DNA of 52,864 nt from Methylophilus aquaticus (GTDB taxonomy: Bacteria; Pseudomonadota; Gammaproteobacteria; Burkholderiales; Methylophilaceae), in the NCBI RefSeq assembly GCF_030769565.1, contig NZ_JAVCAP010000021.1:1-52864 (forward strand), read 5' to 3'. A program made the translations under genes and the position numbers. Positions 1 to 52,864 of the stretch are shown here, one piece after another. Numbering within the stretch: the stretch's first letter is position 1; each line of letters opens with the position of its first letter. The notes below the pieces were generated by a model. It made no database searches. It saw nothing but the letters and a program-made list of their open reading frames with translations, and had not been told where the DNA came from.

Positions 1-27
1 TGCGTGGGTTCTTCGGGTACGTTTCAT
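1..27 (-). CDS. IS3-family transposase OrfA, N-terminal fragment (runs off the window)
   Basis: Only nine codons are visible, giving MKRTRRTHA. This resembles the beginning of many IS3-family OrfA proteins, which carry a helix-turn-helix and work with an OrfB integrase through a programmed frameshift. The upstream region on the minus strand has a purine-rich stretch (AGAGAAAGAAAG) that could serve as a ribosome-binding site. The rest of the gene is to the left of the window, so nothing can be said about whether it is intact. Confidence 0.5.
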
Positions 28-114
28 TGCTTTCTTTCTCTGCTTTCTGCCGCCTATCGGCTGCAAGGTTAAGCAAGAATATCACTTAAAACACTGTCCA
101 GTTTTCCGGGTCCA
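1..114 (-). mobile_element. Left-edge fragment of an IS3-family insertion sequence (terminal end plus start of orfA)
   Basis: Read on the minus strand, the segment starts at about 114 with TGGACCCGGAAAACTGGACA, which looks like an IS3-family terminal inverted repeat. A start codon at 27 then opens a reading frame beginning MKRTRRTHA and running off the window edge. That N-terminus is typical of IS3-family OrfA transposase subunits. The coding start about 87 bases inside the end fits the usual IS3 layout. The other end, OrfB and any target duplication lie outside the window, so family assignment rests on a short match and the exact boundary is inferred. Confidence 0.6.
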
Positions 115-260
115 CCTCTCCTATCACGGATGAGCAAGCGTATTTGCTTGAGCAGAGGCTTGCTGCTTACGGTAACAATCCGCATTTGGGGCAATCATGG
201 GATGAAGTGGTTACGAGTATTAAAAAGCCACAAAGCAACTTGATTTACAATACCATTTGA
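115..260 (+). pseudogene. Truncated addiction-module component (PF09720-like antitoxin), C-terminal remnant
   Basis: An open frame from the IS3-like end to a TGA at 258-260 reads PITDEQAYLLEQRLAAYGNN followed by PHLGQSWDEVVTSIKK. This matches the typical C-terminal half of small 'putative addiction module component' proteins: an acidic TDEQ start, an ELxxRL-like helix and a GxSWxEV motif. The N-terminal half is absent, and the homology begins right where the insertion-sequence end stops, so the gene was probably cut by the insertion. Its stop codon lies inside the operator palindrome of the next gene. The family call rests on motif memory. Confidence 0.55.
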
Positions 261-278
261 GATACATTGTATCTCAAA
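256..278 (+). promoter_or_regulatory. Perfect palindrome upstream of relB/dinJ-like gene, probable autoregulatory operator
   Basis: The left arm TTTGAGATACA (256-266) and right arm TGTATCTCAAA (268-278) are exact reverse complements around one central base. The palindrome ends 17 bases before the antitoxin start codon and is followed by the ribosome-binding site AAGGAG at 282-287. RelB/DinJ antitoxins carry a ribbon-helix-helix domain and usually repress their own operon by binding such dyads, so this is the likely operator. The binding itself is inferred. Confidence 0.75.
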
Positions 279-295
279 TTTAAGGAGATATTCAT

Positions 296-574
296 ATGTC
301 ATCGACTAGCATGGTTCATGTCAGAGTGGACGAAAAAATCAAGTTGGAAGCAACCGAGACATTGGCATCAATGGGGCTTTCTGTTTCAGATGCGGTGCGT
401 GTGTTTTTGACCAGAGTAGTGGTCGAAAAACAACTACCTTTCCCTTTAAAGGTGCCTAATCCTGAAACACACGCAGCCATGATGGAGGCGGATGCAATTG
501 CCAGTGGGCATAAAGCACGTTTTGCAAATGCTGATGAGTTGATGAATGACCTCGAAAAAAACAGCGGCAAGTAA
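296..574 (+). CDS. RelB/DinJ-family antitoxin
   Basis: This 92-residue protein begins with a ribbon-helix-helix DNA-binding region at about residues 6-50: the strand VHVRVDEKIK, then helices containing LASMGLSVSDAVRVFL. Those are hallmark segments of RelB/DinJ antitoxins. The C-terminal part, residues 55-92, is charged and would wrap around the toxin. It would neutralise the downstream YafQ-like endoribonuclease and repress the operon through the palindrome just upstream. The ATG at 296 is supported by AAGGAG eight bases upstream. It overlaps the toxin gene by 29 bases, so the pair is very likely co-translated. Confidence 0.88.
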   Translation: MSSTSMVHVRVDEKIKLEATETLASMGLSVSDAVRVFLTRVVVEKQLPFPLKVPNPETHAAMMEADAIASGHKARFANADELMNDLEKNSGK

Positions 575-875
575 ACGTACCAGGCTTCCGCGTCTATCAG
601 ACTATACAAAGTCGTTTCTCAAAGACTGGGAGCGCTTATCTCATTCTGGTCGATATGATATGACGCGCCTCAAAGAGGCCATGACGCTGTTAATTGCTAA
701 TGATGCACCGCTTAGCCCGGAATGGTTAGACCACCCGTTGGGTGGCGAGTGGGAGGGGCATAGAGAGTGTCATATTGGCGGTGATTTTTTGCTGGCTTAT
801 AAACTGCATCATTTAGGCAAAGTTGAACAGGTGATATTTGTGCGTGCTGGCTCGCATGCGGATTTGTTTGAGTAA
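546..875 (+). CDS. YafQ-family endoribonuclease toxin
   Basis: The 109-residue protein belongs to the RelE/YafQ fold, which cuts mRNA in the ribosomal A site. Family residues can be seen: H63 in LDHPLGG, H76 and D80 in RECHIGGD, and H104 and F108 in AGSHADLF. In E. coli YafQ the residue after the equivalent Asp is Trp; here it is Phe81. The N-terminal 15 residues are basic and longer than in many homologues, because the gene starts inside the antitoxin frame. The conserved histidines suggest an active toxin. The pair sits between an insertion sequence and cas4, a common place for acquired toxin-antitoxin modules. Confidence 0.85.
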   Translation: MTSKKTAASKRTRLPRLSDYTKSFLKDWERLSHSGRYDMTRLKEAMTLLIANDAPLSPEWLDHPLGGEWEGHRECHIGGDFLLAYKLHHLGKVEQVIFVRAGSHADLFE

Positions 876-960
876 CGCAAAGATGTCACATACTGTTTGA
901 TTGAGCATTCGCTTTTAAATATTCAAGCACCTTATTCAATAAATACACAGGATTACATGC

Positions 961-1590
961 GTGGACAACGTCGAGACCATTGCCATTTCTGCCCTGCAAC
1001 ATGTGGCATTTTGTCCGCGGCAGTTTGCATTGATTCACGTGGAGCAAGCCTGGGAAGATAACTTTTTTACTGCGCATGGGCAGGTGTTGCATGAGCGGGT
1101 GGATGGCGGTGCACCTGAGCAGCGCGGTAATACGCGATACGAGCGTTCTGTGGCGGTATATTCTCAACACTTGGGTTTGTCTGGCAAGCTGGATTTGCTT
1201 GAGATAGAGGGTAAGGCGGAGAAGCGTTATTTTCCGGTGGAGTATAAGCGCGGTAAATCTAAAACCGAGGATTGGGACAGGATACAGCTTTGTGCACAGG
1301 CCTTGTGTCTGGAGGAAATGCGTGGAATAAGCATAGACGAAGGTGCGCTGTGGTATTGGCAGGAGCGCAAGCGTGAGCGGGTTGCGTTAGATGCCGGATT
1401 GCGGGCGCTGACCATGCAGGCGATTGCCGAGGCCAGAGATATTTTGACCCGAGGCATCACCCCGCCGCCAACGCCGCATAAAAGCCGTTGCAAGGCATGC
1501 TCTCTGGTTGAAGTGTGCATGCCCGATGTGCTGCGCAAAGACCATACAGCGGGGTATATCCAACAATTATTTGATTCGGCCAACCCATGA
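961..1590 (+). CDS. cas4: CRISPR-associated exonuclease Cas4 (type I-C style)
   Basis: Cas4 trims prespacers and helps select the PAM during spacer acquisition. This 209-residue protein has the PD-(D/E)XK nuclease core: H44, D78 in GKLDLL, E94 and K96 in VEYKRGK, and a Q109 motif. It also has the four cysteines of the Fe-S cluster: C18 in FCPRQ, then C177, C180 and C186 near the C-terminus. The start is a GTG with AGGA eight bases upstream; the nearby ATG at 957 is out of frame. The last four bases overlap cas1. In type I-C loci cas7 normally precedes cas4, but here the upstream neighbour is a toxin-antitoxin module. Confidence 0.93.
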   Translation: MDNVETIAISALQHVAFCPRQFALIHVEQAWEDNFFTAHGQVLHERVDGGAPEQRGNTRYERSVAVYSQHLGLSGKLDLLEIEGKAEKRYFPVEYKRGKSKTEDWDRIQLCAQALCLEEMRGISIDEGALWYWQERKRERVALDAGLRALTMQAIAEARDILTRGITPPPTPHKSRCKACSLVEVCMPDVLRKDHTAGYIQQLFDSANP

Positions 1591-2603
1591 AAAAACTGCT
1601 GAACACCTTGTATATCACGCGGCAAGAAACCTACCTGCACAAAGAGCGCGAGACTATTGTGATTAAGCAGGGGGATGAAAAGCTGGGCCAGTTTCCCGCG
1701 TTGACCATAGGCAATATTCTGTGTTTTGGCCTGGTGACAGTGTCGCCACCGTTGATGGGTTATTGTGGTGAGCAAGGCATAGGCTTGAGTTTTTATACTG
1801 AGTATGGCCGCTTTTTGGCGCGTGTACAGGGCAAGCAGACTGGCAATGTTTTGCTGCGCCGTACCCAGTATCGCGTGGCAGACGATGCTGTAAAAGCCAA
1901 CCAGATTGCCAAGGTGATGGTAGCAGCAAAAATTGCCAATGCCCGCAGCGTGTTGATGCGCGATGTACGCAATCATGGTGAAAACCCGGCGATGACTGAA
2001 GTCATCCGTCGTTTGGCTGACAGCCTCAAACGCTGTGAGCAAAGCGAAACCGTGGCGCAAACCATGGGCATAGAAGGCGAGGCCGGGGCGAGTTATTTTT
2101 CGGTTTTTAACGACCTGCTACACGATGGTGAGTTTAAATTTGAAGGCCGCATACGCCGCCCGCCTACAGACCCGGTCAACGCTTTGCTCTCTTTTACCTA
2201 TTCACTGATTACGCAAGAGTGCGTATCTGCCCTAATGGGCGTTGGGCTAGACCCCTATGTGGGATTTTTACATCAGGATAGGCCAGGCAGAGCCAGTCTG
2301 GCGCTCGATTTATTGGAAGAGTTTAGAGCGCCCTGGGCTGACCGCTTTGTATTAACGCTGTTTAACCGCAAGCAATTACAAAAAGCGGATTTTATTTATG
2401 AAGCCAGCGGTGCCGTAAAACTGACGGATGACGCACGTAAAAAAGTCTTGGTTGCTTTTCAGGAGCGTAAACAAGAAGAGATCATGCATCCCTATCTAGA
2501 AGAAAAAGTCCCATATGGTTTGCTGCCACATTGTCAGGCGCAGCTATTGGCCAGACACCTGCGCGGCGATACTGCATTTTATCCACCCTACCTGATTAAA
2601 TAG
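1587..2603 (+). CDS. cas1: CRISPR-associated integrase Cas1 (type I-C)
   Basis: Cas1 is the metal-dependent integrase that joins new spacers to the leader end of the array, together with Cas2. The 338-residue length fits the I-C subfamily. The expected metal ligands are visible: E165 in GIEGEAGASYF, H229 in YVGFLHQDRPGR, and D241/E244 in LALDLLEEFRAPW. The N-terminal beta domain begins MKKLLNTLYITRQETYL, a typical I-C opening. It starts in an ATGA overlap with cas4 and is followed three bases later by cas2, so the three genes form one adaptation operon. It looks intact and functional. Confidence 0.96.
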   Translation: MKKLLNTLYITRQETYLHKERETIVIKQGDEKLGQFPALTIGNILCFGLVTVSPPLMGYCGEQGIGLSFYTEYGRFLARVQGKQTGNVLLRRTQYRVADDAVKANQIAKVMVAAKIANARSVLMRDVRNHGENPAMTEVIRRLADSLKRCEQSETVAQTMGIEGEAGASYFSVFNDLLHDGEFKFEGRIRRPPTDPVNALLSFTYSLITQECVSALMGVGLDPYVGFLHQDRPGRASLALDLLEEFRAPWADRFVLTLFNRKQLQKADFIYEASGAVKLTDDARKKVLVAFQERKQEEIMHPYLEEKVPYGLLPHCQAQLLARHLRGDTAFYPPYLIK

Positions 2604-2606
2604 CCT

Positions 2607-2900
2607 ATGCTGGTGCTGATCACCTACGACGTGAGTGTGCTGACCAAAGCCGGACAAAAGCGCCTGCGAAATATTGCCAAAACCTGTTTGGATTATGGCA
2701 TGCGTGTGCAAAACTCCGTGTTTGAATGCGAGGTCGCACCAGACCAATGGGTGAATCTTAAGCAGACATTGTTGGAAATTTATGACCCAAAAGAAGACAG
2801 TCTGCGCTTTTACATGCTAGGTGCCAAAGGCAGACAAAAGGTCGAGCATTTTGGCATCAAACAAACACCAGACAGCCTGCGTGACCCCCTGATACTATAA
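2607..2900 (+). CDS. cas2: CRISPR-associated protein Cas2
   Basis: This is a 97-residue ferredoxin-fold protein that forms the central dimer of the Cas1-Cas2 integration complex. The N-terminal strand MLVLITYDV carries the conserved Asp8 of the family. The region around residues 30-45 (YGMRVQNSVFECE) is the characteristic second strand. Length is normal for the I-C type. It lies three bases after cas1 and about 170 bases before the first repeat, with the array leader in between. Confidence 0.95.
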   Translation: MLVLITYDVSVLTKAGQKRLRNIAKTCLDYGMRVQNSVFECEVAPDQWVNLKQTLLEIYDPKEDSLRFYMLGAKGRQKVEHFGIKQTPDSLRDPLIL

Positions 2901-3073
2901 CCGCTAACATCACGTACTCATCAAAACCCTATCCGGTTATCGCTCCTTAACAATCTGAATTTAAAAGCAATTATTTTGTTATTTTAATAAAAGCTATAAA
3001 ATAGCTTTGCGAGCGCACGATTAGCGCCTGTACAGGTGCAACGCCTGAATACAAGCGCTAAAAGTCATTCGCA
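2901..3073 (+). promoter_or_regulatory. CRISPR leader with AT-rich inverted repeat
   Basis: This 173-base stretch between cas2 and the first repeat is AT-rich in its centre and has no gene, as expected for a leader. It holds a perfect inverted repeat, AAAGCTAT at 2990-2997 and ATAGCTTT at 3001-3008, and a palindrome CCTGTACAGG at 3027-3036. A possible promoter is TTATTT at 2971 with TATAAA at 2995, 18 bases apart, but the -35 is weak. The leader should drive pre-crRNA transcription and guide integration at the first repeat. The roles of the two dyads are not known. Confidence 0.75.
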
Positions 3074-5757
<2,684 letters not shown>

Positions 5758-6019
5758 TAATAATTCACACATAATCGTTTACTCCTTTTTGTTGCCCCAG
5801 CGCAGTTTGAAGTTAATGCCCCTAGGTAGTCACCAACCATATAATCAACTAAAAAATTACCTACTTTTTTCAGTTAGAAGGCTTTTGGCAGTTCTAATCC
5901 CTCGACATCTTGCTGACATATTTCCGCTTTAAGCTTCGTTCCTGTTTTTAATCTTCAGTTTCATTGTCTGGTGATCTTTTGCCTGGCATTGATCCGTAAC
6001 ATTGTGAGGAACAGGTTGT
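5758..6019. other. Intergenic region after the CRISPR array
   Basis: These 262 bases lie between the last repeat and the nucleotidyltransferase. They are AT-rich, with no convincing gene and no degenerate repeat. An inverted pair TAGGTA/TACCTA flanks about 30 bases (5824-5865) and is followed by a T run, which could be a weak terminator for array transcription. AGGA at 6007-6010 is the probable ribosome-binding site of the next gene. No strong promoter was recognised. Confidence 0.4.
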
Positions 6020-7174
6020 ATGAAGGCGATGATACTGGCTGCAGGTAAAGGCACGCGCGTGCGTCCGCTGACTTACGAGTTACCCAAGCCTATGATTCCT
6101 GTGATGGGCAAGCCGGTGATGGCTTATCTGATCGAGCATCTGGCGCAGTATGGGGTGGTCGATATTATGGTGAACGTGAGTTACCTGCACGAGAAAATTC
6201 AGGATTATTTTGAGGACGGTCACCGTTTTGGCGTGAACATCGGTTATTCCTTTGAGGGCGATATCAGTCACGGCAAGATTGTGCCTAATCCTGTTGGCTC
6301 GGCGGGCGGCATGCGCAAGATTCAGGATTTCAGCGGGTTTTTTGATGACACGACGATTGTACTGTGTGGCGATGCGGTGATTGACCTGGACCTGGATAAA
6401 GCTCTGGCCGAGCATAAGCAAAAGGGCGCGTTGGTGAGTTTGATTACCATGGAAGTGCCACTGGATAAGGTTTCCGGCTATGGCATTGTGGTGACGGATG
6501 ACGACGGGAAAATTGTTTCATTTCAGGAAAAGCCCGCCGAACATGAGGCCCGGTCGAATTGGGCCAGTACCGGCATTTATATTTTTGAGCCTGCCGCGCT
6601 GGACTTGATTCCTTCTGGGAGCACCTTTGATATTGGCTCGGATTTGTTTCCGCTGCTGGTGGCGCGTGGATTGCCTTTTTATGCCATTAAACAGCCGTTT
6701 AACTGGATAGATATTGGCGTGGTCAGCGATTACTGGCGGGTGATGCAGCAGATGATGCAGGGGCAGGTGGCTTCGATGCCGATGCCGGGCACGCAGATTC
6801 GGCCTGGGGTATGGGTGGGGTTGAATGTGCGCATTGACTGGGAAAACACCGATATTGTCGGGCCGGTGTATATTGGCTCTGGCTCGAGGATTGACCATTC
6901 CACCAAGATTGTAGGCCCCAGCTGGATTAGTCATGGCTGCCATTTGCAGCGGGGGAGTGAGGTCATTCGCAGTATTTTGTTTGATTACACGCGGGTAGGC
7001 CAGGATTATCGTATCGAAGAACGTATCGTCTGCGGTGAATATTGCGTGGATAGGGCGGGCCGCATGCTGCATGTGGATGATGAACATTGCGATGTGATCT
7101 GGACAGATGCACGTGAGCAGGTGGTGTATCCGGCCAACTATGTGGATAAGGGTGTGGTGGTATTGCCCGGTTGA
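6020..7174 (+). CDS. Sugar-phosphate nucleotidyltransferase (mannose-1-phosphate guanylyltransferase-like)
   Basis: The 384-residue protein opens with the nucleotidyltransferase signature AGKGTRVRPLT at residues 8-18 and PKP at 22-24, which bind the nucleotide phosphates. D118 in VLCGDAVIDLDL is the likely metal ligand. Residues from about 258 to 345 form a left-handed beta-helix-like region with V/I-G repeats, as in GDP-mannose or GlmU-type pyrophosphorylases. It would activate a hexose-1-phosphate for polysaccharide or glycan synthesis in the cytoplasm. The exact sugar and nucleotide cannot be read from sequence. AGGA 9 bases upstream supports the ATG. It stands alone between the array and the secretion operon. 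Confidence 0.8.
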   Translation: MKAMILAAGKGTRVRPLTYELPKPMIPVMGKPVMAYLIEHLAQYGVVDIMVNVSYLHEKIQDYFEDGHRFGVNIGYSFEGDISHGKIVPNPVGSAGGMRKIQDFSGFFDDTTIVLCGDAVIDLDLDKALAEHKQKGALVSLITMEVPLDKVSGYGIVVTDDDGKIVSFQEKPAEHEARSNWASTGIYIFEPAALDLIPSGSTFDIGSDLFPLLVARGLPFYAIKQPFNWIDIGVVSDYWRVMQQMMQGQVASMPMPGTQIRPGVWVGLNVRIDWENTDIVGPVYIGSGSRIDHSTKIVGPSWISHGCHLQRGSEVIRSILFDYTRVGQDYRIEERIVCGEYCVDRAGRMLHVDDEHCDVIWTDAREQVVYPANYVDKGVVVLPG

Positions 7175-7288
7175 CGCCGTGCCAGTGGCAGAGGCTCTGG
7201 CGGATTGTGACACAAGGTCATATTTCTGAAACCTGTTTGTCATCTCGGCTGCTTAGAATTGTCATCAAATTTTCATGGAGTGTTTGCG

Positions 7289-7711
7289 ATGCCGCGTTGT
7301 GCTGTCAGGGTTAATGCCGGATTTACTTTGCTTGAGCTGTTGGTAGTGATGGTGATTATCGGCTTGCTGGCGGGCTATGTCGGACCAAAATACTTTCAGC
7401 AGATTGGCAAGTCTGAAGTAAAAACTGCCAAAGCGCAGATTGCTGCACTGGAGCAAACACTGGATCAGTACCGGATTGATACAGGACATTATCCAGGCAC
7501 TGAGCTGGGCTTGAATGCGCTGATGAATAATGTAGCCAATGAACAAAACTGGGGCGGGCCTTACCTGAAAAAAGGCGTGCCGAATGACCCGTGGGGGCAT
7601 CCTTATCAGTACCGCATGCCTGGACAGCACGGCGAATACGACCTGTTCAGTCTGGGTAAAGACGGGCAGGTCGGCGGCAGTGATGAGTCGCAGGATATCA
7701 CCAGCTGGTAA
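7289..7711 (+). CDS. gspG: Major pseudopilin GspG
   Basis: This is the main pseudopilin of a type II secretion-like machine. It has a short leader, MPRCAVRVNAG, cut before FTLLELLVVMVIIGLLAGYV; Glu5 of the mature protein is present. After it come the GspG features: a KTAKAQIAALEQTLDQYR helix and a C-terminal region with PWGHPYQY and a YDLFSLGKDGQVGG loop, typical of the calcium-binding site. The ATG at 7289 is preferred because GGAG lies eight bases upstream and the leader length is right; an upstream TTG at 7259 would add ten residues. It opens an operon of about eleven genes. Confidence 0.92.
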   Translation: MPRCAVRVNAGFTLLELLVVMVIIGLLAGYVGPKYFQQIGKSEVKTAKAQIAALEQTLDQYRIDTGHYPGTELGLNALMNNVANEQNWGGPYLKKGVPNDPWGHPYQYRMPGQHGEYDLFSLGKDGQVGGSDESQDITSW

Positions 7712-7717
7712 CAGGCG

Positions 7718-8890
7718 ATGCACTATCAGGCAAAGGTATTGAACGGGTCGGCGTTGAGCGTCATTGAGCTGCAAGCCGATGACGAGCAGGAGGCTTACGC
7801 CCAGCTCAAGGCAAAAGGATTGACGCCTGTTTCTTTACAGGCACAGCACGCCAGCAAACGCCGCACACGCGAAAAATTTCCGCTGGCCCTGTTTAGTCAG
7901 GAACTTCTGGCGCTGCTGGATTCCGGGCTGAATCTGGTGGAGGCCATCGAGGCGCTTTCTTTAAGGCAAGACCATACACGCGGTGTGTTGCAAAGTATCT
8001 TACTGTCCCTGCAACAGGGCAAGTCTTTTTCTGCAGCGCTCGAGCGCCAGCCAGAAGTGTTTCCAGTGCTATATATCGCCACGGTCAAAGCCGCCGAGCG
8101 CACCGGCGATCTGGCCAATGCGCTGACCCGCTATATTGCCTACGATACTCAAATCTCGCTGTTAAAAAAGAAGATTGTCAGTGCCTCTATTTATCCGGTG
8201 GTGCTGATGGGTGTGGGTGGCCTGGTGATTTTGTTTCTGATGGGGTTTGTCGTGCCCAAATTCAGCAGTGTGTATGAGGGTGCAGGGGGCGATTTGCCCT
8301 GGATGTCACAAATGATGTTGCGCTGGGGCACGCTGATTGCCGAGCATGGCGAGCAGATGCTGATAGTCCTGCTGTGTGTATTGGTGGGCTTGGGTTTTTT
8401 ACTGCGACAACCTGCCTTGCGACAACTGGTGATGCGTGCCATCTGGCGTATTCCGGCTATTGGCGAAAAGTTACATATGTATCAACTGGCCCGTTTTTAT
8501 CGCACATTGGGCATGCTGCTCAGTGGCGGCACCCCGATTATGCTGGCACTGACCTCAGTGGCTGGATTACTCGATGGCAGTTTATCCGCCAGCTTGCAGC
8601 AGGCGCAAGGCCTGATCAGCCAGGGCCAGCCCTTGTCACATGCATTTCAGGTATCGGGCATGACGACGCCGATTGGTGAGCGCATGTTGCTGGTGGGCGA
8701 GCGTGGTGGCAATGTGGCGCACATGATGGACAGGATTGCCGGTTTTTATGATGAAGAGCTGGCGCGCTGGATAGACTGGTTTACCAAGCTGTTTGAACCT
8801 TTGCTGATGCTGTTTATCGGGCTGGTGATCGGTATTGTCGTCTTGCTGTTATATATGCCGATTTTTGAATTGGCGGGGCAAATCCAATGA
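7718..8890 (+). CDS. gspF: Type II secretion inner-membrane platform protein GspF
   Basis: The 390-residue protein has the two repeated T2SSF domains, roughly residues 55-175 and 258-380, and three strongly hydrophobic segments. The first follows KKKIVSASIYPVVLM near residue 150, the second lies around 207-230 and the last around 350-377 (LFEPLLMLFIGLVIGIVV). Motifs such as LLDSGLNLVEAIEAL and TGDLANAL are typical of GspF/PilC. It forms the platform that couples the ATPase to pseudopilus assembly. It starts six bases after gspG and overlaps gspE by four bases, so translation is probably coupled. Confidence 0.92.
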   Translation: MHYQAKVLNGSALSVIELQADDEQEAYAQLKAKGLTPVSLQAQHASKRRTREKFPLALFSQELLALLDSGLNLVEAIEALSLRQDHTRGVLQSILLSLQQGKSFSAALERQPEVFPVLYIATVKAAERTGDLANALTRYIAYDTQISLLKKKIVSASIYPVVLMGVGGLVILFLMGFVVPKFSSVYEGAGGDLPWMSQMMLRWGTLIAEHGEQMLIVLLCVLVGLGFLLRQPALRQLVMRAIWRIPAIGEKLHMYQLARFYRTLGMLLSGGTPIMLALTSVAGLLDGSLSASLQQAQGLISQGQPLSHAFQVSGMTTPIGERMLLVGERGGNVAHMMDRIAGFYDEELARWIDWFTKLFEPLLMLFIGLVIGIVVLLLYMPIFELAGQIQ

Positions 8891-10596
8891 GTCAGAGTCC
8901 AATAAGCCAGACTCCAACAAACCAGCCTATGGCACTGCATGTCAAGCTGCTGGCCGATGCGCAGGTGCAGGCGCAGCAACAGCAGCGCCGCCCTATCGAA
9001 GTACTCGAAGACATGCTGGCGCTGGAACCAGATGCCATGGTGGCTGCACTGGCCAGTCTGCTGAATTACCAGCAGGCGACCATGCGCGACCTGCGCGCGT
9101 GGCAAGTGGCCTTTGAGGTGATTACTTACAATCAGGCACAGCAAAAAGAATGTTTGGCGTTTTATGATGAAGCGCAGTCGCTGGTGCTGGTGTTTGCGGA
9201 CCCCTTCAATCGGCAGTTGCCCCTGTGGGTGCAACATGCAGTAACACAGCCTTTTCAGTGGCGACTGGCGCATAGGCTGGATATCAACGCCTATCTGGCG
9301 GGTGAAGAAGAAACCATGCGCGCCATGGATGGGGTCGGCCTGCCAGAGGCGGGCGCACAGGATGGCGACGAAGAGCCGGTCACCCAGCTTTCACTCAAGT
9401 CCATCCATGAAGATGCCAACCCGATTATCAAACTGATTAACTCTACCTTATATGACGCCTTGAAAACCGGCGCCAGCGACATTCATCTGGAATCGCATCC
9501 CGGTGGGTTGGCCGTCAAATACCGGATTGACGGGGTGATGGCCAGCATTGCCAACAGCCCGGGACTGGACAGCGCCGAACAGGCGATTTCACGCATTAAA
9601 GTCATGGCGCAACTGGATATTGCTGAACGTCGCATTCCGCAGGATGGGCGCTTTAAAGTCAACACCATGGGGCGTCTGGTGGATTTTCGGGTATCGATTA
9701 TGCCGAGTGCTTTTGGCGAGGATGCGGTACTCAGGGTGCTGGACAGAAAAGCCCTGACCGAGCAGGCGCAAGGCTTGAGTCTGAAAGCGCTGGGCTTTGA
9801 TGCCGAAGTGATTGCCAAATTCAGAAAGCTGGCCAGCGAGCCCTATGGCATGGTACTGGTGACCGGCCCCACCGGCAGCGGTAAAACCACCTCGCTGTAT
9901 GCTGCCATTTCTGAAGTGAATACCGGTTTCGATAAAATCATCACCATCGAAGATCCTGTCGAATATCAATTGCCCGGCGTGTTGCAGATTCCGGTCAATG
10001 AGAAAAAAGGCCTGACCTTTGCCCGCGGTTTGCGCTCGATTCTGCGCCACGATCCGGACAAAATCATGGTGGGTGAAATCCGCGATGGTGAAACCGCACA
10101 AATTGCGGTGCAGGCGGCCTTGACCGGGCATCTGGTGTTTTCAACGGTGCATGCCAACAGCGTGCTCGATGTGATTGGCCGCTTTATGCATATGGGTGTG
10201 GACCCTTACCATTTTGTGTCGGCGGTGAACGGCATTATTGCCCAGCGGCTGGTGCGTGCGCTCTGCCCGCACTGCGCCGAGCCTTTTACGCCGGATGCTG
10301 CATTGCTCGAAGACTCCGGCATCACCGCTGAGCAAGGGCAGGCCATGACTTTTTTACATGCCAAGGGTTGCGGGCACTGTCGCGGCACGGGTTACAAGGG
10401 GCGCAAAGCGGTGGCCGAAATGCTGGTGCTCAATGATGAGTTGCGTGAAATGATTATTGCGCGCGAGCCCATCCGCAAATTAAAAGAAGCCGCTGCCAGA
10501 AACGGCATGCGTACCATCCGTGAGGCGGCCATCAGTGCGGTGGCTGAAGGCATGACCAGTTTGCAGGAGATCAACCGTGTCACCTTTGTGGCCTAG
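8887..10596 (+). CDS. gspE: Type II secretion/pilus assembly ATPase GspE
   Basis: The 569-residue cytoplasmic ATPase powers pseudopilus assembly. Walker A is GPTGSGKTT at residues 327-335, the Asp box is IITIEDPVE at 351-359, Walker B is IMVGEIRD at 393-400, and the His box contains HLVFSTVHANS at 415-425. A zinc site is formed by C460/C463 and C495/C498. The N-terminal domain (1-160) is poorly conserved and rich in Q and A, and would dock on the GspL/PilM-like partner. All catalytic elements are intact. It begins in the ATGA overlap with gspF. Confidence 0.93.
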   Translation: MSQSPISQTPTNQPMALHVKLLADAQVQAQQQQRRPIEVLEDMLALEPDAMVAALASLLNYQQATMRDLRAWQVAFEVITYNQAQQKECLAFYDEAQSLVLVFADPFNRQLPLWVQHAVTQPFQWRLAHRLDINAYLAGEEETMRAMDGVGLPEAGAQDGDEEPVTQLSLKSIHEDANPIIKLINSTLYDALKTGASDIHLESHPGGLAVKYRIDGVMASIANSPGLDSAEQAISRIKVMAQLDIAERRIPQDGRFKVNTMGRLVDFRVSIMPSAFGEDAVLRVLDRKALTEQAQGLSLKALGFDAEVIAKFRKLASEPYGMVLVTGPTGSGKTTSLYAAISEVNTGFDKIITIEDPVEYQLPGVLQIPVNEKKGLTFARGLRSILRHDPDKIMVGEIRDGETAQIAVQAALTGHLVFSTVHANSVLDVIGRFMHMGVDPYHFVSAVNGIIAQRLVRALCPHCAEPFTPDAALLEDSGITAEQGQAMTFLHAKGCGHCRGTGYKGRKAVAEMLVLNDELREMIIAREPIRKLKEAAARNGMRTIREAAISAVAEGMTSLQEINRVTFVA

Positions 10597-11401
10597 CACT
10601 ATCCGCGTACTGGTTCTCGCTGACAGGATACTCGCCGAATATCTGTCTGGTGGGCCGCGTCCACACCGTCAGGTTGTGCAGCAAGCATTTTCTGGCACCG
10701 AGCCGCAATATTTTCAGGTTGCCATGCTGTCCTTGCTATCACAATTGCCGGCCAGCCGCTGGCAGCGCATTGCCGTGTATCTGGCTGACCGACATGTACA
10801 TATGATGGTGTTGCCCGAGCCGCCAATGGCTTTGAGCGCTGCTGATAAAGAGGCTTATGCGCTTGCGATGCTGGCACAAACCTATGGCGAAGAAGCGCGC
10901 CAATGGCCCTTCCGCATGCAGGATCACCGTCTGCCATCGCCTGCTCTACTCACCGCGATCCCGCTGCTGGGGCAGCATACGCGTTCGGCAGCGCAGGCAA
11001 TGACGCTATTCGGTCAGCCCAGGTGGCTGCAGCACACCATACAACCCTATGTCGGTGCATTATTAACGCACAGCCGGCTGCCGGAGGAGGGCTCTGTCGT
11101 GATTGCCGAGCAAGGTCTGGTTAGGCTGTTGCATGTCAAGCATCGGCGTGTCTTGCATGCTGCACATTGGTCTGGCGATGTGCAGGATAGTGCATCTATT
11201 GCGGATTGGTTGATGCGCGAGCGCACCTTGCTGGCGAGCGAGGATAGCCCTTGCTGCTGGTTGGCTGAAACTACGCACCGGCGCGCGCAGCAGGCCGGAC
11301 AGGCTTTGTCCACACGTCTGCAAGGCATACAGCGCCTGCAATGGCTGTCGCCTGTACGGGCGGTCACTGGTTTGTGGCAGGAGGTGGCACATGTGGCGTA
11401 A
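10577..11401 (+). CDS. PilM/MshI/GspL-cytoplasmic-domain-like assembly protein
   Basis: This 274-residue protein has no signal peptide or membrane segment and no motif that I can name with certainty. Its position directly after the ATPase and before a PilN-like protein is where PilM, MshI or the cytoplasmic part of GspL is found, so that role is inferred from context. Those proteins have an actin-like fold and connect the ATPase to the inner-membrane complex. The start is GTG, supported by AGGAGA six bases upstream, giving a 20-base overlap with gspE. Confidence 0.55.
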   Translation: MSPLWPSTIRVLVLADRILAEYLSGGPRPHRQVVQQAFSGTEPQYFQVAMLSLLSQLPASRWQRIAVYLADRHVHMMVLPEPPMALSAADKEAYALAMLAQTYGEEARQWPFRMQDHRLPSPALLTAIPLLGQHTRSAAQAMTLFGQPRWLQHTIQPYVGALLTHSRLPEEGSVVIAEQGLVRLLHVKHRRVLHAAHWSGDVQDSASIADWLMRERTLLASEDSPCCWLAETTHRRAQQAGQALSTRLQGIQRLQWLSPVRAVTGLWQEVAHVA

Positions 11402-11960
11402 TTCCTTATTCGCATTCGAGTTCGCGCAGCCGCCTTTTGCCTGGCGACGGCTAACGGCCATTGGACTGTTATTGCTGATGCTGGCCTGTTTCTCGCTGGC
11501 ATGTGTATGGCAAGTGCAGGCCACCCGCGAGCATGCTGTGAACACGTTGCAACAGCAAGTGGCGCAATTAATGCAGCAACAGTCAGCTACACAGGGCCGA
11601 CACCCGATATTGGCCAAACATACAGAGGCCAAACAACAAAAGGCCAGTTTGACCGAGGCGCAAAAACAGGAAGCCAGAAAAATGGCAAGTTTGTTAACCA
11701 TCCGCTGGTTTGATTTGTTGCAGGTGCTTGAAGCACGGCAAACCCGGCAAGTTTCCTTGTTGCAACTGGTGCCTGATGCTGGTCGAGGCTATTTTGTACT
11801 GACAGGCGAAGCTGAAAATTATCAGACCCTGTTGCAGTATGTTGGCAGCTTGCAGCAAGCCGCGGCATTGCGCGAGGTGCACTTGCAAAAACATCAGGTA
11901 AATGAAGCGCATCCGCAACGCCCGGTCGTATTTGAAGTACAGGGGGGCTGGCAGCCATGA
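11391..11960 (+). CDS. PilN/GspL-like inner-membrane assembly protein
   Basis: The 189-residue protein has a cytoplasmic N-terminus of about 20 residues, a single membrane segment at about 23-42 (LTAIGLLLLMLACFSLACVW) and a periplasmic coiled-coil rich in Gln (45-95). A small alpha/beta domain follows, with FVLTGEAENYQTLLQYVGSL. This is the PilN or GspL C-terminal architecture. AGGAGG six bases before the ATG is an excellent ribosome-binding site. It overlaps both neighbours, as pilM-pilN-pilO genes usually do. It would pair with the next protein in the inner-membrane ring. Assignment rests on architecture and context. Confidence 0.65.
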   Translation: MWRNSLFAFEFAQPPFAWRRLTAIGLLLLMLACFSLACVWQVQATREHAVNTLQQQVAQLMQQQSATQGRHPILAKHTEAKQQKASLTEAQKQEARKMASLLTIRWFDLLQVLEARQTRQVSLLQLVPDAGRGYFVLTGEAENYQTLLQYVGSLQQAAALREVHLQKHQVNEAHPQRPVVFEVQGGWQP

Positions 11961-12580
11961 ATCCTCTGCAAACTGCCTTGGGGTCACAGTGGATATGGTG
12001 GGTACGCCGTGTCAGTCATGTGGTGGGGTGGGTGCCATTGGTGGCGCTGATGTTATGCCTGATCGTCGGTTTCAACCTTGCGCAGCAAACAGCCGCTTAC
12101 CGCCTGCAGGCGTTCCATTTGCAGCAGCAACGCCAGCAATTGACTCGCCAGTTGGAACAAAAAGACGCTATAGCAGCCCCCCCGCAAACCGGGGAGCCAG
12201 AGGCTGCAGACCTGCCAGTCAGTGAAGAGGCGCAGATGGCTTTGCTACTTGCACAGATGCCAGCGGTCAACGAGTTATCTGCCCGCATGTTGCAGATTGC
12301 TGCATTGGCACACAAGCACCATATTCCGCTCAATGTTGGTGATTATCAATGGCAGCCAGCCACTACCTACAAGGCCAGCCACATTCAGCAGTTTGACATG
12401 CGCTTTATGATTCAGACTGACTATCTTACTTGTCGACGTTTTGTTGCAGATATACTGCAGCGCTACCCGTCTATGGCGCTTTCAGGCTTGGAGTTACGCA
12501 AAAACGACACGCTACAACCAACCATTGAAGCCACCTTGACATTCTCGGTATTAATGAGAGACCTCGATGCAACCCGCTAA
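11957..12580 (+). CDS. PilO/GspM-like inner-membrane assembly protein
   Basis: The 207-residue protein has one N-terminal membrane segment at about residues 22-42 (VVGWVPLVALMLCLIVGFNL), a coiled-coil at 45-75 (QQQRQQLTRQLEQK), a proline-containing linker and a C-terminal alpha/beta domain. The segment FDMRFMIQTDYLTCRRFVADIL resembles the PilO/GspM core. It would form a heterodimer with the upstream PilN-like protein. It starts in an ATGA overlap with that gene and overlaps the next by 14 bases. Confidence 0.65.
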   Translation: MNPLQTALGSQWIWWVRRVSHVVGWVPLVALMLCLIVGFNLAQQTAAYRLQAFHLQQQRQQLTRQLEQKDAIAAPPQTGEPEAADLPVSEEAQMALLLAQMPAVNELSARMLQIAALAHKHHIPLNVGDYQWQPATTYKASHIQQFDMRFMIQTDYLTCRRFVADILQRYPSMALSGLELRKNDTLQPTIEATLTFSVLMRDLDATR

Positions 12581-13205
12581 AGCCATCAGTCCATCCATTA
12601 CGCAATCCGCCAGTCAAGGCTGGTGGTTGTGGGGGGGGCTGCTCGTCACATTGGGGCTGGTCTATTGGGTTAGCCAGATACCGGATGATGCGCCGGAAGC
12701 AGACGATATTGTCATGCGTCGCCCGGCCAGCGACAGTCAGGCCACTACTGAAAGTGTGAAGGCGACAGGCGCTGAACCATCCGCAGCTGTGCCAGCGTCG
12801 CCAGTGACCAAGACCGGGTTTGTCTGGCAACGTCCTGCGATTGCGCCCAAAACCCGCCATGCCTTATTTGCGGCCCATGAGTGGTTGCCACCGCCGGTAA
12901 AAGCTGCGCCGCCACCGCCGCCAGTCGCCCCACCGGTGCCCTTTGCGTATATAGGCAGTATGGAAGAGATGCCTGAAGGCCACACAGTGATACTGATGCA
13001 GCAAAAGAAACTGTTGATGCCGAGGATGGGCACGCAGGTGACGCCGCAGTGGCGCCTTGACCGTGAAGATGCGCAGTCTGTGTATTTTACTTACCTTCCT
13101 CTGAATCAGCCCAAGTTGTTGAGCAAAACTGGCAAGCTTGTCGTTTCGCGTACACAGACAACCGACCCCTACGAAAGTAACGCATCAGAAATGGCCAATC
13201 AATGA
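12567..13205 (+). CDS. PilP/GspC/MshK-like periplasmic assembly protein
   Basis: This 212-residue protein has one N-terminal membrane helix (about 17-35, WWLWGGLLVTLGLVYWV), a long flexible linker rich in Ala, Pro and Thr, and a small beta domain from about residue 125. That domain holds PFAYIGSMEEMPEGHTVILM, which resembles the homology-region domain of PilP and GspC that touches the secretin. It would link the inner-membrane complex to the secretin encoded next. The ATG overlaps the upstream gene by 14 bases, with GAGAG upstream. The specific family cannot be fixed by eye. Confidence 0.6.
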   Translation: MQPAKAISPSITQSASQGWWLWGGLLVTLGLVYWVSQIPDDAPEADDIVMRRPASDSQATTESVKATGAEPSAAVPASPVTKTGFVWQRPAIAPKTRHALFAAHEWLPPPVKAAPPPPPVAPPVPFAYIGSMEEMPEGHTVILMQQKKLLMPRMGTQVTPQWRLDREDAQSVYFTYLPLNQPKLLSKTGKLVVSRTQTTDPYESNASEMANQ

Positions 13206-15289
13206 TCAAAAATATAGCCATCACATCCTTTTTATGGCCTCGCCCCTGGATTTATTCGACGATTTGTTCGGCATGGATACGATCCAATGCAATGGCCTTG
13301 TCTACCTTGCTAATGCTGTCTGCTTGCAGTAGCTACCCTTGGCAGAAAACACCAGAATTGTCGCCCGAGGGTAAAGTGCACATGCTGGCCAAAGAGGTGG
13401 CCGAGCATCCTGGTGATGTGGCATTACGCAACCGCTGGTATCGTGAACGTGAAAATACCATTAATGATTTGTCGCGTGATGCCGAGGCTGCTGATGCACG
13501 CGGAGACATTGCTGTTGCCAAAGAGATTTATGCCCGGATTTTGACACTGGATCCAAATAATCGTAAAGCGGCCGATTACGGTAATCTCAATATGCGTGAA
13601 CAAGCCCTGAATAAGCAGATAGAAAATGCCAAACGACAACTTGATCAACCCAAACAAGCGCAGAAAATAGTACGTGATGTTCTACTGGAACGTCCTGCCA
13701 ATGCCGAGGCCAAGGCACTTGAAAGCAAACTGGTCGGCATGGATACGCGAGCCCGTACCGCCCTGCCGCAATTGAAAAGCAACATGAGCAAGCCGGTTTC
13801 GCTTGAGTTGCGTGACGCCAATTTGAAAGTGGTGTTTGAAGCGCTGTCACGTGCGACCGGCATCAACTTCGTTTTGGATAAAGATATCAAACCCGAAAGC
13901 AAGGCCTCGGTATTTGTGAAGAAAATGCCAGTGGAAGATGCCATTGACATGGTGCTTGCCAGCAATGGCATGCAAAAGAAAGTGCTGTCACCCAACAGTG
14001 TGCTGGTGTACCCGGCCACACAACAAAAAAACAAAGACTATCAGGATCTGCTGATCCGCAATTTCTATTTCTCCAATACCACAGCCAAGCAGTGTGCCGA
14101 TATGTTGCGTACTATCCTCAAAATTAAAGACATTTATGTGGATGAGCGTCTGAACATGCTGGTCATACGTGATCGTCCGGAAGTGCTGATTCTGGCTGAA
14201 AAAATGATCAGAGCACAAGACTTGGCCGACCCTGAAGTGATGCTTGAAATTGAGGTGCTTGAAATCACTCGCAACAAGTTGCAACAATTGGGGATCACTT
14301 ATCCCACGAGTTTAACCGTGCTTAACAGTCCGTTGACACTGGAGACTATTCAGGCAATCAAGTCCAGTACTATCGGGGTGAGCCCGGCGCCAGGTGTGCA
14401 ATTTAAAACCACGGACAGTGATTTGAATTTATTGTCCAACCCTCGCATTCGGGTCAAAAACAATGAAAAAGCCAAGGTTGTGGTGGGCAACAAAGTACCC
14501 GTGATTACCACCAATACCACCGCCAATGTTGGCACCTCTGAAAGTGTTTCGTATATTGATGTTGGCCTGAAACTGGATGTGGAACCCAAGATTATGCTGG
14601 ATGACTTTATCAGTATTAAAGTCAGTCTGGAGGTGAGTTCGCTCGGCGAAGCAATCACGCTGAGCAATAACTCCAAGGTATATAACATTGGCACCCGTAA
14701 CGCCAGCACAGTATTACGCCTCAAACATGGTGAAACACAAATTCTGGCAGGCTTGATTCAGGATTCGGAGCGGAAAAACGCCAATAAAGTCCCCGGTTTG
14801 GGTGAGATCCCACTGTTGGGGCGTTTGTTTTCCAATAATTCGGATGAAAAAAACAAAACAGAAATTGTGTTAGCGATTACGCCTAAAATTATCAGCAACG
14901 TCAGTTTGCCCGAGGCGAGTTTCTCTGAATACTGGAGTGGGACCGATAGTGTGATCTCTGACAAGCCTATGTTAAACAACACGCCCGCGCCAGCGGCTCC
15001 GGCAAACCGCATGCAGGAAATACGTGATTTGCAATCGCAACGCAGGCGTGAGTTGAATAATGCAGCCGAAACACTGGAGCCTGCGGTGGTGGATCAGAAC
15101 AGCACTGCTGATCCGGCATCCAGTGCACCGTCTGCCAATACGGACCCCCAGGCTTCACAAGCCACTTCTGACAACTCGGCCCCTGTGAATAACGAAATCG
15201 CATCACCCTCAGATACCCCTGCGACCAACGCCTTGGAAACAGAGCAATTGCCAGCGTCCAAACTGGTGGAGCCTGTGGTGATTCCATAA
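13202..15289 (+). CDS. Outer-membrane secretin with N-terminal TPR-like region (GspD/MshL-like lipoprotein)
   Basis: The 695-residue protein is the outer-membrane channel of the system. A probable lipobox LSAC places the lipid-modified cysteine at residue 42. Residues 50-185 are helical and TPR-like (DARGDIAVAKEIYARILTLD). From about 199 there is an STN/N0 domain, then an N1-like domain, and the secretin core runs to about 565. The secretin signature VPGLGEIPLLGRLF is near residue 530, followed by TEIVLAITPKII. The tail (590-695) is low in complexity, rich in Ala, Ser, Asn and Pro. The start overlaps the previous stop; an internal ATG at 13292 would give a shorter signal peptide. The TPR fusion is unlike classical GspD. 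Confidence 0.88.
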   Translation: MIKNIAITSFLWPRPWIYSTICSAWIRSNAMALSTLLMLSACSSYPWQKTPELSPEGKVHMLAKEVAEHPGDVALRNRWYRERENTINDLSRDAEAADARGDIAVAKEIYARILTLDPNNRKAADYGNLNMREQALNKQIENAKRQLDQPKQAQKIVRDVLLERPANAEAKALESKLVGMDTRARTALPQLKSNMSKPVSLELRDANLKVVFEALSRATGINFVLDKDIKPESKASVFVKKMPVEDAIDMVLASNGMQKKVLSPNSVLVYPATQQKNKDYQDLLIRNFYFSNTTAKQCADMLRTILKIKDIYVDERLNMLVIRDRPEVLILAEKMIRAQDLADPEVMLEIEVLEITRNKLQQLGITYPTSLTVLNSPLTLETIQAIKSSTIGVSPAPGVQFKTTDSDLNLLSNPRIRVKNNEKAKVVVGNKVPVITTNTTANVGTSESVSYIDVGLKLDVEPKIMLDDFISIKVSLEVSSLGEAITLSNNSKVYNIGTRNASTVLRLKHGETQILAGLIQDSERKNANKVPGLGEIPLLGRLFSNNSDEKNKTEIVLAITPKIISNVSLPEASFSEYWSGTDSVISDKPMLNNTPAPAAPANRMQEIRDLQSQRRRELNNAAETLEPAVVDQNSTADPASSAPSANTDPQASQATSDNSAPVNNEIASPSDTPATNALETEQLPASKLVEPVVIP

Positions 15290-15807
15290 TGCGGTTTTCG
15301 GTACAGGCCATGCAGATGAGGGCAGTCTCAAGTGGAGGGTTTACCCTGGTGGAAATCATGGTATCCCTGGCCATTATTGGGGTGATGGCGAGTGTGGCCA
15401 TGCCCATGATACAAGTGACCATACAGCGACAAAAGGAGCAACAGCTCCGCGAACATCTGCGCGAAATTCGCCATGCCATTGATGCCTATAAAAAAGCGGC
15501 GGATGACGGGCGCATCAAGAAAAATACGGATGCGAGTGGTTACCCGCCAGACTTGCAGGTGCTGGTCGATGGCGTGGATGACATCAAGGATGTGAAACAC
15601 AAGCGTCTGCGTTTTTTAAGACAGATTCCTTATGATCCGGTATTGCCAGCCAGCCAGCGTAAAAGCACCGGTGCTGGTGGCTCAGATTGGGGACTGCGCA
15701 GTTATGATAGCCCGCCAGATCAGCCTCGGTATAGTCAGGATGTGTATGACGTGTATTCACAAAGCCCGCAAGTCGGCTTGAATGGCGTGCCTTATGCGCA
15801 ATGGTAA
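15289..15807 (+). CDS. Minor pseudopilin, GspG-like (first of three)
   Basis: The 172-residue protein has an 18-residue leader, MRFSVQAMQMRAVSSGG on its N side, and a cleavage site before FTLVEIMVSLAIIGVMASVA; Glu5 is present. A charged helix follows (REHLREIRHAIDAYKKAAD), then a C-terminal region with IPYDPV resembling pseudopilins. The start ATG shares one base with the TAA stop of the secretin gene (TAATG). It ends in Y-A-Q-W, and the next gene begins inside that codon group. It would form part of the pseudopilus or its tip. Confidence 0.85.
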   Translation: MRFSVQAMQMRAVSSGGFTLVEIMVSLAIIGVMASVAMPMIQVTIQRQKEQQLREHLREIRHAIDAYKKAADDGRIKKNTDASGYPPDLQVLVDGVDDIKDVKHKRLRFLRQIPYDPVLPASQRKSTGAGGSDWGLRSYDSPPDQPRYSQDVYDVYSQSPQVGLNGVPYAQW

Positions 15808-16204
15808 TGTTTCTATCCTCGTGAAGCGCCCCTCTCGCCACCGGGGATTTACCCTGATGGAACTGCTGGTGGTGCTGTCTATTCTGGCCTTGCTGCTATC
15901 ACTGGCGGTGCCGCGCTATTTTTCGAGTGTGCAGCGTGCCAAAGAGCAGGCCCTCAAGCAGCAACTCACCACCACGCGCAAAGCACTGGATGCGTATTAT
16001 GCCGATCAGGGGCAATATCCCGACACTTTGCAAGATCTGGTCAGTAAGCATTATCTGGACAAAATGCCGTGGGATCCGATTGCAGAAAGCAATGAAACCT
16101 GGGTAATTAATCCGCCAGAATTGCCGCTCACCGGTGGTGTGTACAACTTGCACAGTGGTGCGGCAGACCAGGCCAAAGATGGCAGCAATTATGCGGACTG
16201 GTAG
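15794..16204 (+). CDS. Minor pseudopilin, GspG-like (second of three)
   Basis: The protein starts MRNGNVSILVKRPSRHRG and is cut before FTLMELLVVLSILALLLSLA, with Glu5 present. It then has the usual helix (QALKQQLTTTRKALDAYYAD) and the GspG-like segment LVSKHYLDKMPWDPI. Length is 136 residues with the chosen start. The ATG at 15794 lies within the end of the previous gene; an ATG at 15782 would add four residues. The ATG at 15794 is favoured because the third pseudopilin gene starts at exactly the same relative place, inside the TATGC of the upstream Tyr-Ala codons. Confidence 0.85.
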   Translation: MRNGNVSILVKRPSRHRGFTLMELLVVLSILALLLSLAVPRYFSSVQRAKEQALKQQLTTTRKALDAYYADQGQYPDTLQDLVSKHYLDKMPWDPIAESNETWVINPPELPLTGGVYNLHSGAADQAKDGSNYADW

Positions 16205-16712
16205 AGTGTGTGATTTGGCCGCGGCGGCTCACCGGCAGGACGGATTTTCGTATATTGGAGTATTGATTACGCTGGCGATTGCGGCGATTGGCATGACCGG
16301 GGCCACCATGCTGTGGCAACACCAGGCACAGCGGATCAATGAGGCCCTGCTGCTGGAAACCGGCGAAGCGTATCGCCTGGCGATTGGTCGTTATTACGAG
16401 GCCAGTCCTGGGCCGGTTAAACAATATCCACAAAGTCTGGATGTATTACTGGAGGATCGCCGGTTTCCGTTAGCCAAAAGGCATTTGCGCAGAATACTGC
16501 CGGATCCCTTTTATCCGCGTCGGCCAATAGGAGTGATTCAACGTGACGGCAGGATTGTGGGCGTATTCAGCCAGTCAGAACTGGCGCCGATTCGTAAAAG
16601 CGGGTATCAGGAGTTTCAGGAAAGCTTTAAAAACGCCAAACACTACAAGCAATGGCAGTTTATCTATGAACCGAATACGCTGACTACCCTCGAAGACAGC
16701 TTATTCAACTAA
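16191..16712 (+). CDS. Minor pseudopilin lacking Glu5 (third of three)
   Basis: The protein begins MRTGRVCDLAAAAHRQDG and is probably cut before FSYIGVLITLAIAAIGMTG. Position 5 of the mature protein is Gly instead of Glu, a feature known from tip pseudopilins such as GspK. The rest (173 residues in total) includes QYPQSLDVLLEDRRF and RRILPDPFYPR, resembling GspG-like minor pilins. The ATG at 16191 overlaps the previous gene by 14 bases; an earlier ATG at 16134 would lengthen the leader by 19 residues. It ends the operon and overlaps the convergent transglycosylase gene by a few bases, with no terminator between. Confidence 0.78.
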   Translation: MRTGRVCDLAAAAHRQDGFSYIGVLITLAIAAIGMTGATMLWQHQAQRINEALLLETGEAYRLAIGRYYEASPGPVKQYPQSLDVLLEDRRFPLAKRHLRRILPDPFYPRRPIGVIQRDGRIVGVFSQSELAPIRKSGYQEFQESFKNAKHYKQWQFIYEPNTLTTLEDSLFN

Positions 16713-17392
16713 TAGGTGATGGCTTGCTGCGCTGCCAGCTGTTGTTTGAATGCGTGATAATACGCCAGTACTTTAGGCACGTAGCGTCTGGTCTCGGCAA
16801 ATGGAGGAATGCTGTCATGGTGTGTTTTGACTGCATTTGGCCCTGCGTTGTACGCAGCCAGTGCCAATTGCATATCTCCCTTAAACATGGCCAGCAATTG
16901 TTTTAAATAGTGGGCGCCCAGCATCACCTGTTGACTGGCTGACCACTGTTTGAGCGGGACGGTACTTAATCCACGTGCGGTGGCAGGAAGTACCTGCATC
17001 AGCCCATAGGCCCCTTTGGCTGAGACAGCTCGCGGGTTGTAACCAGACTCCACAGCAATCACCGCATGTATCAGTGCGGGCTCTATTTGCGTATCGCGCG
17101 CTGCTGCTGATACTTCTGGCTGGTAGGGAGGAGGGGATGATAAGCGCCAGCGCTTTAATGCCAGGCTTAATTGCGGTTGATCGCTGAGCATGCTTGCATC
17201 TTCCTGATGGTTGCTGATCAACACCTCTTCGCTATCTGTACTGTCCATCCACACCTGTTCGGTGAGCTGGATGATTTCCCCCGGATTGTCTGCATAGACT
17301 GGTTCGGCATGCGCTATCGTTATGCCTGTCAGCCATAAGCATGTAAATAAAGTGAGTGGAGTACAAGTCATCATCGTGAGCCAGCTTGACAT
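16709..17392 (-). CDS. Lytic transglycosylase (SLT domain), periplasmic
   Basis: The 227-residue protein has an N-terminal signal sequence ending near ITIAHA at residue 29. A variable region runs to about 100, then an SLT/goose-lysozyme-like domain covers about 102-215. The catalytic Glu is E115 in AVIAVESGYNPRAVS, followed by the GAYGLMQVLPATA and ALAAYNAGPNAV motifs of family 1 transglycosylases. It cuts peptidoglycan and may open the cell wall for the secretion machine encoded convergently beside it. ATGs at 17371 and 17374 would give a shorter signal peptide. Function is clear; its link to the secretion system is inferred from position. Confidence 0.9.
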   Translation of the reverse strand: MSSWLTMMTCTPLTLFTCLWLTGITIAHAEPVYADNPGEIIQLTEQVWMDSTDSEEVLISNHQEDASMLSDQPQLSLALKRWRLSSPPPYQPEVSAAARDTQIEPALIHAVIAVESGYNPRAVSAKGAYGLMQVLPATARGLSTVPLKQWSASQQVMLGAHYLKQLLAMFKGDMQLALAAYNAGPNAVKTHHDSIPPFAETRRYVPKVLAYYHAFKQQLAAQQAITY

Positions 17393-17787
17393 AAAACTGT
17401 GACAGTTTGATGAGTGCTTGCGCGAACCTATTGAAATCGTGCTAGAGGCTGCTGTGCGTGCATAGCCCGTAGGGCACCTCTAATCATTCAACTTCCGTCG
17501 CGATACTGTGTTGCTCATAAAAAATTTCTCCTTACATCTCCACTATATGCGGCGACTAAATTTTTTAATCGCGCCTCGTCTGGCTTAGCAATTTAAATTA
17601 TCAGAGGCGCCCTGTAGTCATAAAAAAATATGTTTTTTACCTCTGCGGCACAGCCTGATTACAGGCTGTTTAGCGGGCTGAAATGATCCATTGTCATCAA
17701 TCCATCAAACAAATGACATCTGGCAATCATTTTTATGTCACATATATTGCGCACACTTGCCGCAAATTATATGAATGTGGCAAACAC
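17393..17787. other. Intergenic region upstream of the EpsA-like regulator, with an 8-bp hairpin
   Basis: This stretch of about 395 bases separates divergent genes. It contains a perfect inverted repeat, ACAGCCTG (17650-17657) and CAGGCTGT (17662-17669), around an ATTA loop, plus A/T-rich runs with a near-palindrome around 17621-17638. If the regulator started at 17683 the hairpin would sit just before the start codon; with the preferred start at 17788 it lies about 120 bases upstream. No promoter could be assigned with confidence. The 35 codons between 17683 and 17788 look non-coding. Confidence 0.45.
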
Positions 17788-18621
17788 ATGACGACCATCC
17801 TATCGACTCCGCAAGATCAGATTGACCCATGGGAACTGACGCTTAGCGAAGAGCAGCGTCTGGTATTTATGGAGGTGATTGAAGAATCCCTGCGCCTGCA
17901 TCATCGCTCGCATTTCTTTAACTGGCTGCAGCGCGGCTTTCAATATCTGCTGGCGCATGAGGTGGTGATCGTCGGCGTGCGCGGTGTTGAACGTGCCAGT
18001 TACGATTACGAGTATCTCACCTCCAGCCGCTATTTTGCCGACGCGCAATTTGATGCCGTATTGCATGAAGAACATGGTGTCGTCAGTCAAGCCTTTCAAA
18101 AGTGGACCAGATTAGGCGTGCCGGTATTTTGTAACAACCAGGTGCCAGAACTGGATAAAACTAATTTCAGTGTGACGCATGCGGATGAGGGCTTACTACA
18201 GGCTTCAGAGCTCAAAAGCTTTGTGGTGCATGGCTTTGGTGATGAGCACAGCCGTATTGCGACCCTTGTCATGTTTGGCCGTTTAAATTCTCCGGCCAAT
18301 GCCTTGACTGCCCACCTGCTTGAGTTGTTAATGCCCCATTTGCATTGTGCGATTGTTAAAGTCACTGCCAATAAATGTCCCTCTGTGCTGGCGACCACTG
18401 CCCGCAATGGCCGTGTCAAGCCGCTGAGCAAGCGAGAACTCGAAGTGCTGGAGTGGCTGCAAGCCGGTAAGACCAATTGGGAAATTGGCAATATCATGCA
18501 AGTCAGTCCGCTCACGATTAAAAATCATGTACAAAACATACTGCGTAAACTCGACGTAGAAAACCGCAGTCAGGCCGCCAGCAAGGCCCTTAAACTGGGC
18601 TTGATCACCCGCAAGCAATAA
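17788..18621 (+). CDS. LuxR-type transcriptional regulator, EpsA-like (PEP-CTERM/EPS-associated)
   Basis: The protein has an N-terminal sensor-like domain (about residues 15-185) and a C-terminal LuxR helix-turn-helix (about 210-270) with PLSKRELEVLEWLQAGKTNW, VSPLTIKNHVQNILRKL and NRSQAASKALKLGL. The N-terminal segment with LSEEQRLVFMEVIEESLRLHHRSHFFNWLQ resembles EpsA, which controls exopolysaccharide genes in PEP-CTERM-containing betaproteobacteria. I prefer the ATG at 17788 (277 residues), because family members begin near there; a start at 17683 would give 312. There is no receiver domain, so its signal is unknown. It lies just before a PEP-CTERM gene whose upstream region carries repeated CTAGTC sites. 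Confidence 0.75.
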   Translation: MTTILSTPQDQIDPWELTLSEEQRLVFMEVIEESLRLHHRSHFFNWLQRGFQYLLAHEVVIVGVRGVERASYDYEYLTSSRYFADAQFDAVLHEEHGVVSQAFQKWTRLGVPVFCNNQVPELDKTNFSVTHADEGLLQASELKSFVVHGFGDEHSRIATLVMFGRLNSPANALTAHLLELLMPHLHCAIVKVTANKCPSVLATTARNGRVKPLSKRELEVLEWLQAGKTNWEIGNIMQVSPLTIKNHVQNILRKLDVENRSQAASKALKLGLITRKQ

Positions 18622-18646
18622 TCCCGCGCCACATCTGCTGCATACA

Positions 18647-18669
18647 GACTAGTCCGATATGACTAGTCC
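18647..18669 (+). promoter_or_regulatory. Tandem GACTAGTCC motifs upstream of a PEP-CTERM gene
   Basis: Two copies of GACTAGTCC stand at 18647-18655 and 18661-18669, 14 bases apart. Each includes the 8-base palindrome GACTAGTC. Related copies occur upstream of the tpsB, nuclease and exbB-fusion genes. The location between the LuxR regulator and its neighbour suggests an operator, but which protein binds is not shown by sequence. Confidence 0.5.
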
Positions 18670-18741
18670 CCACTCAAATCCCGTCACATTCACTGTTTAC
18701 ACTTAAAAGCTAGAAAACTTTTTAAGTGGCACCGCGCTGTC

Positions 18742-18757
18742 TAGTCTCATCAGACTA
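18742..18757 (+). promoter_or_regulatory. Inverted repeat TAGTCT-CATC-AGACTA
   Basis: TAGTCT (18742-18747) and AGACTA (18752-18757) form a perfect dyad with a four-base spacer, about 140 bases before the PEP-CTERM start. The half-site shares the core of the CTAGTCC motif found 80 bases upstream. The dyad form is what a dimeric LuxR-type regulator would use. Function is inferred. Confidence 0.45.
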
Positions 18758-18895
18758 CGCAAAAAAATAATGATGTCACGCTGAGGCCGCAATATTCTCG
18801 TGGTAATGCGTTTCAAAGAATTTCTCGGCATTCGTTGAGTTTGCTCTTTCATTTTTGGTAATTAATCTTTTGGTAATAAATTCTAGGAGAAGTAT

Positions 18896-19702
18896 ATGAA
18901 ATTTCAATTGAAAGCTTTGACAGCAGCATTGGTGTTGTCGGCAGCCTCTTTGTCAGCGCAAGCGGCAATGGATACTGCAACCTCCACTGGTAACGGTAGT
19001 TTTGTACTGTCTATGTGGAATCAGGCCAGCGGTACTTCAGCAACCTTTGATCTTGGCTTTAACTACAATTCATTCAGTGATTTGGTCAACCAAGGCACTT
19101 TTAACCTGGCAGCAGGTGACTATGCTGATGCATGGAGTACTTTCACTTCATTGAGCACATCTGGCACTACAAAGTGGGCTATTTTTGCGGGTGATAACCT
19201 TGGTACTGCAAGAACTGTTGGTTCACGCGGTTACTACACCACAGCAAACAGCCTGGATGGTATGTCACAGCTTAGCTCAACGGCTGCGGTTTCAAATGTG
19301 TTAGCTGGCTTTGATGTGTATGTTGATGCCAACAATAACATTAGTACTGGTAATCACAGTTCAGTTGCTAATGGTGCTAGCACTGCAGCATTAACTGCTG
19401 CTGCTGGTGCTGGTAGCGGCCTTGCTTACGGTAGTGGCAAAGCTGGTGGTGCAGGTCCATCTGCCGGTGCTGAACTGGATAGCAGCTTGCAAATGTTGCA
19501 GATTTTAACGCAAGGTACTGCAGCACCTACCGCTAATTTTATGGCAGATGCCGGTGGTACTAACTACACATTCAAATTGTCATCAAGTGGTTTGCTTTCA
19601 GTGATCTCTGTAACAACACCAGTGCCAGAAGCAGATAGCTACGCGATGTTGCTGGCTGGCTTAGGCTTGATGGGCTTGGTTGCTCGTCGTCGCAAAGCTT
19701 AA
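18896..19702 (+). CDS. PEP-CTERM sorting-domain protein, secreted, function unknown
   Basis: The 268-residue protein has a signal peptide (cleavage after LSAQA near residue 23) and a middle region rich in Ser, Ala, Gly, Asn and Thr. The C-terminal tail, VPEADSYAMLLAGLGLMGLV followed by ARRRKA, is a PEP-CTERM signal with PEAD in place of PEP. Such tails are recognised and cut by an exosortase, which anchors or releases the protein at the surface together with exopolysaccharide. There is no recognised enzymatic domain. AGGAGA six bases upstream supports the start. It is probably co-transcribed with the next gene. Confidence 0.88.
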   Translation: MKFQLKALTAALVLSAASLSAQAAMDTATSTGNGSFVLSMWNQASGTSATFDLGFNYNSFSDLVNQGTFNLAAGDYADAWSTFTSLSTSGTTKWAIFAGDNLGTARTVGSRGYYTTANSLDGMSQLSSTAAVSNVLAGFDVYVDANNNISTGNHSSVANGASTAALTAAAGAGSGLAYGSGKAGGAGPSAGAELDSSLQMLQILTQGTAAPTANFMADAGGTNYTFKLSSSGLLSVISVTTPVPEADSYAMLLAGLGLMGLVARRRKA

Positions 19703-19789
19703 TCATTAATAATCATTACATTAAGCCATGAATAACGGCCAGCGCTGAAGCTGGTCGCCAATCAAACTTTATAATTTAAGGAAGCGAAC

Positions 19790-21241
19790 ATGTTAAAACT
19801 TAACAAATTGGCCATTGTATTAGCAGCCACATTTTCTGCAACCACTGCTTTTGCAGCTCCAGTGACTCCAACAGATATCCAAAATGCATCCACTTTAAAT
19901 CAAGCTTGGATTACAGGTGCATCTGCTCCGACTTTGAACGTGTTTTTAGGCTTTGCGGCTGGTTGTGAAGCCAACACATTGGCTATGTTTCACGGTGGTA
20001 CTGCAGACGTTGCAAATCCAGGAGCCAGTAATACTGGTAACGCATTTGCCTATGCTTGCAAGCGTGGCGGCGTAGTTTCTGTGTTGTACCACACCAACCA
20101 GGGCGGTTCATTTAATGCTTATGCACCTCATGTGCCAAATAACGTAGCTGGTACTGGTTTTGGTGTAACAACTAACCTGAATCGTTTGGCAAATGTGGCC
20201 AAAGCTAGCTGTTCAAATGTGGGGTCTATTACTTCACTTACCCCAGTTACACCAACTCAACCTGAAAACCCAGTGCCAAACCAACCAGCTGTTCCAGTTT
20301 ACAAATGCTCAAACGCTGTGATTAATGGTTTTACAGCAACAGACAACACACCTAAAAAACCAGCTGGTGGTTTCTCCGATGTTGAAGCCGCATTGTTTGG
20401 TGTAGATGCCTCTTCTTATGGTACTGAGCTTGATGCTGGTGTAACCCAGGTATTCGGTGTGATGGCCTCCCAGCCGCTATATCGCGCGATGCAGGTTGCA
20501 CAACGTATCTATGCTTCCGAAGCTGATGCAATTGCTGCTGATCCAAGCTTTTTGCCACAGAATGCACCATCAATCAGCAAGGAACAGTATGCTTCATTGG
20601 CCTCTGATCCGCTGGCAACATGGGCGCCATTGGGTGTGGATGATTCCAAAGAAGTGATTATTGCGCGTCGCGTAAATACTTCAGGAACACAAGGTTCTTC
20701 CAACGCATTTTTTATGGGCAACCCATGTTTGGGTAACCCAAGCACAAGTTCTGTACTTTTCCCAACAACTGCCGCGGATAGTGATCCAGGTTTTTACAAT
20801 GTGGTTGAAGGTGGGGAAACTGCAGAGGTACGTACTGCTATTTCAAACGCGTCAACAGCAGGTAAGTTTGCAATTGGTGTGGTGTCTCTTGAAAACACAG
20901 ATGCTGCAGGCAGACGTTATTTGAAAGTTGAAGGTGTACATCCAGCAGCCGGTCCTAATAATACGACAGATGACAAGGCTCGTTACACATCAGCACAAGG
21001 GCAATACCCATTCCAGATTGAATTGAAAGCGTTTGTTGCTAATGATGCCAAAGGCACTTTTGGTGAAACAGCTATCAACCAAATCATCAGTGGTGTTTCA
21101 TCCGTGCAATGTAATATTGTGCCACGTGGTCTGGTATTGAACTCTGCTTCAAGTGCTTGTTCTTCTGCTAACTCAGGCATACACATTACCAGAACTACTC
21201 GCAATGGTAATAACTGCCGTCCATTGACATGGAAATTCTAA
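19790..21241 (+). CDS. Secreted protein of unknown function
   Basis: The 483-residue protein has a signal peptide (MLKLNKLAIVLAATFSATTAFA) and a mature start near residue 23. I do not recognise a family with confidence. Segments such as NQAWITGASAPTLNVFLGF and FNAYAPHVP recall periplasmic binding-protein-like folds, but this is only an impression. The six or more cysteines (for example in AAGCEAN, YACKRGG and the C-terminal ACSSAN and NNCRP) suggest disulfides. There is no PEP-CTERM tail. AAGGAAG upstream is a good ribosome-binding site. It follows the PEP-CTERM gene by 87 bases and ends before a strong terminator, so the two probably form one unit. Confidence 0.8.
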   Translation: MLKLNKLAIVLAATFSATTAFAAPVTPTDIQNASTLNQAWITGASAPTLNVFLGFAAGCEANTLAMFHGGTADVANPGASNTGNAFAYACKRGGVVSVLYHTNQGGSFNAYAPHVPNNVAGTGFGVTTNLNRLANVAKASCSNVGSITSLTPVTPTQPENPVPNQPAVPVYKCSNAVINGFTATDNTPKKPAGGFSDVEAALFGVDASSYGTELDAGVTQVFGVMASQPLYRAMQVAQRIYASEADAIAADPSFLPQNAPSISKEQYASLASDPLATWAPLGVDDSKEVIIARRVNTSGTQGSSNAFFMGNPCLGNPSTSSVLFPTTAADSDPGFYNVVEGGETAEVRTAISNASTAGKFAIGVVSLENTDAAGRRYLKVEGVHPAAGPNNTTDDKARYTSAQGQYPFQIELKAFVANDAKGTFGETAINQIISGVSSVQCNIVPRGLVLNSASSACSSANSGIHITRTTRNGNNCRPLTWKF

Positions 21242-21281
21242 TGAAAGATGTAGTGTAGCCAAAAGCTATATAACTCTTGTT

Positions 21282-21312
21282 AAAAGCACACCTTACCAGG
21301 TGTGCTTTTTTT
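21282..21312 (+). terminator. Rho-independent terminator after the secreted-protein gene
   Basis: AAAAGCACACCT (21282-21293) pairs perfectly with AGGTGTGCTTTT (21298-21309) around a TACC loop and is followed by more T residues. It lies 41 bases after the stop codon at 21241 and isolates this unit from the downstream tpsB gene. Confidence 0.9.
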
Positions 21313-21463
21313 TGCTAATTCAAATTGATGTGCATATAAGCAATTTATTGTTTGTTTTCCAGAAGCCAAATGCTTGATGTTGTTGCAATTTAGGTTAATG
21401 AAAGTGAAATGCGCTGTAAGCTTTACTCGCAATGACCCACTCGGGCTACTTAAATCATCTGGC

Positions 21464-21473
21464 GGACTAGTCC
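21464..21473 (+). promoter_or_regulatory. GGACTAGTCC palindrome upstream of tpsB
   Basis: This perfect 10-base palindrome is identical to the one at 40449-40458 upstream of the exbB-fusion gene. It stands about 86 bases before the tpsB start. It is proposed as a shared operator on the basis of repetition and position only. Confidence 0.5.
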
Positions 21474-21558
21474 TTATTTCATCTTTGTGACACGTTACGC
21501 TTACAAAATGACAGCCTTGTAATGCGCTGTCCTGCACAGTATTGGGGTCTGAAAGGTG

Positions 21559-23199
21559 ATGCAATTGTTTCTTCGTGTGATGTGTGTGGTGTGTTTGCTG
21601 TTTTCCTGGCGGGTTCAAGCGGAAGGGTCTGCCCCGCAAGCATCTGAACAGCTGAATGCATGGGGGACAGATAGCCAACACATTGCACCGGCTGAAGTCG
21701 CTGTTGAAAAGTCAGAAGGCTTTGATATTTTTGAATATGTGGTTAATGGCAACAGCGTGCTGACCGTTAGCCAGGTCGAAAAAGCAGTTTATCCCTATCT
21801 TGGTGAAAATCGTTCAATTGACGATGTGGAAAAAGCCCGCAGTGCACTTGAAAAAACCTTTCATGACGAAGGCTATTTGACCGTGTTTGTGAATATTCCT
21901 GAGCAGGAAGTCAACGGCGGCGTGGTCAAGCTGGATGTACTTGAAGGCAAGGTTGAAAAGCTCAGTGTGCTTGGCTCAAGGTATTATTCGCTGGGTAAAA
22001 TTAAACAGAACGTGACCGAGTTTAAAGAGGGTCATGTGCCACATTTCCCCACTGTGCAAAAGCAGATTGCTTCGGTGAATACTAATCAGGATCGTGTGGT
22101 TGCGCCGGTGTTGCGGCCTGGTAAGTCCCCTGGCATGGTGGAGGTGGATTTGAAGGTGGACGACAAGTTCCCCTTGCATGCCAGTATGGAGTACAACGAC
22201 CGTTACACTCCGAACACCACCAAAACCCGGTTGTCCGGCAACTTGCGTTACGACAACCTGTGGCAAAGCGATCACAGTATTGGACTGGGTTTTCAGGTAA
22301 CCCCTGAAGATCAAAGTGAAGTCAAAGTGTTTTCCGCGACCTATGTCATTCCCTATGCAGGCGATTACTGGGCTATGTACGGTGTGGTTTCTAACAGTGA
22401 TATCAGTGCGGTTGGTGATGTGAATGTATTGGGTAACGGTAATATTTATGGTTTGCGTTACATCCACCCGATGCCTAGCCCTATCAAAGGCTTTAACCAT
22501 AACCTGACCCTGGGGGTGGATTACAAGGACTTTAAAGAAACAACTTCTTTATTGGGCTCAGATAGCTTTAATACGCCAATTACTTACCTGCCATTTTTGA
22601 TTGGGTATACAGGCAATTTGGCGACTGCCGCCAGTACCACCAAGCTCGACCTGAATTTTATTTTTTCGACTAAAAGTTTTGTCAACAGTGATGAAGAGTT
22701 TGATAAAAAGCGCGCATTTGCACGCCAAAATTTTTCTTACCTGCGTGGTCAACTTGAACATACCCATACCTTACCTTACCAATGGCAAGCCTATGGCTCG
22801 ATTGGCGGGCAAGCCACCGGCGATCTGCTGATTTCTAACGAGCAGTATTTCCTGGGCGGGCTGGATACCGTCAGGGGGTATCTGGAAGCCAGTGCGCTGG
22901 GTGATCAAGGGGTAAACGCCACTCTGGAACTGAGAACACCGCCTTTGCAAAAGTATCTGGTGGATGGGTTTAATGATGTGCGGCTGCTGGCTTTTTATGA
23001 CTACGGCTATGCAAAGGTGACGGATCCAGGGGCATCCCAGATCGCGCGTTTTGTGTTGGCTTCATATGGCGTGGGTTTAGATATCAAAGCCGCCCATGGC
23101 CTGTTTGCCCGGCTGGATTTTGCGCAAGCCTTGCGTCCGGTCGGCACGGTGGATAGAAACGATACGCGCTTGCATTTTAAAGTGGGTTTTGACTGGTAA
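21559..23199 (+). CDS. Two-partner secretion transporter TpsB (ShlB/FhaC/HecB family)
   Basis: This outer-membrane protein exports the giant TpsA encoded next. A signal peptide occupies about residues 1-22. A POTRA domain follows (about 57-132, FEYVVNGNSVLTVSQVEK to VEGKVEKLSVLG), and the rest is a 16-strand-type barrel. The conserved VRGY motif, in LGGLDTVRGYLEAS near residue 438, corresponds to the loop-6 VRGY/F signature of the Omp85 superfamily. The protein ends in an aromatic residue (GFDW), as barrel proteins do. The start is ATG 21559, with GTG just before. It is followed 38 bases later by tpsA. Length (546) is normal. Confidence 0.92.
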   Translation: MQLFLRVMCVVCLLFSWRVQAEGSAPQASEQLNAWGTDSQHIAPAEVAVEKSEGFDIFEYVVNGNSVLTVSQVEKAVYPYLGENRSIDDVEKARSALEKTFHDEGYLTVFVNIPEQEVNGGVVKLDVLEGKVEKLSVLGSRYYSLGKIKQNVTEFKEGHVPHFPTVQKQIASVNTNQDRVVAPVLRPGKSPGMVEVDLKVDDKFPLHASMEYNDRYTPNTTKTRLSGNLRYDNLWQSDHSIGLGFQVTPEDQSEVKVFSATYVIPYAGDYWAMYGVVSNSDISAVGDVNVLGNGNIYGLRYIHPMPSPIKGFNHNLTLGVDYKDFKETTSLLGSDSFNTPITYLPFLIGYTGNLATAASTTKLDLNFIFSTKSFVNSDEEFDKKRAFARQNFSYLRGQLEHTHTLPYQWQAYGSIGGQATGDLLISNEQYFLGGLDTVRGYLEASALGDQGVNATLELRTPPLQKYLVDGFNDVRLLAFYDYGYAKVTDPGASQIARFVLASYGVGLDIKAAHGLFARLDFAQALRPVGTVDRNDTRLHFKVGFDW

Positions 23200-23237
23200 T
23201 CGTCAAAACAATCAGTGGTTGCAATTGAGGTGAGATG

Positions 23238-26200
23238 ATGAATAAATTACGTTTTAAACTGGTATTTAGCAAGCGTTTAGGCATGCTGGTGCCGATTGCC
23301 GAAATTGCGCGCAGTCATCAAAAATCCGTCTCGATTTCGCAGCCTGTTGTACTCGAAGCCACCACCTCTGATCCCAGCATGACACCACTCTGGCGTTTGG
23401 CTATGGGCCAAGCCGCTTTGTTGATGGCGGGTTGCTTTGCGCTGACCTCGGGCGCCCTATGGGCTCAGGATGCCAATACACTGCCTACCAATGGAAATAT
23501 TGTTTCCGGTGCTGGTGTGATCAACGTCAATAACAATGTCATGGATGTCAATACGACGACCAATCAAGCGGTCATCCGCTGGGACAGTTTTAATATTGGT
23601 GCCAATGCCGGTGTGAACTTTAATATGCCCAGCACTGCATCCAGTGTGCTCAACCGAGTGATGGGTGATTCGGCCTCCTTGATTCAAGGTATGCTTAATT
23701 CAAATGGGCATGTGTATATTGTGAACCAGAACGGCATTTACTTTGGGGCTGGCTCACAAATCAACGTCGGCTCGCTGACTGCAACCACGCTCGATAACAT
23801 TGCTAATAACACCATTGAGAATATTTATAATCAGGGCATTTTGTCTAACAAAACCGCCCCGGTATTTTCGTTTGCAGATGCTGTAGGCATTATTGATGTC
23901 GCTGGCAAAGAGGTCGATGCACAAGGCAAAGTGGTCAAAGAAGCCGCCAAGATTACGACGACAACTGGTGGCAGAGTGATGCTGCTGGCGCCGGATGTGA
24001 AAAATAGTGGTGTGATTCATGCGCCAGACGGACAAGTCATTCTGGCTGCCGGTAAAACTATTTATCTGAGCACGCTGGATAAATTTGCGGGCCTGCTGGT
24101 TGAAGTCAGTTCCGGTGGCACGGCGACCAATCTGGGCGATATTTTCGTCAATAACGGCAATGCCAGCATGATTGGGCTGGCGGTGAATCAGGAAGGCCGC
24201 ATTTCTGCGACCACCACCATTCGCGCTAATGGATCAATCTATCTAAAGGCCAAGTCGATTACGCAATACGAGTCACCACTGACCGACATCTACGGCGATG
24301 TTAAGCTCGGTGAAGGGAGTCGTACAGAAGTAAGTATTGCCGTCAACGATACCGAAACAGTCAAAAATGCCCAGAGTATTACCAAATCCAATATTGAAAT
24401 TACAGGCAAAAACATTGCTATCGAGGGAGCTGTTGTCGCCAACAGTGGTGTAATAAATGTAGCAGGTAAAACCAATTCTGGCACTACCTCGATTTACGTA
24501 GGTGATAAAGCACTGATAGATGTCTCAGGGGTTGATGCCACTGCGCCTATGTCGCGTAATCAATTAGTGATCGACTTGTATTCGCAACAGTTAAATGACT
24601 CCCCCATATTGAGAGGCGGTGCACTGTTTGGAAAAAAACTTTACCTTGATGCCAGAAAAGGGACTGGTATTATCAGCCAGTCAGTGATTGATGATGCATT
24701 GCTTTCACAAGATCGTACCATTTCCGAGCGCATGACTACGGGCGGTACAGTTTCACTGGTTGCTGACAGTGTGGTGACCAAAGCCGGATCTGTCATAGAT
24801 CTGTCGTCCGGGACAACTACATACACCCCTGGTAACATCAGAGAAAGCCGTTTGTTTTATAACGGCAAATGGATCAATGCTTCCGAAGCCGTTGCGGGCG
24901 TTCCTTACAGCGCGATTAACGATGAGTACAGCATTACCAATACACGTTGGGGTGTGACCAAGACCTGGTCATTGACTTCAGCCGCGAATGGACAATACCA
25001 GGCCGGTTATACTGCAGGGGCTGACGCCGGTAAGTACAATGTTGAAGCTACGGCATTGGCTTTACAAGGCGATGTGATTGCAACCCGAACAATCGGTACA
25101 TATCAGCGGGGTGACTATGCAGGTGTGAGCACGCCTACAGGCGGTTCGCTCAATATCAATTATATCGGTTCTGGCAGTTTTAACATTACTGACCAGGTGG
25201 CTCTTCTATCGGAAGCCTTTACAAGAGACTCTAGCCTCAGTGATGAGCAAAAACAGCAAAGTGAATTAAGCACCCACGTGTTTTCTCAAGGCATTAACAA
25301 CTTCACGCTCAATGCCAGTTCGGCCAAGGTTAATGTAAACGGCGCAATCAATGCCAGTGCCTCCGGAAATATTACGATTGATGGGGCAGCCGGCGTAAAT
25401 GTTTCAAGAAATATCACTACTGCTGGCGGTAATATAAAGCTGGCAGCAAGCAGTACAGCAGATGTTGTACTAGGCAACAATGTTAAAATCAGTACCGCTG
25501 GATTATTCACCAATGATTTGCCAGGGGTACAGGGCGCTATGCTTAGCCCCGTTGTTACCCGTGGCGGGAATGTCACCATCACAGATGGCCTGGTTATGAA
25601 GGACGGGGCACGCATTGATGCAAGCTCTGGTGCCTGGGTGAAAAGCAATGGTCAGATTGTCTCTGCGCAAGGGGGCAATGTTGAGGTCACCCTGGCGCAA
25701 AACTCAATTGCCGACGGTGCAATTACTTCCTACGGTTTAGGCGCGAATGGAACCCAGACCAGCGGAGGGCACCTGGCTGTGCACCTGCAAGGCGTTACTG
25801 GCACCAGTGGTGTAAAAGATGTACAGCTTGGTGGCACAAATACTCAAGCGGCAAATACGCTTTGGTTGTCCGAAGCATTCTTTAAGTCAGGTGGTTTTTC
25901 ACAATACGCTATTGATAATCAAAGTAATGTATTTGGTTCAATCGTGGTAGGGGACCAATCTGGAAGTACTACAGTGATTCACCCCGAACAGGCCACACGT
26001 TTTATCTCAAGCGCGACAAGCAGTATGCAAAGCGGAGCCATGCTGGACACTATGACTTCAACAGTCATGATGCCATCGTTTGCAAGACAACCAGTTTCAC
26101 TCAGCCTGAATGCAGGTAATCAATTTACGCTGCATGAAAATGCATTGTTAAGTACTGATGCACCGACGTCGCTGACTGGTGCTAGAGGCAATATTAATAT

Positions 26201-29200
26201 TAGCTCTCTGGGGCAAATGACCATTCTGGGAGATATTGATGCACCGTCTGCCAATGTGACATTGGCTATTAAATCACAGCCCGGAAGCGCCACAATTCCT
26301 AACGCAAAATTTGACAATACGCTCAGTCTATTTGTCGGTGAAAATGCCTCTATCAGTGCCAAGGGTTCTTACATTGCACCACCATCCGTAGATGGTACTT
26401 TCCGTAGCCGGGCGGTTGCAGATGCAGGCAACATTTCTATTTCTGCTGAAAATGGTGTTCTGATTCTTAAAGAAGGCAGTCAACTGGATGTGTCTGCCGT
26501 TTCTGGTGCTATTGATTTGTCTGTTAATAGTGGCTTTTCACGTCAGCAGGTAGACGGTAATGCTGGCAGTATCAGGCTTGCTGGCCGGGATGGTATGGCG
26601 CTGGATGGCGATTTACAAGGGCAGGCCAGTGGGCGTGGGGCGGCTGGTACGCTGCTCTTAAGGTTAGGTGGCGAAGATGCCGTGGGTGTCGAGGGTGATA
26701 ACAATACCCCATTGCTTTATGCTGCTGGACAACGTTTATTAACTGTTACACAGCAGTATCAGAAGGTCTCGGACAACAACACGCCTGGCTCTTTGACAAC
26801 AAACTTGATTGAGGTATCCGACCCGCGGAAGCCTCTTACGAATGCAGTTGGTAAGGCACAGATTTCTGCACAACAAATTAACAAGGGTGGTTTTGATAAT
26901 GTGACATTACGGGTCGATAATGTGCAAGAAAACACTGCCAGTGGAGTGGTTTTTGAGAGCGGTCTCACTTTGAATGTGCCTACATTACTGACTTTGGATG
27001 CTTCCTCATTTTCCGGGCCAGCGACAGTCAATACAGCCGCATTGATCATTACTAACAGCAATGCAACGACACTCAGCAATCCGACGCTGGGTACGGGTGA
27101 AATGCAATTAAATGCCGACTTTGTCGATGTGATCGGAAATGTTGCTTTCACCAATATCAATAGCTTGCAAATCAAGAGTACTGGTGATATCCGCGTGGGC
27201 GGCATCAGAACCCGATCAAGCACCACAGGCTCTTTGATCACCCCACAAAAGTTGGTGATGGATGCAGCGCAGATTTATCCGGTGACAGCACATGAATTTG
27301 ATATCAAGCCAACTGGCAGCAATACCGTCATTGAAGTTAAAAATAGTGGTAACCGTTCCAGTCAGGTTCCGCTTTCTGCACAAGGTAAACTTACATTAAC
27401 AGCAGACAATATTATTCAATCAGGGACGTTACGCGCACCACTGGGAGAGATTAATCTTAACGCTACAGAGATGCTTGTGCTTGGGGAAAATAGCCGGACG
27501 TCTGTTTCGTCCGAAAACAGCTTGATCCCTTATCTGGTGACCACGCTTGGTGGCAGTCGCTTGGTGGCAGATAAGGATAGTACGCAAAGTGATGCACTTC
27601 CATATTCAGGCAAAAAGATTTTACTTAACGGTAAAAATGTCGATATGCGAGAAGGTGCAACTGTTGATATTTCCGGTGGTGGTGACATGTTGGCGTACGA
27701 ATGGATTCAGGGAATAGGCGGCACGGTTGATGTGTTGAATCAGAGTGGTTATTACGCTGTGATGCCTAGTCTGGGCAATCAATATGCGCCATATGATTTC
27801 AACATGCAGAGCAATTCAGATGTAACACTTGGTCAGGCCATTTATCTATCGGGTGGCAATGGACTGTCTGCTGGTAAATACACATTGTTGCCAGCCCATT
27901 ATGCCTTGATGCCAGGCGCTTATCTGGTGAAAGTAAATGGCACGCAGACGCCTATCAACACTACGCTGGCACAATTGGATGGTGGCTCACTGATGTCAGG
28001 TTACTTTACCCGCCTGGATGACAGTAGCCGAGGCCAGTTTAATAGTTTTAGTGTGTATAACGGTAATATCTTTACTGCCAATGCTGGCACCAAAGACTAC
28101 AAAGGTCCGGCAGAGTACTTGCTGACCTATTTAAACGATTTTTATAGCAAACAGGCTTCGGCCAATAACACCTCACTGACATTGGCAAAAGATGCGGGTC
28201 AACTTTCCATCCAAGCCCTCAATCAGCTGGAGCTGAATGGCAAAATTACGGGTCAGGCGGTCACAGGGGGCAGAGGTGCGCTGGTCGATATCTCCTCTAA
28301 TCGGATTGAGGTGGTTTCTACCTCAGTTGCCCCTACATCGGGTGTGCTGACCCTAAGTGCTGACCAGCTAAGCAAGATTGAAGCAGATAGCGTGTTGTTG
28401 GGTGGCAGTAGAGCGGTAACAGGTAATCAACAGACCATTACCACCAATGCCTCGGAGGTCACCTTCTCAAACGATGCGGACCATGGTGTCGTGATGAAAG
28501 AGTTGCTGGTGACCGCCAAAAACGAGATTCGTCTGGAGGATGGCGCGTCTGTTAAAACGACTGAACGTACGGGCAATAGCGCTGGTGTCAATGAGTTACA
28601 AACCGATGGGGCAGGGGCCTTCCTTGCTATCTCCTCAGTTAATGATCTTGCGTTTGACCGTAATAATGCGACCACGGCTTCTGGCAATATGGTAATTGGT
28701 TCTGGAGCCAACCTCGAGGCAAGCCGTTCAGCTGTGCTTGACGCCAGTCAGCAGCTGGCATTGAACGGAGATATACGCGTTGGTGAAGGCGGCTCACTGA
28801 CCCTGGGCACCAATCGCTTCCTGTTAGGCGATAATATCCCGGCAGTAGACGGCACCCGGCTGGACCAGAAAACCCTGCTTGCTTTCGGTGATCTGAACAA
28901 ATTAAACCTCAATAGCTATCAGAATATTGATATTTACGGGGCGGTGAGCCTCGGCAGTGAGCAGTTAAGCCTCACACTCAATACCAGTGGATTGGCCCAT
29001 CATGGCGATGGTGATGTGCAAATTCGGGCAAATACGCTCACTTTGAAAAATACCCAGGATGGTAGCGTCTTTAATGCGCCTGCTGACGCAGGTACATCCA
29101 ATCTGGTGTTGAATACCAAAAATACCGTGCTTGGTGCCACCAAGTCAGTAAAAGGCAACCAGCAACGCTTTGATGTACAGGGGTTTGAGACTGTTAATAT

Positions 29201-32200
29201 CAATGCACAAGAAGCCATAACCACCGCTGGAACTGGTCAGTTAGAAGTGAAAGCCAACCAGACCCAGTTAAGTGCTGCAAAAATCACCGCAGAAACAGGC
29301 AGTACTTATGCGGTGAACGCCAGCGGCAGCCTGGTCACAAGTGCAAATGGTAGTGCACTGGCTGAAACAACGGGTATCGGTGGCAAACTGTCACTGACTG
29401 CGGCTCAAACCACTATTAACAATACGGTTGAGTTACTGGCAGGTCAATTTAATGCTACCTCTACAAACGGTGATTTGAAATTAGGTGCCAGTGGCAAAAT
29501 TATCACACGCTCGGCCACGGTGCAGTTTGATCAAACGCATGCAAAAACCACAGATGCCGGAGATGTGAGCCTGACCTCTAATACTGGCAATGTAGATATT
29601 GCGCAAAATGCCTTGATTGATGTGTCTGGCGGTAGCCAGCAAGGCGAGGCGGGTCGGTTGACTGTCAATGCCAAGAATGGTGAGTTTCTGGTGGCTGACG
29701 GCTCCCTCAAAGGAAGTGCTAGCGCAAACGAGCGTGCAGGTGAGTTCGCGCTCGATGTTAAATCACTTAGTAATTTCAGTGCCGTGAATCAAGCGCTAGA
29801 AACAGGGCAGTTCAATCAGTCTCGTGATATTAGGGTCAGAATGGGCGATGTCAATGTCCAGGCGGGTGATACAGTCACTGCCAACACCTTTATACTGGGA
29901 GTGGATGCTGGCGATGCCAATATTGCCGGAGCCATTAACGCTGATGGCAACAAGGGTGGCAATGTCGAGATTTACGCAAATGGTCTGGTCAAACTCGCCA
30001 ACACAGCAAAAATTACTGCGCGCGGCCATCAAACCAACCAGTCCACAGGCGATCTGCAGACCGGTTCTGGCGGTGATGTCTTGCTTTCCTCCAATAGCTT
30101 GAGTACAACGAATGCTGTCTCAGCTGACGCAGGGGCAATCATTGACGTGAGTGGATATGATAAAACAGCCAACAATAATGTAGGGGTTGATGGTGCGGAT
30201 GGTTCGGTGACCTTAAGAGGTCAGCGTGGCACGACGGGAACTGCGAATACGGTAAATGTTGCCTTCAATAGTACGGGTGCCATTAAAGGTGCCAGCGAGG
30301 TGCGGGTAGAAGGGGTAAAAACCTATACCAGCGCTACATTTGATAACAGTATTGCGGGCCTGGTCACTGATACCAATAGCTTCTACGATGCAAATCCGAA
30401 TGCGGGGAGTTATGCCAATACGCAAGATGGGTTGGCAGCACGAGTTTTACCACATATAGAAATTAGAAGCACAGGAAACATGACGTCAAACGCAGATCAG
30501 AATCTGCGAGCATTTGGCAATTTACAGGTGGGCAAAGGCGGTACGCTGACATTAAGGTCAAGTGGCGATCTCTCGCTGAACGGCACGTTGAGCGATGGGT
30601 TTAGCACGACAACAACAGCCGGTATTTTGCAGGCAAACACGCAAACCTTTAACTTTAATATGATTGCAGGTGCTGATTACACCGCTGCTAATCAGGGTGC
30701 TACGCTTGCAGGAATTGGCAATTTTAGCCTTGCGAACGGAAAAATGGTGCGTACTGGCGAAGGTGATATTACGGTAGTTGCCGGAAATAACATTGAACTT
30801 GCAGCAAATGCCAATATTTACACTTTGGGTAAAACGGTCTCAAATATTGATGGTTTCACGGCACCGCGCACTGCTGAGTCTTCACGAGATAGAAATGCCT
30901 ATAACGTGAACGGTAGCTATGTAAATAACGGCGGTGATATTGCGCTGCATGCAGGGAATAACATCTCTGGTGTACTGTCCGGGCAGACTGTGAACGAATG
31001 GCTATCTCGACAGGGCAGTACAACCGCAGATACAAGTTGGTGGATTAGAGCCGATCTCTTTAATCAGGGGGTGGCCGCTTTGGCAGGAGGCCATGTAAAC
31101 ATTAGTGCTGGTAATAATATCTCTAACTTGTCTGTCTCTTCAGCAACAAATGCACAATACGACACGGCAGGGACTGGTGCCACTGGTAACTCTGTGGTCA
31201 ATGGAGGCGGTGATCTGAATATTCAGGCGGGCGGCAGTCTGACCAATGGTATCTATTACAGTGGTCGCGGTTCAATCAATATTCGTGTAGACGGAGATAT
31301 TCAGAAAACGGGCAATACCGGCACTGCAATTGCCTTGCAAGATGCTCAAGCTGATGTACGCGCCAGAGGCAGTGCGTTGATTGAAACGGTCTATAACCCC
31401 ACCTTGTGGATGCAAAACGTCAAGGTGACGACAGGCAATAATCTGACATTTTTTAATACCTATACAGATAACAGTGCATTTAATGTGACTGCTCTGTTGG
31501 GGAATTTGACGATAGGTCAAAATGACCCTGGCAGTTTAAATAATGGCACTTTGTTTAATGATGCTGACAACTCACTGGATGCGGTGACCAAAAATGATAT
31601 GGCTGCCATTCATCCTGGCCTGGTGAACGCCACTGCGTTTGCAGGGGGGATCACAGTGAATAAAATCATTGTTGCTCCATCAGCCAACGGTGGCCTGAGT
31701 TTGCTTGCAAATTCTGATATTGTTGGAGCAGTCTCTTCGGTTGGACGTGATAAACCTGTCGCTCAAATTCTGGTATCGAATGCTGATAGTACAAACAATT
31801 TGACGATTAAAAATCCGTTTAGTGGTAAGCCCGCTGACAATCTGGAATTGTTTGGTGACTTAAAGTACGGCAACAAGCTAAGTTCTGTGAATACGGGCAC
31901 TTCAAATTCAGTCGTGATTATTTCCAAAACCGGAGATATCAATTTGCCAGGCGACCCACCTGCTACGCTCGCTGCAGAGGCAGCAGGTTCCGGCGCATTT
32001 GGTCTGAAGTCATCGATGCCAGCCTATATTTCAGCTGCCAAAAACCTGACCTTGAACGCGTCCATTCAGCATAACAATCAGGATGATGTGAGTTATTTGA
32101 AAGCGGGTAACGATATCGTGATGAAAGCCAATCAACCACTTGCCAAGATTGAGGTCAATGGCCCGGGTGATTTGATTGTACAAGCGGGCCGGGATATCAA

Positions 32201-33374
32201 TCTGGGTAATTCTGCCGGTATATTGTCACGGGCAAATAATGTTAACCCTAACTTGCCAACGAACGGTGCCAATATTACTGTACTTGCCGGTGTAGGTGAG
32301 AAAGGAGCGGATATCGCAGGATTTATCAGTTTGTATATTGATCCGCAGGGTCGCGGGCCGTTGAGTTTGCAAGATGCCTCGGCATTGAACGATTATCGAA
32401 GCAAGGTCAATGCAATTGTGCAGACCTATATGGAAAAAATAACGCAGAAATCCCTGACTGTTGTAGAGGCGATGCAATTGTATCTGGCATTGGATACAGA
32501 GAAGCAGGCACCATTGGTTTATGATGTGTTTAGTAAAGAAATGGTCTTTGCGATTAAAGACTATGTGCAGACAGCGAATACTGAAAGAGGTGATGCAGTC
32601 ATTAATGGATTATTCCCTTCACAAAATAGTTACAGCGGTAATATTTCCATGTATCAAAGCCAGATCGTCACTGCACGTGACGGCAATATCAATTTGCTGC
32701 TGCCTGGTGGCTTGCTCAATGCCGGGGTAGCGGCAGATTCGGAAAACTTGCCGCATGGGATAGGGATTATTACTGAGCGTGGTGGTTACATTAATGTTTA
32801 CGCCGACAAAGGCTTTGAAGTTAACCAGTCAAAAGTGAAAAGTTTGTACGGTGGGGATTTAATTGCCTGGGTAAACAACGGCGATATTGATGCCGGACGT
32901 GGTTCCAAAACAGCGGTATCCATCCCTGAGCGGATTATCAATATTGATAATCAGGGCAATGTGGTTGTTGAAGTGAAAGGCGTCGCCTCAGGCAGTGGCT
33001 TGGCCACAGAAACCTATGACCCGGATGGTCCTAATGGTTCACAGACGGCGCCTAAGGCAGGGACGGTTTATCTGGCGGCACCACGCGGCGCACTGGATGC
33101 AGGTGAGGCCGGAGTTTCTTCAGGTGCTGACTTGTTTATCGGCGCGCAGGTGATCAACAACGCCACCAATATTACTGCTGCTGGTGCTTCCTCTGGCGTC
33201 CCCGTCGCTGACACTGGTAGTCTGGCTGGTGCCGCCCTGAGTGCCACCAGCACCGCCGCTGGTGTGAGCAATAATATGACTGATAACCTTGCCAACCAGA
33301 TGAACAATCAAAATGTAGCGCCAAAAGAGCTGCCTGCGATTGTGACGGTGAAAACTATCCGGCTTGAAGATTAG
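23238..33374 (+). CDS. Giant TpsA exoprotein, filamentous-haemagglutinin-like (DUF3739 type)
   Basis: The 3378-residue protein starts with an extended signal peptide region (MNKLRFKLVFSKRLGMLVPI) and a hydrophobic core ending near WAQD at about 75. Then comes the TPS domain (about 80-330), with VNGVNFN-like segments and NQNGIYFGAGSQINVGSL, where the usual NPNGI is NQNGI. The middle is a long beta-helix of repeats rich in Gly, Asn, Ser and Thr, with nearly no cysteine. The C-terminal region (about 3000-3378, with GGYINVYADKGFEVNQSKVK) resembles DUF3739. It probably acts as a surface fibre for adhesion or biofilm. GAGG at 23227-23230, seven bases before ATG 23238, supports the start; an ATG at 23235 is also possible. 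Confidence 0.9.
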   Translation: MNKLRFKLVFSKRLGMLVPIAEIARSHQKSVSISQPVVLEATTSDPSMTPLWRLAMGQAALLMAGCFALTSGALWAQDANTLPTNGNIVSGAGVINVNNNVMDVNTTTNQAVIRWDSFNIGANAGVNFNMPSTASSVLNRVMGDSASLIQGMLNSNGHVYIVNQNGIYFGAGSQINVGSLTATTLDNIANNTIENIYNQGILSNKTAPVFSFADAVGIIDVAGKEVDAQGKVVKEAAKITTTTGGRVMLLAPDVKNSGVIHAPDGQVILAAGKTIYLSTLDKFAGLLVEVSSGGTATNLGDIFVNNGNASMIGLAVNQEGRISATTTIRANGSIYLKAKSITQYESPLTDIYGDVKLGEGSRTEVSIAVNDTETVKNAQSITKSNIEITGKNIAIEGAVVANSGVINVAGKTNSGTTSIYVGDKALIDVSGVDATAPMSRNQLVIDLYSQQLNDSPILRGGALFGKKLYLDARKGTGIISQSVIDDALLSQDRTISERMTTGGTVSLVADSVVTKAGSVIDLSSGTTTYTPGNIRESRLFYNGKWINASEAVAGVPYSAINDEYSITNTRWGVTKTWSLTSAANGQYQAGYTAGADAGKYNVEATALALQGDVIATRTIGTYQRGDYAGVSTPTGGSLNINYIGSGSFNITDQVALLSEAFTRDSSLSDEQKQQSELSTHVFSQGINNFTLNASSAKVNVNGAINASASGNITIDGAAGVNVSRNITTAGGNIKLAASSTADVVLGNNVKISTAGLFTNDLPGVQGAMLSPVVTRGGNVTITDGLVMKDGARIDASSGAWVKSNGQIVSAQGGNVEVTLAQNSIADGAITSYGLGANGTQTSGGHLAVHLQGVTGTSGVKDVQLGGTNTQAANTLWLSEAFFKSGGFSQYAIDNQSNVFGSIVVGDQSGSTTVIHPEQATRFISSATSSMQSGAMLDTMTSTVMMPSFARQPVSLSLNAGNQFTLHENALLSTDAPTSLTGARGNINISSLGQMTILGDIDAPSANVTLAIKSQPGSATIPNAKFDNTLSLFVGENASISAKGSYIAPPSVDGTFRSRAVADAGNISISAENGVLILKEGSQLDVSAVSGAIDLSVNSGFSRQQVDGNAGSIRLAGRDGMALDGDLQGQASGRGAAGTLLLRLGGEDAVGVEGDNNTPLLYAAGQRLLTVTQQYQKVSDNNTPGSLTTNLIEVSDPRKPLTNAVGKAQISAQQINKGGFDNVTLRVDNVQENTASGVVFESGLTLNVPTLLTLDASSFSGPATVNTAALIITNSNATTLSNPTLGTGEMQLNADFVDVIGNVAFTNINSLQIKSTGDIRVGGIRTRSSTTGSLITPQKLVMDAAQIYPVTAHEFDIKPTGSNTVIEVKNSGNRSSQVPLSAQGKLTLTADNIIQSGTLRAPLGEINLNATEMLVLGENSRTSVSSENSLIPYLVTTLGGSRLVADKDSTQSDALPYSGKKILLNGKNVDMREGATVDISGGGDMLAYEWIQGIGGTVDVLNQSGYYAVMPSLGNQYAPYDFNMQSNSDVTLGQAIYLSGGNGLSAGKYTLLPAHYALMPGAYLVKVNGTQTPINTTLAQLDGGSLMSGYFTRLDDSSRGQFNSFSVYNGNIFTANAGTKDYKGPAEYLLTYLNDFYSKQASANNTSLTLAKDAGQLSIQALNQLELNGKITGQAVTGGRGALVDISSNRIEVVSTSVAPTSGVLTLSADQLSKIEADSVLLGGSRAVTGNQQTITTNASEVTFSNDADHGVVMKELLVTAKNEIRLEDGASVKTTERTGNSAGVNELQTDGAGAFLAISSVNDLAFDRNNATTASGNMVIGSGANLEASRSAVLDASQQLALNGDIRVGEGGSLTLGTNRFLLGDNIPAVDGTRLDQKTLLAFGDLNKLNLNSYQNIDIYGAVSLGSEQLSLTLNTSGLAHHGDGDVQIRANTLTLKNTQDGSVFNAPADAGTSNLVLNTKNTVLGATKSVKGNQQRFDVQGFETVNINAQEAITTAGTGQLEVKANQTQLSAAKITAETGSTYAVNASGSLVTSANGSALAETTGIGGKLSLTAAQTTINNTVELLAGQFNATSTNGDLKLGASGKIITRSATVQFDQTHAKTTDAGDVSLTSNTGNVDIAQNALIDVSGGSQQGEAGRLTVNAKNGEFLVADGSLKGSASANERAGEFALDVKSLSNFSAVNQALETGQFNQSRDIRVRMGDVNVQAGDTVTANTFILGVDAGDANIAGAINADGNKGGNVEIYANGLVKLANTAKITARGHQTNQSTGDLQTGSGGDVLLSSNSLSTTNAVSADAGAIIDVSGYDKTANNNVGVDGADGSVTLRGQRGTTGTANTVNVAFNSTGAIKGASEVRVEGVKTYTSATFDNSIAGLVTDTNSFYDANPNAGSYANTQDGLAARVLPHIEIRSTGNMTSNADQNLRAFGNLQVGKGGTLTLRSSGDLSLNGTLSDGFSTTTTAGILQANTQTFNFNMIAGADYTAANQGATLAGIGNFSLANGKMVRTGEGDITVVAGNNIELAANANIYTLGKTVSNIDGFTAPRTAESSRDRNAYNVNGSYVNNGGDIALHAGNNISGVLSGQTVNEWLSRQGSTTADTSWWIRADLFNQGVAALAGGHVNISAGNNISNLSVSSATNAQYDTAGTGATGNSVVNGGGDLNIQAGGSLTNGIYYSGRGSINIRVDGDIQKTGNTGTAIALQDAQADVRARGSALIETVYNPTLWMQNVKVTTGNNLTFFNTYTDNSAFNVTALLGNLTIGQNDPGSLNNGTLFNDADNSLDAVTKNDMAAIHPGLVNATAFAGGITVNKIIVAPSANGGLSLLANSDIVGAVSSVGRDKPVAQILVSNADSTNNLTIKNPFSGKPADNLELFGDLKYGNKLSSVNTGTSNSVVIISKTGDINLPGDPPATLAAEAAGSGAFGLKSSMPAYISAAKNLTLNASIQHNNQDDVSYLKAGNDIVMKANQPLAKIEVNGPGDLIVQAGRDINLGNSAGILSRANNVNPNLPTNGANITVLAGVGEKGADIAGFISLYIDPQGRGPLSLQDASALNDYRSKVNAIVQTYMEKITQKSLTVVEAMQLYLALDTEKQAPLVYDVFSKEMVFAIKDYVQTANTERGDAVINGLFPSQNSYSGNISMYQSQIVTARDGNINLLLPGGLLNAGVAADSENLPHGIGIITERGGYINVYADKGFEVNQSKVKSLYGGDLIAWVNNGDIDAGRGSKTAVSIPERIINIDNQGNVVVEVKGVASGSGLATETYDPDGPNGSQTAPKAGTVYLAAPRGALDAGEAGVSSGADLFIGAQVINNATNITAAGASSGVPVADTGSLAGAALSATSTAAGVSNNMTDNLANQMNNQNVAPKELPAIVTVKTIRLED

Positions 33375-33402
33375 GTTTATTACCACGTTTTATTCTCATC
33401 GC

Positions 33403-33434
33403 CACAACGCCCGCATTTGCGGGCGTTGTGCTTT
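33403..33434 (+). terminator. Terminator after tpsA
   Basis: CACAACGCCCGC (33403-33414) and GCGGGCGTTGTG (33419-33430) form a perfect 12-bp stem with an ATTT loop, followed by CTTTG. It lies 28 bases after the tpsA stop. The T run is short, but the stem is strong. Confidence 0.85.
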
Positions 33435-33502
33435 GTAGCCCCCTTCCTGACTATGTTGCAATCATAGTTCCTGTCGCAAAAGTGCACTCAATCCCCATGC
33501 TT

Positions 33503-33511
33503 GCCTAGTCC
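33503..33511 (+). promoter_or_regulatory. GCCTAGTCC motif upstream of the nuclease gene
   Basis: This copy shares the CTAGTCC core with the sites upstream of the PEP-CTERM, tpsB and exbB-fusion genes, and is identical over nine bases to the second copy at 40459-40467. It lies 102 bases before the nuclease start. Regulatory role is inferred from repetition. Confidence 0.42.
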
Positions 33512-33612
33512 TAATTACCCAGTGTATCCGCTGCAAACTTAATAAGCGGGCTGCGGATTGTTGATAAATTATTCAGGTTGATTGTTTGGTGGTTAACCTT
33601 GTGGAGTTTTGA

Positions 33613-36600
33613 ATGAAATTAAAAAAATTGCAGTGGGCGCTGGCATTGCTGGGCTTGTCACAGATTGCTTTACCGGTTCAGGCTGGCGTGGTCATCAGCC
33701 AGATTTTTGGCGGTAATGGTAGCGTGCTCAACCAGGATTATGTCGAGTTATTTAATGCCGGAAATGTCGCTGTCGATATCAGCGGCTGGTCTGTGCAATA
33801 TGCCAGTGCCACTGGCACCGGCAACTTTGCAGGCAACGGGGTGACTACCCTGTTCGGTATGTTGCAGCCGGGACAATATTATCTGGTCGGCCTGGCAACG
33901 GGTGGCAGCGGCAGCGCGCTGCCCGCAGTGGATGCCGGGAGCACTGGTCCCAACATGAGTGGTAGCAATGGCAAGGTGATATTGCTCAATCAAAGTACCG
34001 GCTTGGCATGTAACGGCGGCTCAAGCCCATGTACTCCCACACAACAGGCACAGATCGTGGATCTGGTCGGTTATGGCACTGCCAATTACTTTGAGTCGGC
34101 TGCAGCGCCTGCACTCAACAGCAGCAGCGCCTTGTTCAGAAAAAACAATGGTTGCGATGACAGTAATCATAACGGTAATGACTTCGTCACGGGCACGCCT
34201 GCGCCTCGCAACCGTAACAGTGTGTTAAACGTATGCGATGCATCAGGCGGGGGCTCTACAGGCAACCAGCCGATTGTCACCAGCTGTCCTGCACTGGTGT
34301 TGCAGGTGGGGGAGGCCGGTGGCGTGTTGCTGACTGCCACCGATGCCGACAGTGTTGTGAATACAGCCGCGCTACAGTCTGCCCCGCTGGACGGCGTCAG
34401 CTTGTCAGCGCTGGTTGCTGCCGCTGGCGAGGGCAAGGCGGCGACGGTCAGCCTGCAAGTGGATGGCAGTCTGCCTGCGGGCAATTATATGGTCGATGTG
34501 CAGTTTGCCAACGATGAAGCGCAAACCGCCCGTTGCAGTGTCAGTGTCACGGTACAAAACAGTGCCTTGACCCGTATTTACCAGATTCAGGGCAGCGCTT
34601 TGGGGACGGCTTCCGTCAGCCCGCTCAATGGGCAAACAGTGACCACCGAAGGGGTAGTGACCGCTGTGTTTCCTGGCCTCAACGGTTTTTACATGCAGGA
34701 CGCAAGTGGGGACGGTAATCCACTGACTTCAGATGGCGTATTCGTGTATCTGGGCACGGGCGTGACGCCGACAGTGTCTGTTGGTCAACAGCTGCGTTTG
34801 CAGGCACTGGTCAGCGAGTTTAATACTGTGACCCAGTTAAGCAATGTCAGCAACCTGCAAGTGTTAAGTTCGGGCAATGTCATCCTGCCGACAGCGCTCA
34901 GCCTGCCGGAACAGACCGAGGGCGACCTCGAAGCTTACGAGGGCATGCTGGTGCGTATCAGCACGCCAATGACTGCCTCGCAAAACTATTTTCAGGGGCG
35001 TTACGGTCAAGTCAGCCTGTCTGCCGAAGGGCGCATGGTTAAGCCGACGAATCTGTATCCCGCCAACTCTGCCGCAGCGTTGCAACTGGCCGATGACAAT
35101 GCCCGTCGTCGGTTGATGCTGGATGATGGCAGCAGTGTGCAAAACCCCAATCCGATTCCTTACATTGGCGAAGACAACACCCTGCGTGCTGGCGATGTGG
35201 TGGAAAATCTCACCGGTGTCATTGATCATGGCTTGATTACAGCATCGAGCACGGGGCCGCGCGATTACAAACTGCATCCGACTACACCCGTGCAGTTTAG
35301 TCGTGAAAATCCGCGGTCGGCAGTCCCTGCCAGCGTGGGCGGCAACGTCAAAGTGGCCAGCTTCAATGTGCTCAATTACTTTACCACCTTTACCAATGGT
35401 GCCACTGCCAGCGGACAGACTGGTCAAGGGTGCAGCTTGGGCAACAGCGTCTCCGCTTCCAATTGCCGTGGTGCCAATAACCTCATCGAGTTCAACCGCC
35501 AGCGCAACAAAATCATTCGTGCTTTGACCGCGATCAATGCCGACGTGGTGGGGCTGATGGAGATCCAGAACAATGGTGCAACGGCTGCACAAAATCTGGT
35601 CGATGGCCTGAACGCACTACTCGGCGTCAATACCTATGCCGTGGTTGCTGACCCTGCCAGTGGCACTGGCACGGATGCCATTAAAGTGGCCATGATTTAC
35701 AAACCAGCCAAACTGGCACTGGCGGGCACTGCGCTTTCCGATACCCACAGCATCAATAATCGCCCGACTCTGGCGCAAACCTTCAAGGCGGCTAACGGCG
35801 AGAAGTTTTCGGTGCTGGTCAATCACTTCAAGTCCAAAAGCTGTTCTGATTCGGCCGGTGCCAATGCTGATCAGGGCGATGGTCAGGGCTGTTACAACCC
35901 GCAGCGTATCGCCCAGGCCAGCCGTCTGTTGCAGTTCATCAATACTGTACAAGCACAGGCGGGTGATCAGGATGTCATGGTCATCGGCGATCTCAACGCC
36001 TATGGCAAGGAGGATCCTGTCTTGACGCTGGCAGCTGGTGGTTTGCAAGATCAGATTGCACGCTTCGCCGGTGACAGCGATTACTCCTACGTGTTTGATG
36101 GTGAGTCTGGTTATCTCGACCATGCGCTGGCCACCAGCAATATGGCGTCGCAATTGACTGGTACTACGCACTGGCACATCAACGCGGACGAGCCTTTTGT
36201 GATTGATTACAACACTGAGTTCAAGCCGCAGGACCTTTACCAGGATTCACCTTACCGTTCGTCTGACCATGACCCGGTGTTGATCGGTCTGCAACTGGTA
36301 AAAACCGTCGGTGGCAGCAGCCAGCGTGACACGCTGACCGGGACTGCCGGTGACGATGTCATCAGCGGTGGCGCCGGGGCTGACACCCTGACCGGTGGCG
36401 CCGGACGTGACACCTTTGTTTACCAGAGTATGCGTGACGCCATGGACATCATTACTGACTTTACGCCGGGCCAAGACCTGCTGGATATCACTGCGCTGCT
36501 GCAAAGTCTGGGCGTAGTGAACAGCCAGCCTTTTGCCGAGGGGATTGCCCGCTGGGTGAGTGTGAGTGGTGGCGTGCAATTGCAGATTGATGCGGATGGG

Positions 36601-36690
36601 GCAGGCCCTGCCGCTGCCAGAGCCCTGGTCACCTTGAAAGGATTAGCCATGAGTCAACTGGACGCACACAGAGATGTGCGTTGGGAATAA
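33613..36690 (+). CDS. Extracellular nuclease, ExeM/NucH-like, with lamin-tail domain and RTX C-terminus
   Basis: The 1025-residue protein has a signal peptide (through VQAG near 25) and a lamin-tail-like domain at about 26-190. An OB-fold-like region follows at about 318-420. An endonuclease/exonuclease/phosphatase domain starts near 578 (VKVASFNVLNYF) and includes VVGLMEIQNNG (~643), VIGDLNAYGKEDPV (~791) and YRSSDHDPVLIGL (~878), the metal and catalytic motifs. The C-terminus from ~905 has RTX repeats (GTAGDDVISGGAGADTLTGG) and a type I-secretion-target-like tail, closely similar to that of the nucleotidase downstream. It probably degrades extracellular DNA. No type I exporter is in the window, and the N-terminal signal peptide points to Sec, a mixed picture. 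Confidence 0.88.
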   Translation: MKLKKLQWALALLGLSQIALPVQAGVVISQIFGGNGSVLNQDYVELFNAGNVAVDISGWSVQYASATGTGNFAGNGVTTLFGMLQPGQYYLVGLATGGSGSALPAVDAGSTGPNMSGSNGKVILLNQSTGLACNGGSSPCTPTQQAQIVDLVGYGTANYFESAAAPALNSSSALFRKNNGCDDSNHNGNDFVTGTPAPRNRNSVLNVCDASGGGSTGNQPIVTSCPALVLQVGEAGGVLLTATDADSVVNTAALQSAPLDGVSLSALVAAAGEGKAATVSLQVDGSLPAGNYMVDVQFANDEAQTARCSVSVTVQNSALTRIYQIQGSALGTASVSPLNGQTVTTEGVVTAVFPGLNGFYMQDASGDGNPLTSDGVFVYLGTGVTPTVSVGQQLRLQALVSEFNTVTQLSNVSNLQVLSSGNVILPTALSLPEQTEGDLEAYEGMLVRISTPMTASQNYFQGRYGQVSLSAEGRMVKPTNLYPANSAAALQLADDNARRRLMLDDGSSVQNPNPIPYIGEDNTLRAGDVVENLTGVIDHGLITASSTGPRDYKLHPTTPVQFSRENPRSAVPASVGGNVKVASFNVLNYFTTFTNGATASGQTGQGCSLGNSVSASNCRGANNLIEFNRQRNKIIRALTAINADVVGLMEIQNNGATAAQNLVDGLNALLGVNTYAVVADPASGTGTDAIKVAMIYKPAKLALAGTALSDTHSINNRPTLAQTFKAANGEKFSVLVNHFKSKSCSDSAGANADQGDGQGCYNPQRIAQASRLLQFINTVQAQAGDQDVMVIGDLNAYGKEDPVLTLAAGGLQDQIARFAGDSDYSYVFDGESGYLDHALATSNMASQLTGTTHWHINADEPFVIDYNTEFKPQDLYQDSPYRSSDHDPVLIGLQLVKTVGGSSQRDTLTGTAGDDVISGGAGADTLTGGAGRDTFVYQSMRDAMDIITDFTPGQDLLDITALLQSLGVVNSQPFAEGIARWVSVSGGVQLQIDADGAGPAAARALVTLKGLAMSQLDAHRDVRWE

Positions 36691-36742
36691 CACTTAACAA
36701 ATCAATAAGTCGTATTTTGAAACCCTAACGAGAGGATTGATG

Positions 36743-37498
36743 ATGAAAAAAATGAGTATCTTGATGGCGATGTTGCTATCCGCCCAAGCCAATGCGGCAT
36801 TGAATGCAGGCGACATTATGTTTACTGCCTTTAACGCCGATGAAGATGGGCTGTCATTTGTGACCTTTGTCGATATTGCTGCCAATACGGCGATTTATTT
36901 CAGCGATAACGAGTGGACAGGCAGCGCATTCAATACCGGTGAAAGCTACAACCAGTGGATTTCCGGCAGCGTACTGAGTGCCGGCAGCGTGGTCAGACTG
37001 TCGTCTTATGACACCGCCAGCCTGTCTGCTTCAATTGGCACCTTGTCGCGTGTCACTGTCAGTGGCAGCAGTAACTGGGGCATCAGCAACAGCACTGAAA
37101 CCGTGTATGCCTATCTGGGCAGCAGCGCGACAGCGCCGACCACCTTTTTGACCGCGATTACCAATGGCACGTTTGCCACAGATGGCAGCTTGACCAATAC
37201 CGGTTTGATCGCAGGTGTCAACGCCATGCAGTTGACCTCTAAAGCCGGGGCTTCGAGTAACCCTGACTATGCCGAGTACAACGGCGTGCGCAGTGGTTTG
37301 AGCAACTTCGCTGATTACAAGGTGCAGGTGGCTAACGTCAATAACTGGAATGTGGATACCGCCAACAATAGCAACTCCGCCGCCCTGATTCCGAATACCA
37401 CCGCATTTGCCGTGAGCACAGTCCCTGAACCTGAGTCGCTGGGCATGTTGCTGGCAGGTCTGGGCTTGCTCTCTGTGCTGCGCCGCAAGTTCCGCTAA
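36743..37498 (+). CDS. PEP-CTERM protein with lamin-tail/choice-of-anchor-like region
   Basis: The 251-residue protein has a short signal peptide (MKKMSILMAMLLSAQANA) and a beta-rich domain starting LNAGDIMFTAFNADEDGLSF. The C-terminal signal reads VPEPESLGMLLAGLGLLSVL and then RRKFR, a classical PEP-CTERM motif. It sits between two RTX-tailed enzymes and is spaced by about 50 bases from each, so the three genes look like one operon. AGAGGA six bases before ATG 36743 supports the start; upstream ATG 36740 and TTG 36737 are less well placed. Function is unknown; it may be a scaffold or a bound surface protein. Confidence 0.85.
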   Translation: MKKMSILMAMLLSAQANAALNAGDIMFTAFNADEDGLSFVTFVDIAANTAIYFSDNEWTGSAFNTGESYNQWISGSVLSAGSVVRLSSYDTASLSASIGTLSRVTVSGSSNWGISNSTETVYAYLGSSATAPTTFLTAITNGTFATDGSLTNTGLIAGVNAMQLTSKAGASSNPDYAEYNGVRSGLSNFADYKVQVANVNNWNVDTANNSNSAALIPNTTAFAVSTVPEPESLGMLLAGLGLLSVLRRKFR

Positions 37499-37538
37499 AT
37501 GCACCCACTTAAATGCACCATAATTGATGGAGAATGTC

Positions 37539-39857
37539 ATGTTTAAATTGAAACAACTCACCCTGTGCGTTGCCTTGACCTTGACGGCAAGCAGCGTCTG
37601 GGCTGAAGGGGTCACCCTGTTGCATGTGGGCGACCAAGAGAGCTGGTTACTCTCCGCCCAGGGTAACCTGCGCGATAATAGCGGTCAGGCGATTTCATTT
37701 TATGGCGGTATCGACCGTTTGGCGACCGTGATTAAAAATGCCGAAACGGCTGCCGACAGCGCCGGACGCAGTGTACTCAAACTCAATGCGGGGGATGCAT
37801 TTTTGCCCGGTCCGCGTTTCAAGGCCAGTCTGGATAACTTGAGCAGCGCCTACATGGGCGGTCAGGATTTTTACGATGCCATCGCGCTGCGCCAAATTGG
37901 CTTTGACGCCATGGTCGTGGGTAACCACGAGTTTGACCTGGGCCCCGAGATTGCCGCCCGTTTTGCCGAGGTGTCTGGCAGTACCTACCTGTCCGTGAAT
38001 CTTAACTTTGACGCCACCACGGCGTTTGCCAGTTTGAAATCAGCAGGCAAAGTCGCCCCGTCCAAAATTGTGACCACCAAAGCCGGTCACAAAATCGGTT
38101 TGGTCGGTGCTACGACACCTTTGTTGCCCAATATTTCATCGCCAGGTGCGGTCAATCTGTTTGCTTACGATCCGTTTAACACTGAAGCACAAAACTTGCA
38201 GGCCTTGATTCCCCTGATTCAGGCAGAAGTGAACCGTTTGCGTACTGAGGAAGGCGTGAAAACTGTCATTCTGATGAGTCATCTGCAAAATTCGGTGAAT
38301 GAAATAAATGTGGTGGTGCCCGCGTTGCAGGGCGTCGATCTGGTCTTGTCTGGTGGTGGTCACGAACTGATGGTGGATGTCGATGACGCTTTAATTAATG
38401 GTGGTGTAGCTGCTACCTATGCCTCACATCCAGTTAATGCTACCGATGCACTGGGCAAAACCGTGCCTGTGTTGACCAGCCATTTTGGTAACCGCTATGT
38501 CGGTCAGGTCAACTTCAGTATTGATGATGCTCAGGGTACGTTTACCGGGATTGAATCAACCAAAATGATGCGCGTGTCCGGTGCCAGCGCCGATGCAGAC
38601 CGCGTGACTGGTGACGCCACCATTCAGGCACAAGTGGTGACACCGGTACTTAACTATATCACTGCCCTGAACGCACAAATCATTGGCACAACCGCAGTCA
38701 AACTCAATGGCCCGACCCATACCTCATGCACGCCGGCCCCTTGTACTTTTGTGGCAGGGGTGAGAAATGCTGAAACCGGCCTGGGTAACCTGGTGGCCGA
38801 TGCCATGCGTTTTGCAGGCAAATCTGACGTGGCGATTCAAAACGGAGGCGGTATCCGCACCAGTATTGCTGCGGCAGGCAATGTGTCAGTGGGTGATACT
38901 TTCAATATTCTGCCATTCACTAATCTGGTCAAGCGTGCGCCCGAAATGAATGCCAGCCAGTTGAAAGACATTCTGGAGCATTCCGTGATCAATGCAAACG
39001 CCACCGGCGGTAACAATGGCCGCTTTGCGCAAGTGTCTGGCATGCAGGTGGTCTACGATACGCGTCAAACGCCACGCGCCAGTACCACGGCGACAGACCC
39101 GGCACCTGTTGGCACTGGCAACCGTGTCCGCCGCGTTGTGCTGGATGACGGTACTGTGCTGATCGACAATGGCGTGGTGGTCAATAACAGCCGCACATTC
39201 TCTTTCACAACCATTGATTTTACAGCAGCTGGCGGTGACGGCTATCCGTTCCCGGCGAACGGCGTGCAGTTTGAAAATGACCCGTTCACCATCACCTACC
39301 AGGAGGCCCTGGCCAATTTTATTCAAACACCAAAATCAGAAGGTGGATTGGGTCGTTTGAACAATGCCGATGGCGATGAAGTGACTGCCAATATGTATGG
39401 CCTTGAAAATCAGTATGACCTTGGCGGACGCCTGATTGACCTGGCGATTGCCAACAGCACACCGGGCGTGACGCGCAACGGGTCGGCTGCCCGCGATACG
39501 CTGGTGGGCACCGCAGGCGATGATGTGATCAATGGCGGCTTGGGTGTAGACATCCTGACAGGCAATGCAGGTAACGATGTGTTTGTGTATAACAGCATGC
39601 GCGAAGCGGGTGACACCATTACCGACTTTACACCCTATGCAGACAAACTGCAGCTAAGCGGTTTGCTGGCTTCACTGGGTGTGTCATCCAATGTGGCAAT
39701 TGCGCATGGTTACTTGCGACTGCAAGACGTGACGGGTGGTGTGCAGTTGCTGGTAGATACGGATGGCAGCAGCGGCCCGTCAGCGGCCAAACCATTGCTG
39801 ACGCTTAAAGGCTTGACCGCCAGACAAGTGGCCCCAGCCAGAGACTTTGCACTTTAA
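37539..39857 (+). CDS. Secreted bifunctional metallophosphatase/5'-nucleotidase with RTX C-terminus
   Basis: The 772-residue protein has a signal peptide (MFKLKQLTLCVALTLTASSV to WAEG). An N-terminal metallophosphatase domain follows with LLHVGDQES (~26), KLNAGDAFLPGP, MVVGNHEFDLG (~126) and LSGGGHELM (~269). The DQE motif, in place of DxH, is the variant seen in some PhoA/UshA-related secreted nucleotidases. The 5'-nucleotidase C-terminal domain has IQNGGGIRTSI (~432) and FTAAGGDGYPF. RTX-like repeats start near 656 and the tail is homologous to that of the nuclease upstream. It would release phosphate from nucleotides outside the cell. GGAG six bases upstream of ATG 37539 sets the start. 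Confidence 0.88.
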   Translation: MFKLKQLTLCVALTLTASSVWAEGVTLLHVGDQESWLLSAQGNLRDNSGQAISFYGGIDRLATVIKNAETAADSAGRSVLKLNAGDAFLPGPRFKASLDNLSSAYMGGQDFYDAIALRQIGFDAMVVGNHEFDLGPEIAARFAEVSGSTYLSVNLNFDATTAFASLKSAGKVAPSKIVTTKAGHKIGLVGATTPLLPNISSPGAVNLFAYDPFNTEAQNLQALIPLIQAEVNRLRTEEGVKTVILMSHLQNSVNEINVVVPALQGVDLVLSGGGHELMVDVDDALINGGVAATYASHPVNATDALGKTVPVLTSHFGNRYVGQVNFSIDDAQGTFTGIESTKMMRVSGASADADRVTGDATIQAQVVTPVLNYITALNAQIIGTTAVKLNGPTHTSCTPAPCTFVAGVRNAETGLGNLVADAMRFAGKSDVAIQNGGGIRTSIAAAGNVSVGDTFNILPFTNLVKRAPEMNASQLKDILEHSVINANATGGNNGRFAQVSGMQVVYDTRQTPRASTTATDPAPVGTGNRVRRVVLDDGTVLIDNGVVVNNSRTFSFTTIDFTAAGGDGYPFPANGVQFENDPFTITYQEALANFIQTPKSEGGLGRLNNADGDEVTANMYGLENQYDLGGRLIDLAIANSTPGVTRNGSAARDTLVGTAGDDVINGGLGVDILTGNAGNDVFVYNSMREAGDTITDFTPYADKLQLSGLLASLGVSSNVAIAHGYLRLQDVTGGVQLLVDTDGSSGPSAAKPLLTLKGLTARQVAPARDFAL

Positions 39858-39881
39858 TTGATGTTATAGAGGAGTATTAAA

Positions 39882-40391
39882 ATGAAATCATGGATCAAAC
39901 ACGTCACTTTGGTGGCATTGCTGGCAACTGTCCTTCCGGCACAGGCAGCCATACAAGCTTGGCAGTTTTCTGGTCAAATCGACTCCGGTCACTACAATGG
40001 AACCAGCTATCAAGGCCAATTCAGCTTTGATGATGCCAGTTTGCTGGACACTGGCACCGAGCTGATCAGCTTGAGCAGTTTGCAGTTTAACTTTGGTGGT
40101 GACCAGTTCGGCTTGTCAACACCTGCGCTGAGTGCGGCAAACGCTGTGTTTCAAGATGGTTTGTTTACCGGTCTTGAATGGTCAGTGGATAGCAACAATC
40201 CACTGATTGGTTTTACTTTTGTAGCGGGCTTTGCGGATAGCTCCGATGCCTACCTGGCTTATGACACCGCCCTGGGCTTTTCCGGTGCTGGCAGTCTGGC
40301 TTATGTTGCCGTCGTGCCTGAACCCGCACAAACGGCTTTGATGTTGATGGGACTGGGGCTGGTGGGTGTCATCGCAAGAAGACGCAGTTAA
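39882..40391 (+). CDS. PEP-CTERM protein, secreted, function unknown
   Basis: The 169-residue protein has a signal peptide ending LPAQA near residue 23 and a beta-rich domain of roughly 110 residues (QAWQFSGQIDSGHYNG at the start). The PEP-CTERM tail reads VPEPAQTALMLMGLGLVGVI and then ARRRS. GAGGAG upstream is a good ribosome-binding site. It follows the nucleotidase by 24 bases and is the last gene of that unit, because a terminator comes right after. No enzymatic motif is visible. Confidence 0.87.
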   Translation: MKSWIKHVTLVALLATVLPAQAAIQAWQFSGQIDSGHYNGTSYQGQFSFDDASLLDTGTELISLSSLQFNFGGDQFGLSTPALSAANAVFQDGLFTGLEWSVDSNNPLIGFTFVAGFADSSDAYLAYDTALGFSGAGSLAYVAVVPEPAQTALMLMGLGLVGVIARRRS

Positions 40392-40413
40392 CACACACGA
40401 CAATATTGGATTG

Positions 40414-40439
40414 AAAAGCCCGGGTGACCGGGCTTTTTT
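40414..40439 (+). terminator. Terminator after the PEP-CTERM gene
   Basis: AAAAGCCCGG (40414-40423) pairs with CCGGGCTTTT (40428-40437) around GTGA, followed by two more T residues. It ends the nuclease-nucleotidase unit just before the CTAGTCC sites of the next unit. Confidence 0.93.
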
Positions 40440-40448
40440 GTATGAAAA

Positions 40449-40467
40449 GGACTAGTCCGCCTAGTCC
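40449..40467 (+). promoter_or_regulatory. Tandem CTAGTCC sites upstream of the exbB-fusion gene
   Basis: GGACTAGTCC (40449-40458) is followed directly by GCCTAGTCC (40459-40467). The first is identical to the tpsB upstream palindrome and the second to the nuclease upstream site. They stand about 60-80 bases before the chosen start codon at 40529, a suitable place for an activator or repressor. The binding protein is unknown. Confidence 0.5.
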
Positions 40468-40528
40468 GCTATTAATTTCGTTGAAACATTCAATGATTAG
40501 ACTTGCACCTCGAATTAACTCGACTGCG

Positions 40529-42214
40529 ATGGATATGAAGAAGTCTATATTTGGTTTATTGGCCAGCCTCTGTGTGTACGCCCTTTCTTTTTCTGCCCAC
40601 GCGGCATGGAACGCTGACTGGGCAACCCAACAAAAAATCACCATTGACACTGCGCCAGTGAAGGAAGCCGTGAATCAGGCGCCAGTGCTGGTGCGTCTGC
40701 ATTCGGGGAACTTTGACTTTACCGGTGCCAATGTTGATGGTTCCGACCTGCGTTTTATTGCAGCCGATGACAAAACCGAACTCAAGTTCCAGCTGGAAAA
40801 ATATGATGCGGTCAACGAACTGGCAATCGCCTGGGTGTTGTTGCCGCAGTTGTCCGCAGCGAATAAAGACTTGTCGATCAATCTGTACAGTGGCAACGAG
40901 GGCGGAAAAGCCGCGAGCGATGCCAGCGTGCTGAATGCGACCAATCTGCTGGCCAGATTTTCTTTTGCCGAAGCTGGATTGTTGAAAGACAGCGGCCCGA
41001 ATCAGCTCACAGCCAGTGGCTTAATCACCGTGCAAAAAGCCGGCTTGATTGCGGAAAGTGCGCAATTGAATGGCAGTGCATTGACTGTCAATTTGCCTGC
41101 AGCACCAGATGTCGTGGCTGGTACCACCTGGTCGGTCTGGTTTAAACCGGCCAGCCTGCCGCAGACCGGCGTGTTGTTCAAGTCTGGCAATATCAGTTTG
41201 CAAGTGGAGGGCAGTGCGCTGACCTTGCAAGCGGGTAGCACGAAAACCCCTGCAGGCGAACTCAAGGCTTCTGCCTGGCAGCATATTGCGCTGGTGCTGC
41301 AAAACGGCAAGGCGATGGTGTACCTCAATGGTAATGAGGTTGCGCAACAAGCACTCACGGATGCCAAGCCAGATAACGCGTTTAGTCTTGGCGAAGGGCT
41401 GACTGCCGAGGTCGATGAATTGCAACTGGCCGCGACTGCACGCAGTGCTTCATGGCTGCTACTGGCGGCGCAGACACAAGGTGCCGAAACCAGTCTGGTG
41501 AAAGTGACCCCTGCCGGTGAAGCTGAAGGCGAAGAAGAAGGTGAAGCCAACTACATGGGCATTCTGATTAACAGCCTGACGCTGGATGCCAAAGTGGTGA
41601 TTGCGATTCTGGCCGTCATGTTTGCCATCAGTGTCTGGGTGATGGGCAGCAAAGCGCGCTTGGTCAGCCGTACCGATAAAGACAATAGCCTGTTTCTCAA
41701 ACGCTTTCAGCAAGTGCAGGGCAAGGATTTGCTCAGCCTGGATAGCAGCGGCAATTACACGCATTCCACCTTGTTTGGTCTGTACAAAGCGGGTCTGCGA
41801 GAGATCAAAAAACGCGAGATTGACGGCCACATTTCACTGGGCGGTGCGTCAATTGATGCGATCAAGGCTGCTGTGGATGCCGATCTGGTGCGTGAAACCC
41901 AGCGCATGAACAGCATGATGGTGTTGCTGACGATTGCGATTTCCGGCGGCCCTTTTCTCGGCCTGTTAGGCACTGTGGTCGGTGTGATGATCACCTTTGC
42001 GGCGATTGCAGCAGCCGGTGACGTCAACGTCAACGCGATTGCGCCGGGGATTGCCGCTGCGTTGCTGGCGACGGTGGCCGGTCTGGCGGTGGCGATTCCG
42101 GCCCTGTTTGGCTATAACTATCTGGCCAGTCGCGTCAAGAACATCACCATCGCCATGCAGATTTTTGTCGATGAATTTATCACGCGCACTGCTGAGCTGT
42201 ACGGCAAGGAATAG
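40529..42214 (+). CDS. ExbB/TolQ/MotA-like proton channel fused to N-terminal DUF2341 and LamG-like domains
   Basis: The 561-residue protein starts MDMKKSIFGLLASLCVYALS and has a signal peptide ending FSAHA near 25. A DUF2341-like domain (about 28-135) and a concanavalin/LamG-like domain (about 150-290) follow and should lie outside the inner membrane. An acidic linker (EAEGEEEGE) leads to a membrane helix at about 346-370 and then two more (about 463-495 and 502-532), the ExbB/TolQ core with GPFLGLLGTVVGVM and ATVAGLAVAIPALF. It would conduct protons with ExbD. A frame opening at 40424 would put the CTAGTCC sites inside the gene, so the start at 40529 is preferred. It begins an operon with two exbD genes and tonB. 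Confidence 0.87.
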   Translation: MDMKKSIFGLLASLCVYALSFSAHAAWNADWATQQKITIDTAPVKEAVNQAPVLVRLHSGNFDFTGANVDGSDLRFIAADDKTELKFQLEKYDAVNELAIAWVLLPQLSAANKDLSINLYSGNEGGKAASDASVLNATNLLARFSFAEAGLLKDSGPNQLTASGLITVQKAGLIAESAQLNGSALTVNLPAAPDVVAGTTWSVWFKPASLPQTGVLFKSGNISLQVEGSALTLQAGSTKTPAGELKASAWQHIALVLQNGKAMVYLNGNEVAQQALTDAKPDNAFSLGEGLTAEVDELQLAATARSASWLLLAAQTQGAETSLVKVTPAGEAEGEEEGEANYMGILINSLTLDAKVVIAILAVMFAISVWVMGSKARLVSRTDKDNSLFLKRFQQVQGKDLLSLDSSGNYTHSTLFGLYKAGLREIKKREIDGHISLGGASIDAIKAAVDADLVRETQRMNSMMVLLTIAISGGPFLGLLGTVVGVMITFAAIAAAGDVNVNAIAPGIAAALLATVAGLAVAIPALFGYNYLASRVKNITIAMQIFVDEFITRTAELYGKE

Positions 42215-42223
42215 GCATCAGCC

Positions 42224-42634
42224 ATGTCAGAAGGCGTTAAGGAAGAGAACCAGCTTTACGATGAAATCAATATTACGCCGATGCTGGATCTGGCGTACGT
42301 ATTGCTGGTGATTTTTATCATCATGACCACCGCATCAGTGCAGGGCGTGAAAGTCGAAACACCGCATACCGTGAATTCGGCTGCGTTGGCCAAACCGCAA
42401 ATGCGGGCGATTACCGTGACCAGTGATGGCAGTGTTTATCTCGATGCTTTTCCGGTGGATATGACGCAACTGGAGCAGCGGCTGGCCGAATACAAAAGCA
42501 GTAATCCCGAGTTGCCAGTGGTGCTTAAAGGCGATGCCGCTGCCCATTATGAAAAAATTTCCGAAGTGCTGGAAATCTGCAAGCGCCTCGATATTACCGA
42601 AGTTGGTCTGGTGACCAAGAAGGTCACGGAGTAA
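42224..42634 (+). CDS. exbD: ExbD/TolR-family biopolymer transport protein (first copy)
   Basis: The 136-residue protein has a short cytoplasmic tail, one membrane helix (about 21-43) with the conserved proton-carrying Asp22 in NITPMLDLAYVLLVIF, and a periplasmic domain ending VGLVTKKVTE. ExbD works with ExbB to turn proton flow into motion of TonB. It follows the exbB fusion by nine bases. A second ExbD lies right after. Confidence 0.93.
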   Translation: MSEGVKEENQLYDEINITPMLDLAYVLLVIFIIMTTASVQGVKVETPHTVNSAALAKPQMRAITVTSDGSVYLDAFPVDMTQLEQRLAEYKSSNPELPVVLKGDAAAHYEKISEVLEICKRLDITEVGLVTKKVTE

Positions 42635-42637
42635 GTC

Positions 42638-43042
42638 ATGCAAGTCCAAAACGACGCACAACCCTACGACACCATCAACATCACGCCGATGCTGGACCTC
42701 GCCTATGTGTTGCTGGTGATTTTTATCCTGATGACCACTGCTGGGGTACAAGGGCTGACCATGAACCTGCCCAAGCCTTCCAACAAGCCGAGTACCGAAA
42801 AGCATGACCTGAAAATTGTACAGGTACAGCAGGGTGGCACGCTGACCATTAACGGTGTGGGCGTGAGCATGGCGGAACTGGAAAGCCAGCTCAATCAGGC
42901 CAAGGCCATGGACCCCAAGTTTAACGTCATGATCAAGGGGCAGGCGCAGGCACCGTATGCCGGGGTGATTTCAGTGATTGATCTGGTCAATCGTCTTGAA
43001 ATTGAAAATGTGGGCCTGGTGACAGGGAAGATTGGGACCTAA
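42638..43042 (+). CDS. exbD: ExbD/TolR-family biopolymer transport protein (second copy)
   Basis: The 134-residue protein has the same layout as the preceding gene, with Asp20 in NITPMLDLAYVLLVIF and a periplasmic domain with VSMAELESQLNQAKAM. The two copies differ clearly outside the membrane helix, so they are diverged paralogues and may form a heteromeric ring. It is placed three bases after the first exbD and three bases before tonB. Confidence 0.93.
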   Translation: MQVQNDAQPYDTINITPMLDLAYVLLVIFILMTTAGVQGLTMNLPKPSNKPSTEKHDLKIVQVQQGGTLTINGVGVSMAELESQLNQAKAMDPKFNVMIKGQAQAPYAGVISVIDLVNRLEIENVGLVTGKIGT

Positions 43043-43045
43043 AGG

Positions 43046-43762
43046 ATGGCTGACACGCAATTTGATCCCATGAGCGAGGAAACTCCTGTCTCTGCCAGCC
43101 GCCTGTGGCTTAGCCGAGTGCTGATTGCTCTGCTGGTGTTGGCTGTGCTGGGTACGATTGGATATGGCATTAAGAAGATGTTCTCGGGCGGGGCACCGCA
43201 CAAAAAGCAAATCACCACGGTGAAGTTGCTGCCGGATACGCCTCCACCACCGCCTCCGCCGCCCCCCAAAGAGCCGCCCAAGGAAACGCCAAAAGAGCAA
43301 CCGAAAGAAGCACCGAAGGAGCCTGAACCCAAACCGGCAGAGGCACCGCCGGCCGAGAATCTGAAAATGGAAGGCGCTGCCGGGGATGGTCCGAGTCCTT
43401 TTGCTTCCGGGCAGGTTTCCAAGGAATACGAAAAAGGCGATTTAACCACTGGGCCCAAAATTGGTGGCAAGAAGAACATGGCGGCGTTTGCCTGGTTTAC
43501 CGGCAAGATCGACAGCCAGATCAAAAAAGTGCTGGCGGCAGATATGGAGCTGGCCAAGACCAAATACCAGATAGAGGTGCGGGTGTATTTAAGTGCACAT
43601 GGCGACATCGAGCGTGCAGAGCTACTGGATTCCAGCGGTAATGCCGAAACCGATGCCTTGCTGCGCAAGGTACTGGCCAGAATCCCGCCACTCGGCGAGG
43701 TTGCGCCTGAGGATATGCCCAGGAAAGTGGTGATCCGGGTGACTTCGCAGAATATGTCTTGA
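43046..43762 (+). CDS. TonB-family energy transducer
   Basis: The 238-residue protein has one N-terminal membrane helix (about 20-42, LWLSRVLIALLVLAVLGTIG). A proline-rich spacer with a run of nine Pro and KEPPKETPKEQPKE follows (about 63-107), and a C-terminal TonB-like domain covers about 165-235 (YQIEVRVYLSAHGDIERAEL). It would carry energy from ExbB/ExbD to an outer-membrane partner. No TonB-dependent receptor is encoded in the window; the nearest outer-membrane protein is the putative porin downstream. Confidence 0.88.
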   Translation: MADTQFDPMSEETPVSASRLWLSRVLIALLVLAVLGTIGYGIKKMFSGGAPHKKQITTVKLLPDTPPPPPPPPPKEPPKETPKEQPKEAPKEPEPKPAEAPPAENLKMEGAAGDGPSPFASGQVSKEYEKGDLTTGPKIGGKKNMAAFAWFTGKIDSQIKKVLAADMELAKTKYQIEVRVYLSAHGDIERAELLDSSGNAETDALLRKVLARIPPLGEVAPEDMPRKVVIRVTSQNMS

Positions 43763-43815
43763 TAAGAAACGCATATTGGAAATGTCATTGAATGACAACG
43801 TGTAAACAGGGAAAA

Positions 43816-45450
43816 ATGATGCAGATCACATTGAAAAACTGGAAGCTATCACTGGCGTTGGCGGCGATTTTTGCCAGCCAGAACGGGGCAGCTGTTGCAG
43901 GCGAGCGCGAGTCACTGGAAGAAGTGCGTGCCACCACCATGAGTCTGATTGAGTTGCTGGTGCAAGAGGGCGTGTTATCCAAAGACAAGGCCGACGCCTT
44001 GCTTAAACAGGCACAGACGGCAAAGCAAAAAGCCCAGGAAGAGGCTGCTGCACAGCTCGCCTCACAGCCTGTCGAGACGGCAGCGCCTGCTGACGCTGGT
44101 CAGCCCAAATCCATCCGCGTGCAGTATGTGCCTGAGCATGTGAAAAATGAAATGCGTGCCGAAATTGAGCAGGAAGTGATGAAAAAGCTCAATTACAAGG
44201 CAGGTGAGCGACTGGGGATTCCCGAGTGGATAGACCGGGTGGAATGGACCGGCGAGCTTCGCTTGCGTTATCAGCAGGATCAGTTTAGCGATACCAATGT
44301 GAGTCCTGCCACTCTTGCCTCCAATAACACGCAATATATGCAGGTCAATAACACTTCTGAAGATAGAGAACGCCAACGTATTCGCGCTTTATTTGGCGCC
44401 AATTTGCATATTAATGATTGGTTAAATGGTGGCATTCGCTTTACTACCGGCTTACTACAAACCCCTGTGACCCCCAACCAGACCGAGGGTTTTTCGCAAG
44501 GAAAATTTGTGTTTGGACTGGATAGAGCCTTTCTGGAAGCAAAGCCTTACGATTGGCTCACATTGACCGGAGGTCGTTTTGCCAATCCGTTCTTTACGGG
44601 TAATCGGGTCTTTGGTACGGATTTGATTTGGGACCCTGATTTGGCCTTTGATGGTTTAGTCGCCAAAGCTAATCCTAAAATCAATAATCATTGGCAAGTA
44701 TTTTCTTCTATTGGTGCATTCCCCATCGAGGAAGTTGAAACTTCAGATACAAATAAAGCACGTGATAAGTGGTTGTATGCAGCGCAAGGCGGCATAGAGT
44801 GGACAGCAAGCGACAATAGTAAAGTCAAGTTAGGCGTAGCCTATTACGATTTTAAAAATGTCGAGGGTGAACCCAGTCAGTTTAATGGAGACACCAGGTT
44901 TGATGCGACCGTACCGTTGTGGAGACAAAAGGGAAACAGTACTTTTAAATTGAATTCTTTTGCTAATAATTGTGATAGCGCGACCAACCCCTCGCGATGC
45001 GGTTTGGCTTCGCAATTTCAATTGTTGAACTTTACAGGCGAGGTTGATCTGGCCTTGTTTGATCCGGTACATGTTGTTCTACATGGTGCATATGTGAAAA
45101 ATATTGGCTTTGACCAGCAAGAAATTTTACGTAGAACGAATACGTTATTAGATGAAGAAAATGAAGGGTATGAGTTGGCGTTGATGGTCGGCCATCCGAT
45201 GATGAAAAAATTGCATGACTGGCAGGTATTTGGTGGCTACCGCCGTTTGGAAAGAGATGCCATGCTGGATGGTTTTACCGACTCCAACTTCCGCCTTGGC
45301 GGCACCGATGCCAAAGGTTACTTTTTGGGTGCGCAGTACGGATTGGGTAAAAATGCGTGGTTATCTTCACGCTATATCAGTGCCGACGAAATCAGCGGGC
45401 TGCCATTTTCGGTGGACACCTTTTTTGTTGACATGAACGCCCGTTTCTAA
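43816..45450 (+). CDS. Putative outer-membrane porin with N-terminal coiled-coil
   Basis: The protein (about 544 residues) has a signal peptide (QITLKNWKLSLALAAIFASQ), then a coiled-coil stretch (about 30-70, SLEEVRATTMSLIELLVQ to QTAKQKAQEEAA), a short linker and a long beta-barrel-like region. It ends with Phe (FVDMNARF), the usual mark of outer-membrane barrels. It resembles the 'putative porin' family found next to ExbB-DUF2341 genes. AGGG at 43808-43811 suggests the start at ATG 43816 or 43819; the earlier ATG at 43792 would put eight extra residues before the signal. It may be the partner of TonB or a channel for substrates. Confidence 0.8.
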   Translation: MMQITLKNWKLSLALAAIFASQNGAAVAGERESLEEVRATTMSLIELLVQEGVLSKDKADALLKQAQTAKQKAQEEAAAQLASQPVETAAPADAGQPKSIRVQYVPEHVKNEMRAEIEQEVMKKLNYKAGERLGIPEWIDRVEWTGELRLRYQQDQFSDTNVSPATLASNNTQYMQVNNTSEDRERQRIRALFGANLHINDWLNGGIRFTTGLLQTPVTPNQTEGFSQGKFVFGLDRAFLEAKPYDWLTLTGGRFANPFFTGNRVFGTDLIWDPDLAFDGLVAKANPKINNHWQVFSSIGAFPIEEVETSDTNKARDKWLYAAQGGIEWTASDNSKVKLGVAYYDFKNVEGEPSQFNGDTRFDATVPLWRQKGNSTFKLNSFANNCDSATNPSRCGLASQFQLLNFTGEVDLALFDPVHVVLHGAYVKNIGFDQQEILRRTNTLLDEENEGYELALMVGHPMMKKLHDWQVFGGYRRLERDAMLDGFTDSNFRLGGTDAKGYFLGAQYGLGKNAWLSSRYISADEISGLPFSVDTFFVDMNARF

Positions 45451-45460
45451 GGTTGACTCG

Positions 45461-46135
45461 ATGAAAAAGACGCTCATTCTTGGTGTGGTCGCGATGATTG
45501 CCTGGAGCTGTTCATCGCCGCTATTCGCTGCCGACAAACCTGACAAGGCTACCAAACGTGCCGCCATTCTGATGCAAAAGCTCAAGCAGGATATGGAGGC
45601 TGAAAAGGCCGCTCTGCAAACGCAGCTGGAGCAAGAGAAAAAGAGCATGACTGAACAGCTCAATTCTGTCCAGAGTGTACAGCGTAGCAACTCGGCCAAA
45701 CTGCAAGGGCAGGTAAGACGCAATCAGCAGTTACAGTTTGATGCTGATCGTTTACGCGCAGAAAAACAGGCGTTGGAAAGCCAGCTGACACAATTGCAAA
45801 CACAGTTGCAGGAGCACCAGCAATTGGTGGCTGAGCTCAACCAGCAATTGACGGACACGAAAAATGCACTGGGCGTGAATGATACGCAGCGAAAAAAACT
45901 GGTGAGCAATGTCAGTAATATGCATCAGAAACTGCAATCCTGTGAGGAGAAAAACAGTCAGCTTTATGCCTATGGCAAGTCGCTGGTGAGTTTGTATGAT
46001 GATGCTTCCACTTACCAGAAAATCCTGCGACAGGAACCGTTTTTTCAGCTAAAGCGGGTTGAGCTGGAGAATTTGTTACAGGAAAAGCGTGATCAACTGG
46101 ACGGCGGTAAAGTTGATACAATAGCAACGCCTTGA
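45461..46135 (+). CDS. Periplasmic coiled-coil protein
   Basis: The 224-residue protein has a signal peptide (ending PLFAA near 24) and is almost entirely alpha-helical coiled-coil from about 30 to 170, with heptads rich in Q, L, E and K (LEQEKKSMTEQLNS, LTQLQTQLQEHQQLVAELNQ). The last 50 residues form a short domain with YDDASTYQKILRQEPFFQLKRVELEN. It follows the porin by ten bases and is clearly in the same unit. No enzymatic function is indicated; it could be a spacer or scaffold in the envelope. Confidence 0.8.
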   Translation: MKKTLILGVVAMIAWSCSSPLFAADKPDKATKRAAILMQKLKQDMEAEKAALQTQLEQEKKSMTEQLNSVQSVQRSNSAKLQGQVRRNQQLQFDADRLRAEKQALESQLTQLQTQLQEHQQLVAELNQQLTDTKNALGVNDTQRKKLVSNVSNMHQKLQSCEEKNSQLYAYGKSLVSLYDDASTYQKILRQEPFFQLKRVELENLLQEKRDQLDGGKVDTIATP

Positions 46136-46162
46136 TCCTCCTGGTCTTGCACAGTTGAAGAT

Positions 46163-46891
46163 GTGGATGCAGGATTGTTTGGCTTGATGAAAAGTGGCTT
46201 AATCGTATGGTTCAGACCGGTTTCTATGTTTAGCGTACAAGAGCGCGCACGTGTTTTTCCCTTTATTGGCTTTATTTTGCTGCTGGCAGCGGAACCTCTG
46301 CTAAAGACTGGCCTCACCTCTATCGGCTTGAGCGTGCAGTTGACTTATGTGCTGCGCACCCTGCTGGCAGTCTGTGTGCTTTTTTACTATCGCGAACACT
46401 ATATAGAGCTTGTGCAAAGACCCAGGGTTCACCACGTATTTTGGGCGCTGCTCAGTGGTTTGATCGTGTTTTTGCTATGGATACTGCCTTATCCCGAGTG
46501 GATTGGAAGCAAAAAATCCGGCAGTTTTGCCATTCCGATCATGGGAAATCCTGCGGACCTGTTTTGGCTGGCATGCCGTTGGACAGGCTCTGCGCTGATC
46601 GTGCCTGTCATAGAAGAACTGTTCTGGCGTTCGTATTTGATGCGTAAACTGGATGCGTCTGATTTTATGGCCGTGTCCCCCGTAACGGCAAGTGCTTATG
46701 CGGTAGTGGCAAGTAGCGTATTATTTGCAGTTGAGCATCAGCTCTGGCTTGCAGGGCTGTTGGCAGGATTGGTATATGCCTGCTTATACCGTCGATTCCA
46801 GCTGCTGTGGGTGTCCGTGCTGGCACACATGACTACCAATGCTATATTAGGCATGTGGGTGATTGCAGGAGGGCATTGGTTGTATTGGTAA
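46163..46891 (+). CDS. CAAX-protease-related membrane protein, PEP-CTERM-associated (TIGR03008-like)
   Basis: The protein of up to 242 residues has about seven hydrophobic segments and the CPBP/CAAX protease motifs: EELFWRSYLMRKL (Glu-Glu pair), then FAVEHQLWLAGLLAGLVYAC, then LAHMTTNAILG. This pattern fits the prenyl-protease-related protein often found near exosortase and PEP-CTERM genes. A second ATG at 46187 or a third at 46226 (MFSVQERARVF) may be the true start; no ribosome-binding site clearly decides. The exact substrate is not known. It is 27 bases after the coiled-coil gene. Confidence 0.78.
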   Translation: MDAGLFGLMKSGLIVWFRPVSMFSVQERARVFPFIGFILLLAAEPLLKTGLTSIGLSVQLTYVLRTLLAVCVLFYYREHYIELVQRPRVHHVFWALLSGLIVFLLWILPYPEWIGSKKSGSFAIPIMGNPADLFWLACRWTGSALIVPVIEELFWRSYLMRKLDASDFMAVSPVTASAYAVVASSVLFAVEHQLWLAGLLAGLVYACLYRRFQLLWVSVLAHMTTNAILGMWVIAGGHWLYW

Positions 46892-46982
46892 GCGCAAGTA
46901 TTAATGGTTTTGTGGTTTGTAAAGTCTGCGTTATCACACGCCCGTGTAATGCCGTTTTTGTTAAGCGGATGGCGCACTTTAG

Positions 46983-47003
46983 ACACAAAACACAAAACAC
47001 AAA
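46983..47003 (+). repeat. Three tandem copies of the heptamer ACACAAA
   Basis: Three perfect ACACAAA units lie in a row, 27 bases before the start codon of the EpsD-like gene. Such a run could change in copy number by slippage and alter expression, but three units are few. Confidence 0.6.
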
Positions 47004-47029
47004 CGAAATGACACATTTAAAGGGTGATG

Positions 47030-47992
47030 ATGAAAAAAACAGTATTGATTGTGCCAGCATTGTTGTTGGTAATGGCCGGGTGCAGCAAACATGAAGAGGG
47101 GGCTGGTAAAGGCGGTTCTCAAGTGGTCGCCAAGGTCAACGGCAGTGAAATTACCGTGCATCAGTTAAATTTTGCGCTGTCTAAACTGGGCAAGCTGGAT
47201 GCATCCCAACTTAAACCGGCTTCCGAGAAAATCTTGCAGCAACTGGTCGATATGGAACTGTTGAAACAAAAATCTGTGGCAGAAAAGCTCGATCGTGATC
47301 CCAATGTGTTGCAGGTATTAGAGGCTTCGCGCCAACAGGTGCTGGCGCAAGCTTATTTGCAGAAAATAGCCGCCAAACAGGCCGCGCCTTCTGCAGACGA
47401 GATCAGCAAGTTTTATGATGCGCACCCGGAGTTGTTCAGTGAGCGCAATGTGTATGTGATACAAGAGTTTGTTATTCAGGATGGCGGTGCGCATGCGAGC
47501 GAGATTGAGGCTGGCATCAATCCACTCAAAACTGCGGATGATTTAGGCAAATGGCTAAAAGAGCATGGGTATACATTTACTGCCAATGCTAGCAGAAAAG
47601 CCGCTGAGCAATTGCCGCTTGAACTCGCCAGAAGATTGAACACCCTCAAGGCTGGCGACACTTTGATTGTGAATAGCCAGAGTGCACTGGCTTTGCTGTT
47701 TTTGGCCAAGGTTGACCGACAGCCAGTGGATATGGACAAAGCCAAACTGGCTATCCAGCAGTTTTTGGTCAATGCAGGTCAGCAAGCCCTGGTGAAAAAC
47801 GAGGTGACGAGCTTGCGTAAAGAGGCCAAAGTAGAGTTTCTCGGTGACTTCTCGCAAATGAAACTGGAGTCGGCACCAGCCACGGCGTTACCTGCCGCCG
47901 AAAAAGCGAACGCACCAGCTGCCAAGATAGACAAAAACGCGCCCATCAGCGAGCACGATCAGGCGATTCAGAAAGGCTTGTCAGGATTGTAA
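47030..47992 (+). CDS. EpsD-family peptidyl-prolyl isomerase-like lipoprotein
   Basis: The 320-residue protein has a lipoprotein signal (MKKTVLIVPALLLVMAGC), with the lipidated Cys at 18. Residues 30-130 form a SurA/parvulin-like helical region (VVAKVNGSEITVHQLNFALSKL). A domain of roughly 100 residues follows that only loosely resembles parvulin PPIases, and then an Ala-rich tail. This matches the EpsD family, known from methanolan (EPS) clusters of methylotrophs and other exosortase loci. It may fold or escort exported proteins. The start at 47030 has AAAGGG (47019-47024) five bases upstream; GTG 47024 and ATG 47027 are alternatives. Confidence 0.75.
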   Translation: MKKTVLIVPALLLVMAGCSKHEEGAGKGGSQVVAKVNGSEITVHQLNFALSKLGKLDASQLKPASEKILQQLVDMELLKQKSVAEKLDRDPNVLQVLEASRQQVLAQAYLQKIAAKQAAPSADEISKFYDAHPELFSERNVYVIQEFVIQDGGAHASEIEAGINPLKTADDLGKWLKEHGYTFTANASRKAAEQLPLELARRLNTLKAGDTLIVNSQSALALLFLAKVDRQPVDMDKAKLAIQQFLVNAGQQALVKNEVTSLRKEAKVEFLGDFSQMKLESAPATALPAAEKANAPAAKIDKNAPISEHDQAIQKGLSGL

Positions 47993-48022
47993 GCAGTCGC
48001 TTTCTGACCGCGATAAAACATG

Positions 48023-48058
48023 AAAGCCCCTTGTGTTTATGCAAGGGGCTTTGTATTT
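48023..48058 (+). terminator. Terminator after the EpsD-like gene
   Basis: AAAGCCCCTTG (48023-48033) pairs with CAAGGGGCTTT (48042-48052) around an 8-base loop, followed by GTATTTTA. It lies 30 bases after the stop codon and before the convergent GldG-like gene, so it may serve both strands. Confidence 0.85.
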
Positions 48059-48121
48059 TAGGACGGTGTTATATCCAGCGGCGTTTTGTTCTGGTTGTTA
48101 TCGTGACATAGCACTTGGCGG

Positions 48122-49528
48122 CTACTGTCGCTTTCTCCGCAGCCAGATCCAGCCACTGGTCAGCAGTAACAATAGAGGTAATCCAAATTGAAAACCATTG
48201 AATAGCACCATCAATAACCATTGCTGTTGTCCTTCAGGCAGCACAATTACGCTGTCACGCAGTGGGCTGGCGGGTAAAGTCACGCTGGGTTGATTGTTTA
48301 ATACCCATTGTACGCCACGCATGGCCAAGGCCTGATTGCCACCTCGCCCCAGTTGCGCATTGCTCAGAAAATCGGTGCTGCCTATCACGAGAATACGCTG
48401 CTTGTCGCCGGAGGCGCGCAAGCGTTCCATGCTCAGCATGACAGTGGCCGGTCCAGCCGTGTCTGTGTCTGGGTCAAAGGTGGGGACGTGCGCCGGATGT
48501 TGCGGCCGATAACGGGCGCTGACCCATCCGTGCTCTGCGGCGGCTACCAGTGGGGTCACTTGCCATGGATTGTTGGCGAGTCTTGGCCGCATCAGGCTAT
48601 GTGCCTGATCAAAGAATGTTCTCAGGGCAAAGTCTTGCGTCAATCCCTGGCCGGCATAGCGCTGCGTGCTGAGTGCGTGTGGTGCGATATCATATGCGCG
48701 GTTGCGTGGATCAATGACCAACCCTGCACTGACCTGCAGCCCCAGTTTTTCCGCTAATATTTCCAGCCCCTGTTGTGCAGGGGACGCTGTGAGCCAGATC
48801 AGATTGCCACCATTGTGCACATGCTGCAACAATGCGTTGACTTGGTCTGTATTGTACTGCTGATTGGCGCCGGCAAGTAGCCATGTGGGTAAGGTCTTGT
48901 TAGGTAATGCCTGCTGCGCGATGTTTACTTTTTCCAGATGTAATCCGGCGGAGGCGACAGCTGCCGCTAACTGGCTGCCGCCTGGTGCTGTGGTGTCTTG
49001 TAGGTCGAGTGTATTTTCTCCTTCAATCAGCCACAGCGGTGCATGCTCGCCATGCTTGAGCTGTAGCAGCAGGTTGGTAAAGGCTTCCTCGGTGTAAGGC
49101 AAGTATAAATGCGCCTGTTGCCCGCGATAGCTGACAAGCATTTCCCCTTCTTTTTTGATTTGCATGGTTCTGGCCAGTGCCGGGTTGCTGGCCGGGTCTA
49201 CAAATTGCAACTGTATATCTGCCTGCTGGTGTTGATAACGCTGCACCAGTGCCTGAATGGATTTTCTGAAATAGCGGCCTTTGAATGGACTGTTGCTGCA
49301 AAACGCGGTGATCTCGATACGGCCAGGTAACTCTTTTAATACCTTGACGCTGGCGCTGGATAAGGTATTACGCTGGTTGTGGGTCTGGTCGGTTGTGATA
49401 TTGAAGTGCATAGCCAATGCGCCAATCGCCAGCGTCAGCAACAGTATGGCCAGGACGGATAAGGGGTGTTGCCACCAGATAGGCAAGCATTGACGGAGGC
49501 GTAAACGTAAACCGGAAAAATTAGCCAT
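48122..49528 (-). CDS. GldG-like ABC-type auxiliary membrane protein
   Basis: The 468-residue protein has an N-terminal membrane helix (about residues 22-40, LSVLAILLLTLAIGALAMHF), a large periplasmic region (about 45-435) and a C-terminal helix (about 440-460, QFGLPLLLLLTSGWIWL). The periplasmic part contains NTLSSASVKVLKELPGRIEI, WLIEGENTL and LIWLTASP, like the GldG/IFT52-related domain. It starts at ATG 49528, overlapping the permease stop by eight bases (ATGGCTAA). In GldFG systems this subunit joins a permease and a GldA ATPase. No ATPase gene is adjacent here. Confidence 0.8.
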   Translation of the reverse strand: MANFSGLRLRLRQCLPIWWQHPLSVLAILLLTLAIGALAMHFNITTDQTHNQRNTLSSASVKVLKELPGRIEITAFCSNSPFKGRYFRKSIQALVQRYQHQQADIQLQFVDPASNPALARTMQIKKEGEMLVSYRGQQAHLYLPYTEEAFTNLLLQLKHGEHAPLWLIEGENTLDLQDTTAPGGSQLAAAVASAGLHLEKVNIAQQALPNKTLPTWLLAGANQQYNTDQVNALLQHVHNGGNLIWLTASPAQQGLEILAEKLGLQVSAGLVIDPRNRAYDIAPHALSTQRYAGQGLTQDFALRTFFDQAHSLMRPRLANNPWQVTPLVAAAEHGWVSARYRPQHPAHVPTFDPDTDTAGPATVMLSMERLRASGDKQRILVIGSTDFLSNAQLGRGGNQALAMRGVQWVLNNQPSVTLPASPLRDSVIVLPEGQQQWLLMVLFNGFQFGLPLLLLLTSGWIWLRRKRQ

Positions 49529-50273
49529 AGAGTTTGTCTGCCTGTAAACGGCGAATCGCCAGTAATACAAAAAACACGGTAAATAGCATAAAAAACACCA
49601 GGTCGTAGCTGTTGAGCATGCCTTGTGCAAATTGCCGGTAATGTTGCATGAGTGAAAAATGGTGAAACAGGGCCTGGCTGTTTTCGGTAAAAAATTTATC
49701 CAGCATTTGCCACACCATCAATGCGGTCAGGCTACAGAAGGCTGCGAGAATAGGGTTGCTGGTCAGGCTGGAAAAAAATAGCCCCAGCGCACTGCTGGCC
49801 AGCATCAGCAACCACAAGCCTAGGGCATGCGTGAGCAGGTAAGGTAAATCAATTTCTGTCCAGGGCGCCAACAGCAGGATCATGACTACCATGCTGATAA
49901 TCAGCAGGCTGAGGTAGGCGACAATCCCCGCCAGTTTGCCGAGGATAATTTCTGTCATGGAGATGGGCGCGCTCATCAGCAAGGCCATGGTATGGCTTTT
50001 ACGTTCTTCACTGATCAGTTTCATCGAGATCAGCGGTACCAGAAACATCAGTAACAAGGCCGCGATGCCAAACACACCTTCCGCCATGAACTGGGTCATG
50101 CCGATGCGCTGCACCTGCCAGTGCCCGCTGGACATGATCTCAAAATACTGGTTAAAACTCAGGCTGTAATAGGTGCCCACCAGCGCTTGTGAAATCGCCA
50201 GCAATAACCAGCCCATGGGAGACGCAAACAGGCTTTTCAGCTCTTTGCGGGCAAGTGTCACCATCATCATCAT
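49521..50273 (-). CDS. ABC-2-type permease, GldF-like
   Basis: The 250-residue protein has about six hydrophobic segments; the N-terminal KELKSLFASPMGWLLLAI and the SMKLISEERKSHTMALLMSAPIS loop are typical of ABC-2 permeases related to GldF and NosY. GGAG seven bases upstream supports the first of four ATG codons at 50273. It forms a pair with the GldG-like gene. The usual ATP-binding partner would be expected upstream, but the upstream neighbour is a response regulator, so the ATPase is either encoded elsewhere or missing. Confidence 0.85.
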   Translation of the reverse strand: MMMMVTLARKELKSLFASPMGWLLLAISQALVGTYYSLSFNQYFEIMSSGHWQVQRIGMTQFMAEGVFGIAALLLMFLVPLISMKLISEERKSHTMALLMSAPISMTEIILGKLAGIVAYLSLLIISMVVMILLLAPWTEIDLPYLLTHALGLWLLMLASSALGLFFSSLTSNPILAAFCSLTALMVWQMLDKFFTENSQALFHHFSLMQHYRQFAQGMLNSYDLVFFMLFTVFFVLLAIRRLQADKLYG

Positions 50274-50287
50274 GTTTTCGCTCCAGC

Positions 50288-50920
50288 CTACAAACCCTTG
50301 ATAATGCCAAAGCGCACTGCAATATGAACCAGTTGCCCCGTGGTTTCCACGCCCAGTTTCTGACGTACGCTGGTTTGAATATTGGCCACGGTTTTGTAGC
50401 CGATATGCATTTCTCTCGCAATGGTCGCCAGGGCTTCACCCTGTGCAATCCTGCGAAACACTTCGAACTCGCGTGGGGAAAGTTTCTGAATAGGATTTTC
50501 CTGGCTTTCAAGGTGGTACATCGACAGGTTTTGCGCCAGCTCATTATTGATATAGCGCCCGCCCTTGAGTATTTTTTGCACGGCTTCCAGAATGACTTCC
50601 GGCGGTTCTGTTTTGGTCACATAACCGCGCGCACCAGCCTGGATGGCGCGTGTGGCATAAATACAGTCATCATGCATGCTGAAAATCAGGATACGCATTT
50701 GCGGTTTGCGGTGCAAAATGCGTTTTAAGGTTTCGAGCCCGCCGATGCCTGACATGTCCAGATCCAGTATCAGCAGGTCTGGATGGTGTTTTTCAACCAG
50801 CAGGCAGGCTTCCTCACCGTTATGTGCATCGGTCAGTACCTGATGACTGGCTTGTTCCAGCAGGGTGCGCAGCCCCTGACGCAGCATGGCGTGGTCATCG
50901 GCAATCATTACTTTGGACAT
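50288..50920 (-). CDS. NarL/FixJ-type response regulator
   Basis: The 210-residue protein has a receiver domain (1-120) with D8/D9, the phospho-acceptor D53 in LLILDLDM and K103, and a LuxR-type helix-turn-helix (about 145-205; KLSPREFEVFRRIAQGEALA, then GYKTVANIQTSVRQKLGV). It should be phosphorylated by the histidine kinase 370 bases upstream and bind DNA as a dimer. It is separated from that kinase by one small secreted-protein gene. Its targets may include the GldF/GldG-like genes directly downstream, but this is inferred. Confidence 0.92.
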   Translation of the reverse strand: MSKVMIADDHAMLRQGLRTLLEQASHQVLTDAHNGEEACLLVEKHHPDLLILDLDMSGIGGLETLKRILHRKPQMRILIFSMHDDCIYATRAIQAGARGYVTKTEPPEVILEAVQKILKGGRYINNELAQNLSMYHLESQENPIQKLSPREFEVFRRIAQGEALATIAREMHIGYKTVANIQTSVRQKLGVETTGQLVHIAVRFGIIKGL

Positions 50921-50935
50921 GGGTATTTCTGAGCC

Positions 50936-51304
50936 TTATTTTTTGTTAGCAAAGGTGATGTTCACGCATTTGTCTTCGGCAAAGGTGAGTTCGGCCGCAT
51001 TGAAGAATTTGTTTGGCGCATACTGAATTTTTCCACGGTAATACCACATTTCAATCTGTTGACCTTTACCGTCTGCCGATGCCCCTTTTTCCTGCAATAT
51101 CTGGTCAGCATTCTGGGGTTTGACTGCTGTTTCCTTTTTCAGGGGTTTGCCCAGTTGCTCTTCGACAAATTGACGCGATTTGCCGCTGTAGGTTTTCAAA
51201 AAAGCTTGTTCTTCAACCACCAGATCTTTTGCATACAGCGGGATGGCTGCTGTCTGCAATACAGTGGCAACGGTCAGTAAGGTGATCCATTTAAGAGGTC
51301 GCAT
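50936..51304 (-). CDS. Small secreted protein of unknown function, SmpA/OmlA-like impression
   Basis: The 122-residue protein has a signal peptide (MRPLKWITLLTVATVLQTAA to IPLYAKD, cut near 25) and a small periplasmic domain with SRQFVEEQLGKP and EMWYYRGKIQY. These recall the SmpA/OmlA fold, where a short GxPxxxxxxxxxxWxY pattern is usual, but the match is loose. The start overlaps the end of the kinase gene by 14 bases, so it is co-expressed with the two-component system and could sense or modulate it. Confidence 0.7.
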   Translation of the reverse strand: MRPLKWITLLTVATVLQTAAIPLYAKDLVVEEQAFLKTYSGKSRQFVEEQLGKPLKKETAVKPQNADQILQEKGASADGKGQQIEMWYYRGKIQYAPNKFFNAAELTFAEDKCVNITFANKK

Positions 51305-52808
51305 AATGGTGTGCTCCGGAAACAGGTGGTTGTGATGCGGAGGCCGAAGACTGGCCTGCCAGTGAAGTTAATGGAATCAGACCGGTAATCAGGGTGCCGG
51401 CTTGAGGGCCGCTCATCAGCTTGAATGTGCCATGCAATGATTCGATACGCTCACGCATACCGACCAGCCCGACACCCTCGACCGGCAGGCTGCTGTCCAT
51501 GCCTTTGCCGTTATCGCGTATCTCTATTTGCAGCATGGCGTTATTTGCGCGTAGCACGACCTGCGCATCAATCCATACTTCTGTGGCTTCAGCGTGACGC
51601 GCAATGTTGGTCAGAGCTTCCTGCACGACACGAAAAGCAACAATGTTGATATCTTCTGTGAGTGGCTGTTCCCCGATCTCCAGTCGCAGTTGACAGGTAA
51701 TGCCGGGCGTCAGTTTTTTCCAGTCGGCCACCAGTCTTTCGATGGCGCCAATCAGTCCAAGTGAATCCAGTGCCGGTGGTCGCAGATGCTTGATCAATGC
51801 GCGTACTGATTGCTGCACATGGCTGGTATTAGAGGCAATACGCACCGCGATGACATTGACCTGGTCGGGACTGCTTTTTTGTAGTGCCAGCGCATCCATA
51901 CGAATGGCGGTGAGGTATTGACCGGTTTCATCGTGAATTTCGCTGGCGATGTATTTGCGCTCCTGTTCTTGTACCTGCATGGCATGACGGGCAAGGATGC
52001 GGTTTTCTTTCAGTGTCCGCTCCAGATCCAGTTCCACCAGACATTGCTCGGTCATATCTACCAGATAGCCGTGAATCTGCGGTTGCTTCATCGTCTCAGA
52101 ATGTACATAAATAAAGCGTGCGCCGACATAACACGGCAAGCCGTCCGGCCGCCTGATTTGCAGTTTATTAAAGTTGATTTCCTGATGTGTCTGTAGCTCC
52201 TGTATGAATGGTATCCATTCAAAGGTAAACAGATTGCGGGCACTTGAATCTGCTGGCAGCGGGTGACACACGCGATCAAATGCGCTGTTATGCATGCCGA
52301 TATTGCCTTCAATATCCAATACGACGTTGCCCGTCAAATCTCCATCAAACAAGGTTTTGTAAAGACGCTGACTGGTCAGTAATTGCTGCTCTACCAGCGT
52401 ACGCCGTTGTATTTCGGCGCGTATTTCGCGCATGCGTCTATGGCTGAACCATACGCTCAATACTGCGCAGGCAAACAGCGTAAGCGGTATTTCATCGAGT
52501 TGCGCATATTCATAGCCTGACAGCCACGCATTGAGTTCTTCCGACAGATTGAACAGCAGGGCACAGGTATAAGCCAGTACAACGCCAGCGATGACTACCA
52601 ACGTATCCCATGCAGATTGGCTGAGCTTGCCGGACTTGTGCAATCCGGATTGATGAGTGTTGGATTTGTTAAATGCTGCAATCACAGGGATAGACCGATA
52701 AAGAGAAGACACGATTAATAGAGAAACCAGATTAAAGATAAAAGCATAAGAAACCTTGCCAAGGGTGCTCGAAATTTGTGCGCGATATCTTCCTTGCGTC
52801 TGCCACAC
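51291..52808 (-). CDS. Sensor histidine kinase with PAS and HisKA_3/HATPase domains
   Basis: The 505-residue frame begins with GTG at 52808. It shows hydrophobic segments at about 20-45, 66-88 and 106-122, a PAS-like region at about 145-255, an H-box ERKYIASEIHDETGQYLTAI with His292, and an HATPase domain with VVQEALTNIARHA (~394-406), RDNGKGM (431-437) and VGLVGMRERI. This is the NarX/LiaS type that pairs with the NarL-family regulator. The true start may lie downstream, because the first ATG in frame is at residue 126 and a TTG near residue 56 is possible. It ends in the start of the small secreted-protein gene. Confidence 0.88.
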   Translation of the reverse strand: MWQTQGRYRAQISSTLGKVSYAFIFNLVSLLIVSSLYRSIPVIAAFNKSNTHQSGLHKSGKLSQSAWDTLVVIAGVVLAYTCALLFNLSEELNAWLSGYEYAQLDEIPLTLFACAVLSVWFSHRRMREIRAEIQRRTLVEQQLLTSQRLYKTLFDGDLTGNVVLDIEGNIGMHNSAFDRVCHPLPADSSARNLFTFEWIPFIQELQTHQEINFNKLQIRRPDGLPCYVGARFIYVHSETMKQPQIHGYLVDMTEQCLVELDLERTLKENRILARHAMQVQEQERKYIASEIHDETGQYLTAIRMDALALQKSSPDQVNVIAVRIASNTSHVQQSVRALIKHLRPPALDSLGLIGAIERLVADWKKLTPGITCQLRLEIGEQPLTEDINIVAFRVVQEALTNIARHAEATEVWIDAQVVLRANNAMLQIEIRDNGKGMDSSLPVEGVGLVGMRERIESLHGTFKLMSGPQAGTLITGLIPLTSLAGQSSASASQPPVSGAHHYATS

Positions 52809-52864
52809 AGGCTTGCGTCACTATAGTCCACAACATTCCCGGACGAGTAGTGAAAGATTCCCGT

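Follow-up and report, generated by a model that had tools for sequence, protein, structure and literature searches.

A TAGTCC-N4-GGACTA dyad at PEP-CTERM promoters of Methylophilus and other Burkholderiales as a candidate operator of the LuxR-family regulator EpsA

The window analysed here, a stretch of 52,864 nt representing 1.8% of the 2.96 Mb genome of Methylophilus aquaticus, carries recurring CTAGTCC sites upstream of a PEP-CTERM gene, a two-partner secretion unit, an extracellular nuclease gene and an exbB fusion, and raises the question of whether these sites are operators of one regulon and which protein reads them. For proteobacterial PEP-CTERM genes, Haft 2006 (PMC1569441) described one DNA box and one regulator, noting that the upstream regions of many such genes fall outside that class, with more regulators and motifs awaiting discovery. 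The comparisons below point to the core dyad TAGTCC-N4-GGACTA as a lux-box-like operator that is probably bound by the regulator EpsA and would control a surface regulon (estimated probability about 0.78). Genes were called throughout as naive longest open reading frames (ORFs), which may misplace genes in GC-rich genomes.

Half-sites and dyads in the window

All six sites described in an earlier note on this DNA (18647-18655, 18661-18669, 21464-21473, 33503-33511, 40449-40458 and 40459-40467) were verified at these coordinates. CTAGTCC gave 8 strand hits in the window against a shuffle mean of 2.06 (highest of 100 shuffles, 6), and 8 of its 51 strand hits in the whole genome fall inside the window (binomial P 3e-6; 6 of 49 places after merging overlapping strands, P 2e-4). 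The palindrome GGACTAGTCC occupies two places in the genome, both within the window, against seven for its reversed control pattern, so that CTAG-containing words are indeed depleted, as the earlier note had assumed for such genomes, and its view that two exact copies of this 10-mer exceed chance holds as well, the sites being real and non-random. Allowing up to two mismatches, GGACTAGTCC was not enriched (13 seen, 10.4 expected). The sites had also been called intergenic: all lie outside annotated genes, but two mechanical ORFs overlap them, namely a minus-strand ORF of 133 aa (21280-21681) and the exbB frame if started at GTG 40424; a start at ATG 40529 yields a signal-peptide-like N-terminus.

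The genome-wide comparison of coding and intergenic copies, by which the short motif was to be judged, went against it, with 28 of the 43 CTAGTCC places outside the window lying inside called ORFs; the remaining 15 (35%) lie outside ORFs, vs 8% of the window being non-ORF under the same naive calling. Because of these coding copies and the unenriched 10-mer with two mismatches, the half-site CTAGTCC was rejected as the functional unit. The motifs seen initially are fragments of a larger one, the 18-bp dyad CTAGTCC-N4-GGACTAG. Recognisable dyads in the M. aquaticus genome are confined to the pepA promoter, where both copies are imperfect (Table 1), while tpsB, the nuclease gene and exbB carry half-sites or variants only. 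Taken alone, the two window dyads with up to three mismatches are not significant (shuffle mean 0.74; 14 of 100 shuffles reach two), and M. aquaticus has no exact copy of the core TAGTCC-N4-GGACTA. When up to two mismatches are allowed, most Methylophilus genomes contain fewer dyads than hits of the reversed control pattern (4 vs 29 in M. aquaticus). When the genome scan proposed earlier was run with a dyad profile (R1; first 150 candidates per genome scored), a single M. aquaticus site reached E<=5 among the 150 of 329 candidates scored, and it lies in the window.

Table 1. Features of the window discussed in the text
Coordinates	Strand	Feature	Remarks
17788-18621	+	EpsA-type LuxR-family regulator (EpsA2), 277 aa	N-terminal sensor-like domain and GerE helix-turn-helix
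18649-18666		Dyad 1, CTAGTCC GATA TGACTAG	13/14 arm bases; upstream of PEP-CTERM gene; orthologous dyad in 17/17 relatives with the locus
18682-18703	+	CGTCAC (TGTCAY-type box, 18682-18687) and -10-like TACACT (18698-18703)	10 bp between; 15 bp after dyad 1; spacing kept in relatives; role putative
18741-18758		Dyad 2, CTAGTCT CATC AGACTAC	11/14 arm bases; begins 92 bp after dyad 1 start; overlooked in the earlier note
18774-18795	+	TGTCAC box (18774-18779) and -10-like CAATAT (18790-18795)	After dyad 2
18896-19702	+	PepA-like PEP-CTERM protein, presumed target gene	PF07589 34.6 bits; NF033554 42.4 bits, below cut-off 80
19790-21241	+	Conserved protein of 483 aa, encoded between pepA and tpsB	No Pfam or NCBIfam family found
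21464-21473		GGACTAGTCC upstream of tpsB	Exact in 13/16 relatives; then TGACAC (21488-21493), 10 bp, CAAAAT (21504-21509)
21556-23199	+	TpsB-type outer-membrane transporter	ShlB, POTRA
23235-33374	+	Very large TpsA-like exoprotein, 3379 aa	ORF beside tpsB, syntenic in relatives; named from position and size
33505-33522	+	Degenerate dyad CTAGTCC TAAT TACCCAG	Upstream of nuclease
33613-36690	+	ExeM/NucH-type extracellular nuclease with RTX repeats	NF033681 637 bits
40449-40467		GGACTAGTCC and, right after, second CTAGTCC (40461-40467)	Then TGAAAC (40482-40487), 10 bp, TAGACT (40498-40503)
40529-42214	+	DUF2341-LamG-ExbB fusion	Then two ExbD/TolR genes; at greater distance genes of the CAAX-protease (46163) and EpsD (47024) families

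Conservation and promoter context in Methylophilus

The EpsA2 locus was found in 17 of 21 Methylophilus relatives and was not seen in G005, G011, G013 and G019 (completeness of G011 88% and of G013 82%; locus L111 of G019, 29% identical, was excluded as not EpsA2). The dyads of each relative were taken as the two best-scoring 18-mers within 230 bp after the epsA match, except in locus L101, where the search region began 2560 bp further on. In all 17 relatives with the locus, two dyads of the form CTAGTCC-N4-GGACTAG stand between epsA and the PEP-CTERM gene, each matching 12 or more of the 14 arm bases, 78-108 bp apart and in otherwise variable intergenic DNA. The distance from the epsA match to the start of dyad 1 is 38-69 bp in 16 of them; in G007 four extra ORFs lie between epsA and the dyads, which stayed with pepA at 2.6 kb from epsA. 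Among 24 inverted TAGTCC/GGACTA pairs at loci chosen by EpsA2, with spacers of 0-12 allowed, 23 have a spacer of 4.

The comparison of orthologous upstream regions thus upheld the pepA sites and, in 13 of 16 relatives, the exact tpsB palindrome, and less broadly the other two: in some relatives the nuclease site reads CTAGTCC-N4-TGCCTAG or similar, and the exbB sites are present in two relatives. The idea of one regulon linking secretion, adhesion and scavenging genes is supported, but in M. aquaticus itself the membership of tpsB, the nuclease gene and exbB rests on half-sites or variants, and that of the latter two on few relatives. A chance recurrence, or a rare, functionless repeated word, would fit the coding copies of CTAGTCC and the lack of enrichment of mismatched palindromes and dyads in the window, but is refuted because the sites are conserved at orthologous promoters, and it also accords poorly with the constant spacer and the PEP-CTERM enrichment given below; we consider it scarcely credible. 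The sequence CAAGTCC-N4-GGACTTG also recurs in several Methylophilus genomes, lying in G000 between two same-strand genes.

The dyad might instead work as RNA, forming a hairpin within the terminator of epsA or the leader of pepA, for CTAGTCC-N4-GGACTAG is able to fold as a 7-bp stem and dyad 1 begins a short distance after epsA in all but one relative. Across 31 distinct sequences, however, not one pair was changed on both sides, which leaves this reading without compensatory changes, and the 19 unpaired cells out of 217 all belong to the outermost and innermost pairs. Moreover, no Rfam match was found in the window between 17600 and 42000, the G007 dyads lie far from epsA, and the back-to-back form GGACTAGTCC would presumably not give the same hairpin. 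RNA function is accordingly disfavoured and appears very improbable.

A TGTCAY box follows 15-16 bp after 33 of 36 dyads, by a pattern written once the alignment had been seen; its spacing rules it out as a sigma-70 -35 element. Another possibility is that the site is the published proteobacterial PEP-CTERM box, an enhancer of the PrsK/PrsR system with a sigma-54 promoter. As described (PMC1569441), that box resembles the present site in the gene class served, the long upstream regions and a conserved intergenic element read as a regulon operator, and a Desulfovibrio response regulator predicted for PEP-CTERM genes is reported to bind predicted targets (PMC3333781). The published system nevertheless combines a 17-nt motif 1 ending in TTTACA, an NtrC-type activator and a sigma-54 promoter (PMC1569441), whereas the site described here pairs a TAGTCC dyad with a LuxR-type regulator, and no -24(GG)/-12(GC) element was found at the four window promoters (pattern GG, GC, up to 4 mismatches). 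The comparison with motif 1 covered its TTTACA end: the dyad lacks it, and one TTTACA, at 18696, overlaps the -10-like element and has no -24/-12 element after it. Among the candidates scored (up to 12 per genome), a PrsR (TIGR02915) match above the cut-off was present in 2 genomes out of 120, one of them dyad-bearing (G041), and the best match in M. aquaticus reached 408 bits against a cut-off of 502.6. The identification with the PrsR box is thus largely refuted, and we give it next to no weight. Aquincola, likewise of the Burkholderiales, also has a pepA gene. That gene is RpoN-dependent, and a PEP-CTERM protein contributes to the formation of flocs there (PMC9850573); both pepA genes encode PEP-CTERM proteins, but the Aquincola gene has a sigma-54 promoter, whereas the window gene has the dyad and the search of its promoter found no -24/-12 element.

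Distribution in Burkholderiales and co-occurrence with EpsA

Copies of the core TAGTCC-N4-GGACTA occur both in Methylophilaceae and in other Burkholderiales; G046 has 17 dyads. Of 120 Methylophilaceae genomes, 35 have both dyad and EpsA, 2 the dyad only, 23 EpsA only and 60 neither (Fisher P 2e-12); that is, EpsA occurs in 35 of 37 dyad-bearing vs 23 of 83 dyad-less genomes. The corresponding counts are 23, 2, 21 and 60 without Methylophilus (P 3e-9), and 18, 18, 47 and 303 in other families (386 genomes; P 1e-6), all these P values being too small because the genomes are related. EpsA was counted at the order level at E<=1e-30 (71 genomes, 63 above the curated cut-off; G389 and G471 below), with up to six candidates per genome scored in other families. 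M. aquaticus itself belongs to the 23 Methylophilaceae genomes with EpsA and no exact core dyad. Of the 18 genomes of other families having both, 7 carry a dyad no more than 10 kb from epsA (0.25 expected). Dyads also stand beside epsA in G028.

Dyads are followed by PEP-CTERM ORFs far more often than random positions are. In other Methylophilaceae genera this holds for 23 of 32 dyads vs 12.7% of random positions (32 of 75 dyads fetched, representing 7 of the 25 genomes with dyads; several dyad pairs precede a common gene), and in other families for 12 of 41 vs 8.1% (41 of 60 fetched; 3 of the 12 calls score below 20 bits). To train the small PEP-CTERM profile used, 26 tails were chosen by text pattern whatever their distance to a dyad; 24 came from the same 20 family-level loci that were later scored. 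The regulon in other genera consists chiefly of PEP-CTERM genes; outside Methylophilaceae, two dyads precede homologues of the window nuclease (47%) and of tpsB (38%).

These distributions would also be compatible with a PEP-CTERM operator bound by some other NarL/FixJ-type regulator, EpsA merely travelling with the PEP-CTERM locus, and EpsA and dyads might both track PEP-CTERM content. Indeed, EpsA above cut-off was not found in the two dyad-only Methylophilaceae genomes. One of these, G026, has no EpsA match at E<=1e-20, yet each of its three dyads precedes a PEP-CTERM ORF. In other families, every second genome with dyads has no EpsA among the candidates scored. Proteins matching the EpsA profile, mostly via the DNA-binding end, are moreover common (4-13 per genome in 22 genus genomes). 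Against another binder stand the nearness of dyads to epsA in other families, in G028 and in nearly all Methylophilus relatives, and the fact that 11 of the 12 PEP-CTERM-associated dyads of other families belong to EpsA-bearing genomes. Another binder therefore seems unlikely, though it is the alternative to which we give most weight.

EpsA2 as the candidate binding protein

EpsA2 belongs to TIGR03020, the XrtB/PEP-CTERM-associated transcriptional regulators (215.3 bits, cut-off 170), and carries a GerE DNA-binding domain (PF00196, 73.5 bits), its sole Pfam match at E<=0.001, with no autoinducer-binding domain. In line with the family association, the window contains PEP-CTERM genes at 18896, 36773 and 39882 as well as CAAX-protease and EpsD family genes. 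The predicted model of EpsA2 (pLDDT 71) resembles CviR, RhlR, SdiA, TraR and CepR2, with TM 0.65-0.68 by target length for the CepR2 ligand domain, so that a LuxR-type fold with a fitting helix-turn-helix is predicted. The TraR box consists of two 6-mers 4 bp apart, a geometry shared by the dyad; the likeness to LuxR/TraR-type regulators and their lux/tra boxes thus covers the predicted fold and the arrangement of half-sites, whereas the half-site differs and EpsA2 lacks an autoinducer-binding Pfam match. In the literature searched, no target site was found described for the EpsA (TIGR03020) family. The earlier nomination of the regulator encoded at 17788 as the candidate binder is supported by its adjacency, the co-occurrence over 120 and 399 genomes, the site geometry and the predicted fold.

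From these sequence comparisons and the structural model we propose that an EpsA dimer would bind TAGTCC-N4-GGACTA near its own gene, at promoters in which a -10-like element lies downstream of the bound site and no -35 is recognised. So placed, EpsA would most likely activate, rather than repress, genes of exosortase-sorted PEP-CTERM surface proteins; in Methylophilus it may also act on the two-partner secretion unit next to them and, in certain species, on the secreted nuclease and the ExbB operon. Its N-terminal domain may sense a small-molecule signal. At somewhat less than even odds, many Burkholderiales could possess a second, previously undescribed PEP-CTERM operator, read by EpsA with its predicted quorum-sensing-receptor fold. 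A signal of cell density or from a metabolite would then switch exosortase-sorted matrix proteins, two-partner adhesins and a secreted nuclease jointly. The dyad and EpsA provide a defined sequence and a named candidate protein for one PEP-CTERM class outside the published PrsR box, which makes the proposal testable, and the dyad can serve as a searchable tag for EpsA regulons.

M. aquaticus encodes two EpsA paralogues above cut-off, EpsA1 and EpsA2. The EpsA1 loci of Methylophilus have no such dyads (2 near-dyads in 20 loci vs 25 in the reversed control), and CTAGTCC or its complement occurs 96 times in 288 kb of EpsA2 loci vs 8 times in 362 kb of EpsA1 loci.

Half-sites and the inverted-repeat unit

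The earlier note had proposed that a recurring CTAGTCC motif upstream of pepA (a PEP-CTERM gene), tpsB, the nuclease gene and the exbB fusion gene marks one regulon, with the EpsA-type LuxR-family regulator as the nearest candidate binder. All of the listed sites are present at the positions given, and the palindrome GGACTAGTCC, said to be repeated twice, occurs at two places in the whole 2.96 Mb genome, both inside the window (seven places for its reversed control). CTAGTCC is likewise enriched in the window, with 8 of 51 genome-wide strand hits (binomial P 3e-6; 6 of 49 with overlapping places merged, P 2e-4) and 8 hits against a shuffle mean of 2.06. However, 28 of the 43 places outside the window lie inside called ORFs; no enrichment of the 10-mer was found when two mismatches were allowed, and the CTAGTCC half-site by itself serves poorly as a criterion.

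The regulon interpretation is supported, although its unit is the dyad CTAGTCC-N4-GGACTAG (core TAGTCC-N4-GGACTA) instead of CTAGTCC, and its scope is wider than first proposed. The regulator gene and its locus are present in 17 of the 21 Methylophilus relatives that the collection contains. In all 17, the stretch separating the EpsA-type gene from the PEP-CTERM gene has two dyads, each matching 12 or more of the 14 arm bases and spaced 78-108 bp apart. Of the window's own pair, the first dyad had been taken as two half-sites and the second overlooked. With 14 of 100 window shuffles reaching two dyads with up to three mismatches, this pair would not be outstanding by window statistics alone, and the case for it comes from conservation in relatives. 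A profile built from the relatives' 34 dyads gave, among the candidates scored, one site in the own genome at E ≤ 5, namely dyad 1. The spacer was 4 in 23 of 24 inverted TAGTCC/GGACTA pairs (spacers 0 to 12 considered; loci chosen by EpsA2, the regulator of the window), and half-sites numbered 96 in 288 kb of EpsA2 loci versus 8 in 362 kb of loci of its paralogue EpsA1. In one relative (G007) four extra ORFs separate epsA from the dyads, which stayed beside pepA; these ORFs span 119-2556 bp after epsA, before the pepA promoter (locus L101). Another genome (G013, 82% complete), with EpsA1 as the sole EpsA found, carries two sites upstream of PEP-CTERM genes, an exact core dyad and a near-dyad. 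A different intergenic inverted repeat, CAAGTCC-N4-GGACTTG (G000:C11:10300-10317, with counterparts in several Methylophilus genomes), is perhaps a terminator or another operator.

Features of the window, with coordinates
Feature	Position	Remarks
Cas4 and type I-C Cas1 genes	961-2600	CRISPR; at window start
Secretion/pilus-like set	7718-16712	GspF, GspE, PilQ/MshL-like secretin, small conserved genes; adjoins epsA2
epsA2	17788-18621 (+)	
Dyad 1	18649-18666	13/14 arm bases
Dyad 2	18741-18758	11/14 arm bases
TGTCAY/TGACAC-like boxes	18682-18687, 18774-18779, 21488-21493, 40482-40487	10 bp upstream of -10-like element
RTX-type 5'-nucleotidase	37590-39854	flanked by two PEP-CTERM genes
exbB fusion gene	40529-42214	ExbB/TolQ proton-channel domain fused to DUF2341 + LamG (lectin-like) N-terminal part; two ExbD/TolR genes follow

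Promoter layout and putative target genes

A TGTCAY-type box lies 15 bp after dyad 1 in 17 of the 18 sequences, which include the window, and 15 or 16 bp after dyad 2 in 16 of them; 10 bp past the box stands TANNNT in 15 of 17 dyad-1 cases and CAATAT or CATAMT in 12 of 16 dyad-2 cases, the box and -10-like search patterns having been written after inspecting the sequences. By eye, the window's tpsB and exbB sites share this layout, with a box followed after 10 bp by an AT-rich element. The box is conserved across the genus and occurs once in a distant family (L313: dyad - 16 bp - TGTCAT - 10 bp - TACTAT). The + strand of the pepA upstream region showed no sigma-70 consensus promoter, and the four window promoters showed no -24/-12 element, which fits an activator-dependent promoter. 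By arithmetic, the dyad centre falls near -52 if the -10-like element is set at -12. An action of the dyad as an RNA hairpin is disfavoured. Dyad pairs exactly 33 bp apart, about three helix turns, precede PEP-CTERM genes in G046 (L256, L257, L258, L259).

The dyad is very unlikely to be the published PEP-CTERM box, which PMC1569441 presents as a sigma-54 promoter preceded by a PrsR site whose end is TTTACA; with up to 12 candidates scored per genome, PrsR is above cut-off in 2 of 120 genomes. For Desulfovibrio, PMC3333781 reports binding of predicted targets by a response regulator whose predicted role is the control of PEP-CTERM genes.

Over their extent, the fetched pieces keep the gene order epsA - pepA - 483-aa gene - tpsB - tpsA - nuclease or exbB, some of them with extra genes. 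The proposed tpsB site recurs in relatives: of the 16 whose piece reaches the tpsB upstream region, 13 have an exact GGACTAGTCC, two have it with one mismatch and one with three. A nuclease ORF is reached by eight pieces: in four of them (L099, L106, L107, L109) CTAGTCC with a degenerate second arm lies 56-108 bp upstream, in two (L096, L097) GGACTAG lies upstream at a distance of about 174 bp, and L098 and L104 have no site. L100 has a similar site, but its piece stops short of the nuclease gene; for exbB, an upstream site is present in two relatives (L102, L112).

In other Methylophilaceae genera (32 dyads fetched, from seven genomes), a PEP-CTERM ORF starts within 450 bp of 23 dyads, versus 506 of 4000 positions drawn at random from these loci. 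The corresponding counts in other families are 12 of 41 dyads (three of the 12 with weak profile scores) versus 644 of 8000, the PEP-CTERM-associated dyads being 11 of 25 in EpsA-bearing genomes versus 1 of 16 in genomes without EpsA. Also outside the family, a dyad in L313 lies upstream of a homologue of the window nuclease (47%) and one in L326 upstream of a homologue of the window tpsB (38%).

EpsA as candidate binder

Among 120 Methylophilaceae genomes, the core dyad is present in 37 and EpsA above cut-off in 58 (both 35, dyad only 2, EpsA only 23, own genome included, neither 60; Fisher P 2e-12); without Methylophilus the counts are 23, 2, 21 and 60 (P 3e-9). The 399 genomes of the order yielded the dyad in 40 and EpsA (E ≤ 1e-30) in 71, and the 386 genomes outside the family 18 with both, 18 with the dyad only, 47 with EpsA only and 303 with neither (P 1e-6). 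All three P values overstate the strength of association because the genomes are related. In 7 of the 18 genomes with both outside the family, epsA has a dyad at a distance of 10 kb or less, where genome size would predict 0.25. A regulator other than EpsA may possibly bind the dyad, mainly because one genome (G026) carries three dyads with no EpsA at E ≤ 1e-20 and EpsA-lacking genomes of other families carry dyads.

Titles and abstract openings of the open-licence papers screened gave no description of a TAGTCC dyad site, which does not imply absence from print; the matching strings in PMC2964678 are primer sequences, and the excerpt of PMC8399692 mentions neither EpsA nor LuxR.

That EpsA binds the sites, as the earlier note suggested, we infer from co-occurrence, proximity to dyads and a predicted LuxR-like structure. 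The EpsA of the window belongs to TIGR03020, and its recognition-helix region closely resembles that of EpsA proteins from other genera and families, EpsA1 being more changed (21 sequences). The structure predicted for it (mean pLDDT 71, 14 sequences) resembles quorum-sensing LuxR proteins, CepR2 and CviR being closest in the predicted ligand domain; by sequence, the best solved relatives are CviR and LasR, via the C-terminal part, and no Pfam match to an autoinducer domain was found. TraR-type boxes consist of two 6-mers with a 4-bp spacer, the same geometry as the dyad with its half-sites of 6.

Homologues of the last genes of the secretion/pilus-like set adjoin EpsA in G028, G207 and G287, from other genera and families, and this locus therefore seems to travel with EpsA.
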